Shown here: piece by piece, positions 1-64,000 of the stretch
How positions within the stretch are numbered: the stretch's first letter is position 1
Layout: each line of letters starts with the position of its first letter
Assembly (NCBI RefSeq): GCF_001591405.1
Contig: NZ_BCUV01000006.1
Location: 496,001 to 560,000, forward strand
Source of the DNA: Janibacter terrae NBRC 107853
GTDB taxonomy: Bacteria; Actinomycetota; Actinomycetes; Actinomycetales; Dermatophilaceae
Direction of reading: 5' to 3'
DNA: 64,000 nucleotides
The notes under the pieces: generated by a model
What the model saw: the letters and a program-made list of their open reading frames with translations, nothing else
What the model was told of the DNA's origin: nothing
Database searches by the model: none
Translations under genes and position numbers: made by a program

Positions 1-530
1 AGTCCTATATTCCAGAGCGGCCGGACTTGCGGGGCCGCGCGGAGGCGATCCTCGCGGAGACCGCGCGGCGCTTCGGCAAGGCCGTCGTGCCGCTCGACCA
101 GATCACTCAGATGGCCGCTGGTGGCGTGTGGCACCACTCGGCGTACTACCTGCGCAAGCAGGCCGAGTGGGAGGCGCTCCGCGCCAGCGGCGCCGAGGGC
201 GGCACGAGCTCAGGTGGCCTGAACGGCCGCACCGCCGAAGGCGGCACGAGCTCCGGGTCGCTCAACGGCCGGGGCGCGTTCGTGCGCTCCCCCAGCAAGC
301 ACCTGGGCCGCACCTACGTCACACCCGCGCAGTCCTACGGCGGCGCGTCCGGCCGGTCGAGCAACTCGCAGGTCATCGCGCGTCTGCACCCCCAGGACGC
401 GGCTCTCATCGCGCGAGTGGCGCGACGCCCGGTCGAGATCGAGATCGACGGCGTGAAGCTGGCCCGCGCCAATTCGGTTGCGAACCGCCGGCACGGCTCG
501 GCACGGACAGGAGCACTCAATGGCGGATGA
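1..530 (+). CDS. Tape measure protein, C-terminal part (copy A, cut by window edge)
   Basis: The reading frame is open from the first bases (codons in phase from position 3) and matches the last 176 residues of the complete tape measure protein at 41413-45027. The truncation is only the window edge. The C-terminal tail is rich in Gly, Ser and Thr with a short repeated Gly-Gly-Thr-Ser-Ser segment. Confidence 0.95.
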   Translation, partial: SYIPERPDLRGRAEAILAETARRFGKAVVPLDQITQMAAGGVWHHSAYYLRKQAEWEALRASGAEGGTSSGGLNGRTAEGGTSSGSLNGRGAFVRSPSKHLGRTYVTPAQSYGGASGRSSNSQVIARLHPQDAALIARVARRPVEIEIDGVKLARANSVANRRHGSARTGALNGG

Positions 531-1368
531 CCTGTGCGGCCTCTACTGGATCGGGCACGTCGGAAGCCTGCACCCGATCCTGCTGCACGTCGGCGAGCAC
601 AAGCGCACGTCGCAGCCGCGGGTGAGCCTGTCGGAGACCCTGTCTGGGCGTGTCCTGGCGCAGCTGTCGCCGCGTCGCACCGCCCCGCGGTCGTGGTCGA
701 TCGGTGGCCCGGACGAGCTGGTGAAGGACGTCGCGGCCCTCGGTGAGGTGCTCGCGGGTCTGCGCCCGCCGTATGTGTGGGTGGAGCCGTGGGCGCAGGT
801 GACGAACCTTCTGACTCCGCGCTCGAGCCTGTGGCAGGACACGGTGGCCGCGCAGTTCTCGGTGTCGATGGCTGGCCGCTACCCACTGGATGGTGGCGGG
901 TACGCGGCGGCGACGGTGGTGCAGTCGAACGTCGCGCAGTCGATGATCTCGGGTGCGGCCCCGGTCGTGCAGGGGCTGCCGGTGACGGTCGCCGCGTGGG
1001 TGGCTGGCACGTCCGCGCGCGTCAACGGACAGTTCCTCGACTCCAACCGGGTCGCGATCAGTCAGTTCGCGGGCAACACCGTGACCGGCGTGGACGTGCT
1101 GCGCCGGTCGCACAAGACGTTCACGCCCGCCGAGGTGCCGTCCAACGCTGTCGCGGTCCGCCTCTTCACGACCAACGCCAGCGTCGCGGCGCGCGCGCAG
1201 GTGACGTGGACGTCCGGGCCCGTGGACTGGTCCATCGGCGGTGGCGCGTCCACGGTCGTCGTCACCGACGAGTCCCTGGACACGACGTGGGCTGTCCCTG
1301 ACCCGGGCTTCGCGCACGGTCGCCGCGCGTCCGTCGCGTTCACCGTGACCGAGATCGGCGCTCCCTGA
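520..1368 (+). CDS. Distal tail-type minor tail protein (copy A)
   Basis: Identical to 45017-45865, where the full description is given. It starts 11 bases inside the end of the tape measure gene and is preceded by an ACAGGAG ribosome site. Confidence 0.75.
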   Translation: MADDLCGLYWIGHVGSLHPILLHVGEHKRTSQPRVSLSETLSGRVLAQLSPRRTAPRSWSIGGPDELVKDVAALGEVLAGLRPPYVWVEPWAQVTNLLTPRSSLWQDTVAAQFSVSMAGRYPLDGGGYAAATVVQSNVAQSMISGAAPVVQGLPVTVAAWVAGTSARVNGQFLDSNRVAISQFAGNTVTGVDVLRRSHKTFTPAEVPSNAVAVRLFTTNASVAARAQVTWTSGPVDWSIGGGASTVVVTDESLDTTWAVPDPGFAHGRRASVAFTVTEIGAP

Positions 1369-3572
1369 TGCGGCCCGGGAACTGGCCGGACCGCGACGTC
1401 CGGCACTTCGATGTGGTCGCCCGCTTCAACGGCGGCCCTCCCGTGCTCGTGGAGTCGATGCGCCTGTCGCACTCGATGATCGACGGGCACCCCTCGGGTC
1501 ACGGCGGCGGCATGTCCACGTCGGGGTCCATCACGATCTTGCGGGACGCGGTCGCCTCGTCGCTCAGCCCCGAGCCGTGGGGCCGCCAGGGCGACTTCCC
1601 CCCGCGCTCGGGCACCCCGGTCACCATCGACATCACCGACGGCGAGGGCCAGTCGTGGCGCCGCCTGACCGGGATCACGGAGCGCGCCACCGGGTCCTTC
1701 TCGTCGCGCTCGGTGACGATCCCCGTGCGGGACCAGGTCGACAAGCTGGGCGTGGTCGTCTCGTCCGGTCCGATGCTGGACATTCACCCGCCGCTGGCCG
1801 ACGGCGGCGAGTACCGCCGCCCCCGCGCGTGCGCTGAGTGGCTGCTGGACCGGGCCGCCCGCGCCGCCGGGTGGTACGCCACCCCGCAGATGCGGTGGGA
1901 AGCGATCTTCTCCGCACCGATGGTCGGGTCGCTGTGGCCCGAGCGCGGGTCGCTGCAGTCGTCCACCAACTCGGCGGGCGACGGCGGGCCCACGATCGCG
2001 TGGACGTCGCAGTGGCAGGCCATCAAGGACGCCTCCGCGATCTGGGACACGACGGGCACGACGAGCATCCCCGAGCTGACGATGGCGCTGCACACGCAGG
2101 CGGCGGGCACGTCGATGCGAGTGCAGGTCACGTCGGAGGCTGGCTACGGCGCCTACGTGCTGACGGACTCGGGCGGATCGATCCGTTTCGGGACGGTCGA
2201 CGGCGGCACGATCACGGAGCGCGGCACCCTCGCGAAGGGGGCGGCGACCCGGGTGGGGCTGCGGGTGACGACCACGGCCGGCGGCACGATGGGCATCACG
2301 GTCCGCACGGACACGGGCGCTCAGGCCACGGCCACGCCCCCGTCTGACCCGACCTACGCGTCACTGACCTTCTCGCGGGTGCGGGTGTACGGGACCGGCA
2401 TCCTCGGGTGGGTGCAGGTGCTCGCCAACCCGGGCACGCAGTGGATGCTCCTGGACGTCCCGACGTCGCCGACCAACGCGGTGCAGCGCGTCGGTGAGAC
2501 CCCTGAGCGGTGGGACGCGGCCCCGCAGGTGTGGGACTCGACCGCCGTGGACCTGCTCTCGTCGTGGGCGCGCGCGACGTGCGGGCAGGTGTGGATCGAC
2601 ATGGACGGCCGCCTGCAGATCGCGGCCCGTGGCGTGCTCGAGGCGGTCGGGTCCGTGCTGACCCTGTCCTCTCGTGACGCGCTGCTGGACGTGGACTGGG
2701 AGGACGACGGGATGCACGTCGCCCGGCAGGTGCGCGTGCTGCACCAGCACCCGAAGATCCAGCGCGGCCGGTACGCGCAGTGGCGGGTGTGGCAGGGACG
2801 CGCGCAGACCCTCTCCGCGGGCGAGGAGGACATCACGACGGTGGAGATCCCCGACGACGAGGACTGGATCTCGCTCGACGCGTCCCCGCACCGGGTGACG
2901 ACCACGACGAACCGCCTCGACATCCTCCGCAACACCGTCATCGGCGGGATGCAGATCAGCGACACGGCCGACTCGACCAACGTGCCCGCCGCGTTCCTGG
3001 ACACGTCCATGACGGTCGACGGGCCGCGCGCGTGGGAGGTGCGCGTCGCCCCGTGGGCCACGCTCGACCCGTCGCAGTCGGTCGTGACGATGGTCCCCGA
3101 GGAACTGACCAGCGTCCCCAAGCGCTACCGCGGCCTCCCGCTGCCGGACGTGAAGGCGAAGGCGCGGGTCTACCGCCTCGAGCGGGAGACCATCGTCGAC
3201 ACGGTGCCCGGCGACTACGCGACGGTGCAGATGTACGAGCACGACGCGGGCTGGTGGGTGCAGAACGGGGACCGCCGCACCCTCCTGCACACCTTCCTGC
3301 GCTACCAGATGGGTGAGCAGCAGCCGTGCCCCACGGACGTCTCGGTCGCCCCGGACCTGCGCGTGGAGCTCGGCGACGTCATCACCATCGAGGACGCCGA
3401 CCGGACCGGGGTGCGCGTGGTGATGCTCACCACCGGCATCGACGAGGACTTCTCTGTGGGCTCGGGCCTGTCGATGAGCCTGTCCGGCCGCGAGATCGGC
3501 TGGGCGCTGCCGTCCGCACTGACACCTGACGACGCCGGGCACACCCCCGCATGGACCTTGGAGGCTTCCTGA
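1368..3572 (+). CDS. Large minor tail protein, probable tail hub (copy A)
   Basis: Identical to 45865-48069 (see there). Its start shares one base with the stop of the preceding gene (TGATG). Confidence 0.75.
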   Translation: MRPGNWPDRDVRHFDVVARFNGGPPVLVESMRLSHSMIDGHPSGHGGGMSTSGSITILRDAVASSLSPEPWGRQGDFPPRSGTPVTIDITDGEGQSWRRLTGITERATGSFSSRSVTIPVRDQVDKLGVVVSSGPMLDIHPPLADGGEYRRPRACAEWLLDRAARAAGWYATPQMRWEAIFSAPMVGSLWPERGSLQSSTNSAGDGGPTIAWTSQWQAIKDASAIWDTTGTTSIPELTMALHTQAAGTSMRVQVTSEAGYGAYVLTDSGGSIRFGTVDGGTITERGTLAKGAATRVGLRVTTTAGGTMGITVRTDTGAQATATPPSDPTYASLTFSRVRVYGTGILGWVQVLANPGTQWMLLDVPTSPTNAVQRVGETPERWDAAPQVWDSTAVDLLSSWARATCGQVWIDMDGRLQIAARGVLEAVGSVLTLSSRDALLDVDWEDDGMHVARQVRVLHQHPKIQRGRYAQWRVWQGRAQTLSAGEEDITTVEIPDDEDWISLDASPHRVTTTTNRLDILRNTVIGGMQISDTADSTNVPAAFLDTSMTVDGPRAWEVRVAPWATLDPSQSVVTMVPEELTSVPKRYRGLPLPDVKAKARVYRLERETIVDTVPGDYATVQMYEHDAGWWVQNGDRRTLLHTFLRYQMGEQQPCPTDVSVAPDLRVELGDVITIEDADRTGVRVVMLTTGIDEDFSVGSGLSMSLSGREIGWALPSALTPDDAGHTPAWTLEAS

Positions 3573-5509
3573 TGGCAGACCGGACCACACCGCAGGGCCT
3601 GCAGGTCTTCGACTCCGGCGACCCGGGCGCGGTCATCAACAATGGGATGGCCTCGGCTGACTCGACGGACGCGGCGATCGGTCGTGTCGCGCAGACCGCT
3701 GGCGAGGCCAAGGCTGCCGCGGTGCCCGTCGCGTCGATCTCCGGGGACAACGCCGACACCTGGACGTCGATGGGCTCGCGCATGGCGTGGGCCGTGCACG
3801 GCGTCGCCAACACCCCCCGGGCGGGAGTGTCGTGGCGCATCGACACCACGGTGCTCGCGTCGTCGGCGATCCTGCAGGTCGCGACCGCCATCGGTCTCGC
3901 GAGCGAGCAGTGGTCTCGCTTCAAGGGGTCGGTGTCGTGGACGGCATGGTCCCGCATGGATCAGGGCGCGGCCGTGGAGGCCCTGCAGCCGCAGATCGCG
4001 GCCGCGGGGTCTGGCGGCTCCCCTGCCGGGTGGCGGCGGGTGCCGCTGGCTCTGACGGTCGGGCAGGGCGCGGCCACGCAGACGGGCACCACGGGTGGGG
4101 TGCGCTTGCCCGTGCACCCCGGCGTGGCCGTCTCCCGCTGGCGCCTGCACGCGACCAACGTCAACCCGCGCTTCGGCTCCCCCTCCGGCACGGTCACCGT
4201 GTCTGGCGTGTGGGTCGGCGCTGCGGGTGCGACCGCCGGCACGTGGGCGTCCGCACCGACGAAGGTCTCCAACGGCAGCGCGGGCGCATCGGCCGGCGAG
4301 TGGGTCTCGGAGTGGATCAGCACCCCCATCCCCGCGTCGTCGTCCACGCTCATCGGCGCCGCATGGTCCGTCTCGGGCACGTCCACGGTCCAGCAGACCT
4401 TCGCGGTCGGGCACACCACGACGCAGACCGACGCGGGCAACAACGCCGCCGCCGTCACCGCGTCGTCGTCGGTGCCGCTGCACTGGTGGGTGGAGGCCGA
4501 GGTGCCCGCCGCAACGCCCACCCTCGCCGTCATCGGCGACTCCATCGCCTCCGGTGTCGGCTCCACCCGTGGCGTGGCCGACTCGTGGCCCGCGATCTGG
4601 GGACGCACCAACGGCGTCCTCGTCTCGCACTACAGCGCGTCCGGTGATGCGCTGTCCGCGTGGGGTGACTCGACCGCCTACAAGTGGTCGATGTACCCCG
4701 GCGCGGGCAGGCCCGACGCGGCCGTCCTCGTCCTCGGCTCCAACGACATCTTCGGCGGCGCGACTCTCGCGACGCTGCAGACCAACGCGGGCAAGGTCGC
4801 CGACGCCGCCAAGCTCGTGTTGGGCGCGCCGCTGCACCTGGGCACTATCACCCCCCGCGATGGCGTCACCGGGGCGATGGAGACCGTGCGCCGCGACTAC
4901 AACACGTGGCTGCGCGGGCGTCCTCTCGCGGCCCGGTCGGTGTCCGAGGTCAGCGCGGCCGTGTCCACGGATGACGAGACGCTCACGCCCGCGATGACGT
5001 CCGACGGCATCCACCTGACCACGGCCGGGTCGACGGCCGCCGCAGGGACCGTGTCGAAGGCGACCGTCATGGCACCCGCCCCGACCGTCGCGGCCGCGCA
5101 GGTCAGCGACGCCACGACCACGGGCCGTGCCGTGATGACCGCCACGGACGCCGCCGCCGCACGCACAGCGATAGGCGCGGCCGAGCAGCGCGACACCGGC
5201 TGGCGCGCCCTGACCGGCGGCACGAAGGTGCAAAGGGTCGGCTCGACCGTCTTCGTCCAGTACTACGGGAGCCTGCCCGCTGGCACCGGGGACATCGACG
5301 CCGACACCCTCCCCGTCGGTTTCCGGCCCAAGTGGCACGCCGCCGCCGCCTACCACATCGGCCCGACGTCGCTCGCCAAGGCCCTCGTCCTCACCACCGG
5401 GCAGGTCCGCTTCTACGGCATCACCGCCTCGGGAGCCTTCGTCACCCTGACCGTCGCCTACGCGACCCCCGACGCGTGGCCCACCACCCTGCCCGGCACC
5501 CCAGCCTGA
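3572..5509 (+). CDS. Tail protein with SGNH hydrolase domain (copy A)
   Basis: Identical to 48069-50006 (see there). The start at 3572 was chosen because a GGAGG lies upstream and it overlaps the preceding stop (TGATG); a start seven codons earlier lacks such a site. Confidence 0.85.
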   Translation: MADRTTPQGLQVFDSGDPGAVINNGMASADSTDAAIGRVAQTAGEAKAAAVPVASISGDNADTWTSMGSRMAWAVHGVANTPRAGVSWRIDTTVLASSAILQVATAIGLASEQWSRFKGSVSWTAWSRMDQGAAVEALQPQIAAAGSGGSPAGWRRVPLALTVGQGAATQTGTTGGVRLPVHPGVAVSRWRLHATNVNPRFGSPSGTVTVSGVWVGAAGATAGTWASAPTKVSNGSAGASAGEWVSEWISTPIPASSSTLIGAAWSVSGTSTVQQTFAVGHTTTQTDAGNNAAAVTASSSVPLHWWVEAEVPAATPTLAVIGDSIASGVGSTRGVADSWPAIWGRTNGVLVSHYSASGDALSAWGDSTAYKWSMYPGAGRPDAAVLVLGSNDIFGGATLATLQTNAGKVADAAKLVLGAPLHLGTITPRDGVTGAMETVRRDYNTWLRGRPLAARSVSEVSAAVSTDDETLTPAMTSDGIHLTTAGSTAAAGTVSKATVMAPAPTVAAAQVSDATTTGRAVMTATDAAAARTAIGAAEQRDTGWRALTGGTKVQRVGSTVFVQYYGSLPAGTGDIDADTLPVGFRPKWHAAAAYHIGPTSLAKALVLTTGQVRFYGITASGAFVTLTVAYATPDAWPTTLPGTPA

Positions 5510-5525
5510 CCCGAGAGGACACCCC

Positions 5526-5714
5526 ATGCCCGACCTGACCGCCCTCACCGACGACGACCTCGACACCCTCCGCCGCGACGTGCTCACCGAACAGGAACGC
5601 CGCGCCCGCGTGACCGCCGCACCCGAGCAGCTCGCCGACCTGACCCGCTCAGCCGTCGAGTCCGGCGCCGACCCCGACACCCTCCGCGCCGCCGTCGAAG
5701 ACGCCCTGACCTGA
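5526..5714 (+). CDS. Small acidic hypothetical protein (copy A)
   Basis: Identical to 50023-50211. It encodes 62 residues, charged and helical, with no recognised family. Confidence 0.6.
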   Translation: MPDLTALTDDDLDTLRRDVLTEQERRARVTAAPEQLADLTRSAVESGADPDTLRAAVEDALT

Positions 5715-5719
5715 CAGGA

Positions 5720-5749
5720 CCGCCCCGAGTCGTGCAGGACCCGGGGCGG
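5720..5749 (+). terminator. Terminator-like hairpin after the tail genes (copy A)
   Basis: CCGCCCCG (5720-5727) pairs with CGGGGCGG (5742-5749) across a 14-base loop. It lies just after the 62-residue gene and before the lysis genes. There is no clear T-tract, so termination is uncertain. Confidence 0.4.
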
Positions 5750-5843
5750 CCAAGCACCACCCTCCCACCCCACCCAGGCCGCCGCCTGAGCATTCCTGCT
5801 CACGGCGCCTGCTGCACCAGGAGCGCCGACGATGAGGAGCGAC

Positions 5844-6314
5844 ATGCCCAACCGCATCTATCGGGGCTCCCACCCGCCACGGAAGATCGACCACGTCCTG
5901 GCACACCCCTACGAGGTCCTCATGGCCGCCGCTGGCCTGATCGCGTGCGCGGCCCTCCTAGCAGCCGAGCTCGGGGCGCCCATCACCATCTCGCCGACCA
6001 TGCGGGACCTGCCCTCGACCGTCGCGTGGCTCGTCGGCGCGTCCGGCGTCGTCGGCAACACGCTCGTCATCGCCGGCGTCTTCGACGACGGTGAGGACCT
6101 GATGCGCGGCTGGATGATCGAGCGCGTCGGGCTCGTCGCCGCCATCACCTCGTGGGGCGCCTACTCGCTCGCCGTCGCCGTCATCCACCCCGGCGCCGCG
6201 ATCTCCTACGCCGTCACCCTCTTCGTCGCCGGCGCGCACGCCGTGAGATTCGTGGCGACCCTGCGCGAGGAGTCCACGACCCGCACCGCCATCCGCACCC
6301 ACGGAGACCTGTGA
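5844..6314 (+). CDS. Four-helix membrane protein (copy A)
   Basis: Identical to 50341-50811 (see there). Confidence 0.7.
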   Translation: MPNRIYRGSHPPRKIDHVLAHPYEVLMAAAGLIACAALLAAELGAPITISPTMRDLPSTVAWLVGASGVVGNTLVIAGVFDDGEDLMRGWMIERVGLVAAITSWGAYSLAVAVIHPGAAISYAVTLFVAGAHAVRFVATLREESTTRTAIRTHGDL

Positions 6315-6727
6315 TGGACGGCGGGCAGATCACCGCCCTGACCGGGCTCCTCGTCGCTCTCGGCTCCGGCGCGTCATGGCTGATCGTGCGCTGGGACAAG
6401 CGCCGCTCCGCCGTGCCCCGCAGCCAGGCCGCGACCGCGCAGGCCGCGCAGTCCATGACCGACGCCCTCGACATCGTGCAGCGCTCTCTCGGTGAGGACC
6501 TGACCCGGGTGCGACGCGAGGCCGACGAGGACCGCAGGAAGCACCGTGCCGACCGCGACGCCGACCGGGCCCGACTCGACGCACTCGACACCGAGGTGCA
6601 GGCCCTGCGACGCGAGGTCCGCACCATCCGCACCGCGTGGGCCGACTGGTACCAAGGCCTCGTCGACCGCTGGCACATCCACCGGGAGCAGCCCGCGCCG
6701 CCCATGCCTCCCACGCTCGACGCCTGA
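6314..6727 (+). CDS. Membrane-anchored coiled-coil protein (copy A)
   Basis: Identical to 50811-51224 (see there). Confidence 0.7.
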   Translation: MDGGQITALTGLLVALGSGASWLIVRWDKRRSAVPRSQAATAQAAQSMTDALDIVQRSLGEDLTRVRREADEDRRKHRADRDADRARLDALDTEVQALRREVRTIRTAWADWYQGLVDRWHIHREQPAPPMPPTLDA

Positions 6728-6796
6728 CCCCCGTTCGCCCTTCGCCCCCGCGCCATCCCGGTCCGGGGGTTTCGTCTTGCCCGAAGGAGTCCACCC

Positions 6797-7684
6797 ATGA
6801 GCGTCACCGTCGACCGCACCACGCAGCGGTACTCGTCCGGGGAGCAGGACGCGCCACGCATGGTCCTGCTGCACACCACCGAAGGGTGGGGCTGGCCGTC
6901 CTACGGCGGCGGCGGGTCCGCGCCGCACGCCACGATCAAGCCGCTGCCCGGCGTCGGCATCGAGGTCCGCGAGCACATCCCCTTCGGCCAGTTCGGCAAG
7001 GCCCTGGCGAACCGCGCGGGCGGGGTGCAAACCAACACCACCGGCGTCCTGCAGTTCGAGCTCATGGGCACCTGCGACGAGTCCCGCAGCGGCCTGTACT
7101 TCTGGCCCAACGCCGACGACCAGGTGCTCGCCGCCCTCGCCGACTACCTGCGACCGATCATGCGCCAGTACGGCATCCCGCACACCTCCGACGTGACGTG
7201 GAAGGACTACAACGCCGGCCGCATCCCCTCGTCCTACGGGCTGTCCAACGGGGTGCGGATGTCCCACACCAGGTGGATGACCTTCCGCGGCATCTGCGGC
7301 CACCAGCACGCGCCCGAGAACGACCACGGCGACCCCGGCAACTTCCCCATCGACACCCTGCTCCGCCACCTCGGCGGCACGACCACCACCACCTCACAGG
7401 AAGACGACACCGACATGGCCTCCCTCTCCGACATCGCCGCCGCCGTCCGCGACGGCATCACCGCCCACTGGTCCGAGTCCGTCAGCATCCCCGGCGAGAC
7501 CAAGCCCCGCACCCGCAACCAGATCCTCATCTGGGGCTACACCCGCGCCGGCGCCGCGGCCCGCGACTCGCAGAAGGCACTCGCGGTCGCTCGCGCCGTC
7601 GCCCGCCGGCAGGGCCTCACCGACGACCAACTCGACGACATCGAGGACAAGGTCGACCGGCTCATCGACCGGACCGAGTCGTGA
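6797..7684 (+). CDS. Endolysin, N-acetylmuramoyl-L-alanine amidase (copy A)
   Basis: Identical to 51294-52181 (see there). Confidence 0.85.
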   Translation: MSVTVDRTTQRYSSGEQDAPRMVLLHTTEGWGWPSYGGGGSAPHATIKPLPGVGIEVREHIPFGQFGKALANRAGGVQTNTTGVLQFELMGTCDESRSGLYFWPNADDQVLAALADYLRPIMRQYGIPHTSDVTWKDYNAGRIPSSYGLSNGVRMSHTRWMTFRGICGHQHAPENDHGDPGNFPIDTLLRHLGGTTTTTSQEDDTDMASLSDIAAAVRDGITAHWSESVSIPGETKPRTRNQILIWGYTRAGAAARDSQKALAVARAVARRQGLTDDQLDDIEDKVDRLIDRTES

Positions 7685-7839
7685 AGCGCGGCCTCTTCGA
7701 CCACGTCGCCGACTACCTCTCGGTGCCGGACCACGACGCCGTGATCGTCCAGGCCCTCGGCCTGCTCGCCGCCGGCGCCTTCCTCGCGCTGTACGGCGCC
7801 CTGCGCCTCCTGCCCAAGAAGATCGGAGCCTCCGCATGA
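7681..7839 (+). CDS. Small single-helix membrane protein, holin candidate (copy A)
   Basis: Identical to 52178-52336 (see there). The GTG start overlaps the endolysin stop by four bases. Confidence 0.6.
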   Translation: MKRGLFDHVADYLSVPDHDAVIVQALGLLAAGAFLALYGALRLLPKKIGASA

Positions 7840-8405
7840 ACGCCTACGAGCTCAAGGCCCTGCAGCGCCGCGGCATCACCGTCTCAGCGCTCGGCTGCGT
7901 CATGCTCGACGTCACCAGCCCGCCCATCAGCCGTCTCCTGCCCGCGACGTGGCTCTACTCCTCGCCGCACCCGGACCGGCGATGGATCAGCGGCGCGCAG
8001 GACGAAGGGCACGTCACCCTGCTCTACGGCCTCCTCGACAACGCCCACACCATCCGCGAGGACATCGACGAGGCCCTCGACGGGTGGGATCCGGGCACGA
8101 TCGAGACCGCCCACGTCGGCGTCTTCCCCTCCCCCTTCGACGACGAGCCCTACTCCTGCATCGTCGCCCACCTCGCACTCACCGAGCAGCTGCGCGACGC
8201 GCACGCCCGCCTCTCGCTCCTGCCGCACATCGACACCCACCCCGAGTACAAGCCCCACGTCACCCTCGCCTACGTGCGCCGCGAGTACGAGGGGGACGCG
8301 GTCCGGCTCATCGAGCAGGAACTCGGCTGCGTCAAGGGCGGCCTCGACTTCGAGCCCGTCGCCCTCAACTACGGATACCCGCCCAAGATCGGAGCCACGT
8401 CATGA
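7836..8405 (+). CDS. 2H phosphoesterase, Acb1-like (copy A)
   Basis: Identical to 52333-52902 (see there). Confidence 0.7.
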   Translation: MNAYELKALQRRGITVSALGCVMLDVTSPPISRLLPATWLYSSPHPDRRWISGAQDEGHVTLLYGLLDNAHTIREDIDEALDGWDPGTIETAHVGVFPSPFDDEPYSCIVAHLALTEQLRDAHARLSLLPHIDTHPEYKPHVTLAYVRREYEGDAVRLIEQELGCVKGGLDFEPVALNYGYPPKIGATS

Positions 8406-8704
8406 CCGCCCCCACTCGCGCCTCCCGGCACGCCCTCAAGACCGACGCCCGCAACCGGGCGTGGCGCACCCTCCTGCAGGGGCTCGCCACCGACGTCCTC
8501 GTTGCGCTCGCCGCCGCGCTCCTCGCGTGGCTCCCCGACGCCGACATCACCAGCGGTGAGGCGTGGGCCGTCATCGGCGTCACCCTCGCCAAGACCGCAC
8601 TCACCACGGCCGCGTCGTGGATCATGCGAGCCAAGCTCGACGGGTCCGCCCTGCCCACGCCGCTGCCGCCGGCCGACCCGGGCGAGCCCGACGACACACC
8701 CTGA
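8402..8704 (+). CDS. Two-helix membrane protein, holin candidate (copy A)
   Basis: Identical to 52899-53201 (see there). Confidence 0.6.
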   Translation: MTAPTRASRHALKTDARNRAWRTLLQGLATDVLVALAAALLAWLPDADITSGEAWAVIGVTLAKTALTTAASWIMRAKLDGSALPTPLPPADPGEPDDTP

Positions 8705-8723
8705 CACCGGTGCCCTACGCTGT

Positions 8724-8755
8724 GCCGCGACCCTGCCCTTCGAACGGGTCGCGGC
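8724..8755. other. Hairpin 1 of a triple hairpin region (copy A)
   Basis: GCCGCGACCC (8724-8733) pairs perfectly with GGGTCGCGGC (8746-8755) across a 12-base loop. It is the first of three strong hairpins in the 212 bases between the holin candidate and the next gene. Confidence 0.7.
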
Positions 8756-8788
8756 GGTCGAGCACAGGCAGAGGGGACCCGACCGCCA

Positions 8789-8830
8789 GCAGCACCCCCG
8801 TCGCCTCCCCCCCGATGGCGGGGGTGCTGC
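8789..8830. other. Hairpin 2 of a triple hairpin region (copy A)
   Basis: GCAGCACCCCCG (8789-8800) pairs perfectly with CGGGGGTGCTGC (8819-8830) across an 18-base loop. Confidence 0.7.
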
Positions 8831-8848
8831 GCCCCTACTCACACCACT

Positions 8849-8885
8849 GAGCGCCCCCTTCGCCACCACGGTGAAGGGGGCGCTC
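8849..8885 (+). terminator. Strong terminator-like hairpin 3 (copy A)
   Basis: GAGCGCCCCCTTC (8849-8861) pairs perfectly with GAAGGGGGCGCTC (8873-8885), and the stem can extend inward by three more pairs. It is followed by TTGTCG. This is the likely end of the late transcript, although the T-run is short. Confidence 0.65.
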
Positions 8886-8916
8886 TTGTCGTACCTGCGT
8901 GCCACGATCCCGCCTC

Positions 8917-9138
8917 ATGTGGCGCTACACCCTCCGCGACCTCCACCCCGGCGACGACCCCGAAGCCTGGGCCTGCGAGCTCGCCGACGAAGGGTGGCGC
9001 CTGTGGATCCCCGGCAACACCGGCGCCGACACGGTCATCAACGGCCGCGCGGTGCGCCGCTACAGCCTCCGCAAGTGGACCGGACCCGGCGACCCGCCAC
9101 CCAACGACTGGGACTGTCACCGCGCAGTGGCATCCTGA
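8917..9138 (+). CDS. Small hypothetical protein (copy A)
   Basis: Identical to 53414-53635 (see there). Confidence 0.6.
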   Translation: MWRYTLRDLHPGDDPEAWACELADEGWRLWIPGNTGADTVINGRAVRRYSLRKWTGPGDPPPNDWDCHRAVAS

Positions 9139-9142
9139 CCGC

Positions 9143-9970
9143 ATGACGAAGGGGATCGTGGGGGCGGCAGTCGCGATGCTCGCGCTCAGCGGGTGCGCCG
9201 TCCCGGCCGGGAGCGAGCCCGAGGCGATCACCACCACGGTCACCGCCACGCACGAAGAAGTCGTGGTCGTCGTGGAAGAGCCGCCCGTCACCAAGACCGA
9301 GACGGTCACCGCCACGGCCACACCCGAGCCCTCGAGGACCAGCAACACGCCGAAGCCCACCACCACACCGTCGGGCACGTCCGCCACGCTGACCGTGCTC
9401 GCGCAGCTGCCGGTGAAGGGCCGGGCCCCGAAGACCAGGTACGACCGCGCCATGTTCGGGCAAGCCTGGTCCGACGACGTCACCGAGCAGTACGGCCACA
9501 ACGGCTGCGACACCCGCAACGACATCCTCCGGCGCGACCTCACCGACGTCGTCATCAAGCCCGGCACCAACGACTGCGTGGCCCTCTCCGGCACCCTCCG
9601 CGACCCCTACACCGGCCGCAGTATCCCCTTCGTCCGTGGCCAAGCCACCTCGAGCGCGGTGCAGATCGACCACGTTGTCGCGCTGTCCAACGCCTGGCAG
9701 ACCGGCGCGCAACAGCTCACGCCGGAGCAGCGGCAGAACTTCGCGAACGACCCCCTGAACCTGCTCGCGGTCGACGGGCCGACGAACGCGCAGAAGGGCG
9801 ACGGGGACGCCGCGACCTGGCTCCCACCCCGCAAGCCCTACCGGTGCGACTATGCCGCCCGCCAGGTGGCCGTGAAGAAGAAGCACAACCTGTGGGTCAC
9901 CCCGCCCGAAAAGGAAGCTCTGAACCGGATACTCTCCGGCTGTGGGGGCACGCCACTGCCGACCCGCTAG
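9143..9970 (+). CDS. Secreted HNH-family nuclease lipoprotein (copy A)
   Basis: Identical to 53640-54467 (see there). Confidence 0.8.
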   Translation: MTKGIVGAAVAMLALSGCAVPAGSEPEAITTTVTATHEEVVVVVEEPPVTKTETVTATATPEPSRTSNTPKPTTTPSGTSATLTVLAQLPVKGRAPKTRYDRAMFGQAWSDDVTEQYGHNGCDTRNDILRRDLTDVVIKPGTNDCVALSGTLRDPYTGRSIPFVRGQATSSAVQIDHVVALSNAWQTGAQQLTPEQRQNFANDPLNLLAVDGPTNAQKGDGDAATWLPPRKPYRCDYAARQVAVKKKHNLWVTPPEKEALNRILSGCGGTPLPTR

Positions 9971-9991
9971 GCATCTTCGGGGAGGAAGATC

Positions 9992-10531
9992 ATGGCTCGC
10001 ATCACCACGACCCAGCGTCGTCGCAGCAAGGCCCAGAACAAGCTCCTGGCGATCGGCGGCGGCATCGTCGGGTTCGTCATCCTGATCTGCTGCTGCTTCG
10101 GCGCCATCGGCAGTGTGTTCGGCGACGAGGAGGACACGGACCAGCGCCGGCCGCTGGTGTCGACCAGCACGACCACGACGACCCGCACCTCGAGCACGAC
10201 GACCAGGTCGACGACGACGAGCACGACCACCACGACGAAGAGCTCGAGCTCGTCCAAGTCGTCGACGCAGCCCAGCCGCACGACGTCGAGCTCACCGAAG
10301 CCGAAGCCGACCTCGTCGTCGACCGCCCGGGCGCCGCAGCCCCTGACGACCCAAGCCCCGAAGACGACCACGCAGGCGCCCCCGCCGCCTCCGCCGGCGG
10401 CACCGCCGGCCGCCTACTACGACAACTGCAGCGCCGCGAAGGCCGCGGGCGCCGCGCCCGTCTACCGTGGCCAGCCCGGCTACGGCGACCACCTGGACCG
10501 TGACGGCGACGGCGTGGGCTGCGAGTCCTAG
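9992..10531 (+). CDS. Membrane-anchored Excalibur-domain protein (copy A)
   Basis: Identical to 54489-55028 (see there). Confidence 0.8.
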   Translation: MARITTTQRRRSKAQNKLLAIGGGIVGFVILICCCFGAIGSVFGDEEDTDQRRPLVSTSTTTTTRTSSTTTRSTTTSTTTTTKSSSSSKSSTQPSRTTSSSPKPKPTSSSTARAPQPLTTQAPKTTTQAPPPPPPAAPPAAYYDNCSAAKAAGAAPVYRGQPGYGDHLDRDGDGVGCES

Positions 10532-10541
10532 AGTTACGGTC

Positions 10542-10910
10542 ATGGCGCGCTACCCCTCCGGCATCACACCCCTGCTCGGCGAGCACGTGGACGACGTCCG
10601 AGTCCGGGCCGCGCGGATGGCTCTCGAGATGGACGCTCATCCCGTCGGGGCGACCGCGCCGTGCATGAACCCGGAGTGCGCCGGCCCCGTCGACTACGTC
10701 GGCACCGGCCATCTCACGCTCTACTGCTCCACCACCTGCCGCAACCGCACCTCCTACCTGCGGACCCTCATCACCGACGAGCTCGAGCTCCTCGAGGAAA
10801 CCCTGGACGAAACCAAGCACAAGCAGGGCATTCCCCGCCAGGAGTACCTTCAGCGGGCCCGGATGCTCCGCTGGTGGGCAGCACGCCTGACCCCGATCAC
10901 CGAACGCTGA
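10542..10910 (+). CDS. Small zinc-finger protein next to the att site (copy A)
   Basis: Identical to 55039-55407 (see there). Confidence 0.65.
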   Translation: MARYPSGITPLLGEHVDDVRVRAARMALEMDAHPVGATAPCMNPECAGPVDYVGTGHLTLYCSTTCRNRTSYLRTLITDELELLEETLDETKHKQGIPRQEYLQRARMLRWWAARLTPITER

Positions 10911-10929
10911 CGCCAGCCGCCACGGCGCC

Positions 10930-11030
10930 GGCCACGCCCCTCCTCGACGTCAGTACAACCCCTGTGGAACTATCGCCCCAGCAAACGTCACCCACGGATG
11001 AGCCACACAGGGAGCCAACGTTGTCACAGG
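10930..11030. other. Phage attachment site attP, intact between the two prophage copies
   Basis: Sequence to the left of 10979 is shared with the right host junction (55476). Sequence to the right (10980 on) leads straight into the integrase gene, whose start is 71 bases away. A phage-left arm joined to a phage-right arm with no host sequence between them is what attP looks like. Strand exchange must lie at or before 10979, where identity with attR stops, probably inside the shared TCGCCCC. The limits given are approximate; a serine integrase attP is normally about 50 bp. Confidence 0.8.
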
Positions 11031-11050
11031 TCGGAAGTACGTTCGACGCC

Positions 11051-12451
11051 ATGAAGACGCTCATCTACGCCCGCGTCAGCATCGACCGTGAAGGCCGGTC
11101 CCTCGACGAGCAGATCGCCGAGTGCTGCCAGTGGGCTGACCGCGAAGGGTGGGAAGTGGTCGACGTCATCCGTGAGACCGGGTCCGCGTCACGCTACGCG
11201 CGATCCACCGGCGCCCGCCGAGGATGGGACGACCTGACCGCCGCCGTCTCCTCCGGCAACATTGACGCCCTCCTGACGTGGGAAGCGAGCCGCGCCACCC
11301 GCCAGCTCACCGAGTACGCCGTGCTCGCCGACCTCTGCGCGGAGCACTCGGTCCGATGGGGCTACTCCGGCACCCTCTACGACCTGACGACGAGGGATGC
11401 GCGCTTCCGCACCGGCCTCGACGCGCTGCTCGCCCAGGACGAGTCCGCGCGGACCTCGGAGCGGATCCAACGTTCGACCCGCGCCCGGGCCGTCACCGGC
11501 CGCCCCCACGGCAAACTCCCCTACGGGTATCGGCGCGAGTACGACCCGCAGACCGGGGCGCTCCTACGGCAGGTCCCTGACGAGGAGCAGGCCCCGATCG
11601 TGCAGGAGATCGCGCGCCGCGTCATCGCCGGCCACTCCCTGCGCACCATCGCCGCGGACCTCACCGAACGCGGCATCGCGATCCCTCGGCCGGCACGCAA
11701 CCGCACACGCCCGGACGCGTGGCTGCCCGTCACCGTCCGTCGGATCGCCCTGTCCCCCACCAACGCGGGCCTGCGCGTACACCGGGGCGAGGTCGTCGGC
11801 GATGCCGCCTGGCCAGCCCTGATCTCCCGGGAGGACCACGACCGCATCAGCGAGCTGCTCAACGCTCCCGGCCGCAACCGCCGCCTCACTGCAGACTCGA
11901 CCGCGGTGCACCTGCTGTCCGGGATCGCCGTGTGCGGGCTGTGCGGTGGCCCGATGCGCCGCCTGAACCCCAAGCGCGCCCGCCCGAACTACACGTGCCG
12001 CGACTGCATGAAGATCGCGCGGGCACAGGCGCCCCTCGACCAGCACGTCACCGACGTGACCCTCGCGCTGCTCGAAGGCATCGACGCGTCGACGATCGAC
12101 GCACCGTCACCGGAGGCCGAGGCTGCCCGGGCCGAGGCGGATGCGCTCGAGCGCCGGCTGGAGGGGTTCACGATCGCGGGAGCGGAGGGCGAAGTGTCGC
12201 CCGCGGCGCTGGCGAAGATCGAGGCTCGGCTGCTGCCACAGATCCGCGCGGCACGCGCGAAGGCAAAGGCGTTGTCGACGCCCGCGGGGATCGACCCCTC
12301 GGCGGTGCGCGACCCGCGCGCGTGGTGGGGCGCGGCGTCGCTCGAGCAGAAGCGGACGTTGCTGCGGGCCGCGGTGCGGGTGGTGGTGCATCCGTCGCCG
12401 GCGACGAAGTCGTTCCGGCCGGAGTTCGTCCCCGTCACCCCAACCTGGTGA
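11051..12451 (+). CDS. int: Large serine recombinase (phage integrase)
   Basis: This 466-residue site-specific recombinase integrates the phage at attB in host comEC. The N-terminal resolvase domain begins with the YARVS signature, which puts the catalytic serine at residue 10; arginines needed for catalysis follow in the first 75 residues. A recombinase domain (about 150-260) comes next, then a zinc ribbon with two CxxC pairs (about 297-325), a long alanine- and glutamate-rich coiled coil and a C-terminal tail. The length fits the phiC31/Bxb1 class. The ATG at 11051 was chosen because it begins the conserved resolvase fold; the frame is open upstream but that part crosses the att site. It sits 71 bp from attP, the usual arrangement. 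Its likely directionality partner is encoded at 19009. Confidence 0.95.
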   Translation: MKTLIYARVSIDREGRSLDEQIAECCQWADREGWEVVDVIRETGSASRYARSTGARRGWDDLTAAVSSGNIDALLTWEASRATRQLTEYAVLADLCAEHSVRWGYSGTLYDLTTRDARFRTGLDALLAQDESARTSERIQRSTRARAVTGRPHGKLPYGYRREYDPQTGALLRQVPDEEQAPIVQEIARRVIAGHSLRTIAADLTERGIAIPRPARNRTRPDAWLPVTVRRIALSPTNAGLRVHRGEVVGDAAWPALISREDHDRISELLNAPGRNRRLTADSTAVHLLSGIAVCGLCGGPMRRLNPKRARPNYTCRDCMKIARAQAPLDQHVTDVTLALLEGIDASTIDAPSPEAEAARAEADALERRLEGFTIAGAEGEVSPAALAKIEARLLPQIRAARAKAKALSTPAGIDPSAVRDPRAWWGAASLEQKRTLLRAAVRVVVHPSPATKSFRPEFVPVTPTW

Positions 12452-12458
12452 CCGAAGG

Positions 12459-13001
12459 TCAGGCCCCGTAGGGGTCCCAGGCCGCGTACTTGTCCAGCAG
12501 CGCGTTCCCCATTCGCTTGGCACTGACCGAAGCGCCAGCACAGTCCGTGGAGTACGACTCCGCAGTGATGCTCTCTACGTTGCACGCCGACGACACCTTG
12601 ATGGAGCCAAGGTTGTCCGCGGCCGTCAACGTCTCGTCGACCAGGGTCGACACCTCCGACGGCGGGTCCCCGAGCTCCTTGAACTCCTTCCGGAGGATCT
12701 GTCCCTTCAACTTCGCTGTCTCGATCTGCATCACGCAGGACATCGCCGCCAGGTCGAGGGCGGGTGAAGCGCAGTCCCGCTCGAACTCGTCGATCAACGT
12801 CGACAGGTCTGAGTCCTGCTCGGACACCACACTCGCCCACGGCTTGGGCGAGGCCTCGCTCGCGGATGAAACGCTGCTCGTGCTGCTACTGGTCACGGTC
12901 GTCGTCTCCGGCGTGGTCGGCGTGGTCGGTGCGATGCCGCACCCGCCCAGCCCCAGCGCTGCTCCGACTGCCACCGCAGCCACTCCCCTGACACGCTTCA
13001 T
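12459..13001 (-). CDS. Putative lipoprotein, last gene of the lysogeny operon
   Basis: A 180-residue protein with a signal peptide ending in a lipobox (Leu-Gly-Gly-Cys, Cys near residue 22), followed by a Thr/Ser/Pro linker and a soluble domain containing several cysteines. It is therefore probably anchored on the outer face of the cell membrane. Its ATG overlaps the stop of the DUF3263-like gene (ATGA), so it belongs to the repressor operon and should be made in lysogens. Surface lipoproteins from prophages sometimes block infection by related phages; that role is only inferred here. Its 3' end faces the integrase gene with only seven bases between. Confidence 0.7.
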   Translation of the reverse strand: MKRVRGVAAVAVGAALGLGGCGIAPTTPTTPETTTVTSSSTSSVSSASEASPKPWASVVSEQDSDLSTLIDEFERDCASPALDLAAMSCVMQIETAKLKGQILRKEFKELGDPPSEVSTLVDETLTAADNLGSIKVSSACNVESITAESYSTDCAGASVSAKRMGNALLDKYAAWDPYGA

Positions 13002-13222
13002 GCTGCCCGCCTCACCCTCGAGTCTCTGAGCCGCCGCAGCCTTGCGACGGTCACCGGATCGTACTGATATGCCGCCGGTTCCGACAGGAGACGGTTGACG
13101 ACCTGCACCGCCCGCGTCTCCGACAGGCCCAACGACAGGTAGGCGTTCACCCGCCGATCCCGCTCGTGATCGTGGGGCCACCGCCGCCAGACATCCAGCA
13201 GCTGCTCCTCCAGCTCGCTCAC
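12998..13222 (-). CDS. DUF3263-like small helical protein
   Basis: Seventy-four residues from a GTG start that overlaps the stop of the metallopeptidase gene (GTGA). The layout - a tryptophan-containing N-terminal helix, a central helix ending in a Val-Val-Asn-Arg-Leu motif, then a Tyr-Asp-Pro segment leading to Leu-Arg-Arg-Leu-Arg - resembles the actinobacterial DUF3263 family, which looks like a small HTH or sigma-like fold. No function is established. Tight coupling on both sides shows it is translated with its neighbours. Confidence 0.7.
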   Translation of the reverse strand: MSELEEQLLDVWRRWPHDHERDRRVNAYLSLGLSETRAVQVVNRLLSEPAAYQYDPVTVARLRRLRDSRVRRAA

Positions 13223-13671
13223 GCGCCCGCCTCCAGCTCGTTGATCCGGCGCACGATGATGGCCCGTTCTGCCGGGTGTAGATGCCGAGCATCCAGTCGG
13301 TGCCGCAGCACCCGCGGAGTGACGAAGAGCTCGTCCGCTGCAGCCTCGATATCGCCGTGGGCCCAGACAAGGGCGTCCGCCAGACCGTGAGGGTCGGGCA
13401 GGAGCCACCGCGCGGCCGCGGCGCGCACCGCGGCCTCGACCGGCTCCGGCTGACATCCTTCGTGGCCGCGGTCGTGATGCTCGAGCTCGTGCGCGAGGAC
13501 ACACCGGCGCTCCACCTGCTTCAGGTTCGAGCGGAGCCAGATCCGGTCCCCCTCGGAGGCGCCGAGCAAGGGCTCGGGGAGGTCGTCTCGCCAGGAGACG
13601 ACGACGTGGTGCAGGTCGCGCAGGCGCCGCCACGGGTGTGGGAGGTGCATGCCGTGGATGCTGACACCCAC
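13219..13671 (-). CDS. ImmA/IrrE-like metallopeptidase
   Basis: A 150-residue protein with a zinc-peptidase HExxH motif (HELEH, near residues 61-65) in the typical ImmA/IrrE setting of Val-Leu-Ala-His-Glu. The C-terminal half has the winged-helix-like segment usual in the family. Proteins of this kind in mobile elements cleave the cognate XRE repressor to trigger induction (known for ImmA-ImmR of ICEBs1). A repressor in the same operon (15289-15816) is the obvious candidate substrate. The start is a GTG at 13671, 12 bases after the stop of the membrane protein gene; an ATG seven codons in is also possible. Confidence 0.8.
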   Translation of the reverse strand: MGVSIHGMHLPHPWRRLRDLHHVVVSWRDDLPEPLLGASEGDRIWLRSNLKQVERRCVLAHELEHHDRGHEGCQPEPVEAAVRAAAARWLLPDPHGLADALVWAHGDIEAAADELFVTPRVLRHRLDARHLHPAERAIIVRRINELEAGA

Positions 13672-13683
13672 CGGTGACAGCGG

Positions 13684-14217
13684 TCAGCGTCGAAGAAGGA
13701 ATGCGGCCCGATTGAATCGGTAGAGGGACGCCACGACCAGAGTGATCAGGTAGACGACTAGACCTGCAGCGGCCGACGTACCAGCAGCTGCGACCACACT
13801 CAGGAAGGTCCCGGGGGCCGGGTCCAGCCCTCCGAAAAGAAGATAGAGGGTCGTGATCAGCACGGTCGCGACACCCACCCCAACCGTGTAGATCAAGTGC
13901 ACACGCATCGTGTCGATCTCGTTCAAGGCAACGGCACTGGTGCTGAAGCGTGGGTCTCTGCGGGCGTCGATGGTCTTGTTCCAGAACACGACCGCCATGG
14001 AGAACGTGAAGCCCGTGAGGATCGACGTCGCAGTAAGCAGAGGTCCTGCGACGAGCCCCAGTCGTATCCCTGTCCCTGCAGCGAGCAGACCCACCACCAC
14101 GCCTGGCATCAGCAAGCCGAACTGGCCCCAGCGGACCCGACGTCGCCCGCCTGAGTGGGTGGGAGCGTCACTGAACTGGTCAACTGGAACTCTCAGCGGG
14201 CTCTGACTCGGGAACAC
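13684..14217 (-). CDS. Four-helix membrane protein in the lysogeny operon
   Basis: A 177-residue protein predicted to span the membrane four times: two helices near residues 33-75, a charged central loop with an Asp-Ala-Arg-Arg-Asp segment, and two helices near residues 105-160, ending in a basic tail. The start overlaps the end of the 369-residue gene; a GTG at 14190 would shorten the overlap to 11 bases. No family was recognised. Its place directly after an uncharacterised soluble protein in the repressor operon suggests a two-part superinfection exclusion or defence module with this protein as the membrane effector. That is inference from arrangement only. Confidence 0.7.
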   Translation of the reverse strand: MFPSQSPLRVPVDQFSDAPTHSGGRRRVRWGQFGLLMPGVVVGLLAAGTGIRLGLVAGPLLTATSILTGFTFSMAVVFWNKTIDARRDPRFSTSAVALNEIDTMRVHLIYTVGVGVATVLITTLYLLFGGLDPAPGTFLSVVAAAGTSAAAGLVVYLITLVVASLYRFNRAAFLLRR

Positions 14218-15289
14218 CCCACACCGCCTTTGCCCATCGTGGATCCCTGTTCGGAGTATCCCACCAAGCAGAGTCCCATGAACAGCCCTTCACGTCCCCG
14301 ACTTGAAACCCGTCTTCGCCCATCTCCTCCAGTGCCTTGCGACATGCCCGGGTGAACTCGTCGTGGCTGGGGGCGCGACTCTCTGCAATCTCTGCGCCGG
14401 TCGAGTCCAACGCGGCAGGGAACGTAAGAGTGACGCCGGCCTTCGTGGCTACACGCATCTTGCGCCTGCGCTTGTCGTGGGCCAGTTCGAACGAAACTCG
14501 CCAGCCTTCCTCGAGCATCTGGTCAGCGACTGCACCGGCCGTGTCGGCTGTGACCCCCGGCATGTGCGGCACGACTTGCATCAGCACAGCCCTCGGAGAC
14601 GCGTTCACCCCACCGAAGAGCGAAAGAGCCCAAGCTTGGCGACGGGGAGCCTTGATCTCGATGGCAGAAGAGAACGTCTTGCCGCCGATGGTGGGGGCCG
14701 CCTGGGTCTCACCCGTCTGCGGGTTGACCAGCTCTAGGACCAGACCCTTCACCACGGATTCCTTCGCCCAACGCTCCATGGCCTCCGGGGACATCGCCGG
14801 ATTGATGTCGAGCTCGAGGTCAGGATGCGCATGCCTCAGCGAGGCGTGGAGCATGAGCCGCAGCCGCGTGAGTGCCCCTCGCCCCATCGCCCGCTCAGCC
14901 AATAGGACCCCGACTTTAGAGTCAGCGCCGGGAGAGTAGAAGACATGCCGGAACTCGGTATACATCCAGTCGTCCTCATGGATGGTGTCCGTCTTCCGAC
15001 TGCCGTCCTCGTGGCGCTCCCACGTCTGCTTGATGCCCCGCTGCCCAGAGGAGGCGGTGAGCACCACGACTCGGTCGCCCTCTCGCTGCACGCCGACAAC
15101 CCGAAGAGCGGCGTCATCTAGTGCACTGGCCACCCTCGCCTCGCCCTGATGCGCAAGTCCCGCTTGCGCGATGTAGTCGAGAACAGACGTTCCGGCCGCA
15201 TCAAAGTCGTTCCAGCGGAGAGCGTCACTCGTGTCGCCCTTCACCCGGACTTTGACTAGGTACGGAACCACTTCGTATGTCGCTGCCAT
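14180..15289 (-). CDS. Uncharacterised 369-aa protein coupled to the repressor
   Basis: A soluble, mixed alpha/beta protein of 369 residues with no recognised motif. The N-terminal 150 residues look like beta strands around a strand-forming start (Tyr-Glu-Val-Val-Pro-Tyr), followed by a helical segment rich in Leu and Arg (about 130-150), and the C-terminal third carries several tryptophans. The ATG shares its first base with the repressor stop (TGATG), so translation is coupled to the repressor and the protein should be made in the lysogen. It overlaps the four-helix membrane gene downstream. Candidate sensor half of a two-gene phage-exclusion system; function unknown. Confidence 0.75.
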   Translation of the reverse strand: MAATYEVVPYLVKVRVKGDTSDALRWNDFDAAGTSVLDYIAQAGLAHQGEARVASALDDAALRVVGVQREGDRVVVLTASSGQRGIKQTWERHEDGSRKTDTIHEDDWMYTEFRHVFYSPGADSKVGVLLAERAMGRGALTRLRLMLHASLRHAHPDLELDINPAMSPEAMERWAKESVVKGLVLELVNPQTGETQAAPTIGGKTFSSAIEIKAPRRQAWALSLFGGVNASPRAVLMQVVPHMPGVTADTAGAVADQMLEEGWRVSFELAHDKRRRKMRVATKAGVTLTFPAALDSTGAEIAESRAPSHDEFTRACRKALEEMGEDGFQVGDVKGCSWDSAWWDTPNRDPRWAKAVWGVPESEPAESSS

Positions 15290-15816
15290 CAGCCCTCCCC
15301 CTCGTCTCGGTCCGCGGCCTGCCGCGTGATGTGCTCCACGGACTCCCCGTCGGCGTCTTCCTGCCGGGCGCGGAGCTCCGCCAGCTGATCCTTGGTTGGC
15401 ACCCCGCTCCCCGGGGCCTGTGTGGTGGCGGCGGAACGGTCATCGTTCCCCACGTCCTCTCGAGCATCGACGATCGACCGCACCATCGCGGCGACTGCCC
15501 TCTGCACGCCCTCATCGAGATGACGCGTCCCGGCCGGCAACATCAGTCCGAGCGTCGACTCATCACGCTGGACGTCCAGACCGAACGAGCACGCGAACGC
15601 GAGGACGACGAGCCGCTCAGGTACGTCGAGCCCCTCCGCGAGCGCCCGGATCGTCTCGGCCCTCTTCGGCCACTCCTTCGGAGGGGTGGTCGCGAGGTTC
15701 GCGATGGTCTGGAACTTGATGTGCAGGCCAGCACGCGCCGCACGCTCCGCCATCTCCCGGTAGGAGAGGCCGGAATCGCGGCGTTGTCGCTCGATGAGCT
15801 CGCTGATCGTGGGCAC
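15289..15816 (-). CDS. XRE-family repressor, probable immunity repressor
   Basis: About 175 residues from the GTG at 15816; an ATG at 15882 is in frame but would put 22 unconserved residues and an operator copy inside the gene. The N-terminal half has a Cro/C1-type helix-turn-helix (Ser-Tyr-Arg-Glu-Met-Ala-Glu helix, then a Gln-Thr-Ile-Ala-Asn recognition segment). The C-terminal half is acidic and less ordered. It is transcribed away from the HTH gene at 16086 across a region with five CGTCTA motifs, the arrangement of a lambda-type cI/cro switch. It leads the six-gene leftward operon. No RecA-type LexA peptidase domain is visible, which fits control by the ImmA-like peptidase. Confidence 0.8.
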   Translation of the reverse strand: MPTISELIERQRRDSGLSYREMAERAARAGLHIKFQTIANLATTPPKEWPKRAETIRALAEGLDVPERLVVLAFACSFGLDVQRDESTLGLMLPAGTRHLDEGVQRAVAAMVRSIVDAREDVGNDDRSAATTQAPGSGVPTKDQLAELRARQEDADGESVEHITRQAADRDEGEG

Positions 15817-15869
15817 GCCAGAACTCTCCGTCCTGGACTGCCGATCCTCAACCACGCCCGCCAACCTTC

Positions 15870-16039
15870 CGTCTACCACCACATGACACGCCGACAGTAG
15901 CCCCGCGTCTACTAGTTCGTCGGCACAAATCCCGCGTGTTTACAGGCCCTAAGGAACCACACGGCTGTCATTTGCTTGACAACCGTCTAGCAGTAGACGC
16001 ATCATCGTCCCGTACTACTTGACAGATAACCGTCTAGCA
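15870..16039. promoter_or_regulatory. Immunity control region with repeated CGTCTA operators
   Basis: The hexamer CGTCTA occurs at 15870, 15906, 15984 and 16031 and in inverted form at 15994. The 15984 and 15994 copies form a palindrome, CGTCTA-GCAG-TAGACG (15984-15999). A 12-base direct repeat, AACCGTCTAGCA, is found at 15981-15992 and 16028-16039, each just after a TTGACA. The region lies between the divergent repressor and Cro-like genes, so these are the likely repressor operators. Confidence 0.75.
15976..16005 (+). promoter_or_regulatory. Candidate early rightward promoter
   Basis: A consensus -35 box TTGACA (15976-15981) is followed after 18 bases by CATCAT (16000-16005; four of six matches to the -10 consensus). 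The spacer is almost wholly filled by the palindromic operator, so a bound repressor would block polymerase. A second TTGACA at 16019-16024 has no convincing -10 box. Confidence 0.55.
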
Positions 16040-16085
16040 AGGGACAGTGATGACACGCAGAAACCGATGGCCGAAGGGGGCCTAC

Positions 16086-16343
16086 ATGAAGCTCAAGAGC
16101 GCGGACACCCTCCGCGCACTCATGGAGCAGGACCAGTTCAGCCTGGCGCGACTAGCCCGCTACGCCGGCTGCTCCAAAGGATTCATCTCCCACCTCCTCT
16201 CGGGCCGACGCTCCTCCTGCACGGCAGAGCTCGGCGACAAGATCGCGGAGGCCCTCGGGGTCCCCACCACCGTCCTCTTCGAGGTCCGTGTGTCCCCCAG
16301 CAGCGGGTCGATCGACAACCAGCACATGAAGAAGGCGTCCTGA
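16086..16343 (+). CDS. Cro-like HTH DNA-binding protein
   Basis: Eighty-five residues with a clear XRE-type helix-turn-helix: a first helix around Leu-Ala-Arg-Tyr-Ala and a recognition helix around Lys-Gly-Phe-Ile-Ser-His-Leu-Leu-Ser-Gly. The ATG at 16086 was chosen because an AAGGGGG ribosome site sits a few bases upstream; an earlier ATG at 16047 adds 13 basic residues and lies on top of the operators. It is the first gene of the rightward early operon and divergent from the repressor, so it is the likely lytic regulator (Cro) or, less likely, an excise-type protein. Confidence 0.75.
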   Translation: MKLKSADTLRALMEQDQFSLARLARYAGCSKGFISHLLSGRRSSCTAELGDKIAEALGVPTTVLFEVRVSPSSGSIDNQHMKKAS

Positions 16344-16492
16344 TGAGCGCCCTCACGGACGGGATGCGTCCGGGCGAGACCCCGAAGCAGTACGCGGAGC
16401 GCTTGCTCAAGCGGCACGGACCTCCGCCCCCCCGGGTCGTCGACATCGTCCACGGCCTCCAGCGCCAAGCCGCCGCGAAGCGCACCGCCTGA
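16343..16492 (+). CDS. Small hypothetical protein (49 aa)
   Basis: The ATG overlaps the stop of the Cro-like gene (TGATG), which supports real translation. The product is basic with a proline run and no recognised motif. Confidence 0.55.
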   Translation: MSALTDGMRPGETPKQYAERLLKRHGPPPPRVVDIVHGLQRQAAAKRTA

Positions 16493-16570
16493 CCCACCCA
16501 CGACATGCCGAAGGGCCGGCCCAACCGCCAAGTCAGAACCGGCCCTCCAGATCGAAAGGAAGTCTCTCAG

Positions 16571-17290
16571 ATGAGCGACACCACCACCAGCATCACCGCC
16601 GACATCACGCACGGCGCCCACGCCTGGAACTACTGCCACGACGACATGCACGTGGACGGCGACTCCTGCCCCACCTGCCGCGGCTGGCTGACCCGCTGCC
16701 CCGACGAGCAGTGCCACGACGCCGCGCACGACGCCGAGTGGATCCCCGACCACATCAAGGCCAAGCGGCACGCCAAAGCCCTGCGTGACCGCCGACAGAC
16801 CCCTCCGGCCCCGGAGGCGACGCCCGGGCAGGTGACCGGCCCGACTTCCCCCCGCGCCGGCATCCGCCCGGGCGTCAACCCCACCGACCGCGTCACCCTC
16901 AACGCCCCCTTCGCCGTCGAGCGCACCGTCACCGACGACGACGACTTCCTCGTGACCATCCGCCTCACCGACGAAGCCGCCCGCCAGCTCGCCCGCGACC
17001 TCACCCGCCGCCACATGGCCGACCTGATCCTCCTCGCCCGCCTGCAGACCGCGGTCCGCCACCCCCACGCCAGCACGGAGACCGTCGCTGAGCACCACCG
17101 CGTCATGAACCGCCTGTCCGGGTCACTCACCGCCCACGCCACCACCGTGTGGGAGCTGACCGTGCCCCAAGCCGAGGGCGTCCTCGAGGAGCTGCAGGAG
17201 GCCGCCGCGGAGCCCGAGATCTGCCTCGTCGGGACCTGCACGGCCTACGCCGTCGACGGCTACTGCGCCGGCCACGCGGACGGGATCTGA
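16571..17290 (+). CDS. Hypothetical zinc-binding early protein
   Basis: A 239-residue protein from an ATG preceded by AAAGGAAG. The N-terminal region has a Cys-Pro-Thr-Cys pair with nearby cysteines and histidines, likely a zinc site. The middle contains a short beta segment and the C-terminus another cysteine cluster (Cys-Leu-Val-Gly-Thr-Cys). No known family was recognised. It is the first larger gene of the early operon. Confidence 0.65.
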   Translation: MSDTTTSITADITHGAHAWNYCHDDMHVDGDSCPTCRGWLTRCPDEQCHDAAHDAEWIPDHIKAKRHAKALRDRRQTPPAPEATPGQVTGPTSPRAGIRPGVNPTDRVTLNAPFAVERTVTDDDDFLVTIRLTDEAARQLARDLTRRHMADLILLARLQTAVRHPHASTETVAEHHRVMNRLSGSLTAHATTVWELTVPQAEGVLEELQEAAAEPEICLVGTCTAYAVDGYCAGHADGI

Positions 17291-17291
17291 C

Positions 17292-17699
17292 ATGGGCACC
17301 ACCGCCACCTTCACCCTCGCGGTCGCCGCGCTCCTGGCCTGCTCGCCCGCTGCAGCCCACGCCCCCACCGCGACCGTGACGCCCGGACCGGACCGGCCCG
17401 GCACGTGGGTCAACGAGGGCGCCGTCCTCGACACCACCAGCGTCACGCTCCTGGCCGACGAAGACCGGGACCCGTCCCCCATGCACCTCGCTCGCGCCTA
17501 CGCCGCCCAGCGCGACTGGACCTGCGTCGCGCCGAGCGCCGCGGAGCTCGACGACACGTTCCTCGTCGTGCCCGTCCACCCCGTCGACGGGCTGCCCTAC
17601 GGCGCGGCCGTCCGCGAGGTCGGTCTCGACGACGCCCTCGACGGGCGGGGCCGGTTCATCGTCCTCCTGGGCTGCGACACCCCGAAGGGCGGTGCCTGA
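17292..17699 (+). CDS. Putative exported small protein
   Basis: A 135-residue protein with a hydrophobic N-terminus and an Ala-rich cleavage region (about residues 1-23), so possibly secreted; a Cys at residue 17 could alternatively be a lipobox cysteine. The remainder is acidic with two cysteines. The start follows the previous stop by one base. Confidence 0.55.
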   Translation: MGTTATFTLAVAALLACSPAAAHAPTATVTPGPDRPGTWVNEGAVLDTTSVTLLADEDRDPSPMHLARAYAAQRDWTCVAPSAAELDDTFLVVPVHPVDGLPYGAAVREVGLDDALDGRGRFIVLLGCDTPKGGA

Positions 17700-17700
17700 C

Positions 17701-17850
17701 GTGGACACCCTGCTCGCCGTCCTGGCCGCAATGACCGTCATGGCTGGCCTCGGCCTCTTCGCCCGCCACGTCGCGGGCCACGTCCACCAGGACTCCCCGC
17801 ACTACAACAGCCGCTGCCCGATCTGCGGACTCTCGAACGAGGAGGCCTGA
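17701..17850 (+). CDS. Mini membrane protein with a CxxC motif (49 aa)
   Basis: GTG start one base after the preceding stop. It has an N-terminal hydrophobic helix (about residues 4-20) and a C-terminal Cys-Pro-Ile-Cys pair. It is part of a run of mini-genes in the same operon. Confidence 0.5.
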   Translation: MDTLLAVLAAMTVMAGLGLFARHVAGHVHQDSPHYNSRCPICGLSNEEA

Positions 17851-17851
17851 C

Positions 17852-17989
17852 GTGGACCCCTACCTCGACCCCGAGCTCTACGACCCCGAGATCCCGTGCC
17901 GCTCCTGCGGCCGGCACCAGGGCGAGTGCGAGCAGGCCGGCATGTGCTGCCGCCACTGCACTCACGACGCGCTGCCCGAGGCGGTCTGA
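17852..17989 (+). CDS. Mini zinc-ribbon protein (45 aa)
   Basis: GTG start. Six cysteines are arranged as CxxC, a lone Cys, and Cys-Cys-x-x-Cys with histidines, a compact zinc ribbon. It lies between two other mini-genes with one-base spacers. Confidence 0.5.
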   Translation: MDPYLDPELYDPEIPCRSCGRHQGECEQAGMCCRHCTHDALPEAV

Positions 17990-17990
17990 C

Positions 17991-18074
17991 GTGGCCCTCT
18001 TCATCACCGGATGCGTCTTCGCCCTCATCGCCCACCGAGCCGGATGGCTCGACGACCCCAAGGACCCGTCATGA
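17991..18074 (+). CDS. Mini membrane peptide (27 aa)
   Basis: GTG start. A short hydrophobic peptide whose stop overlaps the ATG of the nuclease gene (ATGA). It may serve mainly as a leader for translational coupling. Confidence 0.35.
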   Translation: MALFITGCVFALIAHRAGWLDDPKDPS

Positions 18075-19006
18075 CCAGCCCCCGCCACGCCGAAGCCACC
18101 GCCCAGGGCCGCTACTACAACCACCCCCAGACCGGGCAGCAGCTCATCTCCGTCACCAACGCTCTCTCCGTCGGCTGCGCCAAGCCCGCCCTCGTCCCCT
18201 GGGCCGCGAAGATCGTCGCCGAGGAGGCCATCGAGCAGCTGCCCATCCTCACCCACCGGCTGCGCACCGAGGACCCCGAGACCGTCCGCAAGGACCTGTC
18301 CCGATCGGTCACCGTCGCCCGCGACAAGGCCGCCGACATGGGCTCCCGAGTCCATGCCCTCGCCGAGGCCCACGTCCTGGGCGTCGACCTGGCCTACGAG
18401 GACGGCGACGAGGACTGCGCCCCGTTCGTCGAGCAGCTCCTCAAGTTCTTCACCGATTTCGACGTCGACCTGCAGCGCGACGTCGAAGCGACCGAGCTGA
18501 CCGTCGCCTACCCCGGACTCGGGTACGCCGGCACCCTCGACCTCCTCGTGCGCCTGCCGCTCGACGGGCACATCCCGGGCATGCCGACGAACCGCGTCGA
18601 CGACCCGGCGAAGCGCGGCCTCTGGCTCATCGACTACAAGAGCAGCGCGACCCGAGCCGCCACGTCGGTATACGGGGAGTACGCCCTGCAGCTGACCGCG
18701 CTCCGGCGGGCACGGGAGGCGTGGACCCCCGACGGGGACATCGTCGCGATGCCGAAGGGGATCGTCGGCACCGCCGTGCTGAACCTGCGGCGCCGCACCT
18801 ACGAGCTCATCCCGCTGCCGTCGGGTGACGCCGAGTGGAACGCGTTCCAGGGCTGCCTCTCTCTCGCGAAGTGGATGCACTCCACCGGCGCAGATGTGGC
18901 CCGGGGCGATCACCGCCCCATCACCCCCACGGGCAAGGCGAAGCCGAAGCGCACCCGCAAGGCCGCCACCCCGAAGACCACCACCGAGACGACGAAGGCG
19001 GCCTGA
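18071..19006 (+). CDS. Cas4/RecB-like PD-(D/E)xK exonuclease
   Basis: A 311-residue phage nuclease. The PD-(D/E)xK core is visible as Gly-Thr-Leu-Asp (Asp157) followed by Leu-Ile-Asp-Tyr-Lys (Asp188 and Lys190), with a conserved Tyr-x-x-Gln-Leu helix after it, as in Cas4/RecB-family exonucleases of actinophages. It probably resects DNA ends for phage recombination or replication with the SSB and resolvase of the same operon. The Lys/Thr-rich C-terminal tail looks disordered. The start overlaps the preceding mini-gene. Confidence 0.8.
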   Translation: MTSPRHAEATAQGRYYNHPQTGQQLISVTNALSVGCAKPALVPWAAKIVAEEAIEQLPILTHRLRTEDPETVRKDLSRSVTVARDKAADMGSRVHALAEAHVLGVDLAYEDGDEDCAPFVEQLLKFFTDFDVDLQRDVEATELTVAYPGLGYAGTLDLLVRLPLDGHIPGMPTNRVDDPAKRGLWLIDYKSSATRAATSVYGEYALQLTALRRAREAWTPDGDIVAMPKGIVGTAVLNLRRRTYELIPLPSGDAEWNAFQGCLSLAKWMHSTGADVARGDHRPITPTGKAKPKRTRKAATPKTTTETTKAA

Positions 19007-19008
19007 CC

Positions 19009-20091
19009 ATGCCCATCCTCACCATCCAGCGCCGGCACGCCGAGCATGGGCGCATCCGCATCGGCCAGAAGGTCGCGACCCGATCGGGCAAGACCCGCCC
19101 GGACAAGCTCGACCGGTTCCGGTTCACCTCCGGCAACCGCGACCACATCGAAGCCCTCGCCACGCTCTACGGCGGCACGGCCGGCGAGTGGAAGAACGGG
19201 TCGAAGACCGAGTACGAGGTCATCACCGACGCGCGATCCATCCCCGTCATCGCCGTCAAGGGCGGCATCTCCCAGTGGATGGAGACGTGGTCCGGCGGTG
19301 GCTGCACCCACCGGTGCGACGGCTACACCAACGTCCTCACCGACACCCCGTGCGACCCTGACGACCCGGCGCACGCCAACGCGAAGCCCACCACGCGCCT
19401 GTCCGTCATGCTCCGCGACCTCGAGTCCCTCGGCGTGTGGCGCCTGGAGACTCACGGGTGGAACGCCGCGGCCGAACTGCCGAACATGGTCGAGCTGTCG
19501 AACTTCGTCGGGGACTACGTGCCCGCGAACCTCGTGCTGCAGCAGCGCACCAGCGTCAGCAACGGCGAGACGAAGCAGTACGTGGTGCCCGTCCTCGACC
19601 TGGCCATCACCAAGCAGCGACTCAACGAGGTCATGGCAGCGGCCGCCCCGGCAGGAGCGGCCGAGCTCGAGGCTGGCAGCAGCGACGCGCTGCAGCTCGA
19701 GCAGGCGCCCGCGGAGCGGCCGGACTACGAGCAGATGCTCGCCGACGCGGTCAGCGTGGAGGACTGCCAGAACGTGTGGCGCGCAGCCGGCGCCTCCGGG
19801 CACCTCGACGAGGACCTCAAGGACCTCATCACGGGCCGCGCGAAGGACATCAAGGCCACCACCGAGGCCGACGCCGACCTCGACCCCGCCCCCATCGACG
19901 GCGAGATCGAGCCCGAGCCAGGCGGGTCCTCGTGGCAGGACGTGGTGGCCGCAGCGGGCGCCAAGGGCATCACCACCAGCCAGCTCGCGGAGCTCGCCGA
20001 GCAGCAGTTCGCACAGCCCGTCGCCGATCTGACCGGTGAGCAGCTGGCCGAGCTGCGGTCCGCCATCGAGTCCGGGGCGGTGGCGGCATGA
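19009..20091 (+). CDS. phiC31 gp3-like protein, candidate recombination directionality factor
   Basis: A 360-residue protein with the layout of the phiC31 gp3 family: an Arg-Ile-Arg-Ile-Gly start, an Arg-Phe-Arg-Phe-Thr-Ser segment, a Tyr-Gly-Gly...Trp turn, a Trp-Ser-Gly-Gly-Gly-Cys motif with a following Arg-Cys-Asp-Gly (about residues 93-105), and a later Leu-Glu-Thr-His-Gly-Trp-Asn-Ala block. In phiC31 this protein switches the serine integrase from integration to excision. Family members also occur in phages without serine integrases, so a further role in DNA metabolism is likely. The C-terminal 120 residues are acidic and may hold a helical domain. It lies directly between nuclease and exonuclease genes. 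The exact binding to this integrase is not shown. Confidence 0.75.
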   Translation: MPILTIQRRHAEHGRIRIGQKVATRSGKTRPDKLDRFRFTSGNRDHIEALATLYGGTAGEWKNGSKTEYEVITDARSIPVIAVKGGISQWMETWSGGGCTHRCDGYTNVLTDTPCDPDDPAHANAKPTTRLSVMLRDLESLGVWRLETHGWNAAAELPNMVELSNFVGDYVPANLVLQQRTSVSNGETKQYVVPVLDLAITKQRLNEVMAAAAPAGAAELEAGSSDALQLEQAPAERPDYEQMLADAVSVEDCQNVWRAAGASGHLDEDLKDLITGRAKDIKATTEADADLDPAPIDGEIEPEPGGSSWQDVVAAAGAKGITTSQLAELAEQQFAQPVADLTGEQLAELRSAIESGAVAA

Positions 20092-20855
20092 GCTGGCACA
20101 CCGGGCCGCTGGCCTTGTTCGATCTGGAATCAACCGGCGTCGACCCGCACCGCGACCGCATCGTCACCGCCGCCATCATTCACGTCATCCCCGGCCAGAA
20201 GCCGATCACCCACGAGTGGCTCCTCGACCCCGGCATCCCCATCCCGCAGGGCGCCACCGACGTGCACGGCATCTCCACGGAGTTCGCCAGCCACAACGGC
20301 ATGGCCGCGGCCGCCGGCGTCCACGCCATCGCGGACACCCTCATCCGCCTCGCCGGGCAATGGGTGCCCATCGTCGGCCACAACGTCACCTACGACCTCA
20401 CCATGCTGTGGGCCGAGTCCATGCGTCACGGGCACCGCGACCACGTCGCGTCCCTCGAGGACCTCGCCACCGAAGGGTGCGTCGTCGACACGTTCGTCCT
20501 CGACAAGGCCGTCGACACCTACCGCAAGGGCTCCCGCAAGCTCGTCGACGTCGCCGCCCACTACGGGATCGCCCTCACCGAGCAAGAGGCCCACGGCGCG
20601 ACCGCCGACGCCCTGGCCGCAGGACGCATCGCGTGGGTCATCGCCCAGCGGCACCCCCACCTCGTGCAGCGCGCCGCGAAGGACCTGCACGCGTGGCAGG
20701 TCATGGAGAAGCGCGGCCAGGCCGAGTCCTTCGGCCGGTACCTGCGCAAGCAGGGCAAGCCCGACGACGTGGCCCGTGAATGGCCCATCCAGAACCCACC
20801 CGCGGACTGGTCACCGGACCAGCTCCCCGCTCCCCGAGAGGACACCGCAGCATGA
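20088..20855 (+). CDS. DnaQ-like 3'-5' exonuclease
   Basis: A 255-residue DEDDh exonuclease. ExoI is Phe-Asp-Leu-Glu-Ser-Thr-Gly (Asp12, Glu14), ExoII is Gly-His-Asn-x-x-Tyr-Asp (Asp103), and ExoIII is His-Gly-Ala-x-x-Asp-Ala (His169, Asp174). It probably acts as a proofreading or end-processing nuclease in phage replication; no polymerase gene was seen, so it may work with the host enzyme. The ATG overlaps the stop of the gp3-like gene. Confidence 0.88.
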   Translation: MSWHTGPLALFDLESTGVDPHRDRIVTAAIIHVIPGQKPITHEWLLDPGIPIPQGATDVHGISTEFASHNGMAAAAGVHAIADTLIRLAGQWVPIVGHNVTYDLTMLWAESMRHGHRDHVASLEDLATEGCVVDTFVLDKAVDTYRKGSRKLVDVAAHYGIALTEQEAHGATADALAAGRIAWVIAQRHPHLVQRAAKDLHAWQVMEKRGQAESFGRYLRKQGKPDDVAREWPIQNPPADWSPDQLPAPREDTAA

Positions 20856-21334
20856 GCAACCACTTCACGATCACCGGCAACATCGCCGAGCCCAACAAGG
20901 GCACCGGCAGCGACGGCAAGCCCGTCCTGAACCTGCGCATCGCAGACACCCCGCGCCGCAAGAACGACCAGGGCGAGTGGGAGGACGCCGGCGAGACCAT
21001 GTGGGTCGGTGCGGCCGTGTGGGGCGACGACGCGCTCGAGCTGGCCAAGGTCCTGACCAAGGGGTCGAAGGTCACCGCGTCCGGTCGGCTGACCCAGCGC
21101 ACCTTCCAGGGCAACGACGGAACCGAACGGGTCGCGTTCGAGATCAAGGGCGCGGTCGTGGGCGTGGTGCCGCGTGCGCCGCGTGAGCAGGGCGACGCGT
21201 GGGGCGGCGGTCAGCAGTCGCGGCCCCCCGCGCAGCAGGCTCGCCCTCCGGCCGCCAAGCAGCAGGCCGCTTCCGCGCCGCAGCAGGGTTGGGGAGGTGG
21301 TGGCGATGTCTCCTACGACGAGCCCCCGTTCTGA
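20852..21334 (+). CDS. ssb: Single-stranded DNA-binding protein
   Basis: A 160-residue SSB: an OB fold in residues 1-110 (start Asn-His-Phe-Thr-Ile-Thr-Gly-Asn) and a Gln/Pro/Gly-rich linker ending in an acidic tip, Tyr-Asp-Glu-Pro-Pro-Phe, like the host-protein-docking tip of bacterial SSBs. It coats single-stranded DNA in phage replication and recombination. The ATG overlaps the preceding stop (ATGA). Confidence 0.93.
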   Translation: MSNHFTITGNIAEPNKGTGSDGKPVLNLRIADTPRRKNDQGEWEDAGETMWVGAAVWGDDALELAKVLTKGSKVTASGRLTQRTFQGNDGTERVAFEIKGAVVGVVPRAPREQGDAWGGGQQSRPPAQQARPPAAKQQAASAPQQGWGGGGDVSYDEPPF

Positions 21335-21584
21335 CACGCCCCGCGCCGCGGCGCTAGACGCCGCACGCGCTGATGCGTGGAACAGCCTCCGGTTGCTTGC
21401 CTCGTGGGAGGGCGAGGGCATCCCCGGTCACGAGGAGGGGCGTCGCATCGTCACCGCGGCCCGCGGCAAGGCCAGCCCGTTCGGGTGGTCCTTCGACGAC
21501 GCGATGGACGTCATCGACCCCGCCGGCAAGTCCTACCCCGTCGTCATCGACCTCGTCTGGGCCGCACGCAAGGCCAACGCCTGA
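21306..21584 (+). CDS. Small hypothetical protein overlapping ssb
   Basis: Ninety-two residues; the ATG lies 29 bases inside the ssb gene in another frame. The sequence is helical with a tryptophan-rich end and no known family. Confidence 0.55.
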   Translation: MSPTTSPRSDTPRAAALDAARADAWNSLRLLASWEGEGIPGHEEGRRIVTAARGKASPFGWSFDDAMDVIDPAGKSYPVVIDLVWAARKANA

Positions 21585-21602
21585 CCGGCCACCCCTCGAG
21601 CA

Positions 21603-21650
21603 CCCGGACCCCACGACGGTGCAGGACACGACACCCGCCACGGGTCCGGG
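21603..21650. terminator. Hairpin with 9-bp stem and long loop
   Basis: CCCGGACCC (21603-21611) pairs with GGGTCCGGG (21642-21650) across a 30-base loop in the gap after the 92-residue gene. Possible attenuator; no T-tract. Confidence 0.35.
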
Positions 21651-21690
21651 GCACACCACCCACCCACTCACTCACGAGGAGACGACCGAG

Positions 21691-21837
21691 ATGCACCACC
21701 CCACACAGCCCCGAGCCGAGGACAACCCGGGCTCCACGCTCGGGCTCATCGCCGCCGCAGCCGCCGGGATCGCCGCGGCCACCACCTTCCTCGCGGTCAT
21801 CGGCGTCGCCGCCCGCGCCCTCGGGCTCCTCCCGTGA
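21691..21837 (+). CDS. Mini membrane protein (48 aa)
   Basis: ATG start after GAGGAGACGACCGAG. It has one Ala-rich transmembrane helix (about residues 16-45). Its stop overlaps the next GTG start (GTGA). Confidence 0.5.
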   Translation: MHHPTQPRAEDNPGSTLGLIAAAAAGIAAATTFLAVIGVAARALGLLP

Positions 21838-22031
21838 CCGCCGCGCACGAGGTGCCCGCCACCGGTCCACGCCCGGGCGACATCGTCCGCACCCCCGCGG
21901 GGCGCCTGTGGCGCGTCGTCACCGTCTCCCGCGACATCGTGCGGGCCGTCGAGCTCGACACCGGCGTCCTCGCCCACCACGACGTCACCACCCTGACCAT
22001 CCACGAGCGCCACCCCGGAGGACCCCGATGA
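21834..22031 (+). CDS. Small hypothetical protein (65 aa)
   Basis: GTG start overlapping the preceding stop. It looks like a small beta-barrel (Pro-Gly-Asp-Ile-Val-Arg start, Trp-Arg-Val-Val strand). No function is known. Confidence 0.55.
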   Translation: MTAAHEVPATGPRPGDIVRTPAGRLWRVVTVSRDIVRAVELDTGVLAHHDVTTLTIHERHPGGPR

Positions 22032-22504
22032 GCACCCCGACCACCAGCCACGTCACCTACCGCCACCCGCAGCACAGCAGCCCCGCGCTGACCATCGACG
22101 GCGTCGATGTCACCCACGCGATGGAGGCCGGCTTCTCGATCCACGTGCCCGACCCGGGCGCGCCAGCGAGCCTGCGCGTCCGCGTCGTCGCCGACGACTT
22201 CACCTTCGACGGCGACGCGACGGTCACCGTGAACGTCCCCGAACAGGTGCGGGCTGCGCTCACGGCCGCCGGCTGGACCCCACCCGAGGGCACCGACCCC
22301 CGCCACGGTCTGCGCCTCGAGATCGTGCAGACGGACCCCGACATGTCGTGGAACGGCGCCCCTCACTTCCTGCGCCTGGCCGGTCGCAACGGCGAGACCG
22401 TCATGCACTCCGAGAACTACGTGTCGCGCTCCAACGCCCGCCGCGCCGCCAAGGGCCTCGCCGCGAAGCTCGGCATCACCACAGTCCGTGAGATGACGGC
22501 ATGA
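22028..22504 (+). CDS. Hypothetical protein with a YegP/DUF1508-like end
   Basis: A 158-residue protein. The last 55 residues resemble the DUF1508/YegP fold: a strand His-Phe-Leu-Arg-Leu-Ala, a Gly-Arg-Asn-Gly-Glu turn, then Ser-Glu-Asn-Tyr and a helix. The N-terminal part is beta-rich. It overlaps both neighbours by four bases. Confidence 0.55.
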   Translation: MSTPTTSHVTYRHPQHSSPALTIDGVDVTHAMEAGFSIHVPDPGAPASLRVRVVADDFTFDGDATVTVNVPEQVRAALTAAGWTPPEGTDPRHGLRLEIVQTDPDMSWNGAPHFLRLAGRNGETVMHSENYVSRSNARRAAKGLAAKLGITTVREMTA

Positions 22505-23052
22505 CCCGCATCCTCGGCATCGACCCGTCCCTGACCGGCACCGGCCTCGCGCTCCTCGACACCGACGACCACCTCGTCATCCCCACCGAGACGATCACGA
22601 CGAAGGGTGCCGCCGGCGCGACCCTCACCGCACGCCGCCAGCGGCTCGAGCGGCTCGTCGACATCATCGTCGGGAAGGCGATCGACCACGGCACCGAGCT
22701 CGCCGTCATCGAAACCCCCGCCCTGTCCAAGGCCAACACGGGCACGTCCATGCTCAACGGGCTGTGGTGGATGCTCGTCGCCCGCCTGGTCGGCGCCGGT
22801 ATCGACGTCGTCGAGGTCGGCGCCGGGCAGCTGAAGACCTACGCCACCGGCAAGGGCAACGCGTCCAAGGACGCCGTCCTCCTGGCCGTCGCCCGCCGAT
22901 ACCCACACGTCGACGTCACCAGTAACGACGAAGCCGACGCGCTCGTGCTCGCCGCGATCGGCGCCCGCCTCGTCGGCCACGCCATCGACGAACTGCCCGC
23001 CACCCACACCCGAGCCCTCGCCAAGGTGGCCCGACCAGGGATCGCAGCATGA
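22501..23052 (+). CDS. RuvC-like Holliday junction resolvase
   Basis: A 183-residue RNase H-fold resolvase. The active site is readable as Gly-Ile-Asp-Pro-Ser (Asp8), Val-Ile-Glu (Glu71) and Asn-Asp-Glu-Ala-Asp-Ala (Asp143/Asp146). A Lys-x-x-Ala-Thr-Gly-Lys segment before it matches the DNA-binding loop of RuvC. It probably resolves branched phage DNA before packaging. ATGA overlaps occur on both sides. Confidence 0.88.
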   Translation: MTRILGIDPSLTGTGLALLDTDDHLVIPTETITTKGAAGATLTARRQRLERLVDIIVGKAIDHGTELAVIETPALSKANTGTSMLNGLWWMLVARLVGAGIDVVEVGAGQLKTYATGKGNASKDAVLLAVARRYPHVDVTSNDEADALVLAAIGARLVGHAIDELPATHTRALAKVARPGIAA

Positions 23053-23270
23053 GCACCCAGGCACCCCTCCTGCCCGGCCACGCCCCCGGATGGTCGTCAC
23101 GCAAGGGCACCGCAGGCGCCGTCGAACAGCCCTGGGACGCAGACCTCCCCGCCCGCGTCTACGGCCTCTGCGAGTCCGGCTGGCACCACGACTGCCCGCA
23201 GGCGCCCCTGCTCGTCGCCGTGCCCGGTTGCTGCGCCTGCCCCTGCCACACCCCAGCAGGTGCCGCATGA
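23049..23270 (+). CDS. Small cysteine-rich protein (73 aa)
   Basis: It contains Cys-Glu-Ser, His-His-Asp-Cys-Pro and Cys-Cys-Ala-Cys-Pro-Cys-His, a likely zinc site. Starts and stops overlap neighbouring genes. Confidence 0.55.
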   Translation: MSTQAPLLPGHAPGWSSRKGTAGAVEQPWDADLPARVYGLCESGWHHDCPQAPLLVAVPGCCACPCHTPAGAA

Positions 23271-24451
23271 GCACGAAGCACGTCGCGTCCTGCGACTGCG
23301 GATGGACCGGCGGGCCCTACAAGAGCGAAGCAGTCGCCGCCTACGCCCTGCGCCTGCACTCCTGCGAAGCGCACCGCACCCGCCTCGCCGCCGCGGCGCG
23401 CAACCAGGCACGCCTCGCCCGAATCGCTCAGATCGACCGCAACCCCAAGCCCTGCACCCACCCCGACGAGCACGGCCAGCCCCGCCACCAGCACGGCACC
23501 TACGTGGCCTACACCCTCGACCACTGCCGCTGCACCCCCTGCAGCCAGGCATCCGCCGACTACGAACGCGGCCGGGTGCGCCGCAACGCCTACGGCCGAT
23601 CCAACTTCACCGACGCCGACCCCGTCCGCGAGCACATCGCCACCCTCATGACCGCCGGCATCGGGCTCAAGCAGATCACCCACCACACCGGCATCAACGG
23701 CGGCGTCCTGTCCAAGCTTGTCTACGGCATCCCCGGGCAACGCCCGCCATCGCAGCGAGTCCGCACCGACACCGCCAGCAAGATCCTCGCGCTCAACCCC
23801 CGCGACACCACCCTCCTCGCCGACGGCGCCCGCACCGACTCCACCGGCACCGCCCGCCGACTGCAGGCCCTGCACACCCTCGGGTGGGGTATCAACGCCA
23901 TCGCCCGCCAGACCGGCCTCGACCGGCAGCGCCTCGACAACGCCATCCACGGCGGCAACATCGTCATGGGCACCCGCCGCGCCGTCACCGACCTGTACGA
24001 GCAGCTGTGGGACACCCCGGCCCCCACCGCGACGAAGGGTGAACGCCTCGCGGCCACCCGGGCGAAGAAGCGCGCCGAAGCAGCCAGATGGGTGCCGCCG
24101 CTGGCGTGGGACGACGAGACCATCGACGACCCCACCGCGACCCCCCACGTCGACGACCGCGACGCACGCGACCGCAAGTCCGGCCGCGGAACCGGCGCCA
24201 CCAACGCCGACGCCCTCCGAGACTGCGCCGTCGACTGGGGCCTCACCCTCGCCCAGGCCGCGCACCGACTCCACGTCACCAACGCCGCCATCAGCCGAGC
24301 CCTGGCCCGCCTCAACGACGACGACCCCGACCTCGCCAACGAGCTGCGCGCCGCCTTCCGCCGCAACGCCATCGCCCAAGGCCACGACCAGCCCACCCGC
24401 GACGGCCTGCCCGCACGCGTGCGCGACCGAGGCCGCAGGAATGCCGCATGA
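23267..24451 (+). CDS. Multi-HTH DNA-binding protein with N-terminal zinc ribbon
   Basis: A 394-residue protein. The first 35 residues carry a Cys-x-Cys...Cys/His zinc ribbon, followed by another cysteine cluster (Cys-Arg-Cys-x-x-Cys near residue 90). Three HTH-like segments follow: Gly-Leu-Lys-Gln-Ile-Thr-His-His-Thr-Gly, Gly-Ile-Asn-Ala-Ile-Ala-Arg-Gln-Thr-Gly, and a C-terminal Leu-Ala-Gln-Ala-Ala-His-Arg-Leu segment. It is probably a transcription regulator of the middle or late genes; targets unknown. Confidence 0.65.
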   Translation: MSTKHVASCDCGWTGGPYKSEAVAAYALRLHSCEAHRTRLAAAARNQARLARIAQIDRNPKPCTHPDEHGQPRHQHGTYVAYTLDHCRCTPCSQASADYERGRVRRNAYGRSNFTDADPVREHIATLMTAGIGLKQITHHTGINGGVLSKLVYGIPGQRPPSQRVRTDTASKILALNPRDTTLLADGARTDSTGTARRLQALHTLGWGINAIARQTGLDRQRLDNAIHGGNIVMGTRRAVTDLYEQLWDTPAPTATKGERLAATRAKKRAEAARWVPPLAWDDETIDDPTATPHVDDRDARDRKSGRGTGATNADALRDCAVDWGLTLAQAAHRLHVTNAAISRALARLNDDDPDLANELRAAFRRNAIAQGHDQPTRDGLPARVRDRGRRNAA

Positions 24452-24693
24452 GCACGCTCAAGCGCCCTCTCCTCGCCCCGCTGCCCGGGCACGCGCTCTC
24501 CGTCACCCGGATGCCATGCGCCCGCGCCCACGTCGAGTGCACCTGCAGCGACCTGCGCCTCGCCGTCCACGCCTCCATGAAGTCCGCCGAACGCGCCGCC
24601 CTGCGGCACTACATCGACCACGCACCCGACGGACCTGAGAAGGCCCGCGCCCAGCAGCTGCTCGAGCAGATCACCGAGAAGAGGAAGCCATGA
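24448..24693 (+). CDS. Small hypothetical protein (81 aa)
   Basis: It has cysteine and histidine residues near the centre (Cys-Ala-Arg-Ala-His, Cys-Thr-Cys) and a helical C-terminus. Coupled by four-base overlaps to both neighbours. Confidence 0.5.
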   Translation: MSTLKRPLLAPLPGHALSVTRMPCARAHVECTCSDLRLAVHASMKSAERAALRHYIDHAPDGPEKARAQQLLEQITEKRKP

Positions 24694-24974
24694 CCGACGA
24701 CACGAAGACCGAGCGACCAAAGCGGCCCAAGAAGGCGCTCCGTCCCAACACCGCTATCGCCACCGGCATCCACCCCGTCACCCGGATTCCCCTCGCCCCC
24801 ACCGACGGGCTCACCTACAGCGAGAAGCCCCGCTGCGAGACCTGCGTGCACCTCGACCTCGCCTACGAGGGCCGCACCGTCCGCGACTACACGTGCACCT
24901 TCGTCGACACGTTCACGGCCGTAGAGCCCGAGTGGCCCGGCTGCTTCAAGCACGAGCCCCGACCCGAGACCTGA
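24690..24974 (+). CDS. Small zinc-binding hypothetical protein (94 aa)
   Basis: A Lys/Arg-rich start, then Cys-Glu-Thr-Cys...His and a later Cys...Cys-Phe-Lys-His, which together could bind a metal. It resembles small zinc proteins common in actinophage early operons; function unknown. Confidence 0.55.
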   Translation: MTDDTKTERPKRPKKALRPNTAIATGIHPVTRIPLAPTDGLTYSEKPRCETCVHLDLAYEGRTVRDYTCTFVDTFTAVEPEWPGCFKHEPRPET

Positions 24975-24983
24975 CCGCCCCCA

Positions 24984-25018
24984 GGCGACCCGGACCCCAC
25001 CACCCGGCCCGGGTCGCC
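24984..25018. terminator. Hairpin before the helicase gene
   Basis: GGCGACCCGG (24984-24993) pairs perfectly with CCGGGTCGCC (25009-25018) across 15 bases in the 98-base gap before the helicase. Possible terminator or attenuator; no T-tract. Confidence 0.4.
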
Positions 25019-25072
25019 GAGAGGCAGCCAGCACCACAACCACCCACGCCCGCCACACCCCCAGCAGGAGCC

Positions 25073-26626
25073 ATGACCACCGTGAGCGACCGCCGACACC
25101 TCACCCCCGTCCCCGACAACGGGACCACGCGCGACCTCACCCCACCCAACAACCAAGACGCCGAACGCGCCGTCCTCGGCGCCCTCCTCACCGGCAACCA
25201 CACCGCCCTCACCGACGTCACCACCACCATCGCCGCCCACGACCACTACCGACCCAGCCACGAGCTCATCCACGACGCCATCGAGCACCTCTGGTCACGC
25301 GGCGAACCCGTCGACACCATCACCATCGGCGACCACCTCCAGCGCACCCAACAGCTCGACCGCGCCGGCGGACGCGCCTACCTCGCCGAGCTCCTCACCA
25401 ACGCCCCCGTCCCCGAAACCGCCGGCTACCACGCCCGCATCGTCGCCGAGCACGCCACCCGACGCCGAGTCCTCAAGCTCGCCGACCGCCTCCGCGCCAC
25501 CGCCCTGACCCCCGGCGACCTCGACCTCGACGACCTCACCACCCGCACCACCACCGAGCTCGCCCACCTACCACCACGCATCCCAGGCGTCGACGCCGAC
25601 ACCCCCGACGACCCCTGGGCGCCCATCGACCTCGCCGACCTCATCGCCCACGGCGACATGGCCGGCCCCACCGCCACCCTCGTCACCCGCCGCGACGGCA
25701 AGAACCTCCTCTACCCCGGCGCCATCCACTCCATCAGCGGCGAGCCAGGCTCCGGCAAGTCATGGTTCGCGCTCGTCGCCGTCGCCCAAGAGATCACCAA
25801 CGGCCACGACGTGCTGTACGTCGACTTCGAAGACCGACCACAGACCCTCATCGCCCGCCTCCGCTCACTCAAATGCCCCGACCACCTCATCACCCGCCAC
25901 GTCCGCTACATCCGCCCCCACGTCGCCCTCGACCCAGCAGCAGCCACCCGCCTCGACGCCCACGCCTCCGGCACCACCCTCGCCGTCGTCGACGGAATCA
26001 CCGAAGCGATGACCCTCCACGGCCTCTCCCTCATGGACAACGAAGACGTCGCCCGCTGGCTCGCGCTCATCCCCCACCGCCTCGCCGCCCACGGCCCCGC
26101 CGTCCTCCAGATCGACCACGTCGTCAAGAACAGCGATTCCCGCGGCCGCTACGCCATCGGCGGCCAACACAAGCTCGCCGGCATCACCGGCGCCGCCTAC
26201 AAGCTCCTCACCGTCAAGTCCTTCGGCAAGCAAGCCCACGGCCACGCCAAGCTCGTCATCGACAAAGACCGCCACGGCGACATCGGCCCCAACGGCACCA
26301 CCGTCGCCGAGCTCCACATGGACGCCACCGACCTCCGCGAAAACGCCCCTATCCGCGCCTGGCTCGATCACCCCACCCAGTCCGTCGACGACGACGGCCA
26401 CTTCCGGCCCACCACCCTCATGGTCCGCGTCAGCGACTTCCTCGCCAAGTCCAACGGCGTCTCCGGCAACGCGATCCGCACCGGGGTTCGCGGCAAGAAG
26501 GACTCCATCGACGACGCCATCGCCGCACTCGTCGCCGAAGGCCACATCCGACTCGAAGACGCACCCCGAGGTGGCTCTTTCCACTACCTCGTGACCCCCT
26601 TCACCGACGACCGAGACGAGGACTGA
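25073..26626 (+). CDS. Replicative helicase: DnaB N-domain fused to a RepA-like ATPase
   Basis: A 517-residue protein. Residues about 25-125 match the DnaB N-terminal helical domain (Asp-Ala-Glu-Arg-Ala-Val-Leu-Gly-Ala-Leu-Leu start). The C-terminal half is a RecA-fold ATPase with Walker A Gly-Glu-Pro-Gly-Ser-Gly-Lys-Ser (223-230) and Walker B Leu-Ala-Val-Val-Asp-Gly (Asp307), of the RepA/KaiC type. A final segment near 445-500 looks like a winged helix. It probably unwinds the phage origin. The ATG follows CAGGAG. A repeat and hairpin cluster that could be the origin begins 36 bases after the stop. Confidence 0.85.
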   Translation: MTTVSDRRHLTPVPDNGTTRDLTPPNNQDAERAVLGALLTGNHTALTDVTTTIAAHDHYRPSHELIHDAIEHLWSRGEPVDTITIGDHLQRTQQLDRAGGRAYLAELLTNAPVPETAGYHARIVAEHATRRRVLKLADRLRATALTPGDLDLDDLTTRTTTELAHLPPRIPGVDADTPDDPWAPIDLADLIAHGDMAGPTATLVTRRDGKNLLYPGAIHSISGEPGSGKSWFALVAVAQEITNGHDVLYVDFEDRPQTLIARLRSLKCPDHLITRHVRYIRPHVALDPAAATRLDAHASGTTLAVVDGITEAMTLHGLSLMDNEDVARWLALIPHRLAAHGPAVLQIDHVVKNSDSRGRYAIGGQHKLAGITGAAYKLLTVKSFGKQAHGHAKLVIDKDRHGDIGPNGTTVAELHMDATDLRENAPIRAWLDHPTQSVDDDGHFRPTTLMVRVSDFLAKSNGVSGNAIRTGVRGKKDSIDDAIAALVAEGHIRLEDAPRGGSFHYLVTPFTDDRDED

Positions 26627-26631
26627 TCCCT

Positions 26632-27234
26632 GTGGAAAACCCTGTGCACAACAACGCGACCGACTGTCCCCCCACCGTCCCCCCGACTGTCCCCCCGGAC
26701 CGGGTCCCGGACGACTGTGTCCCGTCCCCCTCCCCTACGGGGGACGGACACAGTCCGACCGTCCCCCGGGACACGCTCAACCACCCGGGGGACAGACACC
26801 CCACACCCGACACCACCGACTGCACCCACGAGCAGCCCCCCACCACCGATCTCCGGTACCCCCTCGACGGCCCCCCGGTACTCATGTCCCGGTGCGCGAC
26901 CTGCCGCCGGCCCGTGCCCAACCCCCAGCCGATCACCGACCGCGCCGCCGACGTGATGCACGAGGCGTGGATCAGGCGCTGCGGCGTCACGGCCTCGACC
27001 CGGGATCACGTCGCGGTGATGGTCCGCGCCCTCGACCCCGACGACCTGATCGTCACGCCCGAGCACGACGCGGCCACCATCCGCGCGGCCCTCCGCCCCC
27101 TCCGCGACTACGCCCGGCAGAAGGTCAACCTCTCCGCGCAGGTCGCCAGCACCGAGCTGAGCGAGCTCCTCCGGTCGCTCGCCAACGACCTGAACCGGAT
27201 CCTGGACGAGGTCGAGAAGGGCGCGTCGTCGTGA
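26632..27234 (+). CDS. Hypothetical protein with proline-rich N-terminus
   Basis: Two hundred residues from the GTG at 26632. The first 80 residues are Pro/Thr/Asp-rich and are encoded by the iteron and hairpin cluster. The folded part starts near an ATG at 26884 with a Cys-Ala-Thr-Cys pair and continues as a helical domain. The real start may therefore be 26884, leaving the upstream part as a noncoding DNA element. The role is unknown; its place after the helicase suggests a replication accessory protein. Confidence 0.55.
   Translation: MENPVHNNATDCPPTVPPTVPPDRVPDDCVPSPSPTGDGHSPTVPRDTLNHPGDRHPTPDTTDCTHEQPPTTDLRYPLDGPPVLMSRCATCRRPVPNPQPITDRAADVMHEAWIRRCGVTASTRDHVAVMVRALDPDDLIVTPEHDAATIRAALRPLRDYARQKVNLSAQVASTELSELLRSLANDLNRILDEVEKGASS
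26662..26793. other. Iteron and hairpin cluster, candidate phage replication origin
   Basis: GACTGTCCCCCC is repeated exactly at 26662-26673 and 26685-26696, with partial copies after it. A long hairpin pairs 26714-26730 with 26739-26754 (16 pairs, one bulged C, 8-base loop). A second perfect 10-bp hairpin pairs GTCCCCCGGG (26761-26770) with CCCGGGGGAC (26784-26793). Such a cluster beside a helicase gene resembles an origin; an attenuator or terminator array is the alternative. Confidence 0.5.
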
Positions 27235-27635
27235 GCGACTGCCCCCGCTGGGCCGCCGAACGCGCCACCCTGCCCGCCCACACCGACACCGACGAGCTCG
27301 CCGCCCGCGCCACCTGGCACGCCCAGTCCTGCCCCACCTGCCGCGGCTGGCACGCCCCCGAACACCTCGGACGGGACCTGCCCCCAGACGGCACAACCCT
27401 GACCGTCGCCGTCCTGTCGGCCGTCGCCGTCATCGAAGCGCAGACGACCCCACCAGCGCCCCCTCCCGCACCCCGTCCCGCGCTCCAGCCGCGAGCAACC
27501 ACGCGCGACGCACACACACCCGCCCCGGCCCGTGCGCGCCCGCCAGCACCCGCCCTGACCCGTGACGGAGGGCACCTGCCACGGCGCACCCCAAGGACGT
27601 TCTCGACCGCCCCCGACCTCATGGAAGGACCCTGA
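27231..27635 (+). CDS. Hypothetical protein with CxxC and disordered tail
   Basis: A 134-residue protein; the GTG overlaps the preceding stop. A Cys-Pro-Thr-Cys-Arg-Gly-Trp-His motif near residue 35 resembles one in the product of 16571. The C-terminal half is Pro/Ala/Arg-rich and probably disordered. Confidence 0.5.
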   Translation: MSDCPRWAAERATLPAHTDTDELAARATWHAQSCPTCRGWHAPEHLGRDLPPDGTTLTVAVLSAVAVIEAQTTPPAPPPAPRPALQPRATTRDAHTPAPARARPPAPALTRDGGHLPRRTPRTFSTAPDLMEGP

Positions 27636-27636
27636 A

Positions 27637-28233
27637 ATGGCCCAGTGCACCGCCACCTCCAAGCAGTCCCGCGAGCAGTGCAAACGCAACGCCGCGCCGG
27701 GGCAGGAAGTCTGCGCGATCCACGGCGCGAAGTCCCCCCAGGCGCTGCAGGCTGCCGCCAAGCGTGAGCAGGAAGCGCAGGCCCGCGCCGACGCGCACCG
27801 GTTCGCCGCCCGCACGGACATCCATCCCGCTGACGCGCTCCTCGAGCTCGTCCACTACCAGGCCGGGATCGTCACGTACTGGCGCGCCAGGGTCGAGGAC
27901 GTCACCGACGACGACCTCGTGTGGGGCGTGACGAAGCACGAGGACGGGTTCGGCGCCGAGGGCCCCATCGACAAGAAGACCCGCGAGGCCGGCCCGCACG
28001 TCGCCTACCGGCTCCTCACCGAAGCCCAGGACAAGCTCGCCGCCTACGCCGCCGCCGCGTTGAAGGCTGGCATTGACGAGCGGCGAGTGCGCATCGCGGA
28101 GTCCCAGGGCGCCGCGATCGCCGGCGCGATCCGCGCGATCCTCGACGCGCTCAACCTCACGCCCGAGCAGGCCGAGCTCGTGCCGCAGGTCGTGCCCGCG
28201 CAGCTGCGGCTCCTCGCCGGAGACGCGTCATGA
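27637..28233 (+). CDS. Probable terminase small subunit
   Basis: A 198-residue protein. The N-terminus carries the Cys...Cys...Cys-x-x-His-Gly zinc motif (residues about 3-28) seen in phage small terminase-type proteins. The C-terminus ends with a Leu-Thr-Pro-Glu-Gln...Val-Pro segment typical of proteins just upstream of actinophage terminases. It should recognise phage DNA for packaging and lies upstream of the large subunit with only small genes between. The ATG at 27637 has GAAGGA upstream. Exact family assignment is inferred. Confidence 0.6.
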   Translation: MAQCTATSKQSREQCKRNAAPGQEVCAIHGAKSPQALQAAAKREQEAQARADAHRFAARTDIHPADALLELVHYQAGIVTYWRARVEDVTDDDLVWGVTKHEDGFGAEGPIDKKTREAGPHVAYRLLTEAQDKLAAYAAAALKAGIDERRVRIAESQGAAIAGAIRAILDALNLTPEQAELVPQVVPAQLRLLAGDAS

Positions 28234-28385
28234 CCGGCCGCCCGCCGCTCACGCCCCACGACCGCAGCGACGACTGCCCCTGCGGGCCCGCGACGCGCCT
28301 GCAGATGACGGGGCGCGGCGACGTCTGGCACATCGGCCACCACCGCCTCGCCCCCACCGACACCCCCACGCCCGAAGGAGCCTGA
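28230..28385 (+). CDS. Mini protein with a CxC motif (51 aa)
   Basis: The ATG overlaps the stop of the small terminase gene (ATGA). It encodes Asp-Cys-Pro-Cys-Gly followed by His-Ile-Gly-His-His, a likely metal site. A GAAGGAG at its end serves the next gene. Confidence 0.5.
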   Translation: MTGRPPLTPHDRSDDCPCGPATRLQMTGRGDVWHIGHHRLAPTDTPTPEGA

Positions 28386-28388
28386 CCC

Positions 28389-29198
28389 ATGCACCAGCAC
28401 TCGACTCGTCCACCCATGCTCGCCGCCGACCACATCCGCGAACTGATCCGCACCCACACCACCACCAGCGTCGTCACCCGACCGGTCATGCGACCCATCC
28501 CCTCAACCGGCAACCCCCGCCTCTACCCACGTTGGGAGCCGACCGGCGCCACCCGCCAGGAACTGCACCATGTCACCGAGCCCCCGCTCCTCGAGCAGCT
28601 CGCCGGCGTTACCGGAACGACCGGCCTCTCCGACACCGACGCCGCCAAGGGCGGGTACGCGTCCAAGCCCGCCGCCCACCTCGGCGCCACCGACGCCCTC
28701 ACCCGCATCGACCGCCAAGCACGCGCCCTCGCCGACGACCACGGCGTCGACAACACCGGCCCCCTCCCCGCCGTCCTGTCCCGCCTGTCCGGCGCCCTCG
28801 GACACGAACCCCACCGCCGCGTCCGCTCCTGGTGGGCCACCGCGCGGCTCCTCACCCAGCACGACACCCCCGCCTACCGGCCCCACGGCGTGCCGTGCCC
28901 CCACTGCTGGGACACCGACACCCTCCGCATCCGCATAGACGACGAGCTCGCCACCTGCACCGGTTGCGGCGAGACGTGGGACCGCACCGGCGAACCGGAC
29001 CACGGCAGCCTGGACGTGCTGGGGCAGCACGTGGCGTGGTGCGCTGAGCACGAGGTCACGAAGGCCCGCCACTGGGACATCGACGACCAGGGCTACCCGA
29101 CGGAGTGCGTCGAGTGCTTGGCGTTCCGGGTGGCGTGGGCGGAGTGGCGACTCGCCCACGCGGCCGGTGTGGACGTGGCCGCGCGGGCGAGTGCATAA
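28389..29198 (+). CDS. Hypothetical phage protein with zinc ribbon
   Basis: A 269-residue protein of a type often found just before actinophage terminases. The N-terminal two-thirds is helical. A zinc ribbon Cys-Pro-His-Cys...Cys-Thr-Gly-Cys-Gly lies near residues 175-200, followed by another Cys/His cluster near 217-245. Function unknown; a packaging or regulatory role is possible. Confidence 0.65.
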   Translation: MHQHSTRPPMLAADHIRELIRTHTTTSVVTRPVMRPIPSTGNPRLYPRWEPTGATRQELHHVTEPPLLEQLAGVTGTTGLSDTDAAKGGYASKPAAHLGATDALTRIDRQARALADDHGVDNTGPLPAVLSRLSGALGHEPHRRVRSWWATARLLTQHDTPAYRPHGVPCPHCWDTDTLRIRIDDELATCTGCGETWDRTGEPDHGSLDVLGQHVAWCAEHEVTKARHWDIDDQGYPTECVECLAFRVAWAEWRLAHAAGVDVAARASA

Positions 29199-29245
29199 TG
29201 GGCTCAGCGATTCGTCATGCCCTCAGGCAGGCCGGGTCGCTCTCG

Positions 29246-29788
29246 CTACGTCGTGAGGTCCTCCAGCAGCGACGCCATGAACTTCGGTCCCTCGCTGGTG
29301 CTGAACTTCTCGGACAAGCGGCCGTTGACCGTCACGACCATCCCCCCGCGATAACGGAGCTTGATCGGGGCATTGAACCGCGGCCAGGGCTCGCCATCGA
29401 GGAAGTCCTGGCTGATCCACACGTACGGGGCGTTCGCGCGCGGGTCATCTCCCTCGGCATCCGACAGCACAGATATCTGCTCCAGGTCGCCTCGCGAGAT
29501 CACCTTCACGTCAGTGCTGCCGCTCGGAGCCCCTTCCGTGTAGTCCTGCCAGCGGAACTCGTTCGTGAGCGTGGCCACCGCGACGTGGCGCTCCGTGAAG
29601 ACGATGACCTGGCCAGACGTACGCATCCCTTCCTCCGTGAGATCGCCGTCAGCCCAGACGACGTCAGCGTGCTGTAGCAGGACAGCGATACGGCTCCACA
29701 CGTGGCGGTGAGGGCCGGACAGGCCCATGGCCTGCGTCTTCTCCCAGACTGACCGGACCCACTGCTCGTGCCCCTCAGCGTCGACCAT
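29246..29788 (-). CDS. Lone antisense gene in the late region (moron candidate)
   Basis: A 180-residue soluble protein, mixed alpha/beta, encoded against the direction of the surrounding late genes and inserted just before the large terminase gene. A single reversed gene in the packaging module is typical of a moron expressed from the prophage. A helical start (Trp-Val-Arg-Ser-Val-Trp-Glu-Lys) leads into a strand-rich middle resembling a PH-like fold (Val-Ile-Val-Phe-Thr-Glu-Arg-His-Val-Ala). No known family was recognised. Confidence 0.75.
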   Translation of the reverse strand: MVDAEGHEQWVRSVWEKTQAMGLSGPHRHVWSRIAVLLQHADVVWADGDLTEEGMRTSGQVIVFTERHVAVATLTNEFRWQDYTEGAPSGSTDVKVISRGDLEQISVLSDAEGDDPRANAPYVWISQDFLDGEPWPRFNAPIKLRYRGGMVVTVNGRLSEKFSTSEGPKFMASLLEDLTT

Positions 29789-29831
29789 GAGAACTCCCCT
29801 TCATCAGCGCCCCCTCCGGTGAGGAGGCATC

Positions 29832-31355
29832 ATGACAAACATCGTCCACGGCACCACCGACAGCGCCTTCGAGTTCGCCGCCCGCCTGTTCGAGCCCCCC
29901 ACCCGTGCCTGGGCCACCCCCGGCGACCTCGCCCAACACCTCGACCCCCGCACCGTCCAAACCCCCGCACTCGACCTCATCGACACCGAACTCGCGCGGC
30001 TCCTCGACACCCCCGACGGCCGGCTCATCATCACCATGCCCCCACAGGAGGGCAAGAGCACCCGCGCCGCCGGCGACTTCCCCGTCTGGGCACTCACCCA
30101 GAACCCCGACCTGCGGATCGTCACCGCGTCCTACGCGCAGTCCCTCGCCAACCGCAACGGCCGCGCCATCCGCCGCCGCATCACCGAACACCCCGACCTC
30201 GGCCTGACCATCGCGCCCGACAACGGCGCCGTCAGCGACTGGACCCTCGACAGCCACACCGGCGGCGTCCTCTCGGTAGGCATCGGCTCCGGCCTCACCG
30301 GCCGGCCCGCTGACCTCATGGTCATCGACGACCCGATCAGCAACCGCGAGCAGGCCGACTCGAAGGTCTACCGCGACCGAGCCTGGGACTGGTGGACCGA
30401 CGTCGCGTCCACCCGCCTCGCGCCCGGTGCCCCAGTCGTCCTCATCCTGACCCGCTGGCACCACGACGACCTCGCCGGCCGACTCCTCGCAGCCGAAGAC
30501 GGACACCTCTGGCGCGTGGTCAACATCCCCGCCCAGTGCGTCGACCCCGACACCGACCCCCTCGACCGTGAGCTCGACGAGTTCATGGCCTCAGCCCGTG
30601 GCCGCACCCTCGCGCAGTGGGCCGCAGTCAAGGTCCGCGTCGGCTCCCGCACCTGGGCCAGCCTCTACCAGGGCAACCCGACACCCGACGAGGGCAACCT
30701 CTTCCCCGTCGACGCCTGGGCCCGCTACGAGCTGCCCATGTGGGTCGAACGCGAGGACGGGTCCCGGATCGTGCCCGAGGTCGGGCGCGACCCCAACCTC
30801 GAGCTCGTGCAGTCCTGGGACTTCACGTTCAAGGACACCAAGGCCAGCGACTACGTCGTAGGGCAGGTCTGGCTCCGCCGCGGCGTCCACGCGTACCTCC
30901 TCGACCAGGTCCGTCGCCGGGCCGGCTTCACCGAGTCCGTGCAGATGATGCTCGACCTGTCCGCGCGGTGGCCGCAGGCGATCGCGAAGCTCGTGGAGGA
31001 CAAGGCCAACGGGCCCGCCATCTTGAACGCGCTCCGCTCGCGGGTCGGTGGCCTCATCCCCGTCGAACCCGAAGGGTCGAAGTACGCTCGCGCGGCCGCG
31101 GTCACCCCGTTCGTGGAGTCACAGAACGTGGTCCTGCCCGACCCGCTCAAGGTCGACGGCACCGCGTGGGTCACCGCCCTGACGGAGGAAGCGCGGGAGT
31201 TCCCCGCCGGCGCGAACGACGACACCGTCGACGCCATGTCCCAAGCCGTACACCGCCTCCTGCTCGTGCCCCTCTTGGGTGACGGCGACACCCACGACTG
31301 GACCGAGCTGCTCGACGACACCGACGACGCCCTCGACTGGGCACCCAGCTACTAG
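29832..31355 (+). CDS. Terminase large subunit
   Basis: A 507-residue packaging motor. Walker A is Met-Pro-Pro-Gln-Glu-Gly-Lys-Ser (Lys75) and Walker B Leu-Met-Val-Ile-Asp-Asp (Asp166/167). The nuclease domain shows Ser-Trp-Asp-Phe-Thr-Phe-Lys-Asp (about 328-335), Glu-Asp-Lys-Ala-Asn-Gly (about 391-396) and a final Asn-Asp-Asp...Asp-Ala motif near 460. It translocates DNA into the prohead and cuts it. ATG with GAGGAGG upstream. Confidence 0.93.
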   Translation: MTNIVHGTTDSAFEFAARLFEPPTRAWATPGDLAQHLDPRTVQTPALDLIDTELARLLDTPDGRLIITMPPQEGKSTRAAGDFPVWALTQNPDLRIVTASYAQSLANRNGRAIRRRITEHPDLGLTIAPDNGAVSDWTLDSHTGGVLSVGIGSGLTGRPADLMVIDDPISNREQADSKVYRDRAWDWWTDVASTRLAPGAPVVLILTRWHHDDLAGRLLAAEDGHLWRVVNIPAQCVDPDTDPLDRELDEFMASARGRTLAQWAAVKVRVGSRTWASLYQGNPTPDEGNLFPVDAWARYELPMWVEREDGSRIVPEVGRDPNLELVQSWDFTFKDTKASDYVVGQVWLRRGVHAYLLDQVRRRAGFTESVQMMLDLSARWPQAIAKLVEDKANGPAILNALRSRVGGLIPVEPEGSKYARAAAVTPFVESQNVVLPDPLKVDGTAWVTALTEEAREFPAGANDDTVDAMSQAVHRLLLVPLLGDGDTHDWTELLDDTDDALDWAPSY

Positions 31356-31374
31356 CAACCTCGAAGGGGGCGAC

Positions 31375-32910
31375 GTGACCGACACCGTGACCCTCCCCCG
31401 CCACGAACTCGCCCAACTCGAGCACCTCGTCGAATCCCTCGAAGAGGCCGCCCTCGACGCGCAACGCCTCCTGTCCGCCGAGGACCGCGGCTGGGCGCGC
31501 CTCACCGCCGGCGACGGCACAGACGTCATCGACCGCGCGTCGATCATGCAGGTCGCCGCCGTCGCCCGCATCAACGTGGCCGCCGACCCCCTCATCAAGC
31601 GCGGCGTGAACCTGCGCATCGCGTACCTCGGTTCCCCGTCCGTGTCCGCGCCCAGCAGCGATGACGGGCAGGACCTCAACGCCGTCGTCCAGGCCTTCTG
31701 GGACGACCCGGAGAACGCCGAGACCTTCACCAGCGTGCAGGCCTGCGCCGAACGTGAGCGCGCCCGCAACACCGACGGCAACACGTTCCACGCGCTGCCG
31801 ACCGACCCCCGCACCGGCCGCGTGCGGGTGCGGGTCATCCCGCCGTCGCAGGTCACCGACATCATCACCGACCCGGAGGACGCGGCCACGCCGTGGCTGT
31901 ACAAGCGGACCTACACGGCCAAGCGCGTCACGCAGAACGCCCTCGGCACCACGAGCACCGTGACCGAGGCACGGACGGTGTACTACCCCGACGTGAACTT
32001 CCGCCCAGCCACCCGCGCCAGGTCGATCGACGGGCACCCCGTCGAGTGGGACAAGCCCGTCGTCCACACCGCCGTCAACCGCCCGAGCGAGTCCCGGTGG
32101 GGCATCCCCGACGTCCTCGCCGCCCTGCCCTGGGCCGCCGGGTACAAGGACTTCCTGCAGGACTGGGCGAAACTCCACAAGGCCCTCGCGACCGTCGCGT
32201 TCCGTGCGACCGCGAAGACCCGCCGTGGGGCCGCGCAGGTCCGCGAGAAGTTCGCGAGCGTCCCCACCGACGGCACCGGTGTCGGCCAAGTCGCCGTCAC
32301 CGGCGAGGGCCAGACGTTCGAGGCCGTGTCCAAGTCGGGCGCGACCATCGACGCCGGCTCGTCCAAGCCCTTGGCCGGGATGGTCGCGGCCGCTCTCGAC
32401 CTGCCCGTCACCATGCTCCTGTCCGACCCGGGCGTCACCGGTGCCCGCGCCACCGCGGAGACCCTCGACCGTCCCCTCGAGCTGGAGCGGATGCTGCGCC
32501 GCGCTGTCGACTCCGACCTGATCCGCACTGTCCTCGGGCACGTCATCCGCGAAGCGGTCCGCGCGCCCGGCGGCCCCCTTCGCGGCACGATCCTGCGCGA
32601 CCCCGGGTCGCAGCGTGAGGTCATCGACCTGGCAGGCGACCAGCAGCACGACGTCACCGTGGACTGGCCGTCGCTGGAGAAGGTCGACGTCAAGACCGTC
32701 ATGGAGTCCCTGGAGATCGCCGACGGCCTTGACGTTGTCGACCCGCTGACGATCGCGCGTCTGGTGCTCGTCGCGCTCGGCATCGACGACGTGGACGGGG
32801 AGCTGGAGCTCGTGAAGGACGACGACGGGAACTTCGTGCCTCCGTCCGCGGGCACCGCGCTGGCCTCGCAGGACCCGGGCTATGACGGCGCCGGCAACCC
32901 CCAAGGTTGA
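31375..32910 (+). CDS. Portal protein
   Basis: A 511-residue protein from a GTG preceded by GAAGGGGG. It has the features of siphovirus portals: an N-terminal segment about asymmetric passage of Asp and Arg residues, a Pro-Ser-Gln-Val-Thr-Asp-Ile motif, the Gly-Ile-Pro-Asp-Val helix region and a Gly-Ala-Arg-Ala-Thr-Ala-Glu segment typical of portal channel helices. It forms the ring through which DNA enters the capsid. Directly after the terminase and before the head morphogenesis gene. Confidence 0.85.
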   Translation: MTDTVTLPRHELAQLEHLVESLEEAALDAQRLLSAEDRGWARLTAGDGTDVIDRASIMQVAAVARINVAADPLIKRGVNLRIAYLGSPSVSAPSSDDGQDLNAVVQAFWDDPENAETFTSVQACAERERARNTDGNTFHALPTDPRTGRVRVRVIPPSQVTDIITDPEDAATPWLYKRTYTAKRVTQNALGTTSTVTEARTVYYPDVNFRPATRARSIDGHPVEWDKPVVHTAVNRPSESRWGIPDVLAALPWAAGYKDFLQDWAKLHKALATVAFRATAKTRRGAAQVREKFASVPTDGTGVGQVAVTGEGQTFEAVSKSGATIDAGSSKPLAGMVAAALDLPVTMLLSDPGVTGARATAETLDRPLELERMLRRAVDSDLIRTVLGHVIREAVRAPGGPLRGTILRDPGSQREVIDLAGDQQHDVTVDWPSLEKVDVKTVMESLEIADGLDVVDPLTIARLVLVALGIDDVDGELELVKDDDGNFVPPSAGTALASQDPGYDGAGNPQG

Positions 32911-32915
32911 TTGTC

Positions 32916-33977
32916 GTGGCAATCAACGAGGAGACCCTCGTCCTGCTCGACGGGATGCGGACCGGTGTCGGCACGCACGTCGACCAGGTCACCCAAGACC
33001 TCACCCTCGCCTGGTCGAGGGCATGGAACGAGGTCGCCGCTGAGTGGGAGGCAGCGATCGCGGACCTCGTCGCCGCCAGCAAGGACGGGAAGTGGCCGCC
33101 CGCATCGAAGGTGCGTCGTGCTCGCCGGGCGCTGCGTGCTCGCGACGCGACGCGTGAGCTCCTCAAGGACCTGCAAGGCCTCGTGCCGGTGCGGGTCGTG
33201 CAGGACGTGGACGTGCTCCTCGAGGACGTCACGGAGTGGCAGCGGCGCCTGACCGCGTCGCAGTTCCCGCCGCAGGCTGGTGGGACCGCGGTGGTCGCGT
33301 CCGGGTTCGACCTGGTCGACAAGGACGCGATCCACGTGATCGTGGACCGCACCTCGAGCGAGGTCGTCGCCCGGTCGCGGCCGCTGTCCGCGCAGGCCGA
33401 GGCCGCGATGCGCTCCACCCTCGTCAAGGGCGTCGCCGTGGGTGACCACCCGGAGACCGCGGCCCGCGAGATGGTCGCCCGCGTGCACGGCGCGTTCGAC
33501 GGCGGGCTGGACCGGGCGAAGGTCATCGCCCGCACCGAGCTGCTCGACGCGCACCGTGCAGCATCCCGCGCGCAGCAGGACCGCCTCGCCGGTCAGGGCG
33601 TCGTCACCGGCTGGCAATGGATCGCCACCCTCGACCAGCGCACCTGCCCGTCCTGCCTGTCGATGCACGGCACGCAGCACCCGCCGGCCGTGGCCGGCCC
33701 CCTGGACCACCAGCAAGGCAGGTGCGACCGGCTCCCGGTCGCAGCGTCGTGGAAGGACCTCGGCTTCGACATCCCCGAGCCGGAGCCGATCCTGCCGGAC
33801 GCGCGGGCGTGGTTCGACGGGCTGCCCCAGTCGCAGCGTGTGCAGATCATGGGCGCGCAGCGGCTGCAGCTGCTCGACTCCGGGAGGGTCGGGTGGGCGG
33901 ATCTGGCGAAGCGTCGCGACACCGACGGGTGGAGGCCGAGCATTGTGCCGACGCCGGTGCGGGACCTCGCGTCTTAG
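32916..33977 (+). CDS. Phage head morphogenesis protein (SPP1 gp7/Mu F-like)
   Basis: A 353-residue protein. The C-terminal part shows the family signature: Ile-Ala-Arg-Thr-Glu, then Trp-Gln-Trp-Ile-Ala-Thr-Leu-Asp-x-Arg-Thr-Cys-x-x-Cys with Met-His-Gly, and later a Cys-Asp-Arg motif. These proteins are minor head components bound to the portal. The GTG at 32916 was chosen for its AAGG spacing; a TTG three codons earlier overlaps the portal stop. The stop overlaps the convergent mini-gene at 33974. Confidence 0.8.
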   Translation: MAINEETLVLLDGMRTGVGTHVDQVTQDLTLAWSRAWNEVAAEWEAAIADLVAASKDGKWPPASKVRRARRALRARDATRELLKDLQGLVPVRVVQDVDVLLEDVTEWQRRLTASQFPPQAGGTAVVASGFDLVDKDAIHVIVDRTSSEVVARSRPLSAQAEAAMRSTLVKGVAVGDHPETAAREMVARVHGAFDGGLDRAKVIARTELLDAHRAASRAQQDRLAGQGVVTGWQWIATLDQRTCPSCLSMHGTQHPPAVAGPLDHQQGRCDRLPVAASWKDLGFDIPEPEPILPDARAWFDGLPQSQRVQIMGAQRLQLLDSGRVGWADLAKRRDTDGWRPSIVPTPVRDLAS

Positions 33978-34144
33978 ACCCAGCCGCCGAGCTCGCGTGG
34001 CGTCACCATCGTGACGGTCTCGCAGAGCCGGCACACCTGCTCGACGTAGGCCCCATTGTCCGTGAGCACGGACTCGACGACTCGCCAGTCGTGGCCGGGG
34101 CACTCGCGGGGTGCGTCGCCTTCGTTGCGGTCGTCAGCGCCCAC
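33974..34144 (-). CDS. Antisense mini zinc protein (56 aa)
   Basis: A GTG-initiated 56-residue protein read against the head genes, with Cys-Pro-Gly-His and Cys-Arg-Leu-Cys pairs that could bind zinc. Its start overlaps the stop of the 66-residue membrane gene by 11 bases, so the two form a small antisense operon. Confidence 0.55.
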   Translation of the reverse strand: MGADDRNEGDAPRECPGHDWRVVESVLTDNGAYVEQVCRLCETVTMVTPRELGGWV

Positions 34145-34334
34145 GCAACAGCCGCCACACCAGGCCCGCCACGCACACGATCGCGAGCAGCAGGAACGCG
34201 GCGCCGACGTTGTCCTGACCTGCAGCTACTGCGACGGCACGCAGCACCCAGAACCCCAGGATCAACAGCAGCCAAGTCCGCGCCGACCAGCCATCCCGCT
34301 GGGCGGGTCCCTCTTCGACAGTCATGCCCAACAC
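34134..34334 (-). CDS. Antisense small membrane protein (66 aa)
   Basis: Two hydrophobic helices (about residues 21-37 and 43-60) and a basic end. It lies on the minus strand between the head morphogenesis gene and the protease-scaffold gene, and is coupled to the 56-residue zinc protein. Confidence 0.55.
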   Translation of the reverse strand: MLGMTVEEGPAQRDGWSARTWLLLILGFWVLRAVAVAAGQDNVGAAFLLLAIVCVAGLVWRLLRGR

Positions 34335-34360
34335 GATCCCACGCCGAGGAGGCGACCGCC

Positions 34361-35629
34361 ATGCCCAAGCGCATCACCGAGGCGTCCACCCTGACCGTCA
34401 CCGAGTCCCCCACCCCCGGACGCATCAGGCTCCAGCTGATCGACGCCGGATGGGGCTCCTCGGGCTACTACTCCCCTCAGGTCCTCGAGAACGCCGCCAA
34501 CGAGCAGGTCTTCCCCGCCGGCACCCACATTTTCTTCGACCACCCCTCCGAGTCCGAGCGTCACGACCGCCCCGAGCGGTCCGTGCGCGACCTCGCGATG
34601 GTCCTCGACGAGGACGCCACCTACGACCCGGCGACCACGGCCCTCGTCGCCGAAGCGAAGGTCATCGGCCCCTACCGCGACCTCGTCACCGACCCGGTGT
34701 TCATGGAAGCCGTCGGCATGAGCATCCGCGCCGCCGCCGACACCACCGTCGGTGAGGCCGAAGGCCGCAAGGGCACGATCGTCACCCAGCTCATCGAGGG
34801 CGTGTCCGTGGATCTCGTCACCCGCGCCGGCCGCGGCGGGCGGATCCTGGCCGCGGTCGAGTCCGCTCGCGCGCAGGTCCGCGAGGCCCGCGCCAACGAC
34901 ACCCGCGACGCGCTGCACGGCGCCGTCAAGGCCGCGCACGGCGGCGACGAGACGTGGACGTGGGTCCGCGACTTCGACCCCGACGCCGGCCTCGTCTACT
35001 TCGAGGTCGAGGACGACGAGCAGATGCGCACCTACCAGCAGCCCTACGAGCTCGCCGACGACGGCACCGCGTCCCTGACCGGTGAGCCCGTCGAGGTTCG
35101 CGTCTCCACCAGCTACGTGCCCGTGGGCGCCGACAACGGCGCCCCCACAGATGTCCCGGCACCCGCCGGACAGTCCACAGCCACCGAATCTGAGGAGATG
35201 AACATGGCTACCACCCAGATCGAGGAGTCGCAGCTCGCGGCCCTCCGTCAGGACGCCGAGCGGGTGCCCACGCTCGAGTCCGAGCGCGACACCGCCACCG
35301 CCCGCGCCGAGGCCGCCGAGGCCCGCGTCGCCGCGTTCGAGCGCCGCGAGGCCATCGACCGCGTCGTCAACAGCGTCGAGGGACACGACACCCTCAACGC
35401 GCTCGAGCGTCGCGGCATCACCGCCGACGCCCTCCAGGCCGACGAGCTCGACGAGGACGCCCTGCGTACCGCCGTCGAGTCCGCCGTCGCTGACCGCGCC
35501 GCCGCCCAGGGCGCCGGCCGCATCACCGGCTTCGGCGCCACCGAGTCCACCGGCGACAAGATCACCGCCACCGAGTCCACCCGGAGCGTCCTGTCCGCGT
35601 TCCGCATCCCCGCCACCCAGGAGGGCTGA
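34361..35629 (+). CDS. Fused capsid maturation protease and scaffold
   Basis: A 422-residue protein. The first 220 residues fit a prohead-protease-like domain that begins with Thr-Glu-Ala-Ser and contains Phe-Phe-Asp-His-Pro and Gly-Val-Ser-Val-Asp-Leu-Val-Thr motifs. The last 140 residues are a highly charged Ala/Glu/Arg coiled coil typical of a scaffold. An internal in-frame ATG at 35204, with GAGGAG six bases upstream, could yield the scaffold alone (141 residues). It precedes the decoration and capsid genes as usual. Confidence 0.8.
   Translation: MPKRITEASTLTVTESPTPGRIRLQLIDAGWGSSGYYSPQVLENAANEQVFPAGTHIFFDHPSESERHDRPERSVRDLAMVLDEDATYDPATTALVAEAKVIGPYRDLVTDPVFMEAVGMSIRAAADTTVGEAEGRKGTIVTQLIEGVSVDLVTRAGRGGRILAAVESARAQVREARANDTRDALHGAVKAAHGGDETWTWVRDFDPDAGLVYFEVEDDEQMRTYQQPYELADDGTASLTGEPVEVRVSTSYVPVGADNGAPTDVPAPAGQSTATESEEMNMATTQIEESQLAALRQDAERVPTLESERDTATARAEAAEARVAAFERREAIDRVVNSVEGHDTLNALERRGITADALQADELDEDALRTAVESAVADRAAAQGAGRITGFGATESTGDKITATESTRSVLSAFRIPATQEG
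35191..35206 (+). promoter_or_regulatory. Internal ribosome site and start for the scaffold domain
   Basis: TGAGGAG lies a few bases upstream of two in-frame ATG codons (35198 and 35204) at the border between the protease-like and coiled-coil parts. This resembles the nested scaffold start of lambda gene C/Nu3. Confidence 0.5.
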
Positions 35630-35632
35630 CCC

Positions 35633-36001
35633 ATGAAGAACGAGTACATGCGCCCCGCCGCCGAGCTGTCCCTCCCGGTCGTCGCCGGCACCAAGTCCGG
35701 TGACCCCGTCCGTGTCGGCGCAATCAACGGCGTCGCCGCCACCAACATCGGCGAGGGCGGCAACGCCGCCGGCAACGCGTCCGTCATCACCGACGCCCGC
35801 TCCTACACGTACGAGGTCGGCGGCGCCATCGCCGGCCCGTTCACCCCGGTCTACCTGACCGCACGCGCCGGCGCGACCGCCCCGGTGCTGTCCACCACCG
35901 GAACCGGCGCACCGTGGGGCTACACCGTCCCCAAGGTCGGCGAGACCGGTCAGCGCGCCGGGACCTCCGGCGTCGCCGTCGTCCGTCCCGCCCAGGTCTG
36001 A
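35633..36001 (+). CDS. Capsid decoration protein (DUF2190-like)
   Basis: A 122-residue, Gly/Ala/Val-rich protein with a beta-tulip-like pattern (Gly-Asp-Pro-Val-Arg-Val-Gly, Asn-Gly-Val-Ala). It sits between scaffold and capsid genes, where siphoviruses encode the protein that decorates the capsid. Family match by pattern only. Confidence 0.65.
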   Translation: MKNEYMRPAAELSLPVVAGTKSGDPVRVGAINGVAATNIGEGGNAAGNASVITDARSYTYEVGGAIAGPFTPVYLTARAGATAPVLSTTGTGAPWGYTVPKVGETGQRAGTSGVAVVRPAQV

Positions 36002-36012
36002 GGAGGACCACC

Positions 36013-37128
36013 ATGACCAACCACATCAAGGCCCTGGCCGAGTCCTTCGGCATCGCCGACCTCGCCACCCCCCTGCGGCGCCTCGGCCTGTCCGAGTCCG
36101 ACATCGACGACACCGCGCGGCTCCTCGGGCTCGCCTGGAACGGCGACCACCGCGCCCGCACGGCCGTCAACGAGGCCCTCACCACGAGCGACCTGTTCGT
36201 CTCCGCCTCCGGGGAGGTCTTCGACCGCGCCCTCATGGCCGAGTACGAGCGGATGCCCGTGCAGTGGTCGAAGATCAGCTCGCGCACCACCGTCAACGAC
36301 TTCCGCCCGAAGAAGCTCGTCGACCTCATCGGTGGCCGCGGCGTCCTCTCCCGCGTCCCGGAGCACACGAACTACCCGGAGGCCTCCCAGTCGTCCGCGG
36401 AGTCCGAGATCCGGGTCGAGAAGTACGGCGAGCAGTACGGCTACACCTTCGAGGCCCGCAAGAACGACCGCCTCAACGAGCTGCAGCGCATCCCCTCCGG
36501 GTTCGCCGCGAAGGCCCGCGCCACCGAGGACTACGCCACGCTCTCCGCGCTGGCCAACCCCGTCACCGGCGCCCCGAGCACGGCGTTCTTCAAGCCCGCC
36601 AACCGCAACATCTGGACCGGCGCGCTCACCGCGGAGAACGTGCAGGCCGGCCTGACCGCGCTGCGCACCCAGCGCGACACCGACGGCAACCTGCTCTACC
36701 CGGGCGAACTGCACGTCGTCGTCGGCCCCGCGCTCGAGTTCACGGCACGGCGCATCTTCGGCGCGCAGCAGATCCGCACCACCACCGGTGGCGTGGAGGT
36801 CGTCGAGGCCAACCCGCTGGCGGGCACGTCGTGGACGGTCATGGACAACCTGCCGGGCACGGCGTGGTTCATCCTGCCGAAGCCGACCGCCGCCCGCCCG
36901 GCGCTCTTCACCGCGTTCCTCGCGGGCGAGGAGACGCCGGACCTGCGGGTCAAGAAGGACCAGGGCGTGTCCACCAGCGGTGGCGACGTCCCGGTCGAGG
37001 GTGGGTCGTTCGACGACGACACCATCTACTACCGGGTGCGTCACATCACCGGCGGTGCCCCCGGCGACCCGAAGTTCACCTTCGCGTCCGACGGCACGGG
37101 CACGACGCTGGCCAAGGCCGGGTGGTGA
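36013..37128 (+). CDS. Major capsid protein
   Basis: A 371-residue capsid protein with a good AGGAGG ribosome site. Order and pattern fit an HK97-fold capsid of the actinophage Mu-like/T5-unlike type: a helical N-terminus, a Tyr-Pro-Glu-Ala...Glu-Lys-Tyr-Gly-Glu-Gln-Tyr core segment, an Arg-Lys-Asn-Asp-Arg-Leu-Asn-Glu-Leu helix and a C-terminal Arg-His-Ile-Thr-Gly-Gly strand. It follows the scaffold and decoration genes. Confidence 0.85.
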   Translation: MTNHIKALAESFGIADLATPLRRLGLSESDIDDTARLLGLAWNGDHRARTAVNEALTTSDLFVSASGEVFDRALMAEYERMPVQWSKISSRTTVNDFRPKKLVDLIGGRGVLSRVPEHTNYPEASQSSAESEIRVEKYGEQYGYTFEARKNDRLNELQRIPSGFAAKARATEDYATLSALANPVTGAPSTAFFKPANRNIWTGALTAENVQAGLTALRTQRDTDGNLLYPGELHVVVGPALEFTARRIFGAQQIRTTTGGVEVVEANPLAGTSWTVMDNLPGTAWFILPKPTAARPALFTAFLAGEETPDLRVKKDQGVSTSGGDVPVEGGSFDDDTIYYRVRHITGGAPGDPKFTFASDGTGTTLAKAGW

Positions 37129-37130
37129 GC

Positions 37131-37508
37131 ATGGCGAAGACCGTGAAGTTCGTTCACGTCGTCGACGCCGAGGGCCACCCGATCGATGGCTTCACCGACC
37201 CGGTGCCCTCGCACTGGATCGACTCCGACCTGCTCCCCGAGGGCACGAAGGAGGCCCCGGCGCCCGAGGTCCACGAGCAGTCCACCAACGTCGACGAGCT
37301 CACCGCGCGCGTGGCGGACCTCGAGGCCGAGAACGCGTCCCTGCGCGCGCAGCTCGAGGACCAGGGCCAGGTGGACGTGCCTGCCGGCAACGCGTCGACT
37401 GAGGTGTGGGCGGCGTGGGCCGTCGAGCACCGCGGCGCCAAGGAGGAGGACGTCAAGGGCAAGTCCCGTGACGAGCTCCGCGAGCAGTACGGGCCGCAGT
37501 CCAGCTGA
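37131..37508 (+). CDS. Hypothetical head protein with coiled coil
   Basis: A 125-residue protein: a strand-rich start, a short coiled coil (Leu-Thr-Ala-Arg-Val-Ala-Asp-Leu-Glu-Ala-Glu-Asn) and a C-terminal helix. It lies just after the capsid gene; such genes often encode small head or connector accessory proteins. Confidence 0.55.
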   Translation: MAKTVKFVHVVDAEGHPIDGFTDPVPSHWIDSDLLPEGTKEAPAPEVHEQSTNVDELTARVADLEAENASLRAQLEDQGQVDVPAGNASTEVWAAWAVEHRGAKEEDVKGKSRDELREQYGPQSS

Positions 37509-37562
37509 CGCGCTTCTCTCGCCCCTCGGCCTGACCGGTCGGGGGGTGGGGGTGGCGCGTCA
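37506..37562 (+). terminator. Hairpin after the capsid genes
   Basis: TGACGCGC (37506-37513) pairs with GCGCGTCA (37555-37562), enclosing C-rich and G-rich stretches that can also pair. It lies in the 177-base gap after the capsid block and may reduce downstream transcription. Confidence 0.4.
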
Positions 37563-37685
37563 ACACGGGACCCCCGCCCGACTGGACATCACCGACTCGT
37601 GAAGGTCCGTTCGGGGCGCTTCCTTTCCGCCCTGCCATGAACGTTCCTGCGCGCCAACCCCTTCCACCACGAGAGGAGCCTCGCC

Positions 37686-38051
37686 GTGGCTGACATCGAC
37701 GACGTCCGCTTCCTGATCGCCGACCTCGACCCGACCGACCAGCTCCTGCCCGACTCGCAGCTCCAGGCCGCGCTCACCGCGGAGGGCGGGTCAGTCCTGC
37801 TCGCCGCGGCCCGCTGCCTCGACGCGATCGCCGTGTCCGAGGTGCTCGTCGGCAAGAAGATCCGCACGCAGGACCTGCAGACCGACGGCGTGGCCGTCGC
37901 GCGGGAGCTGCGGGAGCAGGCCGCCGCGCTGCGCGCCCGGGCCCGCGACGAGGACCCCGACCTGGGGGGCTTCGATGGGTTCGACCTGGCGCCGGTGGTG
38001 CGTGACGGGCGACGTCCCGAGCACACGAACGACACCGTGTGGGGCCTGTAG
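37686..38051 (+). CDS. Head-tail connector (adaptor) protein
   Basis: A GTG-initiated 121-residue protein. The helical pattern - Asp-Val-Arg-Phe-Leu-Ile-Ala-Asp start, a helix, Ala-Ala-Arg-Cys-Leu-Asp-Ala-Ile, then a charged helix with Leu-Arg-Glu-Gln-Ala - matches gp6/gp15-type adaptors that dock under the portal. First gene of the connector block. Confidence 0.7.
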   Translation: MADIDDVRFLIADLDPTDQLLPDSQLQAALTAEGGSVLLAAARCLDAIAVSEVLVGKKIRTQDLQTDGVAVARELREQAAALRARARDEDPDLGGFDGFDLAPVVRDGRRPEHTNDTVWGL

Positions 38052-38053
38052 CC

Positions 38054-38530
38054 ATGCCCTTCCCCGGCACTCGCGTCGTGCCCACCGGGTGGTCCCGCCA
38101 TCACCAGCCCGTCGCCTCCGGCGGCATGAACGCCGCCTGCGTCATCACCGACCCCGCCCACGCCACCCCCGGCGCGTGGGACGACACCACCGGCACCTAC
38201 GCCCCGTCCGCCCCCTTCGTCCTCCTGCCGCCCCCCGACGGCCCCGAGGAGGACGGGTGGCCCTGCCGCGTGCAAGCCATCCAGTCCGACCAAGACGCCG
38301 AGCAGGCCGGCCAGGCCTCCACCACCCGCCGCTACCTCGTGCAGCTCCACGACCCTGACCTGACCACGCTCCCCGACCTCGAGCAGGGCCACGTCGTCAC
38401 GATCGTCACCGCCATCAACGACCCGCACCTGACCGGCCTGGACCTCGTCGTGGAGGACGTGCAGCACGGCTCCGAGCGGTTCACCCGCGACCTTGTCTGC
38501 ACCCACAACCAGCAGCCACCCACCAGCTGA
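38054..38530 (+). CDS. Head-to-tail stopper (DUF6093-like)
   Basis: A 158-residue protein, beta-rich, with Pro-Cys-Arg-Val and Arg-Arg-Tyr-Leu-Val strands and a Gly-His-Val-Val-Thr-Ile motif common in actinophage stoppers. The ATG at 38054 lies two bases after the adaptor stop; an upstream GTG at 38039 is in frame. Confidence 0.65.
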   Translation: MPFPGTRVVPTGWSRHHQPVASGGMNAACVITDPAHATPGAWDDTTGTYAPSAPFVLLPPPDGPEEDGWPCRVQAIQSDQDAEQAGQASTTRRYLVQLHDPDLTTLPDLEQGHVVTIVTAINDPHLTGLDLVVEDVQHGSERFTRDLVCTHNQQPPTS

Positions 38531-38543
38531 GGAGGGGTCCATC

Positions 38544-38903
38544 GTGGCGACCACGACCGGCATCCTCGAGTACCAGGCCGCGATGCGTCTGGCGTCCGCG
38601 ACCGTCGGCGCCCGCGCTGCCGCTGCCACCAGGCGGACCGCCGCAGCGATCGAGCGGGACGCGAAGACCCTCGCGCCCGTGGACACCGGCAACCTGCGGG
38701 CCAGCGGCGGCACCGAGTACGCCGGCGACGGCCGCCACGGCGTCATGACCGCCTCCGTGGGGTTCACCGCCAGCTACGCGATGTACGTCGAGCAGGGCAC
38801 CTCCCGCGCGGCCGCGCAACCGTTCCTCGCGCCCGCCACCGACCGGCACGTGCCCGGGTGGACCGCTGCCCTCGAACGCATCGCGGGAGGTGGCCTCACG
38901 TGA
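38544..38903 (+). CDS. HK97 gp10-like connector protein
   Basis: A 119-residue protein with the family core: Ala-Pro-Val-Asp-Thr-Gly-Asn-Leu-Arg followed by strands and Tyr-Ala-x-Tyr-Val-Glu-x-Gly-Thr, then Pro-Phe-Leu-x-Pro-Ala. It connects head and tail. GTG start after GGAGGGG. Confidence 0.88.
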   Translation: MATTTGILEYQAAMRLASATVGARAAAATRRTAAAIERDAKTLAPVDTGNLRASGGTEYAGDGRHGVMTASVGFTASYAMYVEQGTSRAAAQPFLAPATDRHVPGWTAALERIAGGGLT

Positions 38904-39391
38904 CCTCAAGCCGCGAACTCCACGACGCCCTCGTCCGCGCCCTCGAGCCCGTCACACGGTGGCGCCACCCAGCACCGGGCGACGGGCCCCCGGTGCGCGT
39001 CAACGAGGTCGGGCTCGACGTGTGGGAGAACCACGTCGGCGACGCCCGCATCGACCCCGACGGCACCGCCCACGCCTACCTGTTCCTCCAGACCTCCCCC
39101 GGCGGCCGCAACCACACCCGCGCCGTCGCCGCCACCACCCTCACCCGATGGCGGCCCATCCTCACGTTCGCCGGCGGCACCCCCGCCAAGACCCGGTGGG
39201 GCATCGACCACGCCCGCCCCCTCCTCGACGGTCTCACCCTCACCACCGTCGACGGCCGCGAACTCACCGCGCCCCTCCACGAAGGCTTCACCGCCTTCGA
39301 CGACTACGACCCCGGCCCGCTGCGGCTGGACCAAGACCCCAGCCCTCCGCGCTGGTACGTGCCCATCCAGTACGCCACCCAGGCGTCCTGA
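38900..39391 (+). CDS. Tail completion (terminator) protein
   Basis: A 163-residue protein whose GTG overlaps the preceding stop. The N-terminal helix and the strand pattern plus position between the gp10-like connector and the tail tube suggest the tail terminator; no strong signature was seen. Confidence 0.55.
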   Translation: MTSSRELHDALVRALEPVTRWRHPAPGDGPPVRVNEVGLDVWENHVGDARIDPDGTAHAYLFLQTSPGGRNHTRAVAATTLTRWRPILTFAGGTPAKTRWGIDHARPLLDGLTLTTVDGRELTAPLHEGFTAFDDYDPGPLRLDQDPSPPRWYVPIQYATQAS

Positions 39392-39430
39392 CCCCACCCA
39401 TCCGAATCTCGCCCTGAGGAGGGCCCACGC

Positions 39431-39760
39431 ATGAGCGACACCAAGCACCCGCTCGAGGTGGTGCGCGTCAAGGACCCCAGCACCGGGGCCGAGTACAACG
39501 CCACCCGCGCGCACGCCAGCAACATCCACGCCAAGGTCCTCGAGGGGGAACCGGTCGTCGACAAGCACGGCCGCCCCCGCGCCTCGCACCCCGCGCCGGG
39601 CAAGGCCCGCACCGACCTCGCCGGCCAGACCGTCATCAGCGAGAAGTCCACGCACGAGGAGCTCGACGCTGCCGCCGCCGAGCGCGGCGTGGACCTGACC
39701 GGTGCCACGACCAAGGCCGACAAGGTCGCCGCCATCACCTCCGCCACGAAGGAGAACTGA
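39431..39760 (+). CDS. Hypothetical tail-region protein
   Basis: A 109-residue charged protein. The C-terminal third (Glu-Leu-Asp-Ala-Ala-Ala...Thr-Lys-Ala-Asp-Lys) looks like a SAP/HeH-type helix-extended-helix. Directly before the major tail gene. Confidence 0.55.
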   Translation: MSDTKHPLEVVRVKDPSTGAEYNATRAHASNIHAKVLEGEPVVDKHGRPRASHPAPGKARTDLAGQTVISEKSTHEELDAAAAERGVDLTGATTKADKVAAITSATKEN

Positions 39761-39762
39761 CC

Positions 39763-40293
39763 ATGGTCCTCAACGTCCCCTCCGGCATCACCGCAGCCGG
39801 CAAGCTGTCCCTGACCATCGTGCCCCGCGCCGGCATCGCCAACCTCGCCGCGATCACCCAGACCGAGGTCAACGCGGTCGGCGCCGTCAACGTCTCCTGC
39901 GTCCTGCAGGGCGACGGGTACGGCCGCTCCACCAGCGAGTCCACCGGCACCGGCCGCCGCGCCTGCGAGGAGTACGAGTACGACATCCCCGGCACGAAGA
40001 AGACCGAGTTCGACCAGACCCGGTTCGTGTACGACCCGCAGGACCCCATCGCCGCCGTGTCCATCGCCTACGCCGCGCTCACCGAGGGCGAGGAGTACGT
40101 CCTGATCGAACGGTTCGGCATCTCCGGCAAGCAGGAGCTCGTCACCGGCGACATCTACTCCGCGTACCCGGTGCGCCTGTCCATCAAGGAGGGCCTGGTG
40201 CCCGGCGGTGAGGGCGAGCTCGAGTTCTACGCCCAGTTCCGCTCCACCGGCTCCCCCGCCCGGGACAAGGCCATCGTCGCCGGCGGCGTCTGA
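39763..40293 (+). CDS. Major tail (tube) protein
   Basis: A 176-residue protein with the beta-rich pattern of siphovirus tail tubes, followed by a strong terminator and the two tail chaperone frames. Abundant structural proteins in siphoviruses sit at this position. Confidence 0.75.
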   Translation: MVLNVPSGITAAGKLSLTIVPRAGIANLAAITQTEVNAVGAVNVSCVLQGDGYGRSTSESTGTGRRACEEYEYDIPGTKKTEFDQTRFVYDPQDPIAAVSIAYAALTEGEEYVLIERFGISGKQELVTGDIYSAYPVRLSIKEGLVPGGEGELEFYAQFRSTGSPARDKAIVAGGV

Positions 40294-40308
40294 CCGCTCC
40301 CTTGAACG

Positions 40309-40344
40309 CCGGTGGCTGCCGTTGGGCACGGCGGCAGCCACCGG
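40309..40344 (+). terminator. Strong terminator-like hairpin after the major tail gene
   Basis: CCGGTGGCTGCCG (40309-40321) pairs perfectly with CGGCAGCCACCGG (40332-40344) across a 10-base loop. It is followed by TCCAAGCATCTTCC. It probably limits transcription from the abundant tail tube gene into the tape measure region. Confidence 0.65.
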
Positions 40345-40402
40345 TCCAAGCATCTTCCCTTCGTGCCCGCCCCGTGCCCCACCCTCACCAAGGAGATCCG
40401 TC

Positions 40403-41038
40403 GTGCCCGACACCACCACCCCCCAGGCCGCCAAGCCCAAGCCCGCCGACCTCGACCAGTTCGACTTCGACGCGTTCATCGCCGGCGTCGTCAACCCCAC
40501 CAAGACCGTCGCCATCGCCCAGAACCGCGCCCTCGGCCAGCAGATCCAGGAGCAGCTCCGCGAGATCCTCGTCCTGGAGCGTGAGCAGGTCGACGCCAAG
40601 GCCGAGGGCCGTCCCGCGAAGCGTCGCGCGGCCACCACGGAGTCCCCCGAGCTGGAAGAGGCCCGCGCCCGCCTGGTCGACCTGGAGGAGCAGGCCAAGT
40701 CCACGTTCGTCTACGTGCGCGTGGAGGGCCTGACCCGCGCGACCCGCCGGCAGGCCGCCGCCGACGCGAAGGCCGGCAACGGCGAGCTCGACGAGTACAA
40801 CCAGTCCGCGATCGCGCACTGCGCGCAGGTCTACAAGCTCGACCCCCGCGTCCACCCGGACGCCCCCGGGCAGGTGCTGACCCTCGAGCAGTGGGGCGTC
40901 ATGGCCGAGAAGATCGGCGCCCTGCAGTGGGAGGCGATCATCGACGCCCTCAACGATGCGACCGCCGCCGGGGTGGAGCCGGATTTCTCGCAGCCGCCCT
41001 CTGCCTCCCCCGCTGGAGACACCTCCTCCAAGAGCTGA
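40403..41038 (+). CDS. Tail assembly chaperone (first frame)
   Basis: A 211-residue protein from a GTG with an AAGGAG site. Lys/Glu-rich helical N-terminus, [21 protein letters not shown] core and a Gln-Trp-Glu-Ala-Ile helix near the end. It lies between tail tube and tape measure genes, and the frame change at its 3' end into the next frame is the lambda G/GT arrangement. Confidence 0.85.
   Translation: MPDTTTPQAAKPKPADLDQFDFDAFIAGVVNPTKTVAIAQNRALGQQIQEQLREILVLEREQVDAKAEGRPAKRRAATTESPELEEARARLVDLEEQAKSTFVYVRVEGLTRATRRQAAADAKAGNGELDEYNQSAIAHCAQVYKLDPRVHPDAPGQVLTLEQWGVMAEKIGALQWEAIIDALNDATAAGVEPDFSQPPSASPAGDTSSKS
41007..41011 (+). promoter_or_regulatory. Putative -1 ribosomal frameshift site
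   Basis: In the zero frame the codons read GCC-TCC-CCC-GCT. A slip by one base on the CCCCC run leads directly into the open -1 frame (CGC-TGG-AGA...), nine codons before the zero-frame stop. Confidence 0.6.
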
Positions 41039-41385
41039 GAGCAGCCCGCTCCATCGGGCAGCCGCTGTCCGTCCTGCGCGGGCAGCGGCGCCCCGGAGCG
41101 AAGTGGCGGCGCCGCGACCGGCTCCTCCTCCTCGCCTTGCAGGCCTACGAAGACGACCTGTGCCCCTCCTGCGGCACGCCCCGCACCTACGCGATGGACC
41201 CCGACGCGGCCGGCCACCTCCACGTCCACGGCGCCACCTGCCAAGGGTGCGCGGCCCTGGAGCGGGAGGACAAGCGCCGCGGTGACCGGCCGGCACCTCC
41301 TGGGCACCGCCAGTACGTCACGCCCGACAAGGTCCTCGAGCACGCGATGACATACCCGATCCACGTACCGCCCTTCCACGCCTGA
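41008..41385 (+). CDS. Tail assembly chaperone extension (-1 frame)
   Basis: An open frame of about 125 residues with no credible start of its own, in the -1 frame relative to 40403-41038. It contains the features of actinophage second chaperone frames: Ala-Arg-Ser-Ile-Gly-Gln-Pro-Leu-Ser, a Leu-Leu-Ala-Leu-Gln-Ala-Tyr-Glu-Asp helix, Cys-Pro-Ser-Cys-Gly and a later Cys-Gln-Gly-Cys, which suggest a zinc site. It should be made as a C-terminal extension of the first chaperone. Confidence 0.8.
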   Translation, partial: PRWRHLLQELRAARSIGQPLSVLRGQRRPGAKWRRRDRLLLLALQAYEDDLCPSCGTPRTYAMDPDAAGHLHVHGATCQGCAALEREDKRRGDRPAPPGHRQYVTPDKVLEHAMTYPIHVPPFHA

Positions 41386-41412
41386 CCGAACCACCCCCGG
41401 AAGGGAGGGCCC

Positions 41413-44400
41413 GTGACGCAGGTCATCCGCACCCGCCTCGAAGTCGACGCGACCAAGGCCGTCGCCGGATTCAAGCAGGGCGAGCAAGCCGTCCACGGGT
41501 ACGAGAAGGCCGTCAAGGGCGTCACCGCCGCCGAGCGGGGCATGTCCGGGTCCGGCGGTGGCCTGGACCGGCTGACGACGTCCATCCACGCCAACCGGGC
41601 CGCGTGGGACGACCTCTCGTCCAAGGCCATGCTCGGTGGGGCTGTCGTCGCCGGCGGCCTGGGGCTCGCGACGAAGGCCGCGATCGGGTGGGAGTCCGCG
41701 TGGGCGGGCGTCACCAAGACCACGGACGGCACCCCCGAGCAGATGGCCCAGCTCGAGGAAGGCCTGCGCGGGCTGGCCAAGGAGCTGCCCGCCACCCACG
41801 AGGAGCTCGCCGCCGTCGCCGAGGCCGCCGGCCAGCTCGGCGTGGCCCGCGAGGACATCCTCGGATTCACCGAGACCGCGGTCGCGCTCGGCGAGTCCAC
41901 GAACCTGACCGCCGACGAAGCCGCCACGTCCCTCGCCAAGTTCTCCAACGTGATGGGCACCACGTCCCGCGAAGGCGTGCAGGGCTACGAGCGGCTGGGC
42001 GCCACGCTGGTCGCGCTCGGCAACGACGGCGCCTCGACCGAGGCCGACATCATGTCGATGGCGCTGCGGCTGTCCGGCGCAGGCAAGCAGATCGGCGCGA
42101 CCGAAGCCGACATCCTCGCCCTGTCCAACGCCCTGTCCTCTGTGGGCATCGAGGCCGAGCTCGGCGGCGGCGCCATGTCCCGCGCGCTGCTCGAGATGAA
42201 CTCCGCCGTCATCTCCGGCGGCGAGGAGCTGGACGCCTTCGCGGAGATCGCGGGCGTGTCCGCGTCCGAGTTCGCCACCGCGTGGCGCAAGGACCCCATC
42301 GAGGCCACGAACCTGTTCGTGACGGGCCTGGGCCGCATCGGAGAGTCCGGCGGCGACGCGGCAGCGGCGCTCGACGCGGTCGGCCTCGGCGGCACCCAGA
42401 ACGCTCAGGTGCTGCTCCGCGCGGCCGGCGCGTCCGACCTGGTCACCGAGTCCCTCAAGCTCGGCGCGACCGCGTGGGAGGAGAACGCGGCCCTGGCCGA
42501 GGAGGCCGGCAAGCGGTACGCCACGACCGAGTCGCGGCTGCAGATCGCCAAGAACACGATGCGGGACGCCGCGATCGACGCCGGCTCCGTGATCGGGCCG
42601 ATGTTCGCGGCCGGCGCCGAGAAGGTCGCCGGCCTCGCCAACGCCTTCGTGAGCCTGCCCGAGCCCGTTCAGTCCACCATCACTGGCGTCGCCGGTGTGA
42701 CAGCCGGCGTGGGGCTGCTCGGTGGAGCAGCGGTCAAGGCCGTCGGCGCCACCCACGACTTCCGCAACCGCCTCGACGAGATCGGGATGCTCACCCCCAA
42801 GGTCGAGCGGGGCCTGGACGGGGCAGCCAAGGCCGCCCGCGGGTTCGCTACCACCCTGGCGATCTCCGCGGCCGTCGGCACCGTCGGGTCGCTCCTGCAG
42901 GACAAGGGCAGCGCCGTCGGCGTCGAGGAGCTGACGAAGAACGTCCTGGACGCCGACGACGCGGTGGCCGTCTTCAACAACTCCATCGCGGCGAACGCTG
43001 CCGAGATGGGCTACATGCAGGACAACGTCTCGTCCTTCGACGATGCCCTGCGCGTGGCCTTCAACCCCGACTGGATGGACTCCACGTCCAGCGGATTCGA
43101 CGGCGTCTTCAAGGCCATCTCGTTCGGTGCCGCGGACATGCAGACGACCGTCGACGAGTCCAACAAGACCCTGACGCAGCTCGACACGGTCCTCTCCGGG
43201 CTGGTGTCCCAGGGCCGCGGTGACGTCGCGGAGGAGCTGTTCGGGCAGTTCGCGGCGAAGGCCAACGCTGCTGGCGTGTCGACGGACGAGCTCCGGTCGA
43301 AGCTGCCGCTGCTCACGGAGGCGCAGGCAGCCGCCGGCAACCAGGCGAAGCTGACCGGCGACGACACGGCCGGGCTCGGTGACGACGTGGACGCCCTGGG
43401 CGCCGACATGGACCAGGCCGCGGAGGACGCCGAGGAGCTCACGAAGGCCATCAAGGGCCTCGGCGACGCGACGCTTGGAGAGCGCGGGTCCGCGCGCGAG
43501 TACCAGGCGGCCCTTGACGCGGTCGGCAAGTCCATCGAGGAGAACGGGCACACCCTCGACATCTCGACGGAGGCCGGCCGCGCGAACGAGGCGGCGCTGG
43601 ACGATCTGGCGAACTCCACGCAGGAGTGGGCTGCGGCTGTCTTCACCGCCACGGGCGACGTCGACAAGGCGCAGGGCATCCTGTCGCAGGGCCGCAAGCG
43701 GTGGATGGAGTACGCGACCGCGCTCGGTATCCCGAAGAAGGAAGCCAAGGCGCTCGCCGACGAACTGTTCAAGCTCGAGGGCGTCGACGTCGCCGCGAAG
43801 GTCAAGGTCGACACGACGAAGGCGTCCGCGGACACGCAGGAGCTGCAGCGCAAGATCAAGGACATCGACGGGCAGGTCGCGCAGGCACAGGTCAAGGAGA
43901 CCGGTTCGACCGAGGCCCGAAGCAAGGTCCTGGACTTCACGAGCACTCTGTTCGGCTTGCCCAAGGGCAAGGACGTGGCTGTCACGGAGCACGGCGCGAC
44001 GCCAGCGAAGGCGCGCGTCATGGCCTTCAACGAAATGATCCGCGACACCACCGGCAAGACGGTGACCGTCACGGAGGCCGGGTCCTCGTGGGCGGCGAAG
44101 GGCCGCGTCGACCAATTCCGTACGTCCATCGCCGAGGTCGACGGCAAGTGGGTCACCGTCACCGAGCTCGGGTCGACCGCCGCCGGCGGCCGGGTCGTCC
44201 AGTTCAAGAACAAAATCTACGAGGTGCCGCCCTCACGGACGGTCACGATCGAGGCGAACACGGGCGCGGCCCTGGCGGCCCTGGCGGGCGTGCAGGCCGC
44301 GATGAACGCGATCCAGCCGAAGACAGTCACGGTCACTACGCAGCACCGCAACGTCGGCCTCAAGGCCGCGGGCGGCATCGTAGGTGTCGAGCCGATGGCG

Positions 44401-45027
44401 GCCGGCGGGATGCGCCCCGGCGGGTCCGTGCGGCCCGGGATCTACCCGACGTCCACGCGCGGGATCCTCATGGCCGAGGACACCCGCTCCAAGTGGGAGT
44501 CCTATATTCCAGAGCGGCCGGACTTGCGGGGCCGCGCGGAGGCGATCCTCGCGGAGACCGCGCGGCGCTTCGGCAAGGCCGTCGTGCCGCTCGACCAGAT
44601 CACTCAGATGGCCGCTGGTGGCGTGTGGCACCACTCGGCGTACTACCTGCGCAAGCAGGCCGAGTGGGAGGCGCTCCGCGCCAGCGGCGCCGAGGGCGGC
44701 ACGAGCTCAGGTGGCCTGAACGGCCGCACCGCCGAAGGCGGCACGAGCTCCGGGTCGCTCAACGGCCGGGGCGCGTTCGTGCGCTCCCCCAGCAAGCACC
44801 TGGGCCGCACCTACGTCACACCCGCGCAGTCCTACGGCGGCGCGTCCGGCCGGTCGAGCAACTCGCAGGTCATCGCGCGTCTGCACCCCCAGGACGCGGC
44901 TCTCATCGCGCGAGTGGCGCGACGCCCGGTCGAGATCGAGATCGACGGCGTGAAGCTGGCCCGCGCCAATTCGGTTGCGAACCGCCGGCACGGCTCGGCA
45001 CGGACAGGAGCACTCAATGGCGGATGA
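41413..45027 (+). CDS. Tape measure protein
   Basis: A 1204-residue protein from a GTG start, which sets the tail length. The N-terminal 300 residues match the tape measure core (Gly-Trp-Glu-Ser-Ala-Trp-Ala-Gly-Val-Thr-Lys, Leu-Ala-Ala-Val-Ala-Glu-Ala-Ala-Gly-Gln-Leu-Gly). Hydrophobic segments follow near residues 415-440 and 475-490. The C-terminal half has Val-Thr-Val-Thr-Glu repeats spaced about every 30-40 residues. The C-terminal 176 residues are also found at 1-530 in copy A. By the rule of about 1.5 angstrom per residue the tail would be roughly 180 nm. Confidence 0.93.
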   Translation: MTQVIRTRLEVDATKAVAGFKQGEQAVHGYEKAVKGVTAAERGMSGSGGGLDRLTTSIHANRAAWDDLSSKAMLGGAVVAGGLGLATKAAIGWESAWAGVTKTTDGTPEQMAQLEEGLRGLAKELPATHEELAAVAEAAGQLGVAREDILGFTETAVALGESTNLTADEAATSLAKFSNVMGTTSREGVQGYERLGATLVALGNDGASTEADIMSMALRLSGAGKQIGATEADILALSNALSSVGIEAELGGGAMSRALLEMNSAVISGGEELDAFAEIAGVSASEFATAWRKDPIEATNLFVTGLGRIGESGGDAAAALDAVGLGGTQNAQVLLRAAGASDLVTESLKLGATAWEENAALAEEAGKRYATTESRLQIAKNTMRDAAIDAGSVIGPMFAAGAEKVAGLANAFVSLPEPVQSTITGVAGVTAGVGLLGGAAVKAVGATHDFRNRLDEIGMLTPKVERGLDGAAKAARGFATTLAISAAVGTVGSLLQDKGSAVGVEELTKNVLDADDAVAVFNNSIAANAAEMGYMQDNVSSFDDALRVAFNPDWMDSTSSGFDGVFKAISFGAADMQTTVDESNKTLTQLDTVLSGLVSQGRGDVAEELFGQFAAKANAAGVSTDELRSKLPLLTEAQAAAGNQAKLTGDDTAGLGDDVDALGADMDQAAEDAEELTKAIKGLGDATLGERGSAREYQAALDAVGKSIEENGHTLDISTEAGRANEAALDDLANSTQEWAAAVFTATGDVDKAQGILSQGRKRWMEYATALGIPKKEAKALADELFKLEGVDVAAKVKVDTTKASADTQELQRKIKDIDGQVAQAQVKETGSTEARSKVLDFTSTLFGLPKGKDVAVTEHGATPAKARVMAFNEMIRDTTGKTVTVTEAGSSWAAKGRVDQFRTSIAEVDGKWVTVTELGSTAAGGRVVQFKNKIYEVPPSRTVTIEANTGAALAALAGVQAAMNAIQPKTVTVTTQHRNVGLKAAGGIVGVEPMAAGGMRPGGSVRPGIYPTSTRGILMAEDTRSKWESYIPERPDLRGRAEAILAETARRFGKAVVPLDQITQMAAGGVWHHSAYYLRKQAEWEALRASGAEGGTSSGGLNGRTAEGGTSSGSLNGRGAFVRSPSKHLGRTYVTPAQSYGGASGRSSNSQVIARLHPQDAALIARVARRPVEIEIDGVKLARANSVANRRHGSARTGALNGG

Positions 45028-45865
45028 CCTGTGCGGCCTCTACTGGATCGGGCACGTCGGAAGCCTGCACCCGATCCTGCTGCACGTCGGCGAGCACAAG
45101 CGCACGTCGCAGCCGCGGGTGAGCCTGTCGGAGACCCTGTCTGGGCGTGTCCTGGCGCAGCTGTCGCCGCGTCGCACCGCCCCGCGGTCGTGGTCGATCG
45201 GTGGCCCGGACGAGCTGGTGAAGGACGTCGCGGCCCTCGGTGAGGTGCTCGCGGGTCTGCGCCCGCCGTATGTGTGGGTGGAGCCGTGGGCGCAGGTGAC
45301 GAACCTTCTGACTCCGCGCTCGAGCCTGTGGCAGGACACGGTGGCCGCGCAGTTCTCGGTGTCGATGGCTGGCCGCTACCCACTGGATGGTGGCGGGTAC
45401 GCGGCGGCGACGGTGGTGCAGTCGAACGTCGCGCAGTCGATGATCTCGGGTGCGGCCCCGGTCGTGCAGGGGCTGCCGGTGACGGTCGCCGCGTGGGTGG
45501 CTGGCACGTCCGCGCGCGTCAACGGACAGTTCCTCGACTCCAACCGGGTCGCGATCAGTCAGTTCGCGGGCAACACCGTGACCGGCGTGGACGTGCTGCG
45601 CCGGTCGCACAAGACGTTCACGCCCGCCGAGGTGCCGTCCAACGCTGTCGCGGTCCGCCTCTTCACGACCAACGCCAGCGTCGCGGCGCGCGCGCAGGTG
45701 ACGTGGACGTCCGGGCCCGTGGACTGGTCCATCGGCGGTGGCGCGTCCACGGTCGTCGTCACCGACGAGTCCCTGGACACGACGTGGGCTGTCCCTGACC
45801 CGGGCTTCGCGCACGGTCGCCGCGCGTCCGTCGCGTTCACCGTGACCGAGATCGGCGCTCCCTGA
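45017..45865 (+). CDS. Distal tail-type minor tail protein (copy B)
   Basis: A 282-residue protein from an ATG with ACAGGAG upstream, starting inside the end of the tape measure gene. Strand-rich, with a central carbohydrate-binding-like region (Val-Ala-Ala-Trp-Val-Ala-Gly...Val-Arg-Leu-Phe) and two halves. The place directly after the tape measure fits the distal tail protein, which links the tube to the tip. No single decisive motif was seen. Confidence 0.75.
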   Translation: MADDLCGLYWIGHVGSLHPILLHVGEHKRTSQPRVSLSETLSGRVLAQLSPRRTAPRSWSIGGPDELVKDVAALGEVLAGLRPPYVWVEPWAQVTNLLTPRSSLWQDTVAAQFSVSMAGRYPLDGGGYAAATVVQSNVAQSMISGAAPVVQGLPVTVAAWVAGTSARVNGQFLDSNRVAISQFAGNTVTGVDVLRRSHKTFTPAEVPSNAVAVRLFTTNASVAARAQVTWTSGPVDWSIGGGASTVVVTDESLDTTWAVPDPGFAHGRRASVAFTVTEIGAP

Positions 45866-48069
45866 TGCGGCCCGGGAACTGGCCGGACCGCGACGTCCGG
45901 CACTTCGATGTGGTCGCCCGCTTCAACGGCGGCCCTCCCGTGCTCGTGGAGTCGATGCGCCTGTCGCACTCGATGATCGACGGGCACCCCTCGGGTCACG
46001 GCGGCGGCATGTCCACGTCGGGGTCCATCACGATCTTGCGGGACGCGGTCGCCTCGTCGCTCAGCCCCGAGCCGTGGGGCCGCCAGGGCGACTTCCCCCC
46101 GCGCTCGGGCACCCCGGTCACCATCGACATCACCGACGGCGAGGGCCAGTCGTGGCGCCGCCTGACCGGGATCACGGAGCGCGCCACCGGGTCCTTCTCG
46201 TCGCGCTCGGTGACGATCCCCGTGCGGGACCAGGTCGACAAGCTGGGCGTGGTCGTCTCGTCCGGTCCGATGCTGGACATTCACCCGCCGCTGGCCGACG
46301 GCGGCGAGTACCGCCGCCCCCGCGCGTGCGCTGAGTGGCTGCTGGACCGGGCCGCCCGCGCCGCCGGGTGGTACGCCACCCCGCAGATGCGGTGGGAAGC
46401 GATCTTCTCCGCACCGATGGTCGGGTCGCTGTGGCCCGAGCGCGGGTCGCTGCAGTCGTCCACCAACTCGGCGGGCGACGGCGGGCCCACGATCGCGTGG
46501 ACGTCGCAGTGGCAGGCCATCAAGGACGCCTCCGCGATCTGGGACACGACGGGCACGACGAGCATCCCCGAGCTGACGATGGCGCTGCACACGCAGGCGG
46601 CGGGCACGTCGATGCGAGTGCAGGTCACGTCGGAGGCTGGCTACGGCGCCTACGTGCTGACGGACTCGGGCGGATCGATCCGTTTCGGGACGGTCGACGG
46701 CGGCACGATCACGGAGCGCGGCACCCTCGCGAAGGGGGCGGCGACCCGGGTGGGGCTGCGGGTGACGACCACGGCCGGCGGCACGATGGGCATCACGGTC
46801 CGCACGGACACGGGCGCTCAGGCCACGGCCACGCCCCCGTCTGACCCGACCTACGCGTCACTGACCTTCTCGCGGGTGCGGGTGTACGGGACCGGCATCC
46901 TCGGGTGGGTGCAGGTGCTCGCCAACCCGGGCACGCAGTGGATGCTCCTGGACGTCCCGACGTCGCCGACCAACGCGGTGCAGCGCGTCGGTGAGACCCC
47001 TGAGCGGTGGGACGCGGCCCCGCAGGTGTGGGACTCGACCGCCGTGGACCTGCTCTCGTCGTGGGCGCGCGCGACGTGCGGGCAGGTGTGGATCGACATG
47101 GACGGCCGCCTGCAGATCGCGGCCCGTGGCGTGCTCGAGGCGGTCGGGTCCGTGCTGACCCTGTCCTCTCGTGACGCGCTGCTGGACGTGGACTGGGAGG
47201 ACGACGGGATGCACGTCGCCCGGCAGGTGCGCGTGCTGCACCAGCACCCGAAGATCCAGCGCGGCCGGTACGCGCAGTGGCGGGTGTGGCAGGGACGCGC
47301 GCAGACCCTCTCCGCGGGCGAGGAGGACATCACGACGGTGGAGATCCCCGACGACGAGGACTGGATCTCGCTCGACGCGTCCCCGCACCGGGTGACGACC
47401 ACGACGAACCGCCTCGACATCCTCCGCAACACCGTCATCGGCGGGATGCAGATCAGCGACACGGCCGACTCGACCAACGTGCCCGCCGCGTTCCTGGACA
47501 CGTCCATGACGGTCGACGGGCCGCGCGCGTGGGAGGTGCGCGTCGCCCCGTGGGCCACGCTCGACCCGTCGCAGTCGGTCGTGACGATGGTCCCCGAGGA
47601 ACTGACCAGCGTCCCCAAGCGCTACCGCGGCCTCCCGCTGCCGGACGTGAAGGCGAAGGCGCGGGTCTACCGCCTCGAGCGGGAGACCATCGTCGACACG
47701 GTGCCCGGCGACTACGCGACGGTGCAGATGTACGAGCACGACGCGGGCTGGTGGGTGCAGAACGGGGACCGCCGCACCCTCCTGCACACCTTCCTGCGCT
47801 ACCAGATGGGTGAGCAGCAGCCGTGCCCCACGGACGTCTCGGTCGCCCCGGACCTGCGCGTGGAGCTCGGCGACGTCATCACCATCGAGGACGCCGACCG
47901 GACCGGGGTGCGCGTGGTGATGCTCACCACCGGCATCGACGAGGACTTCTCTGTGGGCTCGGGCCTGTCGATGAGCCTGTCCGGCCGCGAGATCGGCTGG
48001 GCGCTGCCGTCCGCACTGACACCTGACGACGCCGGGCACACCCCCGCATGGACCTTGGAGGCTTCCTGA
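45865..48069 (+). CDS. Large minor tail protein, probable tail hub (copy B)
   Basis: A 734-residue protein. It begins with a beta domain, contains a laminin-G-like middle region (about residues 170-340, with Thr-Met-Arg-Val-Gln and Gly-Trp-Val-Gln-Val strands) and ends with a region resembling hub proteins that carry the tail tip. Its start overlaps the preceding stop (TGATG), as does its stop with the SGNH gene, so the three are translated as a set. Confidence 0.75.
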   Translation: MRPGNWPDRDVRHFDVVARFNGGPPVLVESMRLSHSMIDGHPSGHGGGMSTSGSITILRDAVASSLSPEPWGRQGDFPPRSGTPVTIDITDGEGQSWRRLTGITERATGSFSSRSVTIPVRDQVDKLGVVVSSGPMLDIHPPLADGGEYRRPRACAEWLLDRAARAAGWYATPQMRWEAIFSAPMVGSLWPERGSLQSSTNSAGDGGPTIAWTSQWQAIKDASAIWDTTGTTSIPELTMALHTQAAGTSMRVQVTSEAGYGAYVLTDSGGSIRFGTVDGGTITERGTLAKGAATRVGLRVTTTAGGTMGITVRTDTGAQATATPPSDPTYASLTFSRVRVYGTGILGWVQVLANPGTQWMLLDVPTSPTNAVQRVGETPERWDAAPQVWDSTAVDLLSSWARATCGQVWIDMDGRLQIAARGVLEAVGSVLTLSSRDALLDVDWEDDGMHVARQVRVLHQHPKIQRGRYAQWRVWQGRAQTLSAGEEDITTVEIPDDEDWISLDASPHRVTTTTNRLDILRNTVIGGMQISDTADSTNVPAAFLDTSMTVDGPRAWEVRVAPWATLDPSQSVVTMVPEELTSVPKRYRGLPLPDVKAKARVYRLERETIVDTVPGDYATVQMYEHDAGWWVQNGDRRTLLHTFLRYQMGEQQPCPTDVSVAPDLRVELGDVITIEDADRTGVRVVMLTTGIDEDFSVGSGLSMSLSGREIGWALPSALTPDDAGHTPAWTLEAS

Positions 48070-50006
48070 TGGCAGACCGGACCACACCGCAGGGCCTGCA
48101 GGTCTTCGACTCCGGCGACCCGGGCGCGGTCATCAACAATGGGATGGCCTCGGCTGACTCGACGGACGCGGCGATCGGTCGTGTCGCGCAGACCGCTGGC
48201 GAGGCCAAGGCTGCCGCGGTGCCCGTCGCGTCGATCTCCGGGGACAACGCCGACACCTGGACGTCGATGGGCTCGCGCATGGCGTGGGCCGTGCACGGCG
48301 TCGCCAACACCCCCCGGGCGGGAGTGTCGTGGCGCATCGACACCACGGTGCTCGCGTCGTCGGCGATCCTGCAGGTCGCGACCGCCATCGGTCTCGCGAG
48401 CGAGCAGTGGTCTCGCTTCAAGGGGTCGGTGTCGTGGACGGCATGGTCCCGCATGGATCAGGGCGCGGCCGTGGAGGCCCTGCAGCCGCAGATCGCGGCC
48501 GCGGGGTCTGGCGGCTCCCCTGCCGGGTGGCGGCGGGTGCCGCTGGCTCTGACGGTCGGGCAGGGCGCGGCCACGCAGACGGGCACCACGGGTGGGGTGC
48601 GCTTGCCCGTGCACCCCGGCGTGGCCGTCTCCCGCTGGCGCCTGCACGCGACCAACGTCAACCCGCGCTTCGGCTCCCCCTCCGGCACGGTCACCGTGTC
48701 TGGCGTGTGGGTCGGCGCTGCGGGTGCGACCGCCGGCACGTGGGCGTCCGCACCGACGAAGGTCTCCAACGGCAGCGCGGGCGCATCGGCCGGCGAGTGG
48801 GTCTCGGAGTGGATCAGCACCCCCATCCCCGCGTCGTCGTCCACGCTCATCGGCGCCGCATGGTCCGTCTCGGGCACGTCCACGGTCCAGCAGACCTTCG
48901 CGGTCGGGCACACCACGACGCAGACCGACGCGGGCAACAACGCCGCCGCCGTCACCGCGTCGTCGTCGGTGCCGCTGCACTGGTGGGTGGAGGCCGAGGT
49001 GCCCGCCGCAACGCCCACCCTCGCCGTCATCGGCGACTCCATCGCCTCCGGTGTCGGCTCCACCCGTGGCGTGGCCGACTCGTGGCCCGCGATCTGGGGA
49101 CGCACCAACGGCGTCCTCGTCTCGCACTACAGCGCGTCCGGTGATGCGCTGTCCGCGTGGGGTGACTCGACCGCCTACAAGTGGTCGATGTACCCCGGCG
49201 CGGGCAGGCCCGACGCGGCCGTCCTCGTCCTCGGCTCCAACGACATCTTCGGCGGCGCGACTCTCGCGACGCTGCAGACCAACGCGGGCAAGGTCGCCGA
49301 CGCCGCCAAGCTCGTGTTGGGCGCGCCGCTGCACCTGGGCACTATCACCCCCCGCGATGGCGTCACCGGGGCGATGGAGACCGTGCGCCGCGACTACAAC
49401 ACGTGGCTGCGCGGGCGTCCTCTCGCGGCCCGGTCGGTGTCCGAGGTCAGCGCGGCCGTGTCCACGGATGACGAGACGCTCACGCCCGCGATGACGTCCG
49501 ACGGCATCCACCTGACCACGGCCGGGTCGACGGCCGCCGCAGGGACCGTGTCGAAGGCGACCGTCATGGCACCCGCCCCGACCGTCGCGGCCGCGCAGGT
49601 CAGCGACGCCACGACCACGGGCCGTGCCGTGATGACCGCCACGGACGCCGCCGCCGCACGCACAGCGATAGGCGCGGCCGAGCAGCGCGACACCGGCTGG
49701 CGCGCCCTGACCGGCGGCACGAAGGTGCAAAGGGTCGGCTCGACCGTCTTCGTCCAGTACTACGGGAGCCTGCCCGCTGGCACCGGGGACATCGACGCCG
49801 ACACCCTCCCCGTCGGTTTCCGGCCCAAGTGGCACGCCGCCGCCGCCTACCACATCGGCCCGACGTCGCTCGCCAAGGCCCTCGTCCTCACCACCGGGCA
49901 GGTCCGCTTCTACGGCATCACCGCCTCGGGAGCCTTCGTCACCCTGACCGTCGCCTACGCGACCCCCGACGCGTGGCCCACCACCCTGCCCGGCACCCCA
50001 GCCTGA
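48069..50006 (+). CDS. Tail protein with SGNH hydrolase domain (copy B)
   Basis: A 645-residue protein. The N-terminal 300 residues are a structural, strand-rich tail part. An SGNH/GDSL hydrolase domain follows: Gly-Asp-Ser-Ile (Ser324) as block I, Gly-Ser-Asn-Asp (Asn391) as block III, and Asp478-Gly-Ile-His481 as the catalytic Asp/His block. A C-terminal strand-rich domain may bind the host. Such virion esterases remove acetyl or acyl groups from surface glycans, so the protein probably helps adsorption to or penetration of the cell envelope. The substrate is unknown. ATG at 48069 overlaps the preceding stop. Confidence 0.88.
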   Translation: MADRTTPQGLQVFDSGDPGAVINNGMASADSTDAAIGRVAQTAGEAKAAAVPVASISGDNADTWTSMGSRMAWAVHGVANTPRAGVSWRIDTTVLASSAILQVATAIGLASEQWSRFKGSVSWTAWSRMDQGAAVEALQPQIAAAGSGGSPAGWRRVPLALTVGQGAATQTGTTGGVRLPVHPGVAVSRWRLHATNVNPRFGSPSGTVTVSGVWVGAAGATAGTWASAPTKVSNGSAGASAGEWVSEWISTPIPASSSTLIGAAWSVSGTSTVQQTFAVGHTTTQTDAGNNAAAVTASSSVPLHWWVEAEVPAATPTLAVIGDSIASGVGSTRGVADSWPAIWGRTNGVLVSHYSASGDALSAWGDSTAYKWSMYPGAGRPDAAVLVLGSNDIFGGATLATLQTNAGKVADAAKLVLGAPLHLGTITPRDGVTGAMETVRRDYNTWLRGRPLAARSVSEVSAAVSTDDETLTPAMTSDGIHLTTAGSTAAAGTVSKATVMAPAPTVAAAQVSDATTTGRAVMTATDAAAARTAIGAAEQRDTGWRALTGGTKVQRVGSTVFVQYYGSLPAGTGDIDADTLPVGFRPKWHAAAAYHIGPTSLAKALVLTTGQVRFYGITASGAFVTLTVAYATPDAWPTTLPGTPA

Positions 50007-50022
50007 CCCGAGAGGACACCCC

Positions 50023-50211
50023 ATGCCCGACCTGACCGCCCTCACCGACGACGACCTCGACACCCTCCGCCGCGACGTGCTCACCGAACAGGAACGCCGC
50101 GCCCGCGTGACCGCCGCACCCGAGCAGCTCGCCGACCTGACCCGCTCAGCCGTCGAGTCCGGCGCCGACCCCGACACCCTCCGCGCCGCCGTCGAAGACG
50201 CCCTGACCTGA
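50023..50211 (+). CDS. Small acidic hypothetical protein (copy B)
   Basis: Sixty-two residues with a good start region after the tail gene (GAGAGGACACCCC then ATG). Asp/Glu/Arg-rich and helical. It could be a small tail accessory protein; nothing recognised. Confidence 0.6.
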   Translation: MPDLTALTDDDLDTLRRDVLTEQERRARVTAAPEQLADLTRSAVESGADPDTLRAAVEDALT

Positions 50212-50216
50212 CAGGA

Positions 50217-50246
50217 CCGCCCCGAGTCGTGCAGGACCCGGGGCGG
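50217..50246 (+). terminator. Terminator-like hairpin after the tail genes (copy B)
   Basis: Same hairpin as 5720-5749: CCGCCCCG with CGGGGCGG across 14 bases. No clear T-tract. Confidence 0.4.
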
Positions 50247-50340
50247 CCAAGCACCACCCTCCCACCCCACCCAGGCCGCCGCCTGAGCATTCCTGCTCAC
50301 GGCGCCTGCTGCACCAGGAGCGCCGACGATGAGGAGCGAC

Positions 50341-50811
50341 ATGCCCAACCGCATCTATCGGGGCTCCCACCCGCCACGGAAGATCGACCACGTCCTGGCA
50401 CACCCCTACGAGGTCCTCATGGCCGCCGCTGGCCTGATCGCGTGCGCGGCCCTCCTAGCAGCCGAGCTCGGGGCGCCCATCACCATCTCGCCGACCATGC
50501 GGGACCTGCCCTCGACCGTCGCGTGGCTCGTCGGCGCGTCCGGCGTCGTCGGCAACACGCTCGTCATCGCCGGCGTCTTCGACGACGGTGAGGACCTGAT
50601 GCGCGGCTGGATGATCGAGCGCGTCGGGCTCGTCGCCGCCATCACCTCGTGGGGCGCCTACTCGCTCGCCGTCGCCGTCATCCACCCCGGCGCCGCGATC
50701 TCCTACGCCGTCACCCTCTTCGTCGCCGGCGCGCACGCCGTGAGATTCGTGGCGACCCTGCGCGAGGAGTCCACGACCCGCACCGCCATCCGCACCCACG
50801 GAGACCTGTGA
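50341..50811 (+). CDS. Four-helix membrane protein in the lysis region (copy B)
   Basis: A 156-residue protein with four predicted transmembrane helices (about residues 26-46, 57-78, 95-114 and 119-140). The ATG at 50341 is preferred because AGGAG lies at good spacing; an ATG four codons earlier is also in frame. Its place before the endolysin suggests a holin, antiholin or a membrane moron. Confidence 0.7.
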   Translation: MPNRIYRGSHPPRKIDHVLAHPYEVLMAAAGLIACAALLAAELGAPITISPTMRDLPSTVAWLVGASGVVGNTLVIAGVFDDGEDLMRGWMIERVGLVAAITSWGAYSLAVAVIHPGAAISYAVTLFVAGAHAVRFVATLREESTTRTAIRTHGDL

Positions 50812-51224
50812 TGGACGGCGGGCAGATCACCGCCCTGACCGGGCTCCTCGTCGCTCTCGGCTCCGGCGCGTCATGGCTGATCGTGCGCTGGGACAAGCGC
50901 CGCTCCGCCGTGCCCCGCAGCCAGGCCGCGACCGCGCAGGCCGCGCAGTCCATGACCGACGCCCTCGACATCGTGCAGCGCTCTCTCGGTGAGGACCTGA
51001 CCCGGGTGCGACGCGAGGCCGACGAGGACCGCAGGAAGCACCGTGCCGACCGCGACGCCGACCGGGCCCGACTCGACGCACTCGACACCGAGGTGCAGGC
51101 CCTGCGACGCGAGGTCCGCACCATCCGCACCGCGTGGGCCGACTGGTACCAAGGCCTCGTCGACCGCTGGCACATCCACCGGGAGCAGCCCGCGCCGCCC
51201 ATGCCTCCCACGCTCGACGCCTGA
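50811..51224 (+). CDS. Membrane-anchored coiled-coil protein (copy B)
   Basis: A 137-residue protein: one N-terminal transmembrane helix (about residues 6-25), then a long charged coiled coil (Arg/Asp/Glu-rich, about 45-110) and a Pro-rich end. Its start overlaps the preceding stop (GTGATGG). The shape fits a lysis accessory protein; spanins are not expected in hosts without an outer membrane. Confidence 0.7.
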   Translation: MDGGQITALTGLLVALGSGASWLIVRWDKRRSAVPRSQAATAQAAQSMTDALDIVQRSLGEDLTRVRREADEDRRKHRADRDADRARLDALDTEVQALRREVRTIRTAWADWYQGLVDRWHIHREQPAPPMPPTLDA

Positions 51225-51293
51225 CCCCCGTTCGCCCTTCGCCCCCGCGCCATCCCGGTCCGGGGGTTTCGTCTTGCCCGAAGGAGTCCACCC

Positions 51294-52181
51294 ATGAGCG
51301 TCACCGTCGACCGCACCACGCAGCGGTACTCGTCCGGGGAGCAGGACGCGCCACGCATGGTCCTGCTGCACACCACCGAAGGGTGGGGCTGGCCGTCCTA
51401 CGGCGGCGGCGGGTCCGCGCCGCACGCCACGATCAAGCCGCTGCCCGGCGTCGGCATCGAGGTCCGCGAGCACATCCCCTTCGGCCAGTTCGGCAAGGCC
51501 CTGGCGAACCGCGCGGGCGGGGTGCAAACCAACACCACCGGCGTCCTGCAGTTCGAGCTCATGGGCACCTGCGACGAGTCCCGCAGCGGCCTGTACTTCT
51601 GGCCCAACGCCGACGACCAGGTGCTCGCCGCCCTCGCCGACTACCTGCGACCGATCATGCGCCAGTACGGCATCCCGCACACCTCCGACGTGACGTGGAA
51701 GGACTACAACGCCGGCCGCATCCCCTCGTCCTACGGGCTGTCCAACGGGGTGCGGATGTCCCACACCAGGTGGATGACCTTCCGCGGCATCTGCGGCCAC
51801 CAGCACGCGCCCGAGAACGACCACGGCGACCCCGGCAACTTCCCCATCGACACCCTGCTCCGCCACCTCGGCGGCACGACCACCACCACCTCACAGGAAG
51901 ACGACACCGACATGGCCTCCCTCTCCGACATCGCCGCCGCCGTCCGCGACGGCATCACCGCCCACTGGTCCGAGTCCGTCAGCATCCCCGGCGAGACCAA
52001 GCCCCGCACCCGCAACCAGATCCTCATCTGGGGCTACACCCGCGCCGGCGCCGCGGCCCGCGACTCGCAGAAGGCACTCGCGGTCGCTCGCGCCGTCGCC
52101 CGCCGGCAGGGCCTCACCGACGACCAACTCGACGACATCGAGGACAAGGTCGACCGGCTCATCGACCGGACCGAGTCGTGA
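51294..52181 (+). CDS. Endolysin, N-acetylmuramoyl-L-alanine amidase (copy B)
   Basis: A 295-residue cell-wall hydrolase of the amidase_2/PGRP type. His26 in Leu-Leu-His-Thr-Thr-Glu is the first zinc ligand; the second ligand region is Gly-His-Gln-His-Ala-Pro-Glu-Asn with Asp-Pro-Gly (about 172-187). A Thr-rich linker near 197-203 leads to a helical C-terminal domain with Ser/Asp, probably for wall binding. It cuts the bond between muramic acid and L-alanine to release progeny. Confidence 0.88.
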   Translation: MSVTVDRTTQRYSSGEQDAPRMVLLHTTEGWGWPSYGGGGSAPHATIKPLPGVGIEVREHIPFGQFGKALANRAGGVQTNTTGVLQFELMGTCDESRSGLYFWPNADDQVLAALADYLRPIMRQYGIPHTSDVTWKDYNAGRIPSSYGLSNGVRMSHTRWMTFRGICGHQHAPENDHGDPGNFPIDTLLRHLGGTTTTTSQEDDTDMASLSDIAAAVRDGITAHWSESVSIPGETKPRTRNQILIWGYTRAGAAARDSQKALAVARAVARRQGLTDDQLDDIEDKVDRLIDRTES

Positions 52182-52336
52182 AGCGCGGCCTCTTCGACCA
52201 CGTCGCCGACTACCTCTCGGTGCCGGACCACGACGCCGTGATCGTCCAGGCCCTCGGCCTGCTCGCCGCCGGCGCCTTCCTCGCGCTGTACGGCGCCCTG
52301 CGCCTCCTGCCCAAGAAGATCGGAGCCTCCGCATGA
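52178..52336 (+). CDS. Small single-helix membrane protein, holin candidate (copy B)
   Basis: Fifty-two residues from a GTG overlapping the endolysin stop (GTGA). One long hydrophobic helix (about residues 20-43) and a basic tail. Position next to the endolysin makes it a holin candidate. Confidence 0.6.
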   Translation: MKRGLFDHVADYLSVPDHDAVIVQALGLLAAGAFLALYGALRLLPKKIGASA

Positions 52337-52902
52337 ACGCCTACGAGCTCAAGGCCCTGCAGCGCCGCGGCATCACCGTCTCAGCGCTCGGCTGCGTCAT
52401 GCTCGACGTCACCAGCCCGCCCATCAGCCGTCTCCTGCCCGCGACGTGGCTCTACTCCTCGCCGCACCCGGACCGGCGATGGATCAGCGGCGCGCAGGAC
52501 GAAGGGCACGTCACCCTGCTCTACGGCCTCCTCGACAACGCCCACACCATCCGCGAGGACATCGACGAGGCCCTCGACGGGTGGGATCCGGGCACGATCG
52601 AGACCGCCCACGTCGGCGTCTTCCCCTCCCCCTTCGACGACGAGCCCTACTCCTGCATCGTCGCCCACCTCGCACTCACCGAGCAGCTGCGCGACGCGCA
52701 CGCCCGCCTCTCGCTCCTGCCGCACATCGACACCCACCCCGAGTACAAGCCCCACGTCACCCTCGCCTACGTGCGCCGCGAGTACGAGGGGGACGCGGTC
52801 CGGCTCATCGAGCAGGAACTCGGCTGCGTCAAGGGCGGCCTCGACTTCGAGCCCGTCGCCCTCAACTACGGATACCCGCCCAAGATCGGAGCCACGTCAT
52901 GA
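52333..52902 (+). CDS. 2H phosphoesterase, Acb1-like anti-CBASS candidate (copy B)
   Basis: A 189-residue protein with the two HxT motifs that define 2H phosphoesterases: His59-Val-Thr61 in Gly-His-Val-Thr-Leu-Leu-Tyr-Gly and His141-Val-Thr143 in Pro-His-Val-Thr-Leu-Ala-Tyr-Val. The flanking pattern (Leu-Pro-His-Ile-Asp-Thr-His-Pro-Glu-Tyr-Lys before the second motif) resembles phage Acb1-type enzymes, which degrade cyclic nucleotide signals of CBASS immunity. RNA-processing 2H enzymes share the fold, so activity must be tested. It sits between two holin candidates with ATGA overlaps on both sides. Confidence 0.7.
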   Translation: MNAYELKALQRRGITVSALGCVMLDVTSPPISRLLPATWLYSSPHPDRRWISGAQDEGHVTLLYGLLDNAHTIREDIDEALDGWDPGTIETAHVGVFPSPFDDEPYSCIVAHLALTEQLRDAHARLSLLPHIDTHPEYKPHVTLAYVRREYEGDAVRLIEQELGCVKGGLDFEPVALNYGYPPKIGATS

Positions 52903-53201
52903 CCGCCCCCACTCGCGCCTCCCGGCACGCCCTCAAGACCGACGCCCGCAACCGGGCGTGGCGCACCCTCCTGCAGGGGCTCGCCACCGACGTCCTCGTT
53001 GCGCTCGCCGCCGCGCTCCTCGCGTGGCTCCCCGACGCCGACATCACCAGCGGTGAGGCGTGGGCCGTCATCGGCGTCACCCTCGCCAAGACCGCACTCA
53101 CCACGGCCGCGTCGTGGATCATGCGAGCCAAGCTCGACGGGTCCGCCCTGCCCACGCCGCTGCCGCCGGCCGACCCGGGCGAGCCCGACGACACACCCTG
53201 A
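52899..53201 (+). CDS. Two-helix membrane protein, holin candidate (copy B)
   Basis: A 100-residue protein with a basic start, two predicted helices (about residues 27-45 and 57-76) and a Pro/Asp-rich tail, the typical plan of a small class II holin. It overlaps the phosphoesterase stop and is last in the lysis operon before three hairpins. Confidence 0.65.
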   Translation: MTAPTRASRHALKTDARNRAWRTLLQGLATDVLVALAAALLAWLPDADITSGEAWAVIGVTLAKTALTTAASWIMRAKLDGSALPTPLPPADPGEPDDTP

Positions 53202-53220
53202 CACCGGTGCCCTACGCTGT

Positions 53221-53252
53221 GCCGCGACCCTGCCCTTCGAACGGGTCGCGGC
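53221..53252. other. Hairpin 1 of a triple hairpin region (copy B)
   Basis: Same as 8724-8755: 10-bp perfect stem GCCGCGACCC/GGGTCGCGGC. Confidence 0.7.
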
Positions 53253-53285
53253 GGTCGAGCACAGGCAGAGGGGACCCGACCGCCA

Positions 53286-53327
53286 GCAGCACCCCCGTCG
53301 CCTCCCCCCCGATGGCGGGGGTGCTGC
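53286..53327. other. Hairpin 2 of a triple hairpin region (copy B)
   Basis: Same as 8789-8830: 12-bp perfect stem GCAGCACCCCCG/CGGGGGTGCTGC. Confidence 0.7.
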
Positions 53328-53345
53328 GCCCCTACTCACACCACT

Positions 53346-53382
53346 GAGCGCCCCCTTCGCCACCACGGTGAAGGGGGCGCTC
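53346..53382 (+). terminator. Strong terminator-like hairpin 3 (copy B)
   Basis: Same as 8849-8885: 13-bp perfect stem followed by TTGTCG. Probable end of the late transcript. Confidence 0.65.
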
Positions 53383-53413
53383 TTGTCGTACCTGCGTGCC
53401 ACGATCCCGCCTC

Positions 53414-53635
53414 ATGTGGCGCTACACCCTCCGCGACCTCCACCCCGGCGACGACCCCGAAGCCTGGGCCTGCGAGCTCGCCGACGAAGGGTGGCGCCTG
53501 TGGATCCCCGGCAACACCGGCGCCGACACGGTCATCAACGGCCGCGCGGTGCGCCGCTACAGCCTCCGCAAGTGGACCGGACCCGGCGACCCGCCACCCA
53601 ACGACTGGGACTGTCACCGCGCAGTGGCATCCTGA
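53414..53635 (+). CDS. Small hypothetical protein (copy B)
   Basis: Seventy-three residues from an ATG at 53414, tryptophan-rich (Trp-Ala-Cys-Glu-Leu, Gly-Trp-Arg-Leu-Trp-Ile), possibly a small beta fold. It sits between the triple hairpin and the secreted nuclease. Confidence 0.6.
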   Translation: MWRYTLRDLHPGDDPEAWACELADEGWRLWIPGNTGADTVINGRAVRRYSLRKWTGPGDPPPNDWDCHRAVAS

Positions 53636-53639
53636 CCGC

Positions 53640-54467
53640 ATGACGAAGGGGATCGTGGGGGCGGCAGTCGCGATGCTCGCGCTCAGCGGGTGCGCCGTCC
53701 CGGCCGGGAGCGAGCCCGAGGCGATCACCACCACGGTCACCGCCACGCACGAAGAAGTCGTGGTCGTCGTGGAAGAGCCGCCCGTCACCAAGACCGAGAC
53801 GGTCACCGCCACGGCCACACCCGAGCCCTCGAGGACCAGCAACACGCCGAAGCCCACCACCACACCGTCGGGCACGTCCGCCACGCTGACCGTGCTCGCG
53901 CAGCTGCCGGTGAAGGGCCGGGCCCCGAAGACCAGGTACGACCGCGCCATGTTCGGGCAAGCCTGGTCCGACGACGTCACCGAGCAGTACGGCCACAACG
54001 GCTGCGACACCCGCAACGACATCCTCCGGCGCGACCTCACCGACGTCGTCATCAAGCCCGGCACCAACGACTGCGTGGCCCTCTCCGGCACCCTCCGCGA
54101 CCCCTACACCGGCCGCAGTATCCCCTTCGTCCGTGGCCAAGCCACCTCGAGCGCGGTGCAGATCGACCACGTTGTCGCGCTGTCCAACGCCTGGCAGACC
54201 GGCGCGCAACAGCTCACGCCGGAGCAGCGGCAGAACTTCGCGAACGACCCCCTGAACCTGCTCGCGGTCGACGGGCCGACGAACGCGCAGAAGGGCGACG
54301 GGGACGCCGCGACCTGGCTCCCACCCCGCAAGCCCTACCGGTGCGACTATGCCGCCCGCCAGGTGGCCGTGAAGAAGAAGCACAACCTGTGGGTCACCCC
54401 GCCCGAAAAGGAAGCTCTGAACCGGATACTCTCCGGCTGTGGGGGCACGCCACTGCCGACCCGCTAG
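53640..54467 (+). CDS. Secreted HNH-family (DUF1524-like) nuclease lipoprotein (copy B)
   Basis: A 275-residue protein. A signal peptide ends in the lipobox Leu-Ser-Gly-Cys (Cys18), then a Thr-rich linker (about 25-80) leads to a nuclease domain of the DUF1524 type: Asp-His-Val-Val-Ala-Leu (about 176-181), Asn-Asp-Pro-Leu-Asn-Leu and Asn-Ala-Gln-Lys-Gly-Asp. Such secreted HNH nucleases degrade DNA outside the cell. It is encoded by the prophage next to an Excalibur protein, so in lysogens it might degrade environmental or incoming phage DNA. Expression in lysogens is assumed from its place at the att end. Confidence 0.8.
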   Translation: MTKGIVGAAVAMLALSGCAVPAGSEPEAITTTVTATHEEVVVVVEEPPVTKTETVTATATPEPSRTSNTPKPTTTPSGTSATLTVLAQLPVKGRAPKTRYDRAMFGQAWSDDVTEQYGHNGCDTRNDILRRDLTDVVIKPGTNDCVALSGTLRDPYTGRSIPFVRGQATSSAVQIDHVVALSNAWQTGAQQLTPEQRQNFANDPLNLLAVDGPTNAQKGDGDAATWLPPRKPYRCDYAARQVAVKKKHNLWVTPPEKEALNRILSGCGGTPLPTR

Positions 54468-54488
54468 GCATCTTCGGGGAGGAAGATC

Positions 54489-55028
54489 ATGGCTCGCATC
54501 ACCACGACCCAGCGTCGTCGCAGCAAGGCCCAGAACAAGCTCCTGGCGATCGGCGGCGGCATCGTCGGGTTCGTCATCCTGATCTGCTGCTGCTTCGGCG
54601 CCATCGGCAGTGTGTTCGGCGACGAGGAGGACACGGACCAGCGCCGGCCGCTGGTGTCGACCAGCACGACCACGACGACCCGCACCTCGAGCACGACGAC
54701 CAGGTCGACGACGACGAGCACGACCACCACGACGAAGAGCTCGAGCTCGTCCAAGTCGTCGACGCAGCCCAGCCGCACGACGTCGAGCTCACCGAAGCCG
54801 AAGCCGACCTCGTCGTCGACCGCCCGGGCGCCGCAGCCCCTGACGACCCAAGCCCCGAAGACGACCACGCAGGCGCCCCCGCCGCCTCCGCCGGCGGCAC
54901 CGCCGGCCGCCTACTACGACAACTGCAGCGCCGCGAAGGCCGCGGGCGCCGCGCCCGTCTACCGTGGCCAGCCCGGCTACGGCGACCACCTGGACCGTGA
55001 CGGCGACGGCGTGGGCTGCGAGTCCTAG
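54489..55028 (+). CDS. Membrane-anchored Excalibur-domain protein (copy B)
   Basis: A 179-residue protein: one transmembrane helix (about residues 20-42, with three adjacent cysteines), a long Thr/Ser-rich linker (about 55-115), a Pro-rich segment, and a C-terminal Excalibur calcium-binding domain with Asp-Arg-Asp-Gly-Asp-Gly-Val-Gly-Cys-Glu. Excalibur domains accompany extracellular nucleases in many Gram-positive bacteria. A GGAGGAAG site precedes the ATG. It lies 21 bases after the nuclease gene, so the two probably form one transcript. Confidence 0.85.
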   Translation: MARITTTQRRRSKAQNKLLAIGGGIVGFVILICCCFGAIGSVFGDEEDTDQRRPLVSTSTTTTTRTSSTTTRSTTTSTTTTTKSSSSSKSSTQPSRTTSSSPKPKPTSSSTARAPQPLTTQAPKTTTQAPPPPPPAAPPAAYYDNCSAAKAAGAAPVYRGQPGYGDHLDRDGDGVGCES

Positions 55029-55038
55029 AGTTACGGTC

Positions 55039-55407
55039 ATGGCGCGCTACCCCTCCGGCATCACACCCCTGCTCGGCGAGCACGTGGACGACGTCCGAGT
55101 CCGGGCCGCGCGGATGGCTCTCGAGATGGACGCTCATCCCGTCGGGGCGACCGCGCCGTGCATGAACCCGGAGTGCGCCGGCCCCGTCGACTACGTCGGC
55201 ACCGGCCATCTCACGCTCTACTGCTCCACCACCTGCCGCAACCGCACCTCCTACCTGCGGACCCTCATCACCGACGAGCTCGAGCTCCTCGAGGAAACCC
55301 TGGACGAAACCAAGCACAAGCAGGGCATTCCCCGCCAGGAGTACCTTCAGCGGGCCCGGATGCTCCGCTGGTGGGCAGCACGCCTGACCCCGATCACCGA
55401 ACGCTGA
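55039..55407 (+). CDS. Small zinc-finger protein next to the att site (copy B)
   Basis: A 122-residue protein with Cys-Met-Asn-Pro-Glu-Cys...Tyr-Cys-Ser-Thr-Thr-Cys-Arg-Asn-Arg (about residues 41-69), a four-cysteine finger as in TRASH/FCS-type fingers, and a helical C-terminus. It ends about 70 bp before the phage-host junction. Function unknown. Confidence 0.65.
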   Translation: MARYPSGITPLLGEHVDDVRVRAARMALEMDAHPVGATAPCMNPECAGPVDYVGTGHLTLYCSTTCRNRTSYLRTLITDELELLEETLDETKHKQGIPRQEYLQRARMLRWWAARLTPITER

Positions 55408-55426
55408 CGCCAGCCGCCACGGCGCC

Positions 55427-55520
55427 GGCCACGCCCCTCCTCGACGTCAGTACAACCCCTGTGGAACTATCGCCCCGCTGACCGCGCTCAGGTGCGACAT
55501 GCCGACGAGGAGCATGTCGT
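55427..55520. other. Right attachment site attR (phage/host junction)
   Basis: Up to 55476 the sequence equals the attP left arm at 10930-10979; from 55477 it continues as comEC on the minus strand. The shared bases at the point of change are TCGCCCC. The host side encodes the conserved Ser-Gly-Ala stretch of ComEC, so attB lay inside that motif. Limits approximate. Confidence 0.85.
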
Positions 55521-56286
55521 CGGTGAGGTCCTGGGGGGTCATCGAGGTGTCGCCGATGACGAGCGCCGGCAGCAGGCCGCGGGCGTCGGCCGGCAGCGGC
55601 TCCATCGCCTCGCGCATCCCCGACCGCAGGTGCTCGGCGGCAGCCCGCACCGGGGAGCGCTCGCCCAGCGGCCGGGGTGGGCCGCGGGGGCTGAGCACGG
55701 CGATCTCCGGGTCGGCGGGCTCGGCGGGGGCGAGCCGGCCCGTCAGGGCGATCCGGTCGTGCCAGCCGACCTCGCCCCAGGGCTGCCCCGCCCGGACGAG
55801 GACCGGTGCGCGCACCCGCGTCGTCACCCCGCGGGCGGTGACCGATTCCAGCCGCACCCGCAGCAGGACCTGGTCGGGGGCGGGGCTCCCTTCGTCTCCC
55901 GAGGCACGGCCGGCGCGGACGATCGGCTCGGTGAGCACGACGCCCTCCGCCCGCACCATCGCGCGCTCGGCGACGAGGCGGTCCACGGGGCCCACCCGAC
56001 GGGTCGCCTCGTGCACGGCCGACGACCCGAGGACGAGCCCCGCGGCGACGAGGGCGAGACCGAGCACCGCCGGCCCGTCGCGTCGCCACGACGCCCGGGC
56101 GTGCCGGCCCCGGTAGCGCACACCCCCCACCCACAGGCCCAGCACGAGCAGGAGCGCGAGCGTCGCGACCTGGGCACGCACCGCCCCGGACCACGACAAC
56201 GCCCACGCGCCGAGGGCCCACGCGGCGAGGCACGGCAGCAGCAACCGCAGGTCGAGCAGCGGTGCGCCCGCGGGCTCCTCGGCCAC
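55447..56286 (-). pseudogene. comEC: comEC, N-terminal part, interrupted by the prophage
   Basis: A 279-residue fragment: N-terminal hydrophobic helices (about 10-65 and 74-95), an OB-like domain in the middle, and the beginning of the competence domain at His-Leu-Ser-Ala-Val-Ser-Gly-Ala. The last seven residues (Ile-Val-Pro-Gln-Gly-Leu-Tyr) come from phage DNA, followed by a stop. Intact ComEC proteins are about 700-800 residues and form the membrane channel for DNA uptake, so the transmembrane channel and the C-terminal nuclease-like part are missing here; they should be on the far side of the prophage. It follows comEA by four bases. The gene would be repaired by precise excision. Confidence 0.88.
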
Positions 56287-56290
56287 GAGC

Positions 56291-57052
56291 TCAGACCGTG
56301 ACCCTGGTCGAGAGCTGGGCGTAGATCTTGTCGCCGATCCCGCTCACCTCGCCGAGCTCCTCGACCGCGGTGAACCGCCCGTGCTCGGTGCGCCACTCGA
56401 GGATGCGCTGCGCGAGCACCGGCCCGACGCCCGGCAGCGTCTCGAGGGTGGCGAGGTCGGCGGTGTTGAGGTCGACCGGTGCCGCGGCCGCCCCGGGAGC
56501 AGCTGCGCCACCGGGGGGCGGAGCGCCCGCCGCCGGGGCACCCGCCGGAGCAGGCGCAGCGGCCGGGGTCTCCCCCCGCCCCGGCACGACCACCTGCTCG
56601 CCGTCCACGAGTGGTCGGGCGAGGTTGACGCTCGTGAGGTCCGCGCGGCCGGTGGTGCCGCCCGCCTCGTCGAGGGCCTCGCCGACTCGAGAGCCCCCCG
56701 GCAGGGTGACCACGCCGGGGCGCTCGACCCGGCCGACGACGTGCACGGTCACCGTCGTCGCCGGACCCGTGGCCGGAGCGAAGGGCGGCTCCGTCCCGTC
56801 CGGCGCCGCCGCCGCGCCCTCCTCCTGCACGACGGCGGGCTGGGGTGCCGCGTCCTCGCGCGCCATGACGTACCGACCGACGAGCATGGCCACGGCGACC
56901 GCGACGACGAGCGCCACCCCGATCACCGCCTGCCGGCTCACCCCGTAGCGTCCCCGCGCCAGCGTGGAGGGCAGCTCGAGGGGCCGCGGCTCGCGGTCCT
57001 CCTCGAGGATCCGGGCGACGCGCTCGGAGGGCTCGCTCGTGCGTGGGCTCAT
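56291..57052 (-). CDS. comEA: Competence protein ComEA
   Basis: A 253-residue DNA receptor: cytoplasmic N-terminus, one transmembrane helix (about residues 41-60), an SLBB domain (about 100-155, Val-His-Val-Val-Gly-Arg-Val), an Ala/Pro/Gly linker and a helix-hairpin-helix DNA-binding end (Leu-Asn-Thr-Ala-Asp-Leu, Leu-Pro-Gly-Val-Gly). It binds extracellular DNA and passes it to ComEC. Confidence 0.93.
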   Translation of the reverse strand: MSPRTSEPSERVARILEEDREPRPLELPSTLARGRYGVSRQAVIGVALVVAVAVAMLVGRYVMAREDAAPQPAVVQEEGAAAAPDGTEPPFAPATGPATTVTVHVVGRVERPGVVTLPGGSRVGEALDEAGGTTGRADLTSVNLARPLVDGEQVVVPGRGETPAAAPAPAGAPAAGAPPPGGAAAPGAAAAPVDLNTADLATLETLPGVGPVLAQRILEWRTEHGRFTAVEELGEVSGIGDKIYAQLSTRVTV

Positions 57053-57154
57053 GCCGACGACGCTAGGCAGGCCCGTCCCCGCCGCGGTCGCGTCGCGCGC
57101 TCCTGTGGACCGTCAGACCGGCGCCTCCGGGGCTGGGGACGACCTGCGGCCCGC

Positions 57155-58012
57155 TCAGTCGCGCTGCCGGGGGGTCACGCCGACGCCGATGGTGCCGAGC
57201 CCGACGTGCGCGCCGATGACCGGGGTGAGGGGTGAGAGGGAGACGCGCACGTCCAGCTCCTCGCGCAGGGCCGTGGCGAGCGCGCTCGCCCGCTCCTCGG
57301 CGTCCAGGTGGTGCACGGCGACGTCGACACCTCCCGCCCACTCGGGCAGGTCGCGGCAGTCCTGGAGGGTCAGGGCCTGCAGGCGCGCGATCGCCTTGCC
57401 GGCCGTGCGGACCCGCTCGAGCGGCTCGACGTGGCCGTCGGCGATGTGGAGCACCGGCTTGAGGGCCAGCGCCGAGCCGAGCAGCGCCCGGGCACCACCG
57501 ATCCGTCCGCCCCGGCGCAGCTGCTCCAGGCTGTGCACGACCATGCGCACGGTCGACGCGGCGCAGCACTGCTCCAGCCGGGCCACGACCTCCTCGACCG
57601 GCAGGCCGCGCGCCCCGTCCCGCGCCGCGCCGATCGCGGCGAAGCCCAGGGCCATGCCGATGAGTCGCGAGTCGACGACGTGCACCGGCACCGGCGACTC
57701 GGGGGCGGCCGAGCGGGCCGCCTCGATCGTCCCCGACAGGTCACCGCTCAGGTGGACGGAGACGATCTGGGTGGCTCCCCCCTTCGCCGCCGCCTCGTAG
57801 GCACGCAGGAAGGTCGCGGGAGCAGGGCGCGAGGTGCTGATCTCGGCCTTGCGCCGCAGGGCGTCGACGACCGCGCGCGAGTCGACCTCGTCGCCCTCGA
57901 TCCGCTCCCGGCCGTCGACGACGAGCACGAGCGGCACGACGCGGATGCCGTGCTCGGTCCGCTCCGCGGCCGACAGGCCCGAGGTGGAGTCGGTGACGAC
58001 GACGGTGCTCAC
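57155..58012 (-). CDS. DegV family fatty-acid-binding protein
   Basis: A 285-residue protein from the GTG at 58012 (an ATG 11 codons upstream is in frame). The DegV start Val-Val-Thr-Asp-Ser-Thr-Ser-Gly-Leu, the Thr-Ser-Arg-Pro-Ala motif, Ser-Gly-Asp-Leu-Ser-Gly-Thr and Arg-Arg-Gly-Gly-Arg-Ile are all present. DegV (FakB) proteins bind fatty acids and present them to a kinase. Usual neighbour of comEA in actinobacteria. Confidence 0.92.
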   Translation of the reverse strand: MSTVVVTDSTSGLSAAERTEHGIRVVPLVLVVDGRERIEGDEVDSRAVVDALRRKAEISTSRPAPATFLRAYEAAAKGGATQIVSVHLSGDLSGTIEAARSAAPESPVPVHVVDSRLIGMALGFAAIGAARDGARGLPVEEVVARLEQCCAASTVRMVVHSLEQLRRGGRIGGARALLGSALALKPVLHIADGHVEPLERVRTAGKAIARLQALTLQDCRDLPEWAGGVDVAVHHLDAEERASALATALREELDVRVSLSPLTPVIGAHVGLGTIGVGVTPRQRD

Positions 58013-58074
58013 GGGTCGAAGCGTATCGAGACCCGTCACGGGCACGAGCGTCCGTCCGCGGCTAGCCTCGCCCC

Positions 58075-58538
58075 ATGTCCACCAGCGAGCGACTGCCCTA
58101 CCTCGACGCGTCCCTGCCGGAGGCGTGGAAGTCCCTCAACGCCCTCGCGCTCAAGGTCTCCGCCGCCGCGGAGGCTGCCGGCCTCGAGCGCGAGACCCTC
58201 GAGCTGATGAACGTGCGCATCTCGCAGATCAACGGCTGCGCGTTCTGCCTCGACCTGCACACGCGCAAGGCGCTCGATGCCGGCGCGAGCCAGCAGCGCC
58301 TCGCGCTGCTGCCGGCCTGGCGCGAGTCCACGCTCTTCGACAGCGTCGAGTGCGCCGTGCTCGACGTCGCCGAGGTGACGACCACCCTGCCCGACCCGCA
58401 GCAGCGCGGCGAGGCCCTCGTCGCCGCCCGGCGCCTGCTCGGCGACGAGACCTTCGCCGCGGTCGAGTGGGCGGCCGTGACGATGAATGCCTTCAACCGG
58501 GTCTCGATCCTCTCCGAGCACCCGGTCCGCCGGCGGGA

Positions 58539-58542
<4 letters not shown>
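58075..58542 (+). CDS. Carboxymuconolactone decarboxylase family (AhpD-like) protein
   Basis: A 155-residue protein with the AhpD core [11 protein letters not shown] (Cys55, Cys58, His62). Family members act as thiol peroxidases or alkylhydroperoxidase partners; substrate unknown. It converges with leuS, sharing four bases at the stops. Confidence 0.9.
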
Positions 58543-61433
<2,891 letters not shown>

Positions 61434-61472
61434 CAGTGCAGGTCTCCCGGGGTGTTGAGGTCGGGAGCCAGA

Positions 61473-62141
61473 CTACTTGTCGTCCACCGCCGCCTGCTCC
61501 AGCGCCTCGGTGATCCCGGGCTCGACGGGGCCGAGCACGGGGTCGCGGCCGGTGACGACGTCGAGGGCCGCCTTGACGTTGGCGAGGTACTCGCGCTGCT
61601 GCCCCGACCGCCACGGTCCGGAGTACCGGCGCATCGTCTCGTCGCCGACACCGACGGTGGCCAGGCCGACGGCCCGGCAGACCGCGACGGCCCGGGGCAC
61701 GTGGTAGCCCTGCGAGACGATGACCGCGTCGGGCACCTCGAAGATCCGCCGGGCCCGCACGCACGTGTCATAGGTGTCGCGACCGGCGAAGTCCCGCACG
61801 ACCCGCTCCCGCGGCACCCCGGCGTCGACGAGGTGGTCACGCATCGCGGTGGGCTCGTCGTAGGAGTGCGTGCGGTTGTCGCCGCTCACGAGGACCGCGT
61901 CCACCGTGCCGTCGAGGTAGAGGTCACGGGCGATGTCCAGCCGCGCGGCGAGGAAGGGGGTGGGCTCACCCTCCGCGTCCAGCCCGGCCCCGAGGACGAT
62001 CGCCACCGAGCGGTGCGGTGCGTCCTCGGCCGTGTACACGTGGTCCTCGCTCGCCCGGGCCACCCAGATGTTGGGGCCGGCGACCACGAGGACCACGAGC
62101 AGCACCACGCCGCCGACCAACCAGCGCCACCTGCGCCTCAT
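61473..62141 (-). CDS. YdcF/SanA-like (DUF218) membrane protein
   Basis: A 222-residue protein with an N-terminal transmembrane anchor (about residues 8-27) and a DUF218 domain: Ile-Val-Leu-Gly-Ala-Gly, Val-Ser-Gly-Asp-Asn, Asp-Thr-Tyr-Asp-Thr-Cys and Gln-Gly-Tyr-His-Val-Pro-Arg motifs. SanA-like proteins are linked to envelope integrity in enterobacteria; role here unknown. Confidence 0.88.
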   Translation of the reverse strand: MRRRWRWLVGGVVLLVVLVVAGPNIWVARASEDHVYTAEDAPHRSVAIVLGAGLDAEGEPTPFLAARLDIARDLYLDGTVDAVLVSGDNRTHSYDEPTAMRDHLVDAGVPRERVVRDFAGRDTYDTCVRARRIFEVPDAVIVSQGYHVPRAVAVCRAVGLATVGVGDETMRRYSGPWRSGQQREYLANVKAALDVVTGRDPVLGPVEPGITEALEQAAVDDK

Positions 62142-62186
62142 CCGTGCCCCCTGACAGTCGACCATCCCTCTGCGAGAGTGTGGACC

Positions 62187-63449
62187 ATGAGCGACGACGA
62201 GCGCACCACCGACGTCCTGGCCCGGCTCGACGAGACGCGAGAACGCCGCGAGGAGCTCTACCGCCACCTCCACTCCCACCCCGAGCTGTCGCACGAGGAG
62301 AGCGAGACGGCCGCGCTCGTCGCGCAGCGCCTCACGGGGTCCGGGTACGACGTGCGCACCGGGATCGGCGGGACCGGGGTCGTCGGCGTCCTCACCCGGG
62401 GCGAGGGCGGGCGCGTGCTGCTGCGCGCCGACATGGACGCACTCCCCGTGCCCGAGGCCACCCGGCTGGACTACGCGAGCACCGTCACCACCCGGGACAC
62501 GAAGGGGGAAGAGGTCCCGGTCGCACACGCCTGCGGCCACGACGTGCACGTCACGTGCCTGCTCGAGGCGGCGGACCTGCTCGCCTCCGCCCCCGAGGGC
62601 GCGTGGAGCGGCACGGTGATCGCCCTCTTCCAGCCGGGCGAGGAGCGGGGCGACGGAGCCGGACGCATGGTCGAGGACGGTCTGGCCGAGGTCGTCGGGC
62701 CGGTGGACGTCGCGATGGCGCAGCACGTGCTCGCCTTCCCCGCCGGCACGGTGGCCACGCGCCCCGGACCGGTGCTCTCGGCCGCCGACAGCATCCGGAT
62801 CACCGTCCACGGCCGCGGGTCGCACGGGTCCATGCCGCAGACCGCCGTCGACCCCGTCGTCCTCGCCGCGATGATCGTGCTGCGGCTGCAGACGATCGTC
62901 TCCCGCGAGATCGGCCCGACCGACCCGGCGGTCGTCACCGTGGGCTCGATCCACGCCGGCACCAAGAGCAATGTCATCGGCGACCACGCCGTGCTCGAGG
63001 TCAACACGCGGACCTACTCCGACGGGACCCGCCGGCGCGTGCTCGAAGCGATCGAACGCATCGTGCGGGCCGAGTGCCAGGCCTCGGGCAGCCCCCACGA
63101 GCCGCAGCTGGAGCTGTACGACCGCTTCCCGGCGACGGTCAACGACGAGGCGACGACGGCGAGGGTGCGCGCGGCCTTCGACGAGCACTTCGGCGCGGAC
63201 TCGCGCGAGCTGCCGCTGCAGTCCGCGAGCGAGGACTTCAGCGACATCCCGACCGCGCTCGGCGTCCCGTACACCTACTGGGCCATCGGTGGCATCGACC
63301 CGGAGCGGTACGCCGCGGCGGAGGCGGCCGGCCGGGTCGACGAGGACATCCCGGCCAACCACTCCCCCGCCTTCGCGCCCGTGATCCGCCCGACCCTCGA
63401 CGTCGGTGTGCGGGCGCTCGTCGTGGCCGCCCTGGCGCACCTGGGCTGA
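62187..63449 (+). CDS. M20 family amidohydrolase
   Basis: A 420-residue metal-dependent amidohydrolase. Motifs: His-Ser-His-Pro-Glu-Leu-Ser near the start, Arg-Ala-Asp-Met-Asp-Ala-Leu-Pro, His-Ala-Cys-Gly-His-Asp-Val-His (metal binding) and Ser-Glu-Asp-Phe near the end. Family members hydrolyse N-acyl amino acids or similar amides (amhX, hipO, ilvE-like types). Substrate not predictable from sequence alone. Confidence 0.92.
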   Translation: MSDDERTTDVLARLDETRERREELYRHLHSHPELSHEESETAALVAQRLTGSGYDVRTGIGGTGVVGVLTRGEGGRVLLRADMDALPVPEATRLDYASTVTTRDTKGEEVPVAHACGHDVHVTCLLEAADLLASAPEGAWSGTVIALFQPGEERGDGAGRMVEDGLAEVVGPVDVAMAQHVLAFPAGTVATRPGPVLSAADSIRITVHGRGSHGSMPQTAVDPVVLAAMIVLRLQTIVSREIGPTDPAVVTVGSIHAGTKSNVIGDHAVLEVNTRTYSDGTRRRVLEAIERIVRAECQASGSPHEPQLELYDRFPATVNDEATTARVRAAFDEHFGADSRELPLQSASEDFSDIPTALGVPYTYWAIGGIDPERYAAAEAAGRVDEDIPANHSPAFAPVIRPTLDVGVRALVVAALAHLG

Positions 63450-63470
63450 GGCCCGGGGGGTCGGACGTGC

Positions 63471-63803
63471 CTAGCCCGCCGTCCCAACGCTGAGCAGCAC
63501 GACCGCGTCCTCGAGGGCCTGCAGGTCGTGGCGCACGCCGGGTACGACGAGCAGCTCACCGGCGCCGCCCTCCCACGTCTCCTCGCCCGCGGCCAGGCGC
63601 ACCCTGCCCTGCAGCACCTGCAGCGTCGCCTCCGGCGGGCTCTCGTGCTCGCCGAGCTCCTGGCCCTGCAGCAGGGCGATGAGGGTCTGGCGCAGGACGT
63701 AGTCGTGGCGGCCGTGGACCGTCACGGCGCTGCGCCCGGCCGATCCCTCCCGGGCCTTGGCCAGGTGCTCCTGCGCGAGCGCAGTCAGTGACATCGACTC
63801 CAT
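63471..63803 (-). CDS. Small cupin-domain protein
   Basis: A 110-residue protein from the ATG at 63803 with GGAGGAG upstream. Cupin pattern: Thr-Leu-Gln-Val-Leu-Gln-Gly-Arg-Val strand, a Gly-Glu-Leu-Leu-Val-Val-Pro turn and Val-Arg-His-Asp-Leu. Single-domain cupins of this size often bind metals or small molecules; function unknown. Confidence 0.8.
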   Translation of the reverse strand: MESMSLTALAQEHLAKAREGSAGRSAVTVHGRHDYVLRQTLIALLQGQELGEHESPPEATLQVLQGRVRLAAGEETWEGGAGELLVVPGVRHDLQALEDAVVLLSVGTAG

Positions 63804-63869
63804 GACGACTCCTCCGTGCGGTGACATGTCCCCCCATCCTGCTCCACCGGCAGCCGGTACGGTGCCCCC

Positions 63870-64000
63870 ATGGGTGAGCAGCAGCGCCGGATCTCCTGCC
63901 TCCGTGTCCCGGACGTCGAGGACGTGGATCAACCAGTGCACCTACTGCGCCGTCTCCCACGGCGCGGCCCTGCGCGAGCACTCCGGTGACCCGGTCATGG
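63870..64000 (+). pseudogene. AhpD-like peroxidase gene remnant, cut by window end
   Basis: The frame starting at the ATG at 63870 encodes Arg-Ile-Ser-Cys-Leu-Arg-Val-Pro-Asp-Val-Glu-Asp, which looks like the start of peroxidase-related AhpD proteins. Soon after, the adjacent frame encodes Asn-Gln-Cys-Thr-Tyr-Cys-Ala-Val-Ser-His-Gly-Ala, the active-site motif of that family. About 65 residues normally lie between them, so an internal deletion with frame change is likely. The window ends before the rest can be seen. Confidence 0.4.

Follow-up and report, generated by a model that had tools for sequence, protein, structure and literature searches.

Does the chromosome of Janibacter terrae carry two identical prophages in tandem, or does its assembly present one prophage twice? 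The question is raised by the window analyzed here, a stretch of 64,000 nucleotides (contig C6, positions 496,001-560,000) from a genome of 11 contigs and 3.58 Mb.

Layout of the repeated phage

With sequence beyond the window included, C6 462,480-506,979 equals 506,977-551,476 base for base over 44,500 bp, with zero differences between the two phage copies. The repeat consists of a 44,497-bp unit and a 3-bp core, CCC. Chance is ruled out for the tandem because the next longest exact direct repeat in this 892,834-bp contig is only 74 bp. The contig order is host, attL, phage, intact attP, phage, attR, host, and the core lies at C6 462,480-462,482 in attL and at the positions in Table 1 in attP and attR. 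As expected of a dilysogen, host DNA lies outside attL and attR, with half of comEC on each outer side, and a full attP lies between two complete copies identical at all 44,500 bases.

An initial annotation of the window had given the unit length as 44,497 bp with an intact attP between the copies, and had matched positions 1-10979 to 44498-55476 at an offset of 44,497; C6 confirms the former, and the latter are identical base for base. Inspection of the sequence upstream of the window, which it had proposed as a check, located the attL described above. It had started the tandem at position 1. The tandem exists in the contig, but that start is the window edge, and its left copy starts 33,521 bases upstream of it.

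Table 1 Features of the window (positions are those of the window).
Feature	Position	Strand	Evidence
Phage copy 1, right-hand 10,976 bases	1..10976	+	Copy starts at C6 462,480, outside the window
Core (CCC), intact attP between copies	10977..10979	.	Repeat comparison
Phage copy 2, one 44,497-bp unit counted from the core	10977..55473	+	Repeat comparison, k-mer comparison
Large serine integrase, 466 aa	11051..12451	+	phrog_95 E 2.9e-86; PF00239, PF07508, PF13408
Transcriptional repressor, probably lysogeny repressor	15289..15816	-	phrog_12831
Small helix-turn-helix regulator, perhaps Cro	16086..16343	+	13 families matched, best E 2.3e-07
Phage exonuclease	18071..19006	+	phrog_298
Gp3-like recombination directionality factor (RDF)	19009..20091	+	PF18897 E 7.6e-41
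Replicative helicase/primase-like protein	25082..26626	+	phrog_19, phrog_695
Terminase large subunit	29832..31355	+	phrog_38; Arthrobacter phage TripleJ 63.5% identity over 91%
Portal protein	31375..32910	+	phrog_10963
Major capsid protein	36013..37128	+	phrog_133, phrog_4523; matches TripleJ 5898-6977, annotated major capsid protein
Tape measure protein	41413..45027	+	phrog_13339
Endolysin-like protein	51294..52181 (identical copy 6797-7684)	+	phrog_12609 E 3.7e-07, scored on the 6797-7684 copy
attR core, host junction	55474..55476	.	Repeat comparison
Host comEC N-terminal part, cut by prophage	55477..56286	-	Rejoined frame, Competence model
comEA-like gene, below family cut-off	56291..57052	-	TIGR01259 E 1.1e-24, 86.8 bits against cut-off 152.35

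Genes of the phage unit

Judged from its predicted genes, the 44,497-bp unit is a complete-looking temperate phage (Table 1). A simple gene caller predicted 60 genes for one unit, 30 of which were covered by the PHROGs search. The integrase has Resolvase, Recombinase, and zinc-ribbon domains, all three over their curated cut-offs, and the phrog_95 match and the three Pfam matches support its earlier designation as a serine integrase. Its start codon is 71 bases beyond the attP core, and the combination of a short core (3 bp) and an attP adjoining int is that of a large serine integrase. The Gp3-like protein appears to supply the directionality factor and is likely the excision partner of the integrase.

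A Padloc search of ten phage proteins gave zero matches at E 0.001. Among viral contigs the window integrase matched one distant locus (37% identity), so that set yielded no second assembly of the phage; a scan of genome contigs with the integrase as sole query gave no relative.

The insertion site in comEC

Rejoining the host flanks across the core restores an uninterrupted comEC frame of 817 residues, which is matched by the Competence model of ComEC. Because this frame runs uninterrupted through the conserved HLxAVSGSN motif, we place the insertion site in that motif. The C-terminal part of comEC lies to the left of C6 462,480, and a comEA-like gene neighbors the split comEC.

comEC is intact in relatives and split in the J. 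terrae genome. A search with the Competence model matched 57 of 58 genomes, 55 of them with one match each; the match was split between two contigs in one draft (G002), and G045 was the only genome of the 58 searched without a match. The match in the J. terrae genome itself is cut, covering 29-263 of 270.

Related integrases at the same motif

We examined 22 other integrase loci. In five of them, with integrases of 35-59% identity, the neighbor of the integrase is a comEC gene interrupted at the same HLxAVSGSN motif. Among named genomes, Serinicoccus sediminis has the closest integrase (59%); that of MT835531, a record labelled as phage whose examined part contains host DNA, has 55%. The others are from Microbacterium esteraromaticum (41%), a Corynebacterium metagenome-assembled genome (35%), and Haloechinothrix aidingensis (38%), where the integrase faces the other comEC half. 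The remaining 17 loci show no such arrangement; they comprise 11 relatives (26-36%), for which no more than about 1.5 kb of flank was covered, five viral contigs (29-37%), and Actinomycetospora (39%). Gordonia phage integrases, at 44-45% identity, are nearer than three of the five comEC cases.

In Serinicoccus and Haloechinothrix the two halves of comEC could both be placed and are about 40 kb from each other; the second half in Microbacterium was not found within the 76 kb fetched. The first comEC comparison used a query cut at the motif, which forced the alignment ends, and it was repeated with an uncut query. With that query, homology stops no more than about five residues from the motif in J. 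terrae attL, L123, L124, and L127, as it does in the second comEC half of Serinicoccus and the C-terminal half of Haloechinothrix. The alignment overruns by about 20-60 residues for J. terrae attR, for the N-terminal half of Haloechinothrix (L125), and for L084; the repeat comparison fixes the attR edge exactly, and the edges of L084 and L125 were read by eye. The stretch upstream of int in MT835531 showed no convincing likeness to the J. terrae attP and proved to be comEC.

An integrase tree was built from 23 sequences, with L128 omitted (its match looked identical to the L129 match) and one Gordonia phage added. The six comEC cases group on this tree beyond shuffled labels (2 changes against a shuffled mean of 5.5, with 0 of 500 shuffles as low). 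They were not recovered as one clade, and a single clade was not rejected (AU p 0.134).

Repeat resolution in the assembly

The rRNA operons offer a measure of how the assembly handled repeats. Two 16S genes are present in four of five single-contig genomes of the same genus, and one in the J. terrae assembly. The second operon (about 5.5 kb) is absent, and contigs C9 and C2 end at its edges. In all four two-operon relatives, C9 corresponds by its 3' end to the upstream flank of the second operon, and C2 by its 5' start to the downstream flank. The last 20 bases of C9 recur in the operon region of contig C3, some 300 bases ahead of its 16S gene. C2 starts within about 100 bases of the far edge of the operon, as aligned to a relative. 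Two other pairs of contig ends (77-79% GC) overlap by just 16 and 40 bp, which suggests short-read assembly. Within C6, exact direct repeats other than the tandem are 74 bp at most. For an assembly of this kind, we infer that the 44.5-kb repeat was not resolved by linkage.

We also compared the k-mer set expected from a chromosomal dimer with that expected when one prophage is accompanied by a circle. They are identical at all nine values of k tested, from 31 to 44,501, and differ at k = 44,502. The contig therefore shows three junctions and not a copy number. Whether the tandem was a dimer or an assembly artefact had been left open by the initial annotation; its layout stands, but with the second rRNA operon unassembled and the k-mer sets equal, the assembly cannot support the dimer, and an exact chromosomal tandem is thus not established.

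One prophage or two

We interpret the contig as probably reflecting one comEC prophage together with excised DNA of the same phage, doubled by an assembly loop, and we favor this over a chromosomal dimer. A temperate actinophage of 44,497 bp would have inserted once in comEC by its own serine integrase, and excision would occur through Int and the RDF acting on attL x attR. The sequenced DNA would also have contained a good deal of this phage's DNA, whether packaged, concatemeric, or in excised circles, so that attL, attR, and attP reads may have formed a loop in the assembly graph that the assembler walked twice. Assemblers can walk such loops. The attL, attP, and attR junctions are all assembled, rejoining the flanks gives the uninterrupted comEC frame, and genes for both the integrase and the Gp3-like RDF are present. 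The reading of one prophage plus free DNA gains support from the identity of the copies, from the unassembled rRNA operon, and from two related comEC prophages, those with both comEC halves located, which are single: in each, the halves lie about 40 kb apart and the fetched stretch has one integrase match. Exact 60-base repeats were sought in these stretches and none was found. Several points count against it. To come through assembly, the attP junction must have been quite abundant, and a true dimer accounts for that in a simple way; one 5.5-kb rRNA operon was also crossed inside C3, rightly or not. The empty site attB, expected if excision was frequent, was sought in the assembly, where only its two halves match (100%) and contig C1 (596 bp) is all N; the failure to find attB slightly lowers the odds of a single prophage plus free DNA.

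A true chromosomal dilysogen is a possible but distinctly less probable source of the contig. It would have arisen when a dimeric circle integrated through one attP, or when homologous recombination added a second circle to the resident prophage. Integrase alone would leave it stable; with the RDF it would excise as an 89-kb dimer, and RecA-dependent exchange could remove a copy. The deposited layout (attL-phage-attP-phage-attR) is exactly what it predicts, and it also fits the absence of attB. There are precedents: lambda dilysogens of the same layout are described in the part of PMC4669245 consulted, and in a complete E. coli chromosome record two lambda-like copies that meet at a joined attP lie between ybhC and ybhB; marker genes have been inserted in the left copy, whose integrase is annotated as incomplete. 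The missing second copy of a repeat of only 5.5 kb argues against it, as does the rarity of such joins. Of 2284 complete E. coli genomes with any match to the lambda attP region, a total that includes those matching a single arm, 5 show it joined across 80% or more of the query.

It is very improbable that a second phage entered the attL or attR of the resident one by site-specific recombination. Such insertion was proposed, beside homologous recombination, for two different tandem prophages of Mycobacterium abscessus T36 (PMC9934374, in the part consulted), but serine integrases normally do not recombine other site pairs (PMC3783163, likewise in part), in agreement with the earlier statement that they do not recombine attP with attL or attR. 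Identical copies and a full middle attP are also produced by simpler routes. Assemblers can join contig ends wrongly, yet a pure misjoin, with no attP junction anywhere in the sample, is the least credible reading of all, as the join is base-exact at the 3-bp core beside int, just as site-specific recombination predicts.

Also in favor of one prophage, two surveys, each covering 396 genomes, revealed no genome other than that of J. terrae with a doubled match on the same contig. The first gave a match in 17 of the 396 genomes. The PF04860 survey gave a match in 18 of 396, three with several matches, all on different contigs; because this model does not match the portal of the J. terrae phage, it is uninformative on that phage family.

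Implications

An exact prophage tandem in a contig should be taken for a dilysogen only where repeats of comparable size are resolved elsewhere in the assembly, and checking the rRNA operons is a quick and general way to judge this. The tandem contig is still useful because its attP suggests either an active prophage or a dimer. The comEC by-product may matter more than the tandem itself, and the comEC-targeting integrases are the part worth following. We see an even chance that a lineage of actinophage serine integrases has specialized on the VSG motif of comEC; lysogeny would then break the uptake channel across several actinobacterial genera and guard the prophage against loss by transformation, and excision would restore the gene. 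A comEC target shared by several genera would bear on whether phages benefit from silencing natural transformation. Integrases with mapped att sites are also usable as tools.

Comparison with known systems

The phage resembles Arthrobacter phage TripleJ (NC_049470) in its terminase (63.5% identical) and collinear head genes, whereas the other eight matching proteins are just 30-52% identical, in a comparison that covered the first 21,407 of 45,507 TripleJ bases.

Tandem prophages are a real and known kind of arrangement, so a true dilysogen in J. terrae is conceivable, if rather doubtful. They are treated for E. coli in PMC8112680, and a non-prophage duplication in PMC12054119 (both in part); among the matches listed for prophage tandems and misassembly, the portions consulted do not treat the artefact proposed here. 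The J. terrae contig shares the order attL-phage-attP-phage-attR with lambda tandem dilysogens, but the lambda integrase is a tyrosine and the J. terrae integrase a serine recombinase. The lambda linkage was built and checked genetically, according to the portion of PMC4669245 consulted, whereas that of J. terrae rests on assembly. Prophages prophiT36-2a/2b of Mycobacterium abscessus likewise lie in a row at one attB of an actinobacterium; as far as the consulted part of PMC9934374 goes, the two phages differ from each other and the site between them is a hybrid, whereas the J. terrae copies are identical and flank a full attP.

Among the matches listed in the literature searched, the portions consulted mention no serine-integrase site in comEC. 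The nearest parallels are in pneumococcus, where comYC prophages and other comEC insertions are described (PMC4774983, PMC12637031, each in part) and a gene of the DNA-uptake machinery is broken, as in J. terrae. The J. terrae case appears to differ from these in its serine integrase, its probable use of a conserved comEC motif as attB, and its actinobacterial hosts.

Phage proteins and the assembly

Two further proteins of the 44,497-bp prophage unit, both encoded in each of the two copies, carry domain matches. The RNA ligase-like protein also matched the anti-CBASS protein Acb1, weakly and below the cut-off.

Phage genes, with window coordinates for both head-to-tail copies
Domain	First copy	Second copy	Remark
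2'-5' RNA ligase-like	7836-8405	52333-52902	domain match above cut-off
GmrSD restriction endonuclease C-terminal	9143-9970	53640-54467	close to right end

Elsewhere in the Janibacter terrae assembly, a second rRNA operon is absent between the 3' end of contig C9 and the 5' start of contig C2. Contig C1 (596 bases) is N throughout.

Serine integrases adjoining comEC

Comparison of the integrase loci revealed that comEC is broken at one common conserved motif and adjoins related serine integrases in several actinobacterial hosts. These cases comprise window positions 10977-12451 (attP core and integrase gene), MT835531.1 (L084), the Haloechinothrix aidingensis locus (L125), and L123, L124 and L127 (from Serinicoccus sediminis, Microbacterium esteraromaticum and a Corynebacterium MAG).

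MT835531.1 is a GenBank record labeled "Bacteriophage sp." from human faeces. It contains several kb of host-like chromosome (about 14.3-19.96 kb), and the comEC fragment adjoining its integrase is part of this stretch.

In Haloechinothrix (contig C10 of G811, 141-181 kb), the comEC half that the integrase faces is the N-terminal one, which is the opposite of the arrangement in the other comEC cases.
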